Source of the DNA: Nanobdellota archaeon
GTDB lineage: Archaea; Nanobdellota; Nanobdellia; Woesearchaeales; WJIZ01
NCBI GenBank assembly: GCA_023140175.1
Contig: JAGLMD010000011.1
Span: forward strand, 1 to 41,427
Length of the DNA: 41,427 nucleotides
Direction of reading: 5' to 3'
Below the pieces are notes generated by a model. The model was given only the letters and a program-made list of their open reading frames with translations, was not told the DNA's origin and made no database searches. The first letter of the stretch is position 1, and each line of letters starts with the position of its first letter. Shown here in pieces: positions 1-41,427 of this stretch. Made by a program: the position numbers and the translations under genes.

Positions 1-7
1 AAATAGA

Positions 8-51
8 AAGATTTAAATATAACTATTAACTTTTAGTTAATAATTATTAAC
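8..51 (+). promoter_or_regulatory. TATA-like box (agatttaaatat) followed by inverted repeat ATTAAC-TTTTA-GTTAAT (25-41) and a third half-site ATTAAC (46-51)
   Basis: Read directly; lies just upstream of the start codon at 55. Confidence 0.5.
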
Positions 52-54
52 AAA

Positions 55-651
55 ATGGAAACAATAAACTCAACAGCTATGAAGATAACAAAACACTTAT
101 TTAAAGACTTTTCTGCAACACATACTGTGACTTCTATAACGAAAGAACTAAACATGAGTCGTGTAGGGGTGTGGAAAATTCTAAAAAAGCTGCAGTCAGA
201 CAAGGTTATTACATTGACACCTGTTGGCTTGGGTAAGACAAGTACTTATATTGTAAAGCTACGTTGGGACAACCTTCTTGTTGAGAAATCTTTAGCATTG
301 TATCTTACAGAAGAAGCCTTAAAGCAACGCAGGTGGAGACTAAATTTTGCTGATCTTGAGGGAATTATAGACTTTTTTCTTCTCCATGGAAGCATTTTAT
401 ACTCTAAACAGGCAAATGACATTGATATAATTAGCGTTGCTCAGAAAAAGAAGTTTATAAAGATACAACAGACTATTGATAAGGTACAAAAAACACTAAC
501 TAAAAGAATACATGCGATTAATTTTACAGAAACTGAATTTGAGCAACAATTAAAGCAAAACAAGGCTTTTATTGAGGCTGTTAAAAAAGGAATTATCTTA
601 TTTGGACAGGAAAAATTCATTCAATTTATGAAAAAGGTGCATAAAGTATGA
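55..651 (+). CDS. HTH-fused minimal nucleotidyltransferase (MNT antitoxin-like)
   Basis: N-terminal winged-helix-like region (SITKELNMSRVGVWKILKKLQSDKVI) followed by the NTase signature HGSILYSKQANDIDI; overlaps the downstream HEPN-like ORF. Confidence 0.65.
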   Translation: METINSTAMKITKHLFKDFSATHTVTSITKELNMSRVGVWKILKKLQSDKVITLTPVGLGKTSTYIVKLRWDNLLVEKSLALYLTEEALKQRRWRLNFADLEGIIDFFLLHGSILYSKQANDIDIISVAQKKKFIKIQQTIDKVQKTLTKRIHAINFTETEFEQQLKQNKAFIEAVKKGIILFGQEKFIQFMKKVHKV

Positions 652-1199
652 GTATAAGAAGGAAAGTACAAGATTGTTTCCTTAGTGCAAAGAAGGATGA
701 AGAAAAAGGGAAAAAGCATAGGGGCTTGTTATTAGTAGGAAAAGACGATAAAAAAGCTGAAGAATATATACAGAAAGCAAAGAAAAACCTAGAAATTTGT
801 GAATTATATAGGGAGGGGGGATTAGATTATAAAATACCAGAAGAATGGTTTTACACCCTATATTATTGTGCTTTGGCAATATTAGCAAAATTTGGGATTG
901 AGAGTAGAAGCCAACGCTGTACTGCCCTATTTTTGACATATGCAAAGGAGAGGGATATTATTGATTATGATGATGAGTTTATTGATAGAATAACAGTATA
1001 TAGCGGCAAGGAAGAACGATCTGATGTCGATAATAGAGAAAATGCTAGATATGGTTCTTCTGTAAAAAGCGAAGAGATTATGGAAAAGTATGATATGATG
1101 ATGTATATGTGTAAGAGAGCTATTTCTCAGTGTGAAGATGTAATTTTTTCAGAGAATCCTTTTGTAGTACCAAAAGAGTTAATAGAAATTATGTTCTAA
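648..1199 (+). CDS. HEPN-domain protein (toxin-like partner of the MNT protein)
   Basis: Helical HEPN-like sequence (KAEEYIQKAKKNLEICELY...WFYTLYYCALAILAKFGI...RENARYG); 4-nt overlap with upstream NTase. Confidence 0.6.
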   Translation: MSIRRKVQDCFLSAKKDEEKGKKHRGLLLVGKDDKKAEEYIQKAKKNLEICELYREGGLDYKIPEEWFYTLYYCALAILAKFGIESRSQRCTALFLTYAKERDIIDYDDEFIDRITVYSGKEERSDVDNRENARYGSSVKSEEIMEKYDMMMYMCKRAISQCEDVIFSENPFVVPKELIEIMF

Positions 1200-1217
1200 G
1201 GAATCTAGATTTATCTC

Positions 1218-1247
1218 AAATACTGCTGACTGAAGTCTGCAGTATTT
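1218..1247. other. Hairpin AAATACTGC-T-GAC-TGAA-GTC-T-GCAGTATTT
   Basis: 9 bp + 3 bp perfect arms around a T:T mismatch and TGAA loop, 18 nt after the HEPN stop codon. Confidence 0.6.
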
Positions 1248-1257
1248 ATCGGGATAA

Positions 1258-1374
1258 AATAATAAAGGCTTAGTTGAATGTATAAATGCAGATGAGAGTT
1301 CCGGGAGGATTTACAGATTAACTAAAAAAGGCAGAGAGATAATGGCGCATTTAGAGAAGAGTGAAATGAAATAA
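1258..1374 (+). pseudogene. C-terminal fragment of a winged-helix regulator (NNKGLVECINADESSGRIYRLTKKGREIMAHLEKSEMK*)
   Basis: Open frame with no start codon; the 'GRIYRLTKKGREI' wing is typical of MarR/PadR-like HTH proteins; in-frame stop at 1255. Confidence 0.55.
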
Positions 1375-1382
1375 TAGTTTAT

Positions 1383-1420
1383 TGTTCCATATAAGGAACA
1401 TTTGTTCCATAAATAGAACA
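1383..1420 (+). promoter_or_regulatory. Tandem operator: TGTTCC-ATATAA-GGAACA (1383-1400) and TGTTCC-ATAAAT-AGAACA (1403-1420)
   Basis: Two inverted repeats with a 20-bp period, upstream of a TATA-like tract and the second NTase. Confidence 0.6.
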
Positions 1421-1442
1421 AAAAGAAAGAAAAAATATTTAA

Positions 1443-1712
1443 AAATATCCTCAAATAATTTCAATTATTTTATTTGGATCAACTGCAATAGGCGCTGATA
1501 CCCCAGAAAGTGATATAGATATTTTGATTATATCCAGAAAAGAGATTAAAATTAAGCCACTGAATGCAGAAAAAATGCTGAAAAAGGAACTGGCAATAAT
1601 AAAATATCAGCATTCGGAATGGAGAAGAAAAGCAGAAATAGATAAGGTGTTTTATGATAGCGTTATTATTGAGGGAATATCGCTTTATGGGCAATTGCCT
1701 GTGGTGAAATAA
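1443..1712 (+). pseudogene. Minimal nucleotidyltransferase (MNT), 5' end apparently damaged
   Basis: Frame reads KYPQIISIILFGSTAIGADTPESDIDILIISRK...; NTase motif lies upstream of the only listed start (TTG 1524); in-frame stop at 1440-1442 and no ATG/GTG/TTG before the motif. Confidence 0.6.
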
Positions 1713-2131
1713 TGAATGTGCAGGATTGTTTTGAAAAGGGATTATTAAAAAAAGAGACAGCTGATATTGAAAAGTCAAAGAAATCAATAAATACAGCTAA
1801 ATACAAGCTAAATCTTGCAAAAAGACTTTTTGAGCTAAAAATATTTGAGGAAACAATAACAAATTCTTATTCAGCGATGTTTCATGCTGCAAGAGCATTG
1901 TTATTTATGGATGGAATTAAGGAGAAGAGCCACTATGCTCTTTTTTTATACATTAAAGAAAAATATTCAGATAAATTAGAAAGAAGATTTATTAATGAAT
2001 TGAATACGTTAAGGTTAGAAAGCCATGAGATCAACTATGGTTTAGAAAAATCAGAGATAAAAGAAGATGATGCAGGGGATGTTACTAAGATAGCAAATGA
2101 TTTTATCTCTGCAGTTGAAAAAATAATTTAA
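1712..2131 (+). CDS. HEPN-domain protein, UPF0332-like
   Basis: YSAMFHAARALLFMDGIKEKSHYALFLYIKEKY...LRLESHEINYGL; start overlaps NTase stop (taATG). Confidence 0.7.
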   Translation: MNVQDCFEKGLLKKETADIEKSKKSINTAKYKLNLAKRLFELKIFEETITNSYSAMFHAARALLFMDGIKEKSHYALFLYIKEKYSDKLERRFINELNTLRLESHEINYGLEKSEIKEDDAGDVTKIANDFISAVEKII

Positions 2132-2208
2132 TGAAATGAGGCTTTCCTCAATATTTCTATTTCTCTATTTCTGCTAAAAACAGGAAAATATTATCCTTCA
2201 AAATCGCT

Positions 2209-2230
2209 AAATTTATATACGAATGTTCGT
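2209..2230 (+). promoter_or_regulatory. TATA-like box (aatttatata) abutting operator ACGAATGTTCGT (2219-2230)
   Basis: ACGAA-TG-TTCGT inverted repeat immediately after the TATA-like box; similar arrangement near 13060 and 21252. Confidence 0.6.
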
Positions 2231-2292
2231 AAGAATATTTATTCGATTGTTAAACATATTTATGTCTTATTAAAAAAAGGGGCGAAACTAAA

Positions 2293-2796
2293 ATGGAGGA
2301 GGAACTGAAAAAAGCGGCTGAAGAATGGAAAAGAACATTTGATTCAATGGTCGATGGCATATCAATCCATACTACTGACTTTAAGATCCGGAATGTAAAT
2401 GTAACTATGTGCAATATGTTTGGAAAGAAAAAAGAGGAGATGATAGGCAAAAAGTGTTATGAAGTGTTTCATGGAAAGAGATCTCCTCTTACGATATGCC
2501 CTCAGAAAAGGGCAATAACCTCCAAAAAGAGGCAATCTGCAGAATTCTTTGAGCCACTTTTAAATAAGTGGGTGTCGGTAACTTCATCACCTGTTTTAAA
2601 TGGGCAAGGAGGGGTGATTGAGCTTGTTCATATTGTTCGAGACATTACTGATAAGAAGAATGAAGATAAAATCATCCAAGGGAGAAACGAGGAACTTGAG
2701 AGATTTCATAAATTAGCAGTTGGCAGAGAGTTGAAGATGATTGAATTGAAGAAGAGGATTATGCAATTGGAAAAAAGTGCAGATGGAGTTAAGTAA
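2293..2796 (+). CDS. PAS-domain protein ending in the GRELKMIELKKRI coiled coil
   Basis: PAS-like sequence (TFDSMVDGISIHTTDFKIRNVNVTMCNMFGKKKEEMIGKKCYEVFH...VRDITDKK) then ERFHKLAVGRELKMIELKKRIMQLE. Confidence 0.8.
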   Translation: MEEELKKAAEEWKRTFDSMVDGISIHTTDFKIRNVNVTMCNMFGKKKEEMIGKKCYEVFHGKRSPLTICPQKRAITSKKRQSAEFFEPLLNKWVSVTSSPVLNGQGGVIELVHIVRDITDKKNEDKIIQGRNEELERFHKLAVGRELKMIELKKRIMQLEKSADGVK

Positions 2797-3307
2797 AATG
2801 ATTACTATATTCTTAATAGGGGCGGGTGTATGTATGTTCCTTTTATCAGTTAGGAAATACATAGCAATAATCAAATATGCCCCCTCAGGCAGTCTAAGAA
2901 TCAGATGGATATTTTTATTTGTACTCACAGTGTTTTTTTTATTGGGTTATATTGCTCAGATAATTATCGAATATCGGGATCTAATAGTCAATGAAAAAGT
3001 TCTAATTGGCCTTGTTTACTTATTTGGCGCAATATATGTATTACTTGTTGTCTCTCTATCACTCTCAACTATTAAACAGTTCGGAGAGGAAGATAAAATC
3101 AAAGAGAGAAGCGAAAAGTTGGAATTATTTGTCAGGGAACGCACAAAGGAATTGGGAAAAAAGTCAAAGGAACTCGAGAAATCAAAGAAAGAACTGGAAA
3201 ATAAAGTACTTGAACTTGAAAAATTTAACACTCTTTCTGTTGGCAGAGAACTCAGAATGGTTGAGCTGAAGAAGAAGATTAAGGAGCTAGAGGAGAAGCT
3301 TAAATGA
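2777..3307 (+). CDS. Three-TM membrane protein with C-terminal coiled coil and GRELRMVELKKKI motif
   Basis: Hydrophobic segments then ...LELEKFNTLSVGRELRMVELKKKIKELEEKLK; likely real start is MITIFLIG within the overlap. Confidence 0.65.
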   Translation: MQMELSKMITIFLIGAGVCMFLLSVRKYIAIIKYAPSGSLRIRWIFLFVLTVFFLLGYIAQIIIEYRDLIVNEKVLIGLVYLFGAIYVLLVVSLSLSTIKQFGEEDKIKERSEKLELFVRERTKELGKKSKELEKSKKELENKVLELEKFNTLSVGRELRMVELKKKIKELEEKLK

Positions 3308-3340
3308 AAATAATCTTACTGAATATAAAATGGTGAAAAA

Positions 3341-4735
3341 ATGGCAAGTGAAGTAAGGATAAAGATAGCTGCTATGATAATAGCAGTGTTTATAATTGGA
3401 CTATCAGTTATAGGGTGTACAAGACAAGAAGAAATTCCTATAGAAATAGCTGAAAATGATGTTTTAGAAGAGCCAAATATTCAGGAAAAGATAAAGCTAG
3501 TTTATGCTGTTCATTGGATGGACAAGACCCAGCTAGATGGAATATACGAAGATGGCAGGCTAAAGTCAAAGGGATTAAAACAATATCTGAATGAATATAC
3601 AGGGCTGCATCCTGAAATAGAATTTGAGATTCTGAGCATACCTTATGGGGAATATGCTGCTAAGCTGGAGCTTTTACATGAGATTGACAGTGTTCCGGAC
3701 ATTTATCAGATTTATTCTTCATGGGGTGTCCTGTATGCAGAATTAGGCATGCTAGATGAACTGCCTCAAGACCTTAAGGAGGATGTTATCCAGAATTATG
3801 TGTCAACAGCAGGCGTTACAATAAACGGGGAAATAAGGGGAATACCGACTGAGATCAATGATTTTGCATTGCTTTATAATAAGGCTCTTTTCAGGGAAGC
3901 GGGTGTGGTTGATGAAGAAGGCAATGCGAAGTATCCAGAAACATGGGAAGAGCTGGTCGATGCTGCTGTGAAAACTACTAAGAAAGATGAGAATGGAAAT
4001 ATAGCCCAGTATGGGTATGCATTTTTGAAAGGGATGGATTGGGGTGTAGTTGATCCTTTTTTATCTTTGTTATTTAGCAATGAAGGCGATTATATTTCTG
4101 AAGATTATGCCCAATGTTTGCTTAACAGTTCTGAAGGCATTGAAGCATTAGAAGCAATCCTTGAATTATTTGATAATGGCGCAACAGATGCAAATTCAAA
4201 TGTTTTTGATTTTGGAAAAGGAAATGCAGTGATGATCATTGCAGCGCCATGGATGGAGGCAATGTTTAGAGAAACTATTGGAGATGAGTTTGATACAGTT
4301 GTTGGAGTGGCGCCAGTTCCATATTTGAAGAAATCGGCCAGCCTTCAATACAGCTGGTTTATGGGTGTTATGGGGAAGAGCAAGCACAAAGAAGAAGCCT
4401 GGGATTTCCTTAGGTGGTTTACTTCTGAGATTCAGCCTGACAGGAAAACTACAAGATATGGCGATTTATTGGCAAGAACTATCGGCGCAATTCCCAGCAG
4501 GAAAATAGATATTGAGGGCAATAAGGATAGGCTCAACAGCCCATTTAAGAAAGTATTTGTCGATGAACTGGAAAATTCAGTGCCAGAGCCAAACGTGATG
4601 CAGGGCTCTGAGATAAGGAAGATTTTAATGAGGGAAATTGAATCAGCATGGATTGGCGAGAAGAGTGCTAAAGAGACATTAGATGAGGCATGCGCTAGTA
4701 TCAACGAGATTCTGGCGCAGCATTATCCAGGGTAA
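3341..4735 (+). CDS. Extracellular solute-binding lipoprotein (family 1-like)
   Basis: Lipobox-like IIGLSVIGC; SBP-like sequence (IKLVYAVHWMD...PYGEYAAKLELLHEIDSVPDIYQIYSSWG...GIPTEINDFALLYNKALFREAGV); GGTGA SD. Confidence 0.8.
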   Translation: MASEVRIKIAAMIIAVFIIGLSVIGCTRQEEIPIEIAENDVLEEPNIQEKIKLVYAVHWMDKTQLDGIYEDGRLKSKGLKQYLNEYTGLHPEIEFEILSIPYGEYAAKLELLHEIDSVPDIYQIYSSWGVLYAELGMLDELPQDLKEDVIQNYVSTAGVTINGEIRGIPTEINDFALLYNKALFREAGVVDEEGNAKYPETWEELVDAAVKTTKKDENGNIAQYGYAFLKGMDWGVVDPFLSLLFSNEGDYISEDYAQCLLNSSEGIEALEAILELFDNGATDANSNVFDFGKGNAVMIIAAPWMEAMFRETIGDEFDTVVGVAPVPYLKKSASLQYSWFMGVMGKSKHKEEAWDFLRWFTSEIQPDRKTTRYGDLLARTIGAIPSRKIDIEGNKDRLNSPFKKVFVDELENSVPEPNVMQGSEIRKILMREIESAWIGEKSAKETLDEACASINEILAQHYPG

Positions 4736-4813
4736 AGTTAAGAAGAATTATGCTTGCTTGTAAGAAAGAAGCATATATAATAAATTGAGAATAAGTGTAA
4801 ACAGGGCAGAAGA

Positions 4814-5767
4814 ATGAGAATTAAGTTAAGCAGCATATTATTTAAAATCCTTTTTTTCGGAGTTATTTTAATCTTTATATCCCTTTTTACCTTTTCTTTT
4901 TTCTTAGTAAAAACTGAACAAAACAGGCTGTCTGAGGATATATTATGGGATGGATTGGTTTTTGCAGAGTTTACTGCCCAGTCCATCTATGAAGATTATT
5001 GGCTGTATTATACTCATCCAACAGAGGGGTTTTTTGAGAGATTCATGGAACGTGTAAACTATAAATTAGTGAAGAATAGGGATGTTGTCAGGGTATCATT
5101 AATAGGGGTGAACGGGAAGATACTGTTTGATTCTGATGAATTTGAGAAGTGCAAGTATAATGGCTCTAGGGTGAGATTTATTGAAGATAGTATTACTTTA
5201 GATCTGATTAAAAAAGAGAATCTGTCTTACAGAGAAATAAAGCTTAATGATGAGGATGCTGTTGAAGTAGTTGTGCCTATAAGAGAGGTTTCCGGGGGGC
5301 ATGTCATGTCAATGAGGTATATTATTTCTTATCATTCGTTTAGGGAGAAGATAAATGCAGTATATTCCCAGATTATTTTCATAACCATATTCTTATCAAT
5401 ACTTTCTTTTGCGCTGCTGATTCCTTTTTCAATCAGCTTAACCAGGCCGATCATTAAGCTGAAAGAATTGACTAAAAGAATAGGGGCAGGGGATTTAGAT
5501 ATAAAAATTGATTTAAAGGCCCATGATGAAATCAGTGAGCTTGCTGATGCATTTAACCAGATGACTTCGAACCTGAAGAGATCCCGTGCTGACCTGAAGG
5601 GATATAATATGGAGCTTGGAAGGAAGGTCAAAGAAAGGACAAAAGAGCTTGAGGATAAGAATAGGGAGCTTGAGAAATTCAACAAGCTGGCAGTTGGCAG
5701 AGAGCTGAAGATGATTGAGCTGAAGAAGAAAATAAAGGAATTGGAAGAAAAGGTTAAAGGTAAATAA
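4814..5767 (+). CDS. Membrane sensor: TM-extracellular domain-TM-HAMP-coiled coil, no kinase domain
   Basis: Two TM segments, HAMP (LTRPIIKLKELTKRIGAGDLDIKIDLKAHDEISELADAFNQMTSNL), terminal LEKFNKLAVGRELKMIELKKKIKELEEK. Confidence 0.8.
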   Translation: MRIKLSSILFKILFFGVILIFISLFTFSFFLVKTEQNRLSEDILWDGLVFAEFTAQSIYEDYWLYYTHPTEGFFERFMERVNYKLVKNRDVVRVSLIGVNGKILFDSDEFEKCKYNGSRVRFIEDSITLDLIKKENLSYREIKLNDEDAVEVVVPIREVSGGHVMSMRYIISYHSFREKINAVYSQIIFITIFLSILSFALLIPFSISLTRPIIKLKELTKRIGAGDLDIKIDLKAHDEISELADAFNQMTSNLKRSRADLKGYNMELGRKVKERTKELEDKNRELEKFNKLAVGRELKMIELKKKIKELEEKVKGK

Positions 5768-7854
5768 TTTAAATAAAATAGACTAAACAAATTCAAAAAA
5801 AGGTGAAAAATGAAAAAATTCTTGATTTTATTGATTAGTATTGTAATATCTATTTTGTTTATAGCAGGATGTTCACCATCAATAAAGGATGCTGAAACCC
5901 ATTTTGATGATATAGAGCCGATACAAACAGGATATGATCCAGGACTAAAGAATGTGCTGGTGATCCACAGCTACCATAAAGAATGGGGCTGGAACATAGA
6001 TACTGAAAAAGGCATTAAAGAGGGCCTTGAAAAGGGAGGTTATGTTCTTAATAAGGATTATGCTTTTGAGGCATTCTATATGGATACCAAAGACAGATAC
6101 ACCACTCCCGAACAGATAAGGATGAGGTCTGAGCAGGCAATAGCACTCATTGAAGAATATAATCCAGACCTGGTTTTTGTGAATGATGATAATGCCCTAA
6201 AGCATGTAGCTGTGCCATATACACTGCAAAACCCTGATAAAAAACTGCCTTTTGTCTTTAGCGGGATTAATAGTAATCCTACTATCTACGAGCCAATTGA
6301 TTCTCTTAAGGAACCAGGATACAGCATTACAGGCGCTCTTGAAAGGTTTCCTTATTACCAGAGTTTTTCTTTAGCAAAGCGGATATTGAAGAACAGGACA
6401 AGAATAGTCCTTTTTGCTGACTCCAGCCCAAGCTCAGATTTCCTTGCAGGTGCATTTAAGGAAAGGTACCTTGAAAAAGTTAAGGATTCTCCCCTTGATG
6501 TTATGGGCATTGTACAGGTGGATACATTCAAAGAGTGGAAAGAAAAAGTAAATGAGTACCAGGATAAATCAGATTTCCTGGGCATCTTAACTTATCATCA
6601 GCTAAAGGATGAGGAAGGCAATGTGGTTCATGCGTCAGAAGTTGTACTATGGACAATAAACAACAACAAACTGCCAGAGATCGGATTCCTTCAGTTCCAT
6701 GCTGAGGATGGGTTCTGGTCAGCTATTGGGGTTTCACCCCTAAAAACAGGAAGGTACATTGGTGAGATCGGAGCTGACATCTTAAAAGGCAAAGACCCGG
6801 GAGATATTCCTATTATTGATCCGAAACTAGTGGATGTTGCCTTTAATCTTGAAAGGTCAAAAATGCTCGGCATTGAAATCCCGATCGATATACTCGGAAT
6901 GGCTTCTGCTGCTTATTTGGAGATAAAGATGCCAAGATATTAGAATTTAAGAAGCCAAATCATAAAACATGAAATGACATTAAAGATACATGGAAAGATT
7001 GTATTGCTGGTAGGAATAGTTCTACTGGCTGCTCTTGGAATTAATACGTTAATTAGCACCTTTCAATTTAGAGAAAGTTATACACATGTTTTACAAACAA
7101 AAGTTGCTGTTGTTGGAGAAGATTTAAGGGAGGCAGTAATGAGCTCATTGGCTCTGGGATTTGAGTTAGATAAGCTAATTGGCGTAAATGACATGTGCCG
7201 GAAGATTATAACAAGATATAATGAGATTGACTATTGTTATATCATCAACCATAAAAATAATGTGCTTTATCACAATAATCATTCTTATGCAGGCAAGCTT
7301 CTTAGGGAGGAGCCAGGTGCAGATAAACTGCTGGATAAAGATATAACTATAATGACCTCTTTTTTTGAAGGCAAGGAATTTTATAATATAATTTTACAAA
7401 TAAAAGATGAAAATACTAAACTAGGTGAAATAAGACTGGGGCTTCCTTTTAAGATAATAAGGATGGAAACTGCTAAAATGGTAAAAAGTTCCATCTTATT
7501 GACTATTGTTTCATTTATCTTAGCAATAATGCTTTCGGTTTATCTATCTAAAAATATTACTTTTCCCATAAAGTTACTAACTGAAGGCGCAGGGGCAATA
7601 TCAGAAGGCAACTTGGATTATCATATCAATATTAAGAGTAAAGATGAGACAGGGCAGCTTGCTTCTGCTTTCAACCAGATGACTAATGATTTGAAAATGT
7701 CAATGGTTAAATTGGAAAAATACAGCAAAGAACTGGAAAAAAAGGTCAAAGAAAGGACAAAGGAGCTTGAGGATAAGAACATGGAGCTTGAGAAATTCAA
7801 CAAGCTGGCAGTTGGCAGAGAGCTGAAGATGATTGAGTTGAAGAAGAGAATAAA
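5624..7854 (+). repeat. Dispersed direct repeat, 113 bp copies at 5624-5736 and 7742-7854 (about 5 mismatches seen)
   Basis: Compared by eye; encodes the KVKERTKELEDKN.ELEKFNKLAVGRELKMIELKK tail of two sensors. Confidence 0.75.
5810..6943 (+). CDS. ABC-type substrate-binding lipoprotein (ABC_sub_bind-like)
   Basis: Lipobox LFIAGC; KNVLVIHSYHKEWGWNIDTEKGIKEGLEKGGY...PDLVFVNDDNALKHVAVPY; GGTGA SD. Confidence 0.75.
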   Translation: MKKFLILLISIVISILFIAGCSPSIKDAETHFDDIEPIQTGYDPGLKNVLVIHSYHKEWGWNIDTEKGIKEGLEKGGYVLNKDYAFEAFYMDTKDRYTTPEQIRMRSEQAIALIEEYNPDLVFVNDDNALKHVAVPYTLQNPDKKLPFVFSGINSNPTIYEPIDSLKEPGYSITGALERFPYYQSFSLAKRILKNRTRIVLFADSSPSSDFLAGAFKERYLEKVKDSPLDVMGIVQVDTFKEWKEKVNEYQDKSDFLGILTYHQLKDEEGNVVHASEVVLWTINNNKLPEIGFLQFHAEDGFWSAIGVSPLKTGRYIGEIGADILKGKDPGDIPIIDPKLVDVAFNLERSKMLGIEIPIDILGMASAAYLEIKMPRY

Positions 7855-7894
7855 TGAGTTAGATGATGAATTAAGAAAAGTAAAAAAGAGGTGA
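6974..7894 (+). CDS. Membrane sensor: TM-extracellular domain-TM-HAMP-coiled coil, no kinase domain
   Basis: HAMP (ITFPIKLLTEGAGAISEGNLDYHINIKSKDETGQLASAFNQMTNDL), terminal LEKFNKLAVGRELKMIELKKRINELDDE. Confidence 0.8.
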   Translation: MTLKIHGKIVLLVGIVLLAALGINTLISTFQFRESYTHVLQTKVAVVGEDLREAVMSSLALGFELDKLIGVNDMCRKIITRYNEIDYCYIINHKNNVLYHNNHSYAGKLLREEPGADKLLDKDITIMTSFFEGKEFYNIILQIKDENTKLGEIRLGLPFKIIRMETAKMVKSSILLTIVSFILAIMLSVYLSKNITFPIKLLTEGAGAISEGNLDYHINIKSKDETGQLASAFNQMTNDLKMSMVKLEKYSKELEKKVKERTKELEDKNMELEKFNKLAVGRELKMIELKKRINELDDELRKVKKR

Positions 7895-7900
7895 TTCGTT

Positions 7901-9244
7901 ATGAAAGAAAGCAGGATTATAGCAGCAGGCATCATGGTATTGCTTGTGCTTGTCATCATCGGATGTAAAAAAATTGAGACGGGAATTGAGGTGATTGAAA
8001 AAGAAGAATTGCCTGAACAAAAAGCAGGTGAATCAGTTAGTGTAGGTTATGGTTGGAGTACAAAAGACAATCCTAAAGAGGCAGTGACAGAAGCAGTATC
8101 CTCTGTAAAGGAAAGTTTAGGTGAAAAGATTCCTGAGTATGCAATATTGTTTGCTACTGTTGGCTATGATACAGATACCCTCCTTAAGGAGGTTAAAGCG
8201 CTTTTACCTGCTACTCAAATCTATGGCGGTACTTCGTTGCTCGGAGTTTTAACTAAAGATGGCTATCATGTTGGTGAAACTGGTTCACTATCTTTACTGG
8301 CTATATCTTCCTCAAAGATAACTTTTGGTGCGGGTGGAGCTAACCTGGATGACTTTGATTCACCAAGAGATGCAGGAAAGGAGGCTATTACTTCTGCTAT
8401 TAAGAATGCAGGAAGGGAAGGAGAATTACCGAAAATTGTGTTGATTACAACTGCTCCGGGACATGAAGAAGAAATAATTCATGGAATTGAGAATATTGTC
8501 AGCAACAATACTCCAATAATAGGGGGGTCTTCTGCTGATAATGATATAACCGGAAAATGGAAACAATTTGCTAATGACAAAGTGTACAGCAATGGTGTCA
8601 GTCTGACAGCTATCTTTACTGATTTGAAAGTTAGCTTTGCCTATGATGCTGGCTACTTGATAACTGAAAACCAAGGAATTATTACTAATGCTTCAGGCAG
8701 GGTTATCTATGAAATAGATAATAATCCAGCAGCCATTGTCTACAACGAGTGGACTGGCGGCATAATAAGCGACAAGCTTGAAACAGGAGGTTCGATTCTT
8801 TCTGAAACTTCCTTTTATCCCCTAGCAAAACTGTTGCAAGCAGAAACGGAAGAGATTCACTATCTCTCTGTCCATCCATTGTCGGTTAATTTGCCAGAGA
8901 AATCTCTTACTGTTTTTACTGACATAGAACAGGGACAAGAAATTTTGCTTATGCGCGGAAATTGGGAACTTCTCTTAAATAGAGCCCAAAGCACATCGCA
9001 TAATGCTTTAGCAAATGCAAAGATTGCCAAAGGAGAGGGATATTTTGGAATCTACACTTTCTGTGCTGGAACTTTGCTTGCCATTCCCGAGGAAGAAAGA
9101 GCCAAAATGACATTGTTAATTAACAGCGAATTAGGAGGTATCCCATTTATTGGAACTTTTACCTTTGGTGAGCAGGGTTTTATTCCTGGCGTAGGAAACA
9201 TGCATGGAAACCTCGTTAATTCCATGATAATCTTCAGCGAATAA
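7901..9244 (+). CDS. Exported FIST-domain lipoprotein
   Basis: Lipobox LVIIGC; FIST_N/FIST_C-like sequence (SVGYGWSTKDNPKEAVTEAV...YGGTSLLGVLT...PIIGGSSADND...GEGYFGIYTFCAGTLLAI...FIGTFTFGEQG); GAGGTGAT SD. Confidence 0.75.
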   Translation: MKESRIIAAGIMVLLVLVIIGCKKIETGIEVIEKEELPEQKAGESVSVGYGWSTKDNPKEAVTEAVSSVKESLGEKIPEYAILFATVGYDTDTLLKEVKALLPATQIYGGTSLLGVLTKDGYHVGETGSLSLLAISSSKITFGAGGANLDDFDSPRDAGKEAITSAIKNAGREGELPKIVLITTAPGHEEEIIHGIENIVSNNTPIIGGSSADNDITGKWKQFANDKVYSNGVSLTAIFTDLKVSFAYDAGYLITENQGIITNASGRVIYEIDNNPAAIVYNEWTGGIISDKLETGGSILSETSFYPLAKLLQAETEEIHYLSVHPLSVNLPEKSLTVFTDIEQGQEILLMRGNWELLLNRAQSTSHNALANAKIAKGEGYFGIYTFCAGTLLAIPEEERAKMTLLINSELGGIPFIGTFTFGEQGFIPGVGNMHGNLVNSMIIFSE

Positions 9245-9290
9245 GTAAAACAAAATTTAGCAGCTTTTTATAATGCTGCATGGATAAAAA

Positions 9291-10925
9291 ATGCAGGAGA
9301 AGAGAATAACCATATTTAGGAGAGTTTTTTTACTGATGGTTATAGTGTCCACTATTTCTGGAATTTTAATTCTATTTGTCACCGTTGTGTACCATCTCAA
9401 CGATATGGAAAGAGTCCTTATTCAACAAAACGAACTCCTTGCTGGAATTGCTTCACAAAGCATCGAAGCGGGTTATTTGGCTAAACATATCCCATTTGAG
9501 ACGATTAGAAGCATCACCGAGTCTGAAGATATTTTGTTCTTATGGGTGGTTAAGCCGGACGGAGAGGTTTACCTTTCTGATGACCCTGAGATGTGGGGGA
9601 AAAAAATCAAGGATGATTCTCTTGGCATAGGGGAGGTAATTGTTAAGGATAGTACCTCTGTTGGAGGAGAGGAACATATAAAAATTATTATACATCCCTT
9701 AAAGATTGGAGAGTCAGAAAAGAAGTGGACGCTCTACTTGGGAGTCTCATTAAAGTCGCTCACTATCGCAAGAAATAAAATGATTGTGATCAATACTATC
9801 TTATTTGTTTTAATAATCTTTTTTTCTTCTATTGTTTCTCTTTATCTAGCTAGGAGTGTTACCAAACCAATCATTGAATTAAAAAATGTTACAGACGAAT
9901 TAGCTAAAGGCAATCTGGATATTAGGGCAGAAATTAAATCAAGAGATGAAATTGGTGATCTAGCTTCTGCTTTTAATGATATGACATCTGATTTGAAAAA
10001 ATCCTATATGCATATAGAAGAACATGAACAGGCACTTGAGAATCAAGTTCAACAAAGGACACTAGAACTCCAGAAAAATGTCAAGGAGATAGAAGACTCC
10101 AAGCAGGCAGCAATAAACATGATGGAAGATGTTGATGAAACAAACAAACAATTACTGGAAGCCCAGGAAAAACTCAAGGGATATGTCAATGAGCTGGAAT
10201 CCCTGGATGTTAAGAAAGGGGAGTTTATCTCAATAACAGCACATGAGCTTAAAACACCCCTTACATCTATTAAGGGGTTTGCGGATCTTCTTCAAAATGA
10301 TAAGATAGCAGGCAATGCAAAATCAAGAAAAAATTATCTAAATATCATTCATCACGATGCTGAAAGACTAGGCAGATTAATTACAGACATTCTTGACCTG
10401 TCTAAAATCGACCTTGGTGCAATGAGATTTGAATATAGTGATATCAATCTTAGGGATGTTACAGATACAATGAGGAATCGAATTTATCCTAAGGCAGATG
10501 AAAAGAAAATAACCTTAAATTATGAAGTACCTGAGAACTTACCTACTATTACAACTGATGCAGACCGCCTTATCCAGGTTATCTCAAATATTATCAACAA
10601 TGCCATACGCTATACTTCAGACAATGGCAGGGTATTGGTAAGTGTTAAACCGGGGCAGGATGATTTTATAATTTCTGTAAAAGATACAGGTATGGGTATT
10701 CCAAAAGACCAGCTGGATAAGATATTTAATAGATTCTACCAGGTTGACTCTTCCTATACAAGAAAAGTGGGCGGATCCGGCCTTGGCCTTGCTATCTCTA
10801 AGGGAATTATAGATGCTATGAACGGCAGGATATGGGTTGAAAGTAAATTGGGAAAGGGATCTACTTTTTATATTTCATTACCTATGAAGCAGAAGAAAAA
10901 TAAGGATGGAGATACGGGCGTATAA
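9291..10925 (+). CDS. HAMP histidine kinase
   Basis: TM, HAMP, HisKA (SITAHELKTPLTSIKGFADLL), HATPase N box (VISNIINNAIRYTS), G1 (VKDTGMGIP), G2 (GGSGLGLAISKGI). Confidence 0.93.
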   Translation: MQEKRITIFRRVFLLMVIVSTISGILILFVTVVYHLNDMERVLIQQNELLAGIASQSIEAGYLAKHIPFETIRSITESEDILFLWVVKPDGEVYLSDDPEMWGKKIKDDSLGIGEVIVKDSTSVGGEEHIKIIIHPLKIGESEKKWTLYLGVSLKSLTIARNKMIVINTILFVLIIFFSSIVSLYLARSVTKPIIELKNVTDELAKGNLDIRAEIKSRDEIGDLASAFNDMTSDLKKSYMHIEEHEQALENQVQQRTLELQKNVKEIEDSKQAAINMMEDVDETNKQLLEAQEKLKGYVNELESLDVKKGEFISITAHELKTPLTSIKGFADLLQNDKIAGNAKSRKNYLNIIHHDAERLGRLITDILDLSKIDLGAMRFEYSDINLRDVTDTMRNRIYPKADEKKITLNYEVPENLPTITTDADRLIQVISNIINNAIRYTSDNGRVLVSVKPGQDDFIISVKDTGMGIPKDQLDKIFNRFYQVDSSYTRKVGGSGLGLAISKGIIDAMNGRIWVESKLGKGSTFYISLPMKQKKNKDGDTGV

Positions 10926-10945
10926 ATTAGCTGAGGTGCATTATT

Positions 10946-11065
10946 ATGAAAAAGAAAGAATTAATAGTTCAACTCGAAAAGGGATCTTACTGGGAGGATG
11001 AATTTATTTAGGATTATGATAATATAGAACAAATATTTAAGCTGCTTAAAGGAAAGAAAACTTAA
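10946..11065 (+). other. Micro-ORF MKKKELIVQLEKGSYWEDEFI-[TAG]-DYDNIEQIFKLLKGKKT*
   Basis: In-frame TAG at 11009-11011; same frame continues to TAA 11063-11065. Confidence 0.25.
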
Positions 11066-11433
11066 CCAAGAATCTTCTTAACTCTCCAGGCAAGATCATC
11101 GTTATCAAATGGCTTTGTTATATAGTCAGCAACATTCATTTTTTCCAATGTTTTCTTTCCAATTTCGGAAAACCTTGCTACGGTCAGGAAAGCCACTTTT
11201 AAATCCTTTGTCTTCGGGTTTTCTCTTATTTTTTCACATGTTTCCCTGCCGCTCATGCCGGGCATCATCATATCCAATATTATGAGGTCAGGTTCATTGT
11301 CCTTAAGCTTGTCAAGGCATTCATTACCGCCACCAGCAGTGGTGACTTCAAAGCCATTAGACTCAAGTACAGCTTTCACAAGCTCTACTAAGTGGGGCTC
11401 ATCGTCCACAACCATTATCTTATTTTTAGCCAT
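11062..11433 (-). CDS. CheY-like single-domain response regulator
   Basis: MVVDDEPHLVELVKAVLE...DLIILDMMMPGMSG...FLTVARF...YITKPFDNDDL. Confidence 0.93.
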   Translation of the reverse strand: MAKNKIMVVDDEPHLVELVKAVLESNGFEVTTAGGGNECLDKLKDNEPDLIILDMMMPGMSGRETCEKIRENPKTKDLKVAFLTVARFSEIGKKTLEKMNVADYITKPFDNDDLAWRVKKILG

Positions 11434-11476
11434 TTTATATAAGAATTATTGTATCTTATTTATTAATTTTTCCATT

Positions 11477-12025
11477 TCATGATGCCAAATCTATTGTTTT
11501 GTCAGCAAACATGCTTAAGTCTTTGAGCAATTCTTCATTGTCGACCTTGGGAATTGTTCCGTCTTTCAATACAATAAACAACTTCTTGACATTTTCCTGG
11601 TTCTTCTCCAGTGACAGCTCATGGGTAAATCTTACTATAGATGAACATTCTTCATATATAAGCAAAGTAGATATTGTATCGAATATTACAGCTCCGCAAT
11701 CCATTTCATTAACAGCTTTAGCTATTGCTACTTTTATATATTCAAGGGCAGTCGGAGCAGGCACGAATATGCAATTATTAGCTGGAGCAGGAGCCTTATA
11801 GTGGCTGCTGAGAACATCTATAAAGAAAAATTTATCTGTATTTATCTCTTTATCCTTAAGCATCTCTAAAATATCTGTATAAGGCTTGCTAAGGCATACA
11901 TAACATATTTTTTTATTGGTTTTTTCTAAAGATTTTACTATCTCTTCTAATTGTTTTAGATATTCTTCTTCATGCAGAAGGATCAATAAGAATTGGTTCT
12001 TCACTATCTCTTCTATTATATTCAT
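11477..12025 (-). CDS. KaiC/RecA-like protein lacking Walker A (paralog 1)
   Basis: ICYVCLSKPY...KFFFIDVLSS...NCIFVPAPTALEYIKVAIAKA...VIFDTISTLLIYEE; start chosen at MNIIEEIV because of the GAGGTGG SD, not the ORF-track start at 12070. Confidence 0.6.
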   Translation of the reverse strand: MNIIEEIVKNQFLLILLHEEEYLKQLEEIVKSLEKTNKKICYVCLSKPYTDILEMLKDKEINTDKFFFIDVLSSHYKAPAPANNCIFVPAPTALEYIKVAIAKAVNEMDCGAVIFDTISTLLIYEECSSIVRFTHELSLEKNQENVKKLFIVLKDGTIPKVDNEELLKDLSMFADKTIDLAS

Positions 12026-12122
12026 CGAATTGCCACCTCTTTGGAATAAAATAGATTTTGCGAGCTTCATTTATAAACATGGCGCATAAATTGGGATAAA
12101 AATTGGGGATTATGTGACATTT

Positions 12123-12653
12123 TCATTGCCAATGCAAAACATCAATATTGATCTTATTCTTATCAAAAATATACTTAAATGTTTTTTCGTCTCCCTGATT
12201 GCAAAGGAAGATCTGTTTTTTATTTGTAATTTTTTTTATATTCAGTAAGAAATCAGAACATTCTCCTTTTAGGATTTCCCTAAATGAAATCAGATTAGAT
12301 AAAGAGTCAAATAGAAGATAATCCGGAGAAAAGATTTTCATTTGTTTTTCTATCTCTTTTTTGAGATTTGGAAGTGTATTTGGCAAAGCGAAATAACTGC
12401 AGTTCTTATGCTCTTTTCCAGGCAGCTTAAGTATGCCTGAAATGGAGTCTATTATGAAAAATTTGTTCAGGACTATATTATTCTTGATAAACTTTTCAGC
12501 TAATGAGCCGTAAGTTTTTGAGAGGCTGACATATAGGGCAGTATGATGTTCTGATATATTTTTCAGAAACTGAAGAAATGACATATCCTGTTTTTGCCGG
12601 GGCAGCACTATTAAGAGGGTTTTATCACTACTTAAGTATTTGGCGTATCTCAT
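12123..12653 (-). CDS. KaiC/RecA-like protein lacking Walker A (paralog 2, divergent)
   Basis: TALYVSLSKTYGSLAEKF...KFFIIDSIS...NCSYFALPNTLPNLKKEI...LLFDSLSNLISF; ATGA overlap with upstream response regulator. Confidence 0.55.
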   Translation of the reverse strand: MRYAKYLSSDKTLLIVLPRQKQDMSFLQFLKNISEHHTALYVSLSKTYGSLAEKFIKNNIVLNKFFIIDSISGILKLPGKEHKNCSYFALPNTLPNLKKEIEKQMKIFSPDYLLFDSLSNLISFREILKGECSDFLLNIKKITNKKQIFLCNQGDEKTFKYIFDKNKINIDVLHWQ

Positions 12654-13021
12654 TTTAGCGCCTTTCTTACTCTTTTTGCCAGGTCCTTATTATCAAATGG
12701 CTTTTGGATATAATCCACTATATTGTTCTTTTGAAGCAATTTTCTCTCAAACTCTGAGACATCCAGGGCAGTAAGGTATATAATTTTAATATGCTTCAAT
12801 TTTGGTTCAACTCTTACTCTTTCAGAAACAGCTACTCCTGACATGCCGGGCATCATAAAGTCCAGCAGGATAAGGTCTGGCTCTTCTATTTTCAATAATT
12901 CCAGGCATTCTTTGCCATCATGAGCAACCATGACCTCAAAATTTTCTGCCTCCAGAATTGCCTTGACTAAATTTAGGATATTGTCTTCATCATCCACTAT
13001 CATTATTTTTTTTCTGCCCAT
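12650..13021 (-). CDS. CheY-like single-domain response regulator
   Basis: IMIVDDEDNILNLVKAILEAENF...DLILLDFMMPGMSG...YLTALDVSEF...YIQKPFDNKDLAKRVRKAL; MGRKK start (13021) preferred over TTG 13063, which would lie upstream of the predicted TSS. Confidence 0.93.
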   Translation of the reverse strand: MGRKKIMIVDDEDNILNLVKAILEAENFEVMVAHDGKECLELLKIEEPDLILLDFMMPGMSGVAVSERVRVEPKLKHIKIIYLTALDVSEFERKLLQKNNIVDYIQKPFDNKDLAKRVRKALK

Positions 13022-13059
13022 TTTTACTGTTTTGCTGTCCTTTTTGGATTCTATGCTAT

Positions 13060-13084
13060 GCAAATGTTCGTAATAATATACATA
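13060..13084 (-). promoter_or_regulatory. Operator ACGAACATTTGC (13060-13071, - strand) next to a TATA-like tract (13073-13084)
   Basis: Imperfect copy of the ACGAA-N2-TTCGT element. Confidence 0.45.
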
Positions 13085-13169
13085 CTAATATTTGCTTTTT
13101 ATAAATATTTCTTTTTATGATATCTGCAGCAAGTTTTTGTTTTATAGTAAATATTGAAGAATGGACACA

Positions 13170-13706
13170 CTATTCTTCTACTTCAACAACTTTATCTACA
13201 AACATATACAGATCCTTGATTAATTCAGAATCTATGTCTTCTTTCAATGCTATAAAAACAGCTTTGCAATTGGCAATTCTTGACTTTGTAATCGCGTTAT
13301 GGGCAAATTGGATAATTGAGTGGGCCCCTTCATAAACCAATAATGCAGAAAGAGAGTCAAATAAGGAACTATCGCATTGCTGTTCATTTAATGCTTTAGA
13401 GAAAGCAACACTTATTTCAGTCAATGCATTCGGGGCAGATACAAATATGCAGTTATCTGCATCTTTAGGAGACTGCACAGACTTTGTTAAGGTATCTATA
13501 AAAAAGAACTTAGCAGCATTAATATTGTTTTTCTCTAAGTTTGCCATCATGGAGGAATATGGCTGGTTAAAACTTACATAAGATATCTTTTTAGAAATAC
13601 CCTCCAGGCTTCTAATTATTTCCATCAGCTGAGCGGAGTAATTGTTCTTAGCCACTATAAATAATAAAATTTGATTTTCATTCACTTCTTTTATTATATC
13701 TGCCAT
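13170..13706 (-). CDS. KaiC/RecA-like protein lacking Walker A (paralog 3)
   Basis: ISYVSFNQPYSSMMANLEKNNINAAKFFFIDTLT...NCIFVSAPNALTEISVAFSKALNE...SLFDSLSALLVYEGAHSIIQFAHNAI; GGTGAT SD. Confidence 0.65.
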   Translation of the reverse strand: MADIIKEVNENQILLFIVAKNNYSAQLMEIIRSLEGISKKISYVSFNQPYSSMMANLEKNNINAAKFFFIDTLTKSVQSPKDADNCIFVSAPNALTEISVAFSKALNEQQCDSSLFDSLSALLVYEGAHSIIQFAHNAITKSRIANCKAVFIALKEDIDSELIKDLYMFVDKVVEVEE

Positions 13707-13714
13707 ATGATCAC

Positions 13715-14659
13715 CTATTTTTCCTTAGTATGTTCAATGTTGAAAATACCCTTACTTTCTATATTTGATATTATTTCATCAATAATCGAGAATATTCCAT
13801 CTATTATATCAGTCTGGGTCACAATGCCTATCATTTTATTACCCATCATAACCGGCAATCTATTAAACTTTTTTTCCAACATCAGCATAATCTTATTTGC
13901 TTCAAAGATAGTTATATTCGGAGAGATATTTGCGAGGGGAGTTGACATGATTGTCTCAACAGTTGATTTGTTTAATCTCTCAATGTTTAAAAACATCTGG
14001 CCAATAATATCGTTTGTTGTTATGATCCCTGCTGGCCTATCATCTTCCATAATAAAGATGAAATCACTCTTCCTGGTTTTCATAATGTCCCATGCTTTTG
14101 AAACACTTTCCCATTTTTGTATGCTTATCATATCTTTATTCATCGCATGCATTATTAAACCCGGAATCCCCACATCAATAATTGTTTTTGAGGCAAATGC
14201 GTCTAATTCAGTCAAGATATCTGTCTGAGTAACAATTCCCACGAGCTTATCTTCTTCTAAAACAACCAATTTTCTAAGATTATTTTCTGACATTTTTTGA
14301 TATGCATCAAGAATAGAATTATCCGGAGATACAAATACCATCTTTTGTTCTATAACCTCTTTTACTTTTTGCTTTAAGCTTTTTTTATTGAAATCAATTT
14401 TTAAAAAGTCCATTTCGCTGATCAATCCAATCGGTTTTTTATGCTTTAATACAACTAAAGTGCCTTTGTTTTCTTTTATCATAACCTCTGCAGCCTTATA
14501 GAGTATTTTTTCATCATCTATTGTGATGACTTCTTTTTTTATTAAACATCTTATTGGTTTTTTTATCACATCATTTATTTTTTTGTAAAGGATTTTTGAG
14601 TTTTTAGATATTTTCCAGTTTCTTAGGAATTCAAAAATTGATTTAAGTTTTTCTGCCAT
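13715..14659 (-). CDS. Protein with four CBS domains
   Basis: Four CBS repeats (e.g. VSPDNSILDAYQKMSENNLRKLVVLEEDKLVGIVTQTDIL); start proposed at MAEKLKSIF; ORF is open to 14767. Confidence 0.9.
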   Translation of the reverse strand: MAEKLKSIFEFLRNWKISKNSKILYKKINDVIKKPIRCLIKKEVITIDDEKILYKAAEVMIKENKGTLVVLKHKKPIGLISEMDFLKIDFNKKSLKQKVKEVIEQKMVFVSPDNSILDAYQKMSENNLRKLVVLEEDKLVGIVTQTDILTELDAFASKTIIDVGIPGLIMHAMNKDMISIQKWESVSKAWDIMKTRKSDFIFIMEDDRPAGIITTNDIIGQMFLNIERLNKSTVETIMSTPLANISPNITIFEANKIMLMLEKKFNRLPVMMGNKMIGIVTQTDIIDGIFSIIDEIISNIESKGIFNIEHTKEK

Positions 14660-14663
14660 TTTT

Positions 14664-14786
14664 ATCGTTAAGTCGAGTCCATATCTGCTTGCTGAAGTGA
14701 AAAGTATTAGGCTCGACAATATAACTCGACTTAATGATTCCAAAAATTGACTAATATGGACCCGCATTATAGTTAGTCAATTTTTG
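14664..14786 (-). other. Structured intergenic region: 14-bp hairpin (14741-14754/14773-14786) and 14-bp long-range stem (14664-14677/14725-14738, one GU)
   Basis: Arms read directly; competing GTCGAG/CTCGAC pairing at 14672-14677 with 14712-14717 or 14725-14730. Confidence 0.55.
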
Positions 14787-16141
14787 TTATCTTTATGTCT
14801 TAATTTTTCTTTTAGTACAGGGATTTTTTCTTTAATTTCTATCAGCCTTTCTTCATGCTTATCCAATCGCTGCTCATATGCATGTTCTGTCAAATTCTTT
14901 TTTATGAAATAATCTGTCTGGGTTTTTTTCATCAATTCTTTTAGGATATCTTCTTCCTTTTCGAGATTTCTTATTTTTCTTTTAAGCATTTCCCTGGATA
15001 CTATATGAAAAGAAATTTTTACTATTACTGCCCCGCTGACCAGGATTATAAGAATAAGCCACCAATATTCTTTTGTAAATTTGATTATATTAAACTTTAA
15101 TTCTTTTTTTGATACGATTCCAAATAACAATGAATCAGATATTATTTGTTCTATATTTTGATTGGCTTTGCCTATAAGCAGTGCAGCATTTTCGAAATCA
15201 GAAGCCTCAAATTTACTTATAGCCTGCTCCAGCAGCTCCATACATTCAGATACATTCAGGCTCTTTTCTGCCCCATCTATCCTTATCTTTATTTCACTTA
15301 TATCTTTATTTATCCTAATTGCTTTTTCCTTCAATAAACTTATTTCTTCTCCCAGGGCTTCAACCTTTTTGTGTTCGCTTAATTCCAGGGCTAATTTTGC
15401 TTCTTTTAGGCTGTCATTTATTCTAGAAAAAGATAAATTGTTTTCCCCTAATTCTTTTATATCTTTTTTAGCTTTTATCAGTATTCCGGCTGATTTGTTT
15501 AGATTCTTTACTTCTTTGTTTAATAAAAGCAATCTTTTGCTGTCTAAGCTGCCTATGCTTGTTTTTGCGATATTGACAGTGTCATCTATTTTTTTGATAT
15601 TAATTTTTTCATATGCCAAATCTGCTTTAATTGCTTCCAATTTATCTGATATTGAAAGGATTTCGTTTTTGTAGGTTTTAATTATTTCATCATATGCCCG
15701 AGCAGCGTATATAGCAGCATCTTCGTAATTCTCCTGCCCAAATTCGTATTTTGCGGCATCCAGGATCTTAAGGGGAGATGTAAAATTTGTTTCCAGCCCG
15801 ATACAGCCTATCAGTGCTTTTGTTTCATTTAATTTTTTATAGCTATCAAATGCTTTTTGCTTCAGATAGGATATCTCTTTAGCCAGCAGGAAAACTCTTT
15901 CATAATCTTTTATATCTAAAGATAATTTTGCTTCTGTCAGCAGATCATTAATTCTTGATATGCCCATTTCAGATTCCGACATAATTTTGATATCCTTTTC
16001 AGCCCTGGTTATGGATGATAAAGCACTATTTTCAGTATTATTGTCTGATGCTAGTGATGCTGTTGATAAGAGGCATAAGAAGATTAAAAGGGGGGGCACT
16101 AAGAGGATATGTTTTTGTTTTATTTTTGATGCCTTATTCAC
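14777..16141 (-). CDS. Exported/membrane coiled-coil protein with cytoplasmic helical-hairpin module
   Basis: Signal/TM, helical repeats (RINDLLTEAKLSLDIKDYERVFLLAKEISYLKQKAFDSY), TM, then LEKEEDILKELMKKTQTDYFIKKNLTEHAYEQRLDKHEERLIEIKEK; GTG start overlaps upstream stop. Confidence 0.7.
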   Translation of the reverse strand: MNKASKIKQKHILLVPPLLIFLCLLSTASLASDNNTENSALSSITRAEKDIKIMSESEMGISRINDLLTEAKLSLDIKDYERVFLLAKEISYLKQKAFDSYKKLNETKALIGCIGLETNFTSPLKILDAAKYEFGQENYEDAAIYAARAYDEIIKTYKNEILSISDKLEAIKADLAYEKINIKKIDDTVNIAKTSIGSLDSKRLLLLNKEVKNLNKSAGILIKAKKDIKELGENNLSFSRINDSLKEAKLALELSEHKKVEALGEEISLLKEKAIRINKDISEIKIRIDGAEKSLNVSECMELLEQAISKFEASDFENAALLIGKANQNIEQIISDSLLFGIVSKKELKFNIIKFTKEYWWLILIILVSGAVIVKISFHIVSREMLKRKIRNLEKEEDILKELMKKTQTDYFIKKNLTEHAYEQRLDKHEERLIEIKEKIPVLKEKLRHKDNKN

Positions 16142-19100
16142 TTTAAGCCCCCTATAATGGATATCATATCCCCCCTAGAGCCGGCATTTTTTAGTTTGCC
16201 GCTTAAAGCCCTGTTTTTGAATACATCATTTACCCAGTTTGCAAAATCATTCTTTTCATCATTTACATGATAATGGAATGTTTCGTCATTCATACTCTTT
16301 AAAGCGCCCAGAAGCTCATCAAGATTTTTTAATTCGCGGCTGTTATTTACATAGAAGTATTCTTTTGGATTAGTGAGGGAATGTATCTTGTTTTTTTCAT
16401 GTTTAATTATTTCCTGTTCGATCTTTCTTATTGGTTTTTCTCTTTTGCTTTCAATGCCCTTTGGCCTATTTTTCTCAATATCTTTCTCGAGGAGTTTAAA
16501 CATATCCTTTATATTTTGTTCAGCTAATCCTCTCTTAACATTACTTATGCTATTATTGTTCTCTTCCTTTTTTTCTTTCCTAACTTCTTTTTTTCTTTCC
16601 TTATTCTTATTTCTTTCCTTATCTTCTTTTAATGATAATGCCTCATTTTTGGGCACTTTCTTTATCTTTTCTTCTTTTTCAAGAAATTCGGATATACTCT
16701 CTTTACTTATCTCTCCCTGTTCTTCTTTATTCTTCTCAATTGGCACATCTTTCTTTTCTCTTTTCTTATCCATTATCATGATTCTCTTTTCAATTTCTGC
16801 TATCCTGTCTTTATACATGTTCATTGATTTTTCATATGCAGCCAGCGGCATAATCTTTTCTCTAAAGTAAACTCTTTGCAGGGCCTTTATAGCTTCTTTT
16901 AAGCCATGCATCTCTTTTTCTAATTCATTTATGTTAGTTGAGAACTTTAATATACCAATATGCCTTGACTTTAAATTAATTTTAGCTTCATTTATTTTCC
17001 CTATTCTTTCTCTTAATTGGCCTGTAGTTTTTTTGTACAGCCTATGGCCCATGATTTTATCTATGAAATGCTGTTTCTGGATCTTTTTTATTAGTTCTAA
17101 AACAGAAGATTCTTCTGCTTCTAACCCCTTTAATTTGTTTGATATATATTTTGATGAGACTCTTGTACGTATTATTAAGCCAGACGCACTTAAAAATAAA
17201 GTTATAAGAATTAAGAAAAGCCAATTATCTTTTAAGAAAGGCCCAACCACAGATAGAAATTTGGGAGAACTTTTTTCAATTTCTGCTGCAAAAAAAGCCT
17301 TATTTGCCAATTCTTCTGCGAGTTCATAATCTCCATTTTCAAATGATCTTTTAGCCTGTTCAAGAATTTTTAATGCATTATTAACACTTATGCCTTTTTT
17401 CCGGGATTCTTCAATCTTTTTATGGGCATTCCCTATCAGCCCATAAGCTGAAAAGGCTTTTTCTTTTGCTGTTAATATTTGTGAATATATCTCTCTTATC
17501 TTTCTATGATCCCCCTTTTCCAGTGCTATTCCTGCTTCAGCTAATAATTCATTGGTTTTTTCTATATTAAATCCAGATGTTTTCATTTCATTTATATGGG
17601 CTCCTGCTTTAAGGAGCATTTGAAGTATTTCTTCTCTTCCAAGCTCTTGTATGATAATGAGCATGGGAAATTGCTTTCTGATGCGTTTTCCCGGGCTGCT
17701 GTTAGTATTATTATCAGATGCACTCTTTCCATATGCACTTATAGAAATATTTAACACATAAGCCTTATCTTTCATGTATTTAGGAACATTTATTTCAAGA
17801 TTAAATGTCTTAGTCTCGTTATAGCCAAGCTTATGGATTAATTCCGGATAAATGTTTTGATGCACCATAAAGTATCCATTCACCTTCATAGTTAAATCAT
17901 TGAATATCATATTCTCAATTGTATTTGTCACATTAATTGTAACATTTATCTTGGTGTCAGGGAAAACCCTGATAGTATCCGGAGCATTGATTAATAAGTC
18001 ATATGATATTATCTTATAGGTTAAACCACTGCCGCCCACACTGCTGCTCCCGCTGCCTGAGCTGGTTCCGCTGTTGCCTGGAGGTGTACTTTCACTGCTG
18101 CTTACTGAAACAGACCTTGAATCAGAATTATATTTTCCTTCACTGCAATTTGCTTCTATTGTTATTGTTTGAGTTCCTGTCGAGGCTGATGAACCTACCT
18201 CTACAGATATATTATGCCATTTTGTCTGGCCTACTGATAAATTACCCAAGCTTTTGTTTAAATCAGCTGCAGTTGTCCATCCACCTGGTATTGTCCAGTT
18301 AGCTATTGCATTGGCGGCTGTCTCATTTCCTATATTTGTAATTTTAGCAGCTATATTTCTAATACGGCTGCCTATTGTGGCTGAAGAACTATATTCAGCT
18401 ATAGTTATAAGAAGATATGGGCCAGATGAATATACTGCCAGTGTTACATTGGTATACTTTAAATTAGGGTATGCGCCTGCATTTGTTGGATTTATCCTGA
18501 TTATGATATTATATTCTGTTTCAACATAGGGGACTGTTGTGTTAATATGAATTATTTCCTTGTTTTTAGCATTTATGACAAACGGAGATGTTTTATTGAA
18601 TAATATAGCAGGAGGATCTGTTATGGAAGATAGATTAAATGTTAAATTATAATCTCCTGTATTATTTATAGTCAAATTTCCTAATTCTGCTGTTGTTCCT
18701 ATTATTGCACCTATCGGATCAAATTGGGCCGGATTTCTGATCCATGACCAGTCATAATCTATCAGCAGCGTAGAATTAGTGCTTATATTGTTGTTGCCGG
18801 TGGTGTCATTAGCCCATATTCTAAATGTCCAATTTGCGATAGAGTCAGGAGTAAAATTTCCTGCATAGCTATTGCCGGAAAGGTTTATCATTGCAGAATT
18901 CATCCAGTCAAGGCCGCTGGAATTTTTATATTGAAGCAGGACAGAATCAATCCCGCCTGGATCGGTAACAGAAATTGTGAAAGTTATATTTGTGTTTGGA
19001 TCAAGATCATCTGCACTATTTGGTGAATAAGTAATATTTGTAATGGCAGGGGGAAGAGTATCAGCCACATTAAAACTATATGCGGGTGTGGAATTTTTGT

Positions 19101-21009
19101 TATTTACAGTGTCATTCATATGGAATTTATAGTTAATCTGCCCTGTAGTGTTTGGTTCGCAGCTGAAATAGTATCTTTGGTTAGTTTCAACTGCCATTGA
19201 ATAGTTTGTACCATTGTATTCTAAGAGAACCTTATTCACCGATGTGGATGCATCACTGACATTTATCCTTATTGTCTGTGTATTGCCAATTTCTAAGAGG
19301 GCACTAGAAATATTTATTGCTGTATAGGCGGGTGCAATTGTGTCTGAAATAAATGATATTGCAGAAGAGCTAATATTGCTTCCGGCTGTGTCATTAACAT
19401 TCAGGATTATATTGTTATGCCCTTCGGAAACATTAATTATTGTTCTGAATCTATAATCATCAAAAATTCTAAATAACAGGTCACGGGAGGCGTTATTACT
19501 GTAATTTCCTTTTGTATATATGTTATCGTCGTTGGCTTCCCATAAATAATGATTTTTTATTGTGCCATTTTGATTCAGGAATATCCAATATATTGTGTTC
19601 TCCTGCAATGTTAGTGATTGGTTAAGGGCTATGTTAACCCAGCCAAATGATGAATTGCTGATAAGGCTGTTATTTATTATGGATTTAGCTAATATTGTGC
19701 CAGATGGTCCTGAATTATCTGTTCTTATCTGCAGGGCTGCGTTTTTTGTGCCATTTCCTATTTTCATTATTTTTATAGATATATTGGTTATTTCCATAAT
19801 TTCATTAACTGTAAATGATTGAGAAAGATTGGCATGGTTTATATTTGATTCATTGAGGATACCATTCACATCTGAGCTATCTACACTAATGTTTAATTTT
19901 CCTGCCACAGTTATATTATCATTTCCATTAAGGCTATAAGCTGCCCATCCTATTGCTGCATTTCCTATATTGCTCCTGGCAGTGAAATTTAGATTTATAT
20001 TGCGCGAAGAATATGTGCTTCCTTCTGCGGGGTTCTGGATTGTTATATCTATCGGGGTGATAATTTCAACTGTTCTTGTTTCTGTTCTGTTTTCATTTCC
20101 TGTGGTGTCATTAATCCAGATATAGTATGTATAATTCCCCTGAGTAAGGCCATTTAGTGTGATATTAGTAAATATTCCTGTCCATGTTATAGGGGTTTGG
20201 TTTGTGTTGTTCCAGCTCAGTATTAAGCGGCCCGGCCTGGTGTCATTATGGCTTACATTAATTGTTATTGCTGTTGCTGTTACTGTACTTCTATTTTGGG
20301 GAGTTGGAGATATGAAATTTATTTTTGGGTTTACTGTATCGCCTGCAACATAAAATGTAATGTCGTCTGTGTCAGAATAGAGCGGCCAATCAGCATCTAC
20401 TTCTTTACCACATGTGATGTTGTTGTATTGGTTGTATTCTACAATTGCCCTTATGGAATGGTTACCTATGACATTGTCCAGGGTAATATTTACCCTGAAG
20501 TGTGTTGAGGGTGTTTTCACTGCAAAACCACCAGCGTATAAGCTGGTCCAGTTAACATTGCCTGATGCACTCTTATTGGCATAGAGGATAAATACCCCGT
20601 CCCAAGCTGAACTATATGAAAAGACATCTACATCAATCTCTACTGTATCTCCAACCCTGAAAACAGTATCATTTAATGAAGTCACATTTATGTCATTTAT
20701 ATATTCAAAGACAGCATAGATGCCGTCTTTACAGTTGTCTATAGTATTGAAACAATCTATGGGATTATCATTACAGTATTCTTGGGTGTGACCTGAAAGC
20801 TCATTAGTGCCGCCCTGGCAGTTAGCTCCGCATGAAAATGGAGAAGCTCCATCTCCTATATTGCCTGCAATTCCTATAACTAATATAATCAAGGATAGGA
20901 GGGAGATTACTGTAATAAAATATCTCAGGAATACTTTTTTTGGCTTATGTTTCCTTTTTTGATACATATTCTTCAATTTCAATTGCTCTCCTCTTTTTTT
21001 ATTACCCAT
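16138..21009 (-). CDS. Giant surface protein (1623 aa): signal, Cys-rich N-terminus, Ig-like/CARDB-like domains, Gly/Ser linker, TM, cytoplasmic coiled coils, DUF5752-like C-terminal module
   Basis: Repeats such as DTVNPKINFISPTPQNRSTVTATAITINVSH...GNYTYYIWINDTTGNENRT, many N-x-S/T sequons, C-terminal YFYVNNSRELKNLDELLGALKSMNDETFHYHVNDEKNDFANWVNDVF. Confidence 0.8.
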   Translation of the reverse strand: MGNKKRGEQLKLKNMYQKRKHKPKKVFLRYFITVISLLSLIILVIGIAGNIGDGASPFSCGANCQGGTNELSGHTQEYCNDNPIDCFNTIDNCKDGIYAVFEYINDINVTSLNDTVFRVGDTVEIDVDVFSYSSAWDGVFILYANKSASGNVNWTSLYAGGFAVKTPSTHFRVNITLDNVIGNHSIRAIVEYNQYNNITCGKEVDADWPLYSDTDDITFYVAGDTVNPKINFISPTPQNRSTVTATAITINVSHNDTRPGRLILSWNNTNQTPITWTGIFTNITLNGLTQGNYTYYIWINDTTGNENRTETRTVEIITPIDITIQNPAEGSTYSSRNINLNFTARSNIGNAAIGWAAYSLNGNDNITVAGKLNISVDSSDVNGILNESNINHANLSQSFTVNEIMEITNISIKIMKIGNGTKNAALQIRTDNSGPSGTILAKSIINNSLISNSSFGWVNIALNQSLTLQENTIYWIFLNQNGTIKNHYLWEANDDNIYTKGNYSNNASRDLLFRIFDDYRFRTIINVSEGHNNIILNVNDTAGSNISSSAISFISDTIAPAYTAINISSALLEIGNTQTIRINVSDASTSVNKVLLEYNGTNYSMAVETNQRYYFSCEPNTTGQINYKFHMNDTVNNKNSTPAYSFNVADTLPPAITNITYSPNSADDLDPNTNITFTISVTDPGGIDSVLLQYKNSSGLDWMNSAMINLSGNSYAGNFTPDSIANWTFRIWANDTTGNNNISTNSTLLIDYDWSWIRNPAQFDPIGAIIGTTAELGNLTINNTGDYNLTFNLSSITDPPAILFNKTSPFVINAKNKEIIHINTTVPYVETEYNIIIRINPTNAGAYPNLKYTNVTLAVYSSGPYLLITIAEYSSSATIGSRIRNIAAKITNIGNETAANAIANWTIPGGWTTAADLNKSLGNLSVGQTKWHNISVEVGSSASTGTQTITIEANCSEGKYNSDSRSVSVSSSESTPPGNSGTSSGSGSSSVGGSGLTYKIISYDLLINAPDTIRVFPDTKINVTINVTNTIENMIFNDLTMKVNGYFMVHQNIYPELIHKLGYNETKTFNLEINVPKYMKDKAYVLNISISAYGKSASDNNTNSSPGKRIRKQFPMLIIIQELGREEILQMLLKAGAHINEMKTSGFNIEKTNELLAEAGIALEKGDHRKIREIYSQILTAKEKAFSAYGLIGNAHKKIEESRKKGISVNNALKILEQAKRSFENGDYELAEELANKAFFAAEIEKSSPKFLSVVGPFLKDNWLFLILITLFLSASGLIIRTRVSSKYISNKLKGLEAEESSVLELIKKIQKQHFIDKIMGHRLYKKTTGQLRERIGKINEAKINLKSRHIGILKFSTNINELEKEMHGLKEAIKALQRVYFREKIMPLAAYEKSMNMYKDRIAEIEKRIMIMDKKREKKDVPIEKNKEEQGEISKESISEFLEKEEKIKKVPKNEALSLKEDKERNKNKERKKEVRKEKKEENNNSISNVKRGLAEQNIKDMFKLLEKDIEKNRPKGIESKREKPIRKIEQEIIKHEKNKIHSLTNPKEYFYVNNSRELKNLDELLGALKSMNDETFHYHVNDEKNDFANWVNDVFKNRALSGKLKNAGSRGDMISIIGGLK

Positions 21010-21239
21010 AGATTCATATTTCCGACTTTAAATCCGTCAATTTTTCCTTCAATCTGCAATTTTAAGCAGTGTGTTTGGATAGAATGCCATGCTCTGTCTG
21101 TTTTTAGGGCAATTTCCCTTGTAGAATTTGGCTTATCAGAATTTTGTATTATTTTCAATACACTACTGTGAATATTCGCACTATCCTTCGCCCTATTGGT
21201 AGTCTTACCATTAGTCTTATTATTAGTCTCACTATTCAT
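20979..21239 (-). CDS. Small winged-helix transcriptional regulator
   Basis: SVLKIIQNSDKPNSTREIALKTDRAWHSIQTHCLKLQIEGKIDGFKVGNMNLWVIKK; start revised to MNSETNNKT, about 28 nt from the TATA-like box; overlaps the giant protein gene. Confidence 0.7.
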   Translation of the reverse strand: MNSETNNKTNGKTTNRAKDSANIHSSVLKIIQNSDKPNSTREIALKTDRAWHSIQTHCLKLQIEGKIDGFKVGNMNLWVIKKEESN

Positions 21240-21251
21240 GCTTATATTAGT

Positions 21252-21271
21252 GCGAATGTTCGTATTTAAAT
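21252..21271 (-). promoter_or_regulatory. TATA-like box (atttaaata, 21263-21271) abutting operator ACGAACATTCGC (21252-21263)
   Basis: ACGAA-N2-TTCGC inverted repeat on the - strand between the TATA-like box and start 21239. Confidence 0.6.
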
Positions 21272-21417
21272 CTTTCGGTAATATAATACAGCCAGGATTA
21301 TCGAGGAGAAACAATTGATAATCTTAACAATATCATATGGCTTATCAAATTAGAGTATAATACTTACTTTGAAGTAATCAGAAAGTATTATAAAATTACA
21401 TAGATTAAATCAGGTAA

Positions 21418-22197
21418 ATGGTGGAATTAAATATTGAATCTAATGCTGCTCCGGAAAAAGAGGATTATGTAAAAATTGGTGTGCCTGGGTTTGATGACCT
21501 GATTGAAGGAGGCATACCTAAGGGCAGTTCAATTCTGGTTTGCGGCGGCCCTGGAAGCGGGAAAACTACTTTTTGTTTACATACTTTAAATTATGCCGCC
21601 AATAATGGGGAGAAGTGCCTTTATTTGTCTTTTGAAGAAAGCAGAGAAAGACTGATTAAACATATGAAGGATTATGGGTTTAATCCTGAAGAACTTGAAG
21701 AAAAGGGATTGTTATTAATTAAAAGAAAAAACCCATTTGATATATCAAGGTCAGTCGAAGCCCTGTTGGCTAAAGCAAGGGGCGAATTATTAATTGAAAT
21801 TGATGAGGTAGAAGAGCTGATTCCCGGCGGTTTTAAGCCTGATAGAATAGTTTTTGACTCTTTATCTTCTATATCTGCAGCTTTTATCGGAAGAGATGAG
21901 GGGTATAGGGTATATATAGAGCAGCTTTTTAATGCTCTGGAAAAAATGAACGTAACTAGTTTTCTGATATCTGAGGTTGAGCAAAGCATAAATAAATATA
22001 GTAAAAGCGGGATAGAGGAATTTTTGGCAGATGCAATAATAGCATTCTATAATATAAGAAAAGGAAATATTCGGGTCAGTGCTACAGAAGTTATTAAAGT
22101 AAGGGGGTCTGCGCATAAGAAGAAGATAGTGCCGTTTAGTATGGTACGCGGAAAAGGAATAGAGATCTATCCTTCGGAAGAAGTTTTTACAAATTAA
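21418..22197 (+). CDS. KaiC-family single-domain ATPase (ArlH-like class)
   Basis: IGVPGFDDLIEGGIPKGSSILVCGGPGSGKTTFCLHTL (Walker A), KPDRIVFDSLSSISA (Walker B), EVIKVRGSAHKKKIVPFSM. Confidence 0.92.
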   Translation: MVELNIESNAAPEKEDYVKIGVPGFDDLIEGGIPKGSSILVCGGPGSGKTTFCLHTLNYAANNGEKCLYLSFEESRERLIKHMKDYGFNPEELEEKGLLLIKRKNPFDISRSVEALLAKARGELLIEIDEVEELIPGGFKPDRIVFDSLSSISAAFIGRDEGYRVYIEQLFNALEKMNVTSFLISEVEQSINKYSKSGIEEFLADAIIAFYNIRKGNIRVSATEVIKVRGSAHKKKIVPFSMVRGKGIEIYPSEEVFTN

Positions 22198-22202
22198 GCA
22201 TA

Positions 22203-23270
22203 TTATTCTTTGCCTTCTTTCTTAATAATTTTGTCTTTAAGTTTCTTAAATAAGCTTGGCTTTTTTTCTTTCTCCTCTTCTTCTCCTTCTTTCTCCTCTT
22301 CTCCCGGAACTTTTATCTTTTCTATCTTGGTAAAATCCCTGGGCATTTTCTTTGCTTCTTCATCTAACAGGTTAAAATATTTGTCTAAGTCCGGAGTTTT
22401 TTGTGCAAGAAGTTCAAAGCCGCTAAGTAATTTTCCTATTTTTTCAACTCTTTCGTCGAATCTGTTGTTCAGATCTTTCTCAACACCCCTAAATTTTTTG
22501 TTAGATAATAGTATCAGGCCGGATATATGTTTTTCAAAGTTGTTAAACCTTATCACAAGGTTTTCAACATCCTTTTTGTCAGCAAAGTTTGTTGCTCTTG
22601 TTTTTAAGCTGTCTAAATCAGATGTAAGATCTCTCAGTGCTTTATCCAAGTCTTTTAAATTGTCTACAAATTTCATAAAATCGCCGAATCTTTTCTGCGT
22701 TTCTGAAAAGATTGTTTCAACCTTGTCAGAATGCCTTTGTATGTTAACACTGGTTTTTCTGATTTCTGCCAACTCTCCTTTTATCTCTTCATTAAGCTTA
22801 ATGGCCTGCTCCATTCCAGTAAAGACCTTTAATTTGTTCCTCATCTCTTTTATTTCAGACAGCGCGCTATTTATCATCATCTCGTTGCTTTCTAGGTTGG
22901 CTCTTAAAGCTTCTACTTTTGCATCACCCTTTCTTACTTCAATCATCAGCCTGTCCGGCTGAACTGATTGGACCATGTCAATGGCCTGTGTTGCTTTTGC
23001 TTCAAGCATCCTGGAGCCTTTGTCTCTATCCAGCATCATTGTTCTCATCTCTCCAATCTGCTCATTTATTCTGGTAAAGCGCTCTGTATTGGCTTTGTTT
23101 AATTCATAGAATGTAGAGAACTGCGCTTTTAATTTTTCTACGTCTGCTGTCAAATGACCTATGTCTCTTATGGATTCTCCAACAGCAGAAGCATTCTCTG
23201 AGTCAGCGTCTTTTTCTTCTTCCGGCTCATCGTCAGGATCTGATTCCTCTTTTTTCTTTTTTCCGAACAT
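22203..23270 (-). CDS. Coiled-coil protein resembling archaellum accessory protein C (ArlC/FlaC-like)
   Basis: HLTADVEKLKAQFSTFYELNKANTERFTRINEQIGEMRTMMLDRDKGSRMLEAKATQAIDMVQSVQPDRLMIEVRKGDAKVEALRANLESNEMMINSALSEIKEMRNKLKVFTGMEQAIKLNEEIKGELAEIRK. Confidence 0.55.
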   Translation of the reverse strand: MFGKKKKEESDPDDEPEEEKDADSENASAVGESIRDIGHLTADVEKLKAQFSTFYELNKANTERFTRINEQIGEMRTMMLDRDKGSRMLEAKATQAIDMVQSVQPDRLMIEVRKGDAKVEALRANLESNEMMINSALSEIKEMRNKLKVFTGMEQAIKLNEEIKGELAEIRKTSVNIQRHSDKVETIFSETQKRFGDFMKFVDNLKDLDKALRDLTSDLDSLKTRATNFADKKDVENLVIRFNNFEKHISGLILLSNKKFRGVEKDLNNRFDERVEKIGKLLSGFELLAQKTPDLDKYFNLLDEEAKKMPRDFTKIEKIKVPGEEEKEGEEEEKEKKPSLFKKLKDKIIKKEGKE

Positions 23271-23655
23271 TTTCTATTTTACTTCTTAGTTTTTCAGCTT
23301 TTTATTTAATTCCTCTAGCTTCATTATTCTTTTTTTCAGCTCAATCATCTTCAGCTCACGGCCAACTGCAAATTTGTTGAATCTTTCTATCTCTTTGATT
23401 TTAGATTTGAGCTCGTTTATCTCTTTTTCCTTTTTGATTTCTCCTGCCTGCTCTTTCTCATCTTTGGACATATCCCTGTTTTCTTTTGCTTCTTTTAATT
23501 CTTCTTCCAGGCCTTCTACATCTGCTATTAGCCGGCCTATAGAAAGAGTTCTGCCTGAGTTATCAGCCTCTTCTTTAACTCCGTCTTTTTCTTCTTCCGG
23601 CCCATCGCCAGAATCTGATTCCTCTTTTTTCTTTTTTCCGAACATTTTCTATTTT
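23207..23655 (-). repeat. Direct repeat, 74 bp copies at 23207-23280 and 23582-23655 (3 mismatches seen)
   Basis: Compared by eye; 5' ends of the ArlC-like and adaptor genes. Confidence 0.75.
23286..23645 (-). CDS. Chimeric adaptor: N-terminus duplicated from the ArlC-like protein, C-terminus is the sensor coiled coil
   Basis: MFGKKKKEESDSGDGPEEEKD matches the start of the 22203..23270 product; C-terminus IERFNKFAVGRELKMIELKKRIMKLEELNKKL matches the HAMP/PAS sensors. Confidence 0.75.
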   Translation of the reverse strand: MFGKKKKEESDSGDGPEEEKDGVKEEADNSGRTLSIGRLIADVEGLEEELKEAKENRDMSKDEKEQAGEIKKEKEINELKSKIKEIERFNKFAVGRELKMIELKKRIMKLEELNKKLKN

Positions 23656-24254
23656 TATAATTCTATTAATTTATTCCTTATTTCAAGGCAGTCTTTCAGA
23701 AACTTTTCTTTTAATTCTTTTGGAAGGCCTTTATAGGCCTGCATAATCTTTGCATAATAAGTGTCAGCTTCCTGCTTTTCTTTGGCTTCTATGTGTTTGC
23801 CTGCTTTATTTATGAGTTCTCTTATCTGTTCTTCAGGATATTCTTTCTTTCTGGCTTCTTTTTCATCTTCGCCTTTCTTTTGTTCCTTATTTAGTTCTCC
23901 TCTGAGCTCATTTCTTAGTTCTTCTCTATCTATCTCTTTTTTATTCTCTATAGCTCCGCTTAATTCCTCTTCCAGCCCCTCTATATTTATTTCCACATTT
24001 TTCTTTTCTATTTTTATGCCATTTTCTATTTTTGTCGATTCAATCTCTTTTTCAACATCGTCCAATAATTGTTCCACTTTCATGTTACTCTCTTTTTCAT
24101 TTGTTATTTCTGCAATTCTAATCTTCGATGGAATGTTCATTATTTTCATTTCTGCAATCTTAACATTAATGCCTTTTTTTCTCATTTGGCTTATTTCATT
24201 CTTAAGCTCTTTTAGTTTACTGTTCAACTCATCGCTAATGTTTGTTCCTTCCAT
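23655..24254 (-). CDS. Coiled-coil protein with C-terminal helical domain shared with the HerA fusion
   Basis: EEQIRELINKAGKHIEAKEKQEADTYYAKIMQAYKGLPKELKEKFLKDCLEIRNKLIEL. Confidence 0.7.
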   Translation of the reverse strand: MEGTNISDELNSKLKELKNEISQMRKKGINVKIAEMKIMNIPSKIRIAEITNEKESNMKVEQLLDDVEKEIESTKIENGIKIEKKNVEINIEGLEEELSGAIENKKEIDREELRNELRGELNKEQKKGEDEKEARKKEYPEEQIRELINKAGKHIEAKEKQEADTYYAKIMQAYKGLPKELKEKFLKDCLEIRNKLIEL

Positions 24255-24255
24255 T

Positions 24256-27200
24256 TTATGATAGTTTTGTTAATTTATTCCTTATTTCAAGACAGTCTTT
24301 CAAGAACTTTTTCTTGAGCTCTTTTGGAAGGCCTTTATAGGCCTGCATAATCTTTGCATAATAAGTGTTAGCTTCATACTTTTCTTTGGCTTCTATATGT
24401 TTGCCTGCTTTATTTATGAGTTCCCTTATCTGTTCTTCTGTTGTTTCTTTAACCTGTTCTTTCTCATTTTCCTTCTCTTTCTTATCATTGTTTTCTACTG
24501 CTTCTTTTTCTTTTTTTCCTTCTTCTAATCTTTCTTCTCTATTTTCTTCTAATCCTCCTTCTTTATTTTTGATTTCCTCTTTCTTTTCATCATCATCATC
24601 ATCATCATCCGCTTCATCTTTTTTTTTGCTGCTGTCCTTTAACTCTTTTTCCGGCCCTTCTACATTTGTTGATGCTTTATTGTCTTCACTACTATTTAAT
24701 TCTTTTTTAAGTTCTTCTATATTTGCTAATCTTATTTTTCTTTCTTTTGGTTTTTTTCCTAGTTTATCCCATTGTTTATCTACTCTCGGCTTTAGGCCTT
24801 CAATATAAATATCCACCATATTGAAGTTTCCAGATTTTACTTTGTCTTTCGCAAGTTTTAATTCTAATTCCAGATCAAATGTATCTATGCCTTCTTCTTT
24901 CAGCTGTTCTAATTCATATTCTATATCTGCTATTGTTTTATTATATTTATTATAATCTTCTAATTCCTTGTCACTTAGCCTTTCCAGGCTATGCAGAACA
25001 GGCCTGAATGTCACGAAATATGGTTTTCCTTTGTTATAAGCAGCGTTTTCTATTACGCCTGTTCCTATAGCTGCTTTTACCACTGATTTTAGTATATCTT
25101 CCCCATACTCTTCTTTTATCCTGTTGAGGTCTCCTTCGTCTCTTGTCCTCATTTGTATTTCTGTATTGATGTTACCCAGAACCTCGGATGGAAAGTCACT
25201 TAGGACCTGGCTTATCAGGATCAAACCAACGCCCCATTTTCTGAATTCTCTTGTAGCTCTTTCAACATGGATGAATACTTTGCCGGAACCACCAAATTTA
25301 GGCAATAGTGTATGGATACCATCATAGACCAGCAAATACTTTAATTGGGCTGATTCCGGCAGATTAGCTTTGAACACTTCTCTTATGGTGTTTGCGACAA
25401 ATAGCTCTGTATCTTCTGTTCTGAGCTTATTTGTTACAAAAATATTTATCTCGCCTGGTTTTGCATACTTCTTGAAGTCTATGATCTCTCTTCCATCATT
25501 TACTCTATGGACATTACCATTGAATGCCCTGGCCTGGGCTTTCTTCATACCAAATTTTGGGTAGAGATCTAAGAGTTTCTTGTCTTTACATTTTCTTAGG
25601 AATCCTGTCCAGTTTGCTGTTGGATCGAAGACAATGACAGAAACATCCCTTGATAATGCTTCTTCAACAAGAACCTCTGCACCTACAGATTTACCTGAAC
25701 CAGATGTACCTGCTATCAATGTATGGATCTGGAACTTGTCCAAATCAAAATAAGTCTTTATGCTTGTATTGGGTATATTGCCTATGAATGCTGATCTGGG
25801 CCCTTCTTTGGGCAAATCTGTTATATTCATCTCAATTTTATATCTCTCTTTCTCGGCTTTTTTCTTTTTGTACCAAAAGAACAGGAAAATACCAAGTGCT
25901 GTTACTGCTATTATGAGCAGCAGGAGCCATAGCGGGATTATTCCGAATATTGAATATTTGTAAAATGGCCTGAGAATATTGAAGACTGCTGTATGCTTTG
26001 AACTGAATTCAAGATATTCTGCTTCCACACTTAAGATGTGTTCGCCTAATTCAAAATCATCGGGTATTGTAAAACTCTTGAGCAGAGAGAAAGATGTCTG
26101 AACTATAACCTCATCAGTATCAATCAGGTATTGTTTTCCTGTTCTTTCATTGGTTATTTTATGTATTAATTTAATGTCATACTCTTCTTCTCTTAATAAA
26201 TTCTGAATATCTACCCTGTATCTTAATTTGTTGCCTGTATAGACTGTATCATCTAATACTTTTAATTCTATCAGAAGCCCCTCTATTGGCAATTTGTCTT
26301 TCTTATAGAGCATGATGATTATTGGAATTTCTGCTTCTATATCTCCGGATATTACTAATTTGCCTTCATAAACACCAGGTTCACCCCTGCCTAATAAAGT
26401 TACTATGAACTCTCCTGTAGAGTCGGGACCTAGGGTCATGGATGTTTTTTCTAATTCTATTAAAGGAATGACTTCTCCTTCTATTGTCATTCTTACATTA
26501 ACTTCAGTAGTTCTGAAGTTGATTATTGATATCGGTACATTTAGAAATGAGCCTATACGCAGTTTTTTAACGATCTTGTCAATAGGGAGCTGGTGTTCTG
26601 CGAATTTCTCGACTACTTTTACAGGAGAAGGCCTTTCTATCCTTGCAGGGCCAATCCCCGGACCTATGCCAGTACCCGTTCCTGTGCCATCTGATGTTCC
26701 TGCCCCTGTGCCAGTACCGGGCACAATTTCTACATCGGTAATATTCATTGTAATATTATGAAATGTGGTATTTCCCGGCCCTATTCTTACTTCAGCTATG
26801 TAATTGTCATATCCAGATTTTATAGCTACGAGATTATGTATGCCTGAAGGTATGTTGAGGAAATATTCCCCAATAGAATTTGTGGTTGCAGTCTGGCCTG
26901 CAACACTAACTGTGGCATTTTCAAGTAAAATATTGTTTGCATCCATAACAATTCCTGCTATAGAGCCGTTATCTTCTGTTATGTTATATTCGAATATACC
27001 CATGGAGATATTGTGAATAGTGATGTTATTAGCACTAATATTTATTTCTCCTATGTAGTTGTCATATCTTGTTTTTGTTGCGACAATATTATGGGTTCCC
27101 TCTAAGATAACTAAAGTATACTCGCCAGTTTCATTTGTTATTCTTATAACGCCTCCTGCGCTTACTGTTACATTAGCTAAAGGCAGCATGGTTATGTTAT

Positions 27201-28485
27201 CCAGCACAATACCCTGTACTGTCCCGTTTAAGAATTTAGTCACTTCAACTGCCATTGTTATGTTATGCTGTGTAATATTGTTTGCTATTATCGTGATATT
27301 TTCTGTATAAGTTTCATATCCATCTCTTTTTGCTACAATATTATGGGTTCCCTCTAAGATAACTAAAGTATACTCGCCAGTTTCATTTGTTATTCTTATA
27401 ACTCCTCCTGCGCTTACTGTTACATTAGCTAAAGGCAGCATGGTTATGTTATCAAACACAAAGCCATGTACTGTTCCGTTCTCTAAATATGGCTTTAGGG
27501 GCACCATAGAAAAATTATATTCATAAGACTTACCTATCGAGATATTAACTGCACCTATATGCGGCTCATAACCTTCCTTGATTCCGGCAACATACTGATA
27601 ACCAAATGGTACAGTAAAATTATAGAATCCATTTTCGTCGGTATTATTCATCGCAGTATATAGGTAGATTGAGACATTCCCTATAGGAAGATTAGTGTTG
27701 TTGTTAGTGGCGTATCCTGTAACATAGCCGTCACCAATTATACCATAGCCCAAGCCAGCCGGGCACACTTCATATGGATCTACCATGAAATAATACATAG
27801 GGGATGTATTATTTTTCACAGGCAATATTAATTGATAATTAGAGTCTTCCCCCTCATGGAATCCTTTTGTACCCATTCTTGCTGTCTTTGTAGCAAAAAT
27901 CAGTGTTCCTACTACATCTTTCAAAATAACTAAATTATAAGGGGTTGTAGGATTAGAATTTCCATACTGTCTTGTATATGTGCCCGGAGCCCATATTGTT
28001 CTTTCTCCTAAATTGATGGATATATTCTCAGTAAATACATTCTTGGCTGAGTCCTGTTCAGTGCCTGTATAATTGAGGTAATTATCTACATCTTCCGGAC
28101 TAGCTGCAACAACACTATCCCAAAATATCTCATCAGATTGCTTTGTGCTTGCATATACTTCGTTTTCGTCTTCGCCCATACAGGGAAACAATAAATGCTT
28201 TTGAACAACCGCATCATCTGTACAGGGTTTGGGTATGTCTGATAAGCTGCCGCTATAATTGAAAACCATAATAGCCATACCGTAATAGCCTCCCCAAGCA
28301 TAAGTACACTCCTGGCGGTCTATTATTATTTCAGTAATAGTTCCGGAACCAGCATTTAGTACAGTATAGCCGATATAGTATGTTGTCTTTATCAATCCAA
28401 ATGCCGCGATGATCAATAAAGCTAAAACTAATAAGAGGTAGACAGTTCTATTATCAATCCAGCTTTTTTTCCTTCTCTTTTCCAT
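24256..28485 (-). CDS. Transmembrane HerA/FtsK-superfamily ATPase with large extracellular region (carboxypeptidase-regulatory-like repeats)
   Basis: N-terminal TM; repeats LANVTVSAGGVIRITNETGEYTLVILEGTHNIVA; second TM (LWLLLLIIAVTALGIFLFFWYKKKK); ATPase HTLIAGTSGSGKSVGAEVLVEEAL...YLLVYDGIHTLLPKF...WGVGLILISQVLSDFPSEVLGNINTEIQMRTRDEGD; start proposed at MEKRRKK. Confidence 0.82.
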   Translation of the reverse strand: MEKRRKKSWIDNRTVYLLLVLALLIIAAFGLIKTTYYIGYTVLNAGSGTITEIIIDRQECTYAWGGYYGMAIMVFNYSGSLSDIPKPCTDDAVVQKHLLFPCMGEDENEVYASTKQSDEIFWDSVVAASPEDVDNYLNYTGTEQDSAKNVFTENISINLGERTIWAPGTYTRQYGNSNPTTPYNLVILKDVVGTLIFATKTARMGTKGFHEGEDSNYQLILPVKNNTSPMYYFMVDPYEVCPAGLGYGIIGDGYVTGYATNNNTNLPIGNVSIYLYTAMNNTDENGFYNFTVPFGYQYVAGIKEGYEPHIGAVNISIGKSYEYNFSMVPLKPYLENGTVHGFVFDNITMLPLANVTVSAGGVIRITNETGEYTLVILEGTHNIVAKRDGYETYTENITIIANNITQHNITMAVEVTKFLNGTVQGIVLDNITMLPLANVTVSAGGVIRITNETGEYTLVILEGTHNIVATKTRYDNYIGEINISANNITIHNISMGIFEYNITEDNGSIAGIVMDANNILLENATVSVAGQTATTNSIGEYFLNIPSGIHNLVAIKSGYDNYIAEVRIGPGNTTFHNITMNITDVEIVPGTGTGAGTSDGTGTGTGIGPGIGPARIERPSPVKVVEKFAEHQLPIDKIVKKLRIGSFLNVPISIINFRTTEVNVRMTIEGEVIPLIELEKTSMTLGPDSTGEFIVTLLGRGEPGVYEGKLVISGDIEAEIPIIIMLYKKDKLPIEGLLIELKVLDDTVYTGNKLRYRVDIQNLLREEEYDIKLIHKITNERTGKQYLIDTDEVIVQTSFSLLKSFTIPDDFELGEHILSVEAEYLEFSSKHTAVFNILRPFYKYSIFGIIPLWLLLLIIAVTALGIFLFFWYKKKKAEKERYKIEMNITDLPKEGPRSAFIGNIPNTSIKTYFDLDKFQIHTLIAGTSGSGKSVGAEVLVEEALSRDVSVIVFDPTANWTGFLRKCKDKKLLDLYPKFGMKKAQARAFNGNVHRVNDGREIIDFKKYAKPGEINIFVTNKLRTEDTELFVANTIREVFKANLPESAQLKYLLVYDGIHTLLPKFGGSGKVFIHVERATREFRKWGVGLILISQVLSDFPSEVLGNINTEIQMRTRDEGDLNRIKEEYGEDILKSVVKAAIGTGVIENAAYNKGKPYFVTFRPVLHSLERLSDKELEDYNKYNKTIADIEYELEQLKEEGIDTFDLELELKLAKDKVKSGNFNMVDIYIEGLKPRVDKQWDKLGKKPKERKIRLANIEELKKELNSSEDNKASTNVEGPEKELKDSSKKKDEADDDDDDDEKKEEIKNKEGGLEENREERLEEGKKEKEAVENNDKKEKENEKEQVKETTEEQIRELINKAGKHIEAKEKYEANTYYAKIMQAYKGLPKELKKKFLKDCLEIRNKLTKLS
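27083..27453 (-). repeat. Direct repeat, 119 bp copies at 27083-27201 and 27335-27453 (offset 252 bp, one mismatch seen)
   Basis: Compared by eye; encodes adjacent carboxypeptidase-regulatory-like domains. Confidence 0.8.
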
Positions 28486-28529
28486 TTTTTTATGTTTCTG
28501 ACATATTAGCAACTTCGTTGTTTAGTGTC

Positions 28530-29963
28530 CTAAAAATCCGCCTGTACGGGATTTTTATGATTTCCTTTTTGTTTTTTTGTGGTCTTCTTGATCCTTTCCA
28601 TCTTATTTCTTAAAACTGACATGTTTTCATTAATTTTGATTAGTCTTTCCTGATGCTTACTTAATGCAGTCCTGTATGTTTCTTTGTCAATCACCCTCTT
28701 AACAAAATATTCTAATTGATTTTTCTTTATTAAGCTGGTAATAACATTTTTTTCTTTTTCAAGAGTATTAACTTTTCCTGTGTAGAGCTTTATCAGTGTG
28801 TACCTGGCTGTTCTATTGTATAAGAGAGTCAATAATATTCCAGAAGAGATAATTATAAGTATTAATAAAGGGTCATTTACAATAGTCCTGATTAAGTTAA
28901 TCCTGATTCTTTCTGCGGAGAACGTCCCAAAAAGTAATGACTGGGCCTCTAATCTATTTAGCCGGCCATAACTTTCCTGTATTAAATCCTGTGCGTTTTC
29001 ATAATTTTCGTTGTCAAACTCCTGAACAGCAAGATAAATCGTATGATTAACATCATCGATGCCTTCAAGATACTGAAGCTGCCCTAATTTAGTTTTCGTT
29101 ATGGAAATTACTTCTTCTGTATTATTGATTATTTCCGATAAATATTCAATTTCACTGTTTATTAAAGACATAATTTCATAATCCCGATTAGATAGTGCAT
29201 TAATAGCTTCTAATCTTAAATCATTAATTCTGATGGTTTTTCTGCCTTTTTTCTGCAATTTGCCTATTTCATCATAGATCTTCAGAAGAGTATTTATTGA
29301 ATTATTTATGTTTTCAAATTCGTTGGCAATCTGAATTATATAGCTATAGTCTTCCTTTTTGCGTGCTTTTTTAATTTCATCTGCAATCTCCCGTATCAAG
29401 GCAGACTCTATGCCTCTCTCTATTTGTATTTTGTCTAATTCTTCAAGATTCTTTTCAAGTTGAATGGTGCTGTTCAAGATAACAGCATCAAGTTTTGCTG
29501 TTATTTTTTTTAATTGCTCTTCGGCACCGTCAAAGTTTCCTATTTCAAGCTCTTTAACAGCAGAATTAAGCACGCTTTCTTCGGTGCTAAGGTTGAGGCC
29601 TATTTTCCTCAATTCATTTATTTTTGTCCTGGTTTTGCTGATAGCAGTAAAGATATTATTGGCCTCTTTATTGATTCTATCAATACTTAGTGTAATCTCT
29701 TTTACTTTGTTATAGTCTCCAGATTTTAAGCTAACTTCTCCCCGATTTAATAAATTAAAGGCTATCTTAATTGACATTCCTTTATTGATAATCTCTATTG
29801 TTTCATCTTTTACATTGTAAAAACTCTCTGCTATTGACTCATTTGTTTTGAAATCCAGCCTCGCGGAAAATACGCTTGGCAAATAAGACAGCAAAAACAA
29901 TATGATTACTAAGAATATTGCTCTTGATACTGCCCTTATCCTGATTTTATTTTGTTCTTTCAT
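28530..29963 (-). CDS. Exported/membrane coiled-coil protein, paralog of 14777..16141
   Basis: Helical repeats, TM, LEKEKNVITSLIKKNQLEYFVKRVIDKETYRTALSKHQERLIKINENMSVLRNKM; start proposed at MKEQNKIR inside the 3' end of the upstream giant gene. Confidence 0.7.
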   Translation of the reverse strand: MKEQNKIRIRAVSRAIFLVIILFLLSYLPSVFSARLDFKTNESIAESFYNVKDETIEIINKGMSIKIAFNLLNRGEVSLKSGDYNKVKEITLSIDRINKEANNIFTAISKTRTKINELRKIGLNLSTEESVLNSAVKELEIGNFDGAEEQLKKITAKLDAVILNSTIQLEKNLEELDKIQIERGIESALIREIADEIKKARKKEDYSYIIQIANEFENINNSINTLLKIYDEIGKLQKKGRKTIRINDLRLEAINALSNRDYEIMSLINSEIEYLSEIINNTEEVISITKTKLGQLQYLEGIDDVNHTIYLAVQEFDNENYENAQDLIQESYGRLNRLEAQSLLFGTFSAERIRINLIRTIVNDPLLILIIISSGILLTLLYNRTARYTLIKLYTGKVNTLEKEKNVITSLIKKNQLEYFVKRVIDKETYRTALSKHQERLIKINENMSVLRNKMERIKKTTKKQKGNHKNPVQADF

Positions 29964-32900
29964 TTTGAAATTTTGATAAATAAATATCCAGTACATTTAT
30001 GATGCCCTCTTTTGTTTTTTCATTAGCTATATCCTCTGCCAGCCCCTTATTCTCAAAAACATGCTCTATCCACTTACTAAAGTCATTTTTTTCTTCGTTA
30101 ACATGCCATGTAAATGTATCATTATCTATGTCTTTTAGGGCATTGTATAACTCGTCCAGGCTCTTTATGAACTTCTCGTTATGCATATAGAAAAAGAGCA
30201 TCGGATCTGTGATGATCTTCATTGGAACATTTTCTTTTTCTTCTATATCCAGGCCAATTTTTTCTAGTTTCTGCTTTACCTCTACATGTCTTTTCTTGAA
30301 TTCATAAAACATCTTTCTGTATGCTTCTTTATCAATCAGCCTTTTTTCGTAATACTTTATTTGCAGGTCTTCCATTATATTCATCAGTTCCTTTGCTTCA
30401 GATCTTAAGGCATCATTCTTTTCTTTCTTTAATAGCGCACTTTGTTTCATCCTCAACTCAATGAGTTTATAGTGTATCTCTGCTATCCTCTTCCTGTATT
30501 TATCCATATATGACTTATATAGGCCAGTGCCAATAATTCTATCAATGAAATAATTTGTTTGTGTTTGCCTTATTGAATTCATAATTGCTTCTTCTCCCGC
30601 CTTCAGATCTCTTATTTTAGTAGAGATCCTGCTGCTTTCTGTAGACTTATGGGCGATTATGCCGCTGCCAGAAAGTAATATTAATGCTGCTATCGATAAT
30701 AGCCAATGCTCTTTTAAGAAATTCCTGACTCTTGCAAATTGTTCAATTGATTTTTGGACACTAATGCTCAATTCAGCTTCTTTTAATCTCTCAACAGCCC
30801 TATTGAAATTGCCCCTTTCAAACGCACCTATCGCTAATTCCAGTATTCTTTCAGCTATGCCGGTATCATAACCTTCTTCTCTTGATTTATTGATTGTGTC
30901 TTTAAGGAACAATATCCCATTATACGCATCATAAGCATTTTCCTGTAATACTTTCAGTTCGTTACAGAATTCCTTCACTTTTTTGTAATCCTTGCTATAC
31001 TTTGCAAGTTTTGCCTTATTGATAATTTTTTTGAATACGATAATATTAAAATTCTTTTCTTCCATATCATCCATACTTTCTTCAAATTCATATAAACAGA
31101 TTATATCTTCTTCGCTTACTTCATGAATTATCAAGTTGATTCTTTTACTATCTTTAATTGATTTATATGAGCCTGTTTTGGATGCTGCTTCATTCATCTC
31201 TTTACCGTTAGCAGTAACTAATAACTCTAATTCGTGCCTGCTTTCTTTCATATATCCCGGTATGTCAATAACAACCATGAATTTCTTAATGCTGCCGTAA
31301 CTAATGCTCCTTTTGATATCAGGCTGAATAGTGATATACCCAGTCTTAAATCCTTTTATCTCCAGCTCAATATTATCAAGTAATGTTCCGCTTCTATCGT
31401 TAATGACCTCAACCACAAAGCTTTTCTTTGTTCCTCTCATGACTTCGATTTCATCTGGTGCAACTATTGATAATTTATAGTCGGGTGCGGCATATCTCAC
31501 TATACCTCCTATTCCTCCTCCACCACCTGTGCTACTTTCACCACCTCCACTTCCACCTCCTCCAGGGGTAACAGGGGTGCTGCTTGTACCGGGTTTATTT
31601 ATACTGATATATTTTATATCGCTGCTATAACTTCCACTGCCTGAATTAGCCCGCACTTCAATCCGGGCTGAGGAAGTTAATTCAGCATCAGGCAAAACAC
31701 TCACAATGAGGCTGTGATAAACACTCTCGCCAGCAGCAAGTGAGCTAAAGCTCATATTGAGGGAGTTTCTAGTGATAAAATCAGAAGGTATGGTCCAATT
31801 AGATGTTATATTATAAGCTGCTGCCCCTCCTACATTCATAATTCGTGAAGTTAAATTTATACCTATCTGGCCCTGCTCTACTGAGGCATCATACTCATAG
31901 ATATAAGCAAATAGATTAGCTGAGGTATCAGATGAAACTACTATAGTTGTTTCTGTTAAGGAAGAAGAAGGAACTGCACTGGAATTTGCTGCGTCGATTG
32001 TTATGTCAATCTCGTATTGTCCATCTAATCCAGGCGCTACAGCACTTACTATAATACTTTTTGTACTTCCTGCTGCCACATCAAATGGTTCGGTTTCATT
32101 ATATCCTACTGCAGGTTGATTTGCCGGATTAGAAAGATCAAATCTTAGCGCATAATCTCCTGTATTATTTATTGTCAATGTTCCCAATGTAACTACCTGG
32201 CTTGGCTGAGCTCCCTGGGGTATAAATGCTGCAGGAGTTCTGTTCCAGGTCCAATCATAAAATGCCTCTATGGTTGTATTTGCACTGACATTAATATTTC
32301 CAGAACTGTCATTTGCCCAGATTCTGAATATCCAATTGTTTTCTGTATCTGGTGTGAAATTACCTACAAAGAGTCCGCTGGAGTTTCTCATTGTTCCATT
32401 GTTCCATTCACTTGCGTTTGTTTCTTTATATTGTAAAATTGCTGCGCTTATTCCATATCTATCGCTGACATTAGCAGTTACATTAATTGTCCTGTTTGGA
32501 TCAATATCATCTAAACTTGCTGGTGTATAGGTTATATTTTTTATATTGGGCAAGATTGTGTCATTAATTGTGAAATTAAATGTAGGTGTATAATTCCAAT
32601 TACCCACAGAATCATTCATAAAGAAAGAATAATACTTTGTGCCTAAATTATTTACTTCCCATGTGTGATTGTATAATCCTGTTGATGCCAGTGCCATTGT
32701 ATGGTTGCTGCCATTGTAAAATATCAAAACACTCTCTACATTCGTTAAAGCATCACTAACATTAATTGTTATTATCTGTGCTTTATTGCCGCTTAGAGGA
32801 TCTTCTAATTCACTTATGTCCTGGTATCCTGGAGGGGATAAATCAATTATAAACTGGATTCTATTTGAGACATTAGAATTACCTAAACTATCATTTGCAA

Positions 32901-35163
32901 AGATGGTAAGATTGTAAATGCCTTCTACTGGACTATTAAATTCATAATACCACACATTACCATTATTGTACATACTGAAATTCTGTTTTGTTCCATTTGG
33001 ATAACTGACCTGAGCCAGGCTGATAATAGAAAATGCATCGCTGACATTGGCTGTGATATTAAATGTAGTTAGATTGGTGCCGGAATAGGGAGTGATATTT
33101 TCTCCAGTAATCTGCGGAGGAGTACTATCAATTGTAATGATTCTGGTTCCAGTCTGATTAACATTTCCTGCTGTATCATTTATCCATACATAATAAGTAT
33201 AAGTTCCATCACTTAATCCAGATTTTGTTATATTTGTATAAGTGCCAGAGTAGGAATAAGATTCATTTGTTCCATTCCAATCCAAGATTAAAGTATGGGG
33301 ATAACTTTCAGTATGTGTTATGCTTATTATAGCTGTTGTGGAACTTTGATTACTGTTATTCTGAGGGGTAGGTGAGCTAAAATTAATTATAGGGGGAATA
33401 GTATCGATATATAATGTGTAATTATTCAAGGAGAAGACACCAGAGCCGCCTGTATTATTACATCTCACGTTCCATATATACTTTCCATCACTTAAATCCA
33501 GGGGATCAAAAACATCTAGTGTGCTAGCAGCTACAGTTGAATTTGTCTGATTTTCTTTCCAGGTGCCAGAGAAGTTGCCCCATAAGCTGCAGCTATCCAG
33601 ATCTGATCCTTGAGGGATATAACTGAATGTGATAATCCCGCTATTATTAGCGAAATTATTAGCTGGGCCAACTAAATTAACTATTAAATCTGAGGTGTTT
33701 GTTATATATGTAAATGTATTTGTAGAAATCCTATAATTTCCAGCCAAATCATAAGCTATGATGCGCCAATACCAGCTATTGTTGTTTGTCAGGCTTCCAT
33801 CAAATTGATATGAAGAATTGCTGATATTATTGCAGATATATCTCGTATGATTGACTGCTGCAAATGTGTTATCTGTTGAGATTTGCAATGTATAATTTGC
33901 AAAATTATTTTCAGTTGTAGAACCCCATTCGAATAGGGGAGATAAATCAGCATTACTTACGGCATGTTCATTATCTGGGGGGCTGCTCAGGTCAAATGCA
34001 AATGGGTTTGTTAAATCTATGTTAACTGTTTTTGTTTTACTGGAATTAATGTTTCCAGCAGAATCATTTGCATAGACAAAATATGTGTATGCGCCTTCAC
34101 TTAAGCCGGATTTTGCTATCTGGCTTGTACTTCCGGAGTATGCCTGCACTGTTTCATTGGTTCCATTAATATTTAAAATCAGGCTGTCTGGATTTGTATC
34201 ACTATGATTTACATCCACTGTCAATGTGGAAGAGTTTTGGTAACTATCATTCTTTGGTGATGTTATGCTTATGCCAGGCCGGGTCAGATCAACATTAGCA
34301 GTGTAATTGATGTCATATCCATCGATATTGCTTTCATTGTCATAACAATAAACATTCCATATATAGCTGCCTTCACTTAAATTCATTGTGATATTGGTTA
34401 TTGTATTATTCTGGACATTGTAAACTGTTTTTTTAGCTGACCAACCACTATCGTCAGTAAATAGGCTGCAGTTATCTATCTGGTTATTTGCGGCTGCTGT
34501 GAAATTGAAGTCAATCAGAGTAAATGCTTTTGCACTTCCATTTTCTGGATTGTCCAGGCTTTGAACTATCAATTCAGAACCAGATGCAGCCACAACTTCA
34601 AAGCTGATATCATCAGTATCAGCACCATAATTTGAATTGTCAGAACCGCAGGTTATACCATTTATAATGGTGCTGCTCCAATAGATCATTGCCCTTATAC
34701 TATGGGTTCCGGCAACATCCTCTAGTGTAATGTTTTTATAAAAATACTCGTAACCGCCTGAATTACAAATGCCGGAATCATAAACATTTTTCCAACCACT
34801 GCCATTTGTATAAGCAAAAGCTATCCCATCCGGGTATGTATCACATTTGATATAGCCCTTTATCTCTACGGTGTGGCCGCCGGTAAATATGCTTCCATCT
34901 AAATCAGTAATAGTGATGTCCTGCACCCATTCATTTCCAGTCCATTCATCTGCACAATCATCTATTGTATTATATCCATTGCCAGATTCTCCGCCGCTAT
35001 TACATTGCGCACCACAAATGCAGGGAGAACCAGAACCGCAAATATTTCCTGCGGCTGCAAAGACATAGATGCCAATTATGGCTGCTACTATCAGTAATAT
35101 GTAACATAGCAATAAGTACCTTAGGCTGAATTTCGATGTCTTGTTTCTGTGATTTAACTTCAT
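29947..35163 (-). CDS. Giant surface protein (1738 aa), paralog of 16138..21009
   Basis: Signal, CGSGSPCICGAQCNSGGESGNGYNTIDDC, Ig-like repeats (LTRPGISITSPKNDSYQNSSTLTVDVNHSDTNPDSLILNINGTNET), GGGGSGGGESSTGGGGGIGG linker, TM, coiled coils, C-terminal FFYMHNEKFIKSLDELYNALKDIDNDTFTWHVNEEKNDFSKWIEHVFENKGLAEDI. Confidence 0.8.
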   Translation of the reverse strand: MKLNHRNKTSKFSLRYLLLCYILLIVAAIIGIYVFAAAGNICGSGSPCICGAQCNSGGESGNGYNTIDDCADEWTGNEWVQDITITDLDGSIFTGGHTVEIKGYIKCDTYPDGIAFAYTNGSGWKNVYDSGICNSGGYEYFYKNITLEDVAGTHSIRAMIYWSSTIINGITCGSDNSNYGADTDDISFEVVAASGSELIVQSLDNPENGSAKAFTLIDFNFTAAANNQIDNCSLFTDDSGWSAKKTVYNVQNNTITNITMNLSEGSYIWNVYCYDNESNIDGYDINYTANVDLTRPGISITSPKNDSYQNSSTLTVDVNHSDTNPDSLILNINGTNETVQAYSGSTSQIAKSGLSEGAYTYFVYANDSAGNINSSKTKTVNIDLTNPFAFDLSSPPDNEHAVSNADLSPLFEWGSTTENNFANYTLQISTDNTFAAVNHTRYICNNISNSSYQFDGSLTNNNSWYWRIIAYDLAGNYRISTNTFTYITNTSDLIVNLVGPANNFANNSGIITFSYIPQGSDLDSCSLWGNFSGTWKENQTNSTVAASTLDVFDPLDLSDGKYIWNVRCNNTGGSGVFSLNNYTLYIDTIPPIINFSSPTPQNNSNQSSTTAIISITHTESYPHTLILDWNGTNESYSYSGTYTNITKSGLSDGTYTYYVWINDTAGNVNQTGTRIITIDSTPPQITGENITPYSGTNLTTFNITANVSDAFSIISLAQVSYPNGTKQNFSMYNNGNVWYYEFNSPVEGIYNLTIFANDSLGNSNVSNRIQFIIDLSPPGYQDISELEDPLSGNKAQIITINVSDALTNVESVLIFYNGSNHTMALASTGLYNHTWEVNNLGTKYYSFFMNDSVGNWNYTPTFNFTINDTILPNIKNITYTPASLDDIDPNRTINVTANVSDRYGISAAILQYKETNASEWNNGTMRNSSGLFVGNFTPDTENNWIFRIWANDSSGNINVSANTTIEAFYDWTWNRTPAAFIPQGAQPSQVVTLGTLTINNTGDYALRFDLSNPANQPAVGYNETEPFDVAAGSTKSIIVSAVAPGLDGQYEIDITIDAANSSAVPSSSLTETTIVVSSDTSANLFAYIYEYDASVEQGQIGINLTSRIMNVGGAAAYNITSNWTIPSDFITRNSLNMSFSSLAAGESVYHSLIVSVLPDAELTSSARIEVRANSGSGSYSSDIKYISINKPGTSSTPVTPGGGGSGGGESSTGGGGGIGGIVRYAAPDYKLSIVAPDEIEVMRGTKKSFVVEVINDRSGTLLDNIELEIKGFKTGYITIQPDIKRSISYGSIKKFMVVIDIPGYMKESRHELELLVTANGKEMNEAASKTGSYKSIKDSKRINLIIHEVSEEDIICLYEFEESMDDMEEKNFNIIVFKKIINKAKLAKYSKDYKKVKEFCNELKVLQENAYDAYNGILFLKDTINKSREEGYDTGIAERILELAIGAFERGNFNRAVERLKEAELSISVQKSIEQFARVRNFLKEHWLLSIAALILLSGSGIIAHKSTESSRISTKIRDLKAGEEAIMNSIRQTQTNYFIDRIIGTGLYKSYMDKYRKRIAEIHYKLIELRMKQSALLKKEKNDALRSEAKELMNIMEDLQIKYYEKRLIDKEAYRKMFYEFKKRHVEVKQKLEKIGLDIEEKENVPMKIITDPMLFFYMHNEKFIKSLDELYNALKDIDNDTFTWHVNEEKNDFSKWIEHVFENKGLAEDIANEKTKEGIINVLDIYLSKFQNERTK

Positions 35164-35675
35164 TTTCTTTTCTTTTTGACTCTATTGTAAACTGTCCAAA
35201 TTGTCCTTTGATCTCTACTAAGTATGAGGGCTATCTGATGATAGTTTAGGTCATAGTTCTCTTTCAGGTAGGAGGCAACAAGCTCCAGGATACTGAACCT
35301 TCGATCACTCAAGATAGAGATTGGTATGTTATATTTCGAGTAATCTTCCTGGAATATTATTGCAAGTTTCTTTCTGCTGGAATTATAGGCCTGCCAGACT
35401 GTCTTTTGATTTCTTCCAAGAAGCCTGCCTATTGATTTGAAGGAATGGTTTAGATTTTCTTTTAGGAATTTGACAATTGTCTCTAATGGACTTAATCTCC
35501 TGTTGAAGATATTCACAGGAATAACTTCTTTGGTCTTAATCCCTCTCAATTCTTCAAATTTCTTTATGTATTCTTCAGTTAAGTTCTCCAGCAGAAATCT
35601 GAATTTCTCAATTTCTTTGTTTTCAGAATTAGCAGAATCAGAATTATTGCTCTCTTTTTCCAATTTTTTCTGCAT
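35160..35675 (-). CDS. Regulator with two tandem HTH-like repeats
   Basis: LETIVKFLKENLNHSFKSIGRLLGRNQKTVWQAYNSSRKK and LELVASYLKENYDLNYHQIALILSRDQRTIWTVYNRVKKK; overlaps the giant protein gene. Confidence 0.7.
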   Translation of the reverse strand: MQKKLEKESNNSDSANSENKEIEKFRFLLENLTEEYIKKFEELRGIKTKEVIPVNIFNRRLSPLETIVKFLKENLNHSFKSIGRLLGRNQKTVWQAYNSSRKKLAIIFQEDYSKYNIPISILSDRRFSILELVASYLKENYDLNYHQIALILSRDQRTIWTVYNRVKKKRK

Positions 35676-35676
35676 T

Positions 35677-35821
35677 TGTAAGTAAAAATATGAATATTTT
35701 CCTTAAATGTAAGTAATATTTTGCTATTTTTGGTTCTTATTTTCTTATATATAGCTTATTATCTTTAAATGTAAGTAATAATATATAAATATTTCTAAAA
35801 ATGTCTGTACTTGTAAGTAAT
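35677..35821 (-). promoter_or_regulatory. Four direct repeats of TGTAAGTAA(T) at 35677, 35709, 35770 and 35812
   Basis: Read directly; AT-rich upstream region of the two-HTH regulator. Confidence 0.6.
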
Positions 35822-35990
35822 AAACTAGTATATTAGTTAGTTAATTTCAGTACTTAATATATTTCAGTAATTAATCAATTTTAATAATTAATTTATTCAA
35901 GTACTTAATTAATCATTTAATTAGAATTGTATAATAATATTCTATCATTAGCTATGAAAGAAAAAATGTGCTGGTTTGAAACAAAGCAAT

Positions 35991-37073
35991 TTACTCTAAG
36001 AATATTTCCTGCATCGGATAAACCTCCATACCTTTTCCTTGCACAAAACTAAACGGAACAATCTTCTTTTTATGGCTTGTGCCCCTTATTTTCACTACTT
36101 CTGTCGCGTTTATCCGGCTATTGCCTTTTTTCATGTTATAGAAGGCTATAACGCCATCAGCTAAGAATTCTTCAACACCTGTTTTACTTAGTTTTGTGCT
36201 TCCTTCTTCGCACTCTGTAATCAGGAAAGAGGTTATATCCATTTTTTCGAATGACCTGAATAATTGTTCTATATAAATTCTGTATGCTGCTTCTTCCTCT
36301 GCAAAAGCAGCACCTATAGCACTTAGAGAATCAACAACAACAAGGTCTGGCTTGAAATCTTCTGGTATTAGTGTTTTTGTTTTATCTATCTTTATAATTA
36401 ATTCACCTCTAGCCTCAGCTAATAATGCTTCTATTGAGCGGGATATCATGAAAGGATCATATCTTTTAATCAGAAGATTGCCTTCCTGTTCCAGTTTGTT
36501 TGGATCCCATCCATACTGTTTTAGGTGCTCTTTTAGCCTTACTTCGCTCTCTTCGAAGGACATGTATAAGCATTTTTTTCCTTGAGAAGCATTACTCATT
36601 ATTACCTGTGATGCGAAGGTGGTTTTTCCGCTTCCTGCACTGCCGCTTACAAGAACAATGCTTTTTTTTGGGATGCCTTTCTCTATCAGGTCATCAAAGC
36701 CGGGAATGCCTGTTTTTATATATTCTATATTACCTACTGTTATTTTATTGGCGCCGGGAACATTTATTGTGTTTTCTTCTATGGCCTCTTCAATCTCTTT
36801 TTCTTCTTTAGTTTCTGTTTCTTTAGTGTCTACTTTAGTATAATTTTTGATTCTTTTATGTATTTCTACGCATTTATTGAATACTTTCTTCTTGTCAATA
36901 CTGCTCAATATTTTGTATATCTTTTCAATTTCAGAGTATTTCCTGTTAGCCTCACTGGAATTTCCATTCTCAAGGTCTTGGCTTATTTTTTGAATTAATT
37001 TATCAATATTCCCCTCTTTTTTAAACCGCCCAACTATTTGTTCCTTTTTACTTAATAAGAATTCCTTTACCAT
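35991..37073 (-). CDS. KaiC-family ATPase with N-terminal helical domain
   Basis: IKTGIPGFDDLIEKGIPKKSIVLVSGSAGSGKTTFASQVIM, KPDLVVVDSLSAIGA, EVVKIRGTSHKKKIVPFSFV; N-terminal LIQKISQDLENGNSSEANRKYSEIEKIYKILSSIDKKKVFNKCVEIHKRI. Confidence 0.92.
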   Translation of the reverse strand: MVKEFLLSKKEQIVGRFKKEGNIDKLIQKISQDLENGNSSEANRKYSEIEKIYKILSSIDKKKVFNKCVEIHKRIKNYTKVDTKETETKEEKEIEEAIEENTINVPGANKITVGNIEYIKTGIPGFDDLIEKGIPKKSIVLVSGSAGSGKTTFASQVIMSNASQGKKCLYMSFEESEVRLKEHLKQYGWDPNKLEQEGNLLIKRYDPFMISRSIEALLAEARGELIIKIDKTKTLIPEDFKPDLVVVDSLSAIGAAFAEEEAAYRIYIEQLFRSFEKMDITSFLITECEEGSTKLSKTGVEEFLADGVIAFYNMKKGNSRINATEVVKIRGTSHKKKIVPFSFVQGKGMEVYPMQEIFLE

Positions 37074-37131
37074 GTTGCCTCTTTTTCAAAGATTAATAAT
37101 TAGTATACCACCAATTAGAGTTTGGATGCTT

Positions 37132-37668
37132 TTAATCAAATTGGATCTCTTCATCAATAAACATAGATATATCCTTAAGCAACTCTTTCTCCATATCACC
37201 CTCTGAACAAGTGAATATTGCCATACAATTTGCAGCGCCTATCGGGCCAATAATTGAATGTACAAACCGTGAAATGACATGTACTGGCTCATATAATAAG
37301 AGGGTTGATAAAGAATCAAATAATATCACTTCGCTTTTTTGTTCATTTATTGTTTTTTGAATAGCTATAGCTAATTCGGTCAATTTATCAGGGGCCGAGA
37401 CAAAAACACAATTGGATACTTCTCCTGTCTCTGAAACAGATGTTTTTGTTATGCCGTCAATGAAATTGAACTTATTAATGTCAACCTTATTTGCTATCAA
37501 ACTTCTCTTTAACGGCTGATAACGCTGGTTTAAACTTACATAGCATATTCTGTTATAACTATCAGCAAGCTGTTTTGAGATAGTGATCATATTCTTGATA
37601 TAGTTCACTCTTGGCATAATTAATGCGATAGATGAATAATTCTCAATTTCTTCTTTTATAACAGTCAT
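37132..37668 (-). CDS. KaiC/RecA-like protein lacking Walker A (paralog 4)
   Basis: ICYVSLNQRYQPLKRSLIANKVDINKFNFIDGITKT...NCVFVSAPDKLTELAIAIQKTINEQ...ILFDSLSTLLLYEPVHVISRFVHSII. Confidence 0.65.
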   Translation of the reverse strand: MTVIKEEIENYSSIALIMPRVNYIKNMITISKQLADSYNRICYVSLNQRYQPLKRSLIANKVDINKFNFIDGITKTSVSETGEVSNCVFVSAPDKLTELAIAIQKTINEQKSEVILFDSLSTLLLYEPVHVISRFVHSIIGPIGAANCMAIFTCSEGDMEKELLKDISMFIDEEIQFD

Positions 37669-37903
37669 TTTATTCTCTCCTAATAAATATTTAAGGTGAA
37701 TTTATTAATATTTATAACTATCGCTTTTTAATTTGTATTAATGTTCTAATATCAAAGCAACAGGGCGTTTCTTAGTATGGTTCTCCTATAACTCCATATA
37801 CACCAAGAAAAGTAGAAGAGATTAGTAAGTGTGCAAAATTAGTGGTTTATATCAGTTTTTTTAAATAGAAATAATGGCTATTAGTTTTCTTTGCAGCTTT
37901 TAT

Positions 37904-38743
37904 TCAAGCAAAGAATTTTAGATATATTACAATTCCTGCAATGCTCAGCAATATACCCACTATTATGCCCTGGATAAATTCTTTTGAGAAAAATCTTGCT
38001 TTTTTCGGTTTTTTAAGCTCTTCGAGCTTGTTTTCAATGTGCTGCTCTATTTCTTCAATCTTCTTTTCTCTCTTCTCAATTTCCTTTTCTTTTTGGAGTA
38101 TTTCATCTATCTTTTGCGATGAAATGCCCGCTTTCTGGTTAATCTTTTTCTGCTCTGCCTTTATCTTTTGTGCTGAGCTATCTACTTTCTCGTCAATCTT
38201 CTCTTCTGTTTTTTCTATCTTCTTTTCAATTAATTTCATTGTTTCTTCTGTTGCGGCTTTTAGAATTTCCTGCGTTGATTTTTTATTCTTTTGCTTGTCT
38301 TTTTTCTTATCTTTATCTTCTTTTTCCAGTTTTTTTATAGTCTTATATTCTGATGCCACTTCACTATCCACTAAAGGCAGGTTATTAAAGCCATACTTTA
38401 TTTTTTTCATTAAAGTAGTTTTTATTTTAGGCTCTTTTTCTTCTTTTTTGGGCTTTTTGTCTTTTACTTTCTTTATCCTCTTTTTAATTAATTTTAAGAT
38501 TTTTTCTTTTGATGTGGTTTTTAAGATATCTTTTGCAAGCTTTTCAGCCTTAATAATATGTTTTATCCATTCGCTAAAATCATTCTTTTCATTATTGACA
38601 TGATGTATAAATGACTCATTATCCATCTGTTCAATGGCTGTTTTTAATTCATGCAGGCTCTTTATTATAACTCCATTCTTGGAGAAGAAATAGTGAGTAG
38701 GATCTATATCCCTTAATATGCCTATCTTCTTTATTTCGACCAT
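37904..38743 (-). CDS. Tail-anchored coiled-coil protein with N-terminal DUF5752-like module
   Basis: IDPTHYFFSKNGVIIKSLHELKTAIEQMDNESFIHHVNNEKNDFSEWIKHIIKAEKLAKDI, coiled coil, C-terminal TM (FIQGIIVGILLSIAGIVIYLKFFA). Confidence 0.65.
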   Translation of the reverse strand: MVEIKKIGILRDIDPTHYFFSKNGVIIKSLHELKTAIEQMDNESFIHHVNNEKNDFSEWIKHIIKAEKLAKDILKTTSKEKILKLIKKRIKKVKDKKPKKEEKEPKIKTTLMKKIKYGFNNLPLVDSEVASEYKTIKKLEKEDKDKKKDKQKNKKSTQEILKAATEETMKLIEKKIEKTEEKIDEKVDSSAQKIKAEQKKINQKAGISSQKIDEILQKEKEIEKREKKIEEIEQHIENKLEELKKPKKARFFSKEFIQGIIVGILLSIAGIVIYLKFFA

Positions 38744-38969
38744 TTCTTATCTACCCCTTTTTTTTAAAATATTTAACTCCCTGTACTATTATTTTAATGT
38801 TCCCATATTTAAATATTACTTTTTTGCCTGCAGCTTTTTTTGTGATGATACTCAATTTGATGGTTTTGAGCAGGCAACAACAAAAAATCTAATGATTTTT
38901 TACGGTATATAGGGTATAGAATCCATAATAAACGAAACATTTAAATCATTTTTACTTTTACTTTGATTT

Positions 38970-39194
38970 GTGAGTGATATGGCAGAGAGATTAATACCCC
39001 TGGCAGCGATGGAAAAAATAATGCGAAAAGCAGGAGCAAACAGGGTTTCAGATGATTCTAAGGAAGCACTAAAGGAAGTAATAGAGGATAAGGCTAAAGA
39101 GATATCCGGGAGAGCTATTAAATTTGCTATGCATGCCGGAAGGAAGACTGTCAAGGCAGGGGATATTAAGCTAGCAGTAAATGAATTTAGGTGA
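38970..39194 (+). CDS. Archaeal histone
   Basis: LIPLAAMEKIMRKAGANRVSDDSKEALKEVIEDKAKEISGRAIKFAMHAGRKTVKAGDIKLAV; ATG at 38979 may be the true start; TATA-like catttaaat upstream. Confidence 0.95.
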   Translation: MSDMAERLIPLAAMEKIMRKAGANRVSDDSKEALKEVIEDKAKEISGRAIKFAMHAGRKTVKAGDIKLAVNEFR

Positions 39195-39298
39195 GTATTT
39201 ATCTATATTCTTTCTATGCTCTATAATTAAACGCAATCTTTTTAAATCAATTATTAATCCAAACAATATCATACAATAATAATTCAGGTGAAATATAG

Positions 39299-39694
39299 AT
39301 GGGAGAAACAAAGCCAGTCTCAATAGGGTCATTAAAAAAAGGAAATTTTATAGTAATAGAAGGGATAGCATGCAAGGTATTTGATATCCAGGTCAGCAGG
39401 CCGGGTAAACATGGGCATGCGAAGATAAGGATGACTGGTGTAGGATTAACAGATGGGAAGAAGAGGATTATTATGGCACCCGGCCATGATCATGTGGATA
39501 CTCCATTAATTGAGAAGAAGACTGCTCAGGTTCTTTCATTATCCGGCAATACAGCTAATGTGATGGATAATGAATCTTATGAAACCTTTGATCTTGCTGT
39601 TCCAGAGGAGCTGCAGGGACAGGCAAAAGAGGGTGTGCAAGTGCTTTATTGGATAATACTCGATGATAGGGTGATGAAGCAGGTTCAGGGATAG
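39299..39694 (+). CDS. eif5a: Translation initiation factor aIF5A
   Basis: IGSLKKGNFIVIEGIACKVFDIQVSRPGKHGHAKIRMTGVGLTDGKKR including the GKHGHAK modification loop; GGTGA SD. Confidence 0.97.
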   Translation: MGETKPVSIGSLKKGNFIVIEGIACKVFDIQVSRPGKHGHAKIRMTGVGLTDGKKRIIMAPGHDHVDTPLIEKKTAQVLSLSGNTANVMDNESYETFDLAVPEELQGQAKEGVQVLYWIILDDRVMKQVQG

Positions 39695-39791
39695 CTTTGC
39701 TTCGCAATGCATTTTAATATATTTATGGTGAATAAGAAATGAAGAAATATGAAAAATTAGAGATAATAAATAATCATCAGAGGCGATTATA

Positions 39792-39953
39792 ATGGCTAAA
39801 TTTCCTGAAGCAGAAGCAAGAAGATTTCATAATGTATTTGTATGCAGAGTATGCAAGAGCAAGATAAAAGCACCCAATATGAAGGTCATCCAGGAAAAGA
39901 TTGCCTGCAGGAAATGCGGGAGCAAGCAATTAAGGACGGTCAGGAAGAAGTAG
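39792..39953 (+). CDS. rpl40e: Ribosomal protein L40e (53 aa; absent from the ORF track)
   Basis: MAKFPEAEARRFHNVFVCRVCKSKIKAPNMKVIQEKIACRKCGSKQLRTVRKK with two CxxC pairs. Confidence 0.93.
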   Translation: MAKFPEAEARRFHNVFVCRVCKSKIKAPNMKVIQEKIACRKCGSKQLRTVRKK

Positions 39954-40004
39954 GGCTTCGTTTAATAGGAATCTTTAAAAACTATTGATTTTATTCTTTA
40001 TAAT

Positions 40005-41300
40005 ATGAAAAAGAGGAGATCTTTTCTTTTTGCTATATTTTTGCTATTCTTATTTCCGATATCTTATTTTACATTGAATGAATATATTAATTTTGATACG
40101 TTGAGCGCTATAATCTTCTTGGTTGTTGTTGGTTTCCTGATTATCAAATATAGGAAATCTCTTGATTTTCAGGTAATGCTGAAATTATTTATGATTCCTT
40201 TGATCTATGCTGTTCTCAGTAGGACCAAGTTTGGGCTTAAGTTCATGGATAAGGCAGCGTCAAAGTATAGGGAACTTGTCAAGTTCCTGGGGTATTGTTT
40301 TATCGGTGTTGGCTTTATCGGGATGGTATATATAAGCATCCAGATTTTAGTTTTGTTATCTTCCCTTTTCCTGACTCCCAGGGAAGCGTCTCAGGCAGTT
40401 TCTCCTGTTTTGCCGCTGACTAATATACCTGGTCTAGGATATCTGTCTTTTTGGCATTTCTTAATCAGTATCTTTATTGCTGTGCTGATCCATGAGTTTG
40501 CACATGGCATTGTTGCCAGAGCACATAATATACCTGTGAAATCCAGTGGTTTGGGTATTTTTTCTGTAGTTGTGCCCTTATTTCCATTAGCTTTTGTGGA
40601 GCCTGATGAAAAAAGACTTAATAAAGAGCAGGATGTAGTACAGTATTCAATCTTTTCAGCAGGCCCTGTTATAAATATCATTTTTGCTATCCTTGTTTAT
40701 GTGATTTTAGCTTTTGCTATCGTACCTATAGAGAATAATATTACCCAGCCTATTGGCTTTTCTTTTAATGGCATGCTTGAGAATTATTCAGCTGAACAAG
40801 CAGGCATGAAATCAGGAATGATAATAAATTCTGTCAATGGCGTTGAGGTACTTGATTTTCAGTCATTTACTGAAAAAACAGGGCCTTTAAATCCAGATCA
40901 GGAACTTACTATCGGTGTTGATAATGGCAGTGCTTTTAGAATTGTTACAAAGCCGTCTCCTGATGACCCGGAAAAAGGTTATATCGGGATACTTACTATA
41001 CAAAATGAGAGAATGATAATGGAAAAATATTCTTCTTTTAATAAGCCTTTCTTCTGGCTAAAGAATCTTCTAAGATGGGTCGCTATCCTTAATCTTATAA
41101 TAGGGCTTATGAACCTATTGCCTATTATAATTACAGATGGGGGAAGGATGCTAAAAATCCTATTGGGCAAGCTTTTTAGAGATGGGAAAAAAGCAGATAA
41201 GGTCTGGCTCTTTATCGGTATATTGTTTATTTTTCCTATTGCGCTTGCGCTTCTTCTTAGATTGAGTTTTTGGGTACTGTCTCTTTTTGGTGTTGCTTAG
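40005..41300 (+). CDS. M50-family site-2 protease with PDZ domain
   Basis: HEFAHGIVARAHNIPV (HExxH), PDZ-like EQAGMKSGMIINSVNGVEV, NLLPIIITDGGRM. Confidence 0.9.
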   Translation: MKKRRSFLFAIFLLFLFPISYFTLNEYINFDTLSAIIFLVVVGFLIIKYRKSLDFQVMLKLFMIPLIYAVLSRTKFGLKFMDKAASKYRELVKFLGYCFIGVGFIGMVYISIQILVLLSSLFLTPREASQAVSPVLPLTNIPGLGYLSFWHFLISIFIAVLIHEFAHGIVARAHNIPVKSSGLGIFSVVVPLFPLAFVEPDEKRLNKEQDVVQYSIFSAGPVINIIFAILVYVILAFAIVPIENNITQPIGFSFNGMLENYSAEQAGMKSGMIINSVNGVEVLDFQSFTEKTGPLNPDQELTIGVDNGSAFRIVTKPSPDDPEKGYIGILTIQNERMIMEKYSSFNKPFFWLKNLLRWVAILNLIIGLMNLLPIIITDGGRMLKILLGKLFRDGKKADKVWLFIGILFIFPIALALLLRLSFWVLSLFGVA

Positions 41301-41427
41301 AATATCTTAAGATAGCCTGTCTTGCTGCTTTGACATTATCTAACCTTTTGACTGGGGTAGAATTTGGTGCATTTTTTATTATGCCTGGATTATCTATTGC
41401 TTCTTGTTTTATTTTAATCATTGCTTT
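41257..41427 (-). CDS. gcvPB: Glycine dehydrogenase subunit 2, C-terminal fragment (runs off window)
   Basis: - strand frame ...KAMIKIKQEAIDNPGIIKNAPNSTPVKRLDNVKAARQAILRYSKQHQKETVPKNSI*; convergent 44-nt overlap with the protease gene. Confidence 0.7.
   Translation of the reverse strand, partial: KAMIKIKQEAIDNPGIIKNAPNSTPVKRLDNVKAARQAILRYSKQHQKETVPKNSI

Follow-up and report, generated by a model that had tools for sequence, protein, structure and literature searches.

Genes and domains of the locus

The window, that is, the whole stretch of 41,427 nucleotides analyzed here, comes from a Woesearchaeales-type DPANN genome and contains two conserved gene modules. All genes named in an earlier note on this DNA were recovered as intact open reading frames at the positions assigned to them. 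On the forward strand, a PAS protein with a C-terminal GREL coiled coil (2293..2796; PAS_4, E 7e-13; GREL, E 2e-22), which belongs to the input of module 2, is followed by a protein with three hydrophobic segments, taken as transmembrane segments (TMs), and a GREL coiled coil (2777..3307; E 2e-19), an SBP_bac_1 substrate-binding lipoprotein (3341..4735; E 1e-30), a two-TM HAMP sensor with a GREL tail and no kinase domain (4814..5767; HAMP, E 8e-14), relatives of which adjoin KaiC in other families, an ABC_sub_bind lipoprotein (5810..6943; E 3e-13), a further two-TM HAMP sensor with a GREL tail (6974..7894; HAMP, E 1e-12) and a FIST-domain lipoprotein (7901..9244; FIST, E 4e-28). The next gene on this strand codes for a HAMP histidine kinase with matches to HisKA and HATPase (9291..10925), homologs of which are located in module 2 of five relatives (G047, G078, G084, G089, G068). 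The reverse strand encodes two response regulator receiver domains, the first of which is stand-alone (11062..11433; E 2e-27, and 12650..13063; E 4e-26), and a protein with four CBS domains (13715..14767; E 3e-38). Both parts of a two-component system, a HisKA-HATPase kinase and receiver domains, are present in the window. As proposed earlier, the GREL coiled coil is common to the four forward-strand sensors (2293, 2777, 4814, 6974) and to an adaptor at 23286-23645, with HMM E-values of 1e-19 to 1e-22; a search for the GREL tail on plasmids gave no match.

Two KaiC domains score above the cut-off and display a Walker A motif, in agreement with the earlier assignment of KaiC-like proteins. KaiC1 (21418..22197, forward strand; E 3e-48) belongs to the module 2 subfamily, with relatives at 53-62% identity in 11 other genomes, and KaiC2 (35991..37073, reverse strand; E 1e-51) carries an N-terminal helical domain in common with HerA (HELXC, E 9e-16). 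Inactive KaiC-like proteins of the DUF7504 family are encoded at 13170..13706 (PF24336, E 1e-6, above the cut-off) and 37132..37668 (PF24336, E 1e-9), a DUF7504-like protein was recognized by a profile match at 12123..12653, and the product of 11477..12070, which has homologs in module 2, is a DUF7504/DUF835-type inactive KaiC-like protein with sub-threshold matches to DUF835 and KaiC and no Walker A motif in its sequence (all on the reverse strand).

The remaining genes described in this section are also located on the reverse strand. Giant surface protein 1 (16138..21009; 1,623 amino acids) has Ig/NEW3 domains (NPCBM_assoc, E 3e-10), a TM at residues 1262-1280, a coiled coil and a DUF5752-like tail (E 8e-22), and giant 2 (29947..35163; 1,738 amino acids) combines Ig domains (Big_13, E 5e-16) with a TM, a coiled coil and a DUF5752-like tail (E 3e-21). 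Two TM coiled-coil proteins match the profile of the cytosolic tail of the giants (GTAIL), one at 14777..16141, which is conserved beside giants, and the other at 28530..29996. The operon of giant 2 and HerA is headed by a double-HTH protein (35160..35675), the gene for which overlaps giant 2 by 4 bp and relatives of which are found beside surface-protein genes. A protein with a DUF5752-like domain (E 5e-22), a coiled coil and a C-terminal TM anchor (residues 260-278) is encoded at 37904..38743. Our profiles confirmed that the DUF5752-like module is shared by the giants (residues 1550-1606 and 1657-1712) and the protein at 37904-38743 (residues 17-73), with E-values of 1e-21 to 1e-22. Since the scores against PF19027 (DUF5752) are 16.7 to 20.3 bits, below the curated cut-off of 23 bits, the module is referred to as DUF5752-like only. 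Likewise, the helical domain was recovered in the HerA tail (residues 1362-1414), the protein at 23655-24254 (144-196) and KaiC2 (23-75), with E-values of 1e-14 to 1e-16.

HerA proteins and their conserved operon

The HerA protein of the window (24256..28512, reverse strand; 1,418 amino acids) consists of a TM (residues 23-41), an ectodomain with carboxypeptidase-regulatory repeats, a TM (861-879), a HerA domain (HerA/DUF87, E 3e-11) and a helical tail. The transmembrane HerA fusion described earlier is best regarded as a full TM-ectodomain-TM-HerA protein rather than an accidental fusion, and its TM layout, one N-terminal and one ahead of the cytosolic part, is common to both giants. The Walker A motif, GTSGSGKS, is retained (25687..25710, reverse strand). 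At the catalytic position of Walker B (25318..25320, reverse strand), Gly replaces Glu, the motif reading DGIH as compared to DE[VI]H in all 17 of the other aligned rows.

Phylogenetic analysis placed this protein in a B clade (SH-aLRT 99) that is sister to a clade of short A forms (100; joint node 96), with a single loss of the Walker-B Glu in the B clade. The Glu is absent from 8 of the 9 B-clade proteins in the alignment and tree, and is retained in the B form L082. A short A form, predicted to be active, is encoded in all nine genomes with a B form, either in tandem (L076, L078, L079) or within one assembly (L119/L071, L101/L072, L082/L075, L089/L077, L125/L087, G000). In the genome of the window itself, the A type is found on another contig (G000:C98) and keeps the Walker-B Glu; for L073, a short A form is present and a B form was not found. 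The A type has no large ectodomain, carries a DUF5752-like tail and is encoded behind an RHH gene and one for a PKD/Ig membrane protein; its Walker A, Walker B and REFRKWG motifs are near invariant in the alignment. AlphaFold predicts for a short A form (pLDDT 84) a TM, two beta domains, a TM, the ATPase and a DUF5752-like end; in a structure comparison, HerA proteins were the nearest ATPase folds. A separate clade (L133, L139, L140, L143) has a short HerA that is paired with an ectodomain-stalk-TM protein without an ATPase. The window carries the B half of module 1.

Three reverse-strand genes follow HerA in the window. The first codes for a helical adaptor (23655..24254; HELXN + HELXC) that is 53% identical to the HerA tail (E 4e-27) and is conserved after HerA elsewhere; the second for an adaptor (23286..23645) with a GREL tail (E 2e-20) and an N-terminus with 39% identity (E 2e-7) to the product of the third, the conserved coiled-coil protein of module 1 (22203..23270). 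Nothing similar to the adaptor fold was found among solved structures. In a comparison set of 100 relatives, every one a draft genome of an uncultured organism, HerA and the coiled-coil protein were both present in 29, HerA only in 3, the coiled-coil protein only in 1 and neither in 67 (Fisher p 1e-20), and of 69 informative loci, 44 have the coiled-coil gene downstream of HerA within a distance of four genes. The earlier proposal that the two proteins belong together is thereby upheld. The operon order elsewhere is RHH, PKD/Ig membrane protein, HerA, DUF5752 adaptor and coiled coil, with the PKD protein immediately upstream of HerA at 45 of 62 loci and the adaptor downstream of it at 49 of 72. 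Profile comparison of the tails of the PKD protein and the giants was negative for a common origin.

The sensor and KaiC module and its relation to HerA

The gene order of module 2 is KaiC, giant Ig protein, TM coiled coil, inactive KaiC, REC, histidine kinase, HAMP/GREL sensor and lipoprotein. It was identified in about 12 of the 100 relatives (among them G047, G078, G084, G089, G068, G037, G034, G069, G024, G038, G053), in some of which CheC, CheR and CheD are encoded alongside; a KaiC-profile match in L126, which resembles RadA and not KaiC, was excluded. The KaiC subfamily accompanies sensors, giants, DUF7504, REC and histidine kinases also elsewhere, and GREL/HAMP proteins are associated with KaiC (p 3e-6), in support of the suggested connection of the signaling parts with KaiC.

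Modules 1 and 2 are contiguous in the window, G047 and G078, which represent three families. Each module also occurs alone: six genomes (G089, G068, G037, G024, G038, G053) have module 2 but no HerA, module 1 is for the most part found where module 2 is absent, and the presence of the KaiC subfamily does not correlate with that of HerA (p 0.19). The one integrated system that the earlier note had envisaged, and which it would have given up if the families occurred independently in relatives, is therefore only partly supported: contiguity and shared domains speak for it, and independent occurrence applies to part of the relatives. These distributions could also mean that two independent neighbors are seen, one a surface apparatus based on HerA and the other a KaiC/two-component module with control over the giants only, with the shared domains drawn from a common adaptor pool. 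We consider this rather unlikely, given the contiguity in three families and a DUF5752-like domain that is common to HerA, where it forms the tail, the adaptor, the giants and KaiC, with DUF5752-KaiC fusions in G047, G084, G034, G069 and L120. In addition, the window and L120 each have KaiC beside the coiled-coil gene, and three KaiC genes are located closely downstream of HerA in L075, L077 and L080.

Comparison with known systems and possible function

SPEARE proteins have been named as candidates for host interaction in Nanohaloarchaeota, and the SPEARE giant protein is the closest known kind (PMC6642349, PMC10266531). The likeness includes a Sec signal or TM, a long Ig-type ectodomain, one TM, a cytosolic HerA/VirB4-like ATPase, a coiled-coil end and a second, adjoining ATPase gene. 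The window HerA has the corresponding layout of an N-terminal signal/TM, an adhesion/Ig-like ectodomain, a single TM and a cytosolic ATPase. Since it has 1,418 amino acids rather than several thousand and no laminin-G match in the domain scan, we call it SPEARE-type and not a SPEARE protein. The ATPase is HerA and not VirB4 in profile and structure comparisons; the VirB4 reading proposed for SPEARE was rejected, as HerA fits better by structure and no VirB4 N-terminal match was found. The RHH, PKD, adaptor and coiled-coil genes conserved here have no counterpart in the available text of the SPEARE account, nor have the pairing of an active with a degenerate HerA and the module of KaiC and two-component proteins. 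The same HerA and coiled-coil gene are encoded on a 9,424-bp Guaymas contig labelled "Nanohalarchaeota" (L147), which in size and source agrees with, and is likely to be, the 9-kbp hydrothermal contig given as a SPEARE match by Hamm et al.

The crenarchaeal Ced DNA import system also has two TM-bearing HerA-clade ATPases, CedB and CedD, both of which are required (PMC11868833). The CedD profile matches the window HerA with an E-value of 2e-8, below the cut-off, but no CedA or CedA1 genes were seen in the window, the protein has an Ig ectodomain and a VirB4-type N-terminal domain was not seen. HerA-NurA and anti-phage HerA share the ATPase fold and motifs, whereas here TM anchors and an ectodomain take the place of the HAS-barrel and no NurA or effector partner is encoded; the domain scan matched neither a HAS-barrel in the window HerA nor NurA in the window. 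Archaeal KaiC hubs with inactivated KaiC (DUF835/MEDS) and REC (PMC5847659) have KaiC, inactive KaiC, REC and histidine kinase in common with module 2, which differs in its DUF5752-like/helical adaptor fusions, giant surface proteins and HerA neighbor. The literature library that was searched contained nothing on a Woesearchaeal HerA/KaiC system in the matches obtained.

HerA might spend ATP solely on the assembly, retraction or clustering of giant adhesins, with nothing transported. The ATPase itself bears very large Ig ectodomains, the extreme case being a related HerA in a frame of 15,809 amino acids with two TMs, and the operon has no obvious channel subunit. However, HerA and members of the related superfamily are translocases of nucleic acid or protein, and together with the near-invariant motifs of the A types this makes a role in adhesion only improbable.

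It is very unlikely that the locus regulates an archaellum or type IV pilus, with KaiC and the coiled-coil protein as ArlH and ArlC of a filament. The resemblance to ArlC/D/E/H lies in a KaiC-fold ATPase with a coiled-coil partner; KaiC relatives are associated with archaeal type IV pili (PMC4858521), and type IV pilus loci with class III pilin-like proteins are present separately in this genome (C53, C46). However, searches of the supposedly ArlC-like protein with Pfam, NCBIfam and solved-structure profiles and for FlaC in its own genome were all negative, with no FlaC_arch match in a scan reporting to E 0.1 and a best own-genome E-value of 1.5, and FlaC_arch (PF05377) is not among the 25 top families listed for the 29 members. 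As observed before, the window lacks ArlI, ArlJ and archaellin, and a PF01917 search of the genome gave no archaellin match. Type IV pilus platform genes, which are present in 86 of the 100 relatives and located on other contigs, are only weakly associated with HerA (p 0.03). The archaellum connection is not supported, and the protein at 22203..23270 represents a separate, conserved family of coiled-coil proteins.

Antiviral defense by HerA and an associated effector is extremely improbable, since the PADLOC HerA and mads_8 profiles match the ATPase domain alone, neither the window nor the conserved operon encodes SIR2, DUF4297, NurA or another nuclease partner, and the TM topology, the ectodomain and the retention of the operon across many families argue against it. 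A viral structure library returned generic HerA/FtsK and Ig matches.

The data moderately favor a joint reading of two DPANN modules, a SPEARE-kind membrane-anchored HerA complex and a sensor/KaiC signaling unit that acts on giant surface proteins. From the composition, conservation, pairing, domain sharing and adjacency of the genes we infer a hetero-oligomer and a putative substrate, transport direction and signal route. The A and B forms would combine into a single hetero-oligomeric motor for binding partner cells, with A hydrolyzing ATP and B linking the motor to the surface, and would move DNA or protein across the membrane. The ectodomain would be located outside, followed by one TM and the motor inside, with the helical adaptor and the coiled-coil scaffold in the cytosol. 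Lipoprotein/HAMP sensors, histidine kinase and receivers would act with active and inactive KaiC on the giants, and signals might pass from lipoprotein through HAMP to KaiC and HerA. KaiC would dock on HerA and the giants via the shared DUF5752-like and helical domains and toggle the apparatus on or off. More tentatively, the locus could represent a DPANN cell-contact machine not described before, in which a hetero-oligomeric membrane-anchored HerA motor, with an active A and an ATPase-degenerate B with an ectodomain, is gated through DUF5752-like docking domains by a KaiC/two-component, partly chemotaxis-like module.

DPANN archaea rely on contact with other cells, and to our knowledge almost nothing has been described of the machinery involved. 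The locus may place such contact under signal control. The SPEARE-type ATPase part now has a conserved operon, placed in many Woesearchaeales families, and it is repeatedly divided into an active motor and a second subunit, which bears the surface part and has lost the ATPase or its catalytic residue. A candidate signaling input has been found, and gene names are on offer for searches in co-cultures and cryo-tomograms.

The HerA operon and its relatives

The window is a complete contig (G000:C13, 41,427 bases) of a 2.07 Mb archaeal genome with 184 contigs and a completeness of 100%. Read from the sequence, the genes discussed here are bordered within it by a HEPN/nucleotidyltransferase cluster on the left and by eIF5A and a site-2 protease on the right. 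An MNT/HEPN-type nucleotidyltransferase and two HEPN-like genes occupy the left end (55-2131). The minus-strand HerA operon has intergenic spacings of -50 to +17 bases, which fits co-transcription.

Of 100 genomes from the order, about 32, belonging to many families, encode relatives of the HerA ATPase with a transmembrane stalk (24256-28512), and 30 encode the coiled-coil protein (22203-23270); the two were found together in 29 genomes, HerA without the coiled coil in 3 and the coiled coil without HerA in 1 (Fisher p 1e-20, which overstates independence since the genomes are akin, although nearly all come from different families). The usual order in 77 public loci is an RHH regulator, a PKD/Ig membrane protein of 900-1,370 aa, HerA, a DUF5752-like and/or helical adaptor, and the coiled coil. 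The PKD protein was located immediately upstream of HerA in 45 of the 62 loci on contigs long enough to look, and an RHH gene upstream in 32 of 58 informative loci, with the adaptor downstream in 49/72 and the coiled-coil gene in 44/69. The named relatives are in the majority Woesearchaeota, with Nanoarchaeota and Pacearchaeota also represented; the core was recovered from 55 of 286 genomes of the phylum (E 1e-60), and a contig labelled Nanohalarchaeota (L147) has HerA and the coiled coil.

Two types of HerA and giant reading frames

The ATPase has a HerA fold, and the transmembrane topology is supported by hydrophobicity and an AlphaFold model of a short, A-type member (pLDDT 84). Typical members combine an ectodomain, an ATPase whose Walker B reads DE, and a tail of the DUF5752-like kind. 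In one clade these parts are divided between two types. The short A type (about 770 aa) is without the large ectodomain, and keeps DE, the DUF5752-like tail and the upstream RHH and PKD genes. The B type, to which the window copy belongs, has the ectodomain, a helical tail in place of DUF5752 and the coiled coil downstream; Walker A is kept, and 8 of 9 have Gly or Ser at the position of the Walker-B glutamate. In a tree obtained by a quick search with no bootstrap, the B type (9 rows, SH-aLRT 99) is sister to the short A type (11 rows, 100), with a single loss of the glutamate. All nine B genomes also encode a short A type, in tandem in three and on separate contigs of one assembly in six; that of the window's genome (G000:C98:34726-36675) has its own RHH and PKD genes (L031). 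The draft assembly with locus L073 has a short A type and no B type was found there. A second clade (L133, L139, L140, L143) represents an independent split, with an ectodomain partner without any ATPase, and the surface part has thus split from the motor at least twice. At L075, L077 and L080, the A-type HerA is directly followed by a small two-TM protein and three KaiC genes.

In genome G029, positions C41:15376-62805 (L173-L175) are spanned by a single reading frame of 15,809 codons, predicted from a draft assembly and not a detected protein, with predicted transmembrane segments only at 21-39 and 15417-15435 and HerA at the C-terminal end. A second HerA (699 aa) and a coiled-coil protein follow downstream, and DEVH is kept in both HerAs. 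Other long frames were seen in G199 (12,057 codons, two stops within the HerA match), G078 (8,189) and G060 (8,055). By comparison, the longest nanohaloarchaeal giant is given as 9,409 aa (PMC10266531).

KaiC, sensors and common domains

Close relatives (at least 53% identity) of the KaiC at 21418 were found in 12 of 100 genomes, including the window's own. Most adjoin a giant Ig/NEW3 protein and a transmembrane coiled-coil protein with the same tail, as well as an inactive KaiC (DUF7504), receiver domains, a histidine kinase, HAMP/GREL sensors and a substrate-binding lipoprotein. Additional genes are CheC, two CheR and CheD in G069, CheC, Hpt and a kinase in G038, and a ParA/MinD-type ATPase between tail proteins in G024. 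Genes for CheC, CheR, CheD or Hpt adjoin KaiC and giants at L166:12340-15257 and L168:10088-12999, where no MCP was noticed, and a ParA/MinD-type ATPase lies between two giant-tail proteins at L164:4995-5807 and L167:12270-13073 and may have a role in positioning the complex. Relatives of the double-HTH protein at 35160-35675 (L059, L061, L069, L070) adjoin genes for short secreted or surface proteins, resembling a regulator cassette.

The domain sharing proposed in the earlier note was recovered with profiles built in this analysis, whose training sets include the window itself: the GREL coiled coil in five window proteins (E 1e-19 to 1e-22), the DUF5752-like domain in both giants and 37904-38743 (E 1e-21 to 1e-22), and the helical domain in the HerA tail, 23655-24254 and the KaiC at 35991 (E 1e-14 to 1e-16). 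The helical part of this KaiC is also matched by a PKD-type protein of another locus (BLAST, E 3e-5). KaiC is fused to the DUF5752-like domain in G047, G084, G034, G069 and L120; in the window its fusion partner is the helical domain. Fold comparison of the DUF5752-like and helical adaptor gave no related solved structure. HerA and the giants have two transmembrane segments apiece, the first N-terminal and the second ahead of the cytosolic part. The adaptor at 23286-23645, seen among the 100 genomes in the window's genome only, resembles a partial copy of the N-terminus of the coiled-coil gene joined to a GREL tail.

One system or two modules

We read these genes as two separable modules with common docking domains, combined in some genomes; the other remaining reading is the single integrated system of the earlier note. 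The latter gains from contiguity in three families: that of the window; that of G047, where a single contig carries KaiC, giant, coil, DUF7504, REC, kinase, sensor, lipoproteins and PAS/GREL, then the coiled coil, adaptors, HerA, PKD and RHH; and that of G078, where sensors and kinase, giant and KaiC, two further giants and the HerA module lie within 35 kb. The KaiC module also occurs without the HerA module in six genomes, and the HerA module is mostly found by itself. GREL/HAMP sensors co-occur with KaiC (10/13/2/75, p 3e-6) and more weakly with HerA (p 0.02); co-occurrence of KaiC and HerA is not significant (p 0.19).

An archaellum locus, as the label "ArlC-like" for 22203-23270 would imply, is contradicted by the absence of a FlaC_arch match to this protein up to E 0.1 (E 1.5 in the own-genome search), by the lack of archaellin in the window's genome at E 1 and by separate type IV pilus loci on C53 and C46, which contain T2SSF platform genes together with pilin-like proteins of class III. 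FlaC_arch was also absent from the top 25 families matched by 29 members of the protein's family. Alignment A4 shows strong conservation, and the protein represents a separate coiled-coil family.

The SPEARE giant surface proteins of Nanohaloarchaeota are the closest known kind, and the presence of related cytosolic parts in lineages including Woesearchaeota was pointed out by Hamm et al. (PMC6642349, PMC10266531). Hubs in archaea that combine KaiC with REC and inactive KaiC (PMC5847659) and KaiC adjoining T4P (PMC4858521) are also known, and the Ced system imports DNA via two transmembrane HerA-clade ATPases (PMC11868833). The freely available literature that was searched contained no account of the operon, of the A/B HerA pair or of the KaiC link, and neither a substrate nor a channel protein was identified for the HerA apparatus. 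The A and B types would assemble within one ring or as stacked rings. Because HerA-family ATPases transport elsewhere, the apparatus may transport DNA or protein at cell contact, with KaiC as its putative switch.
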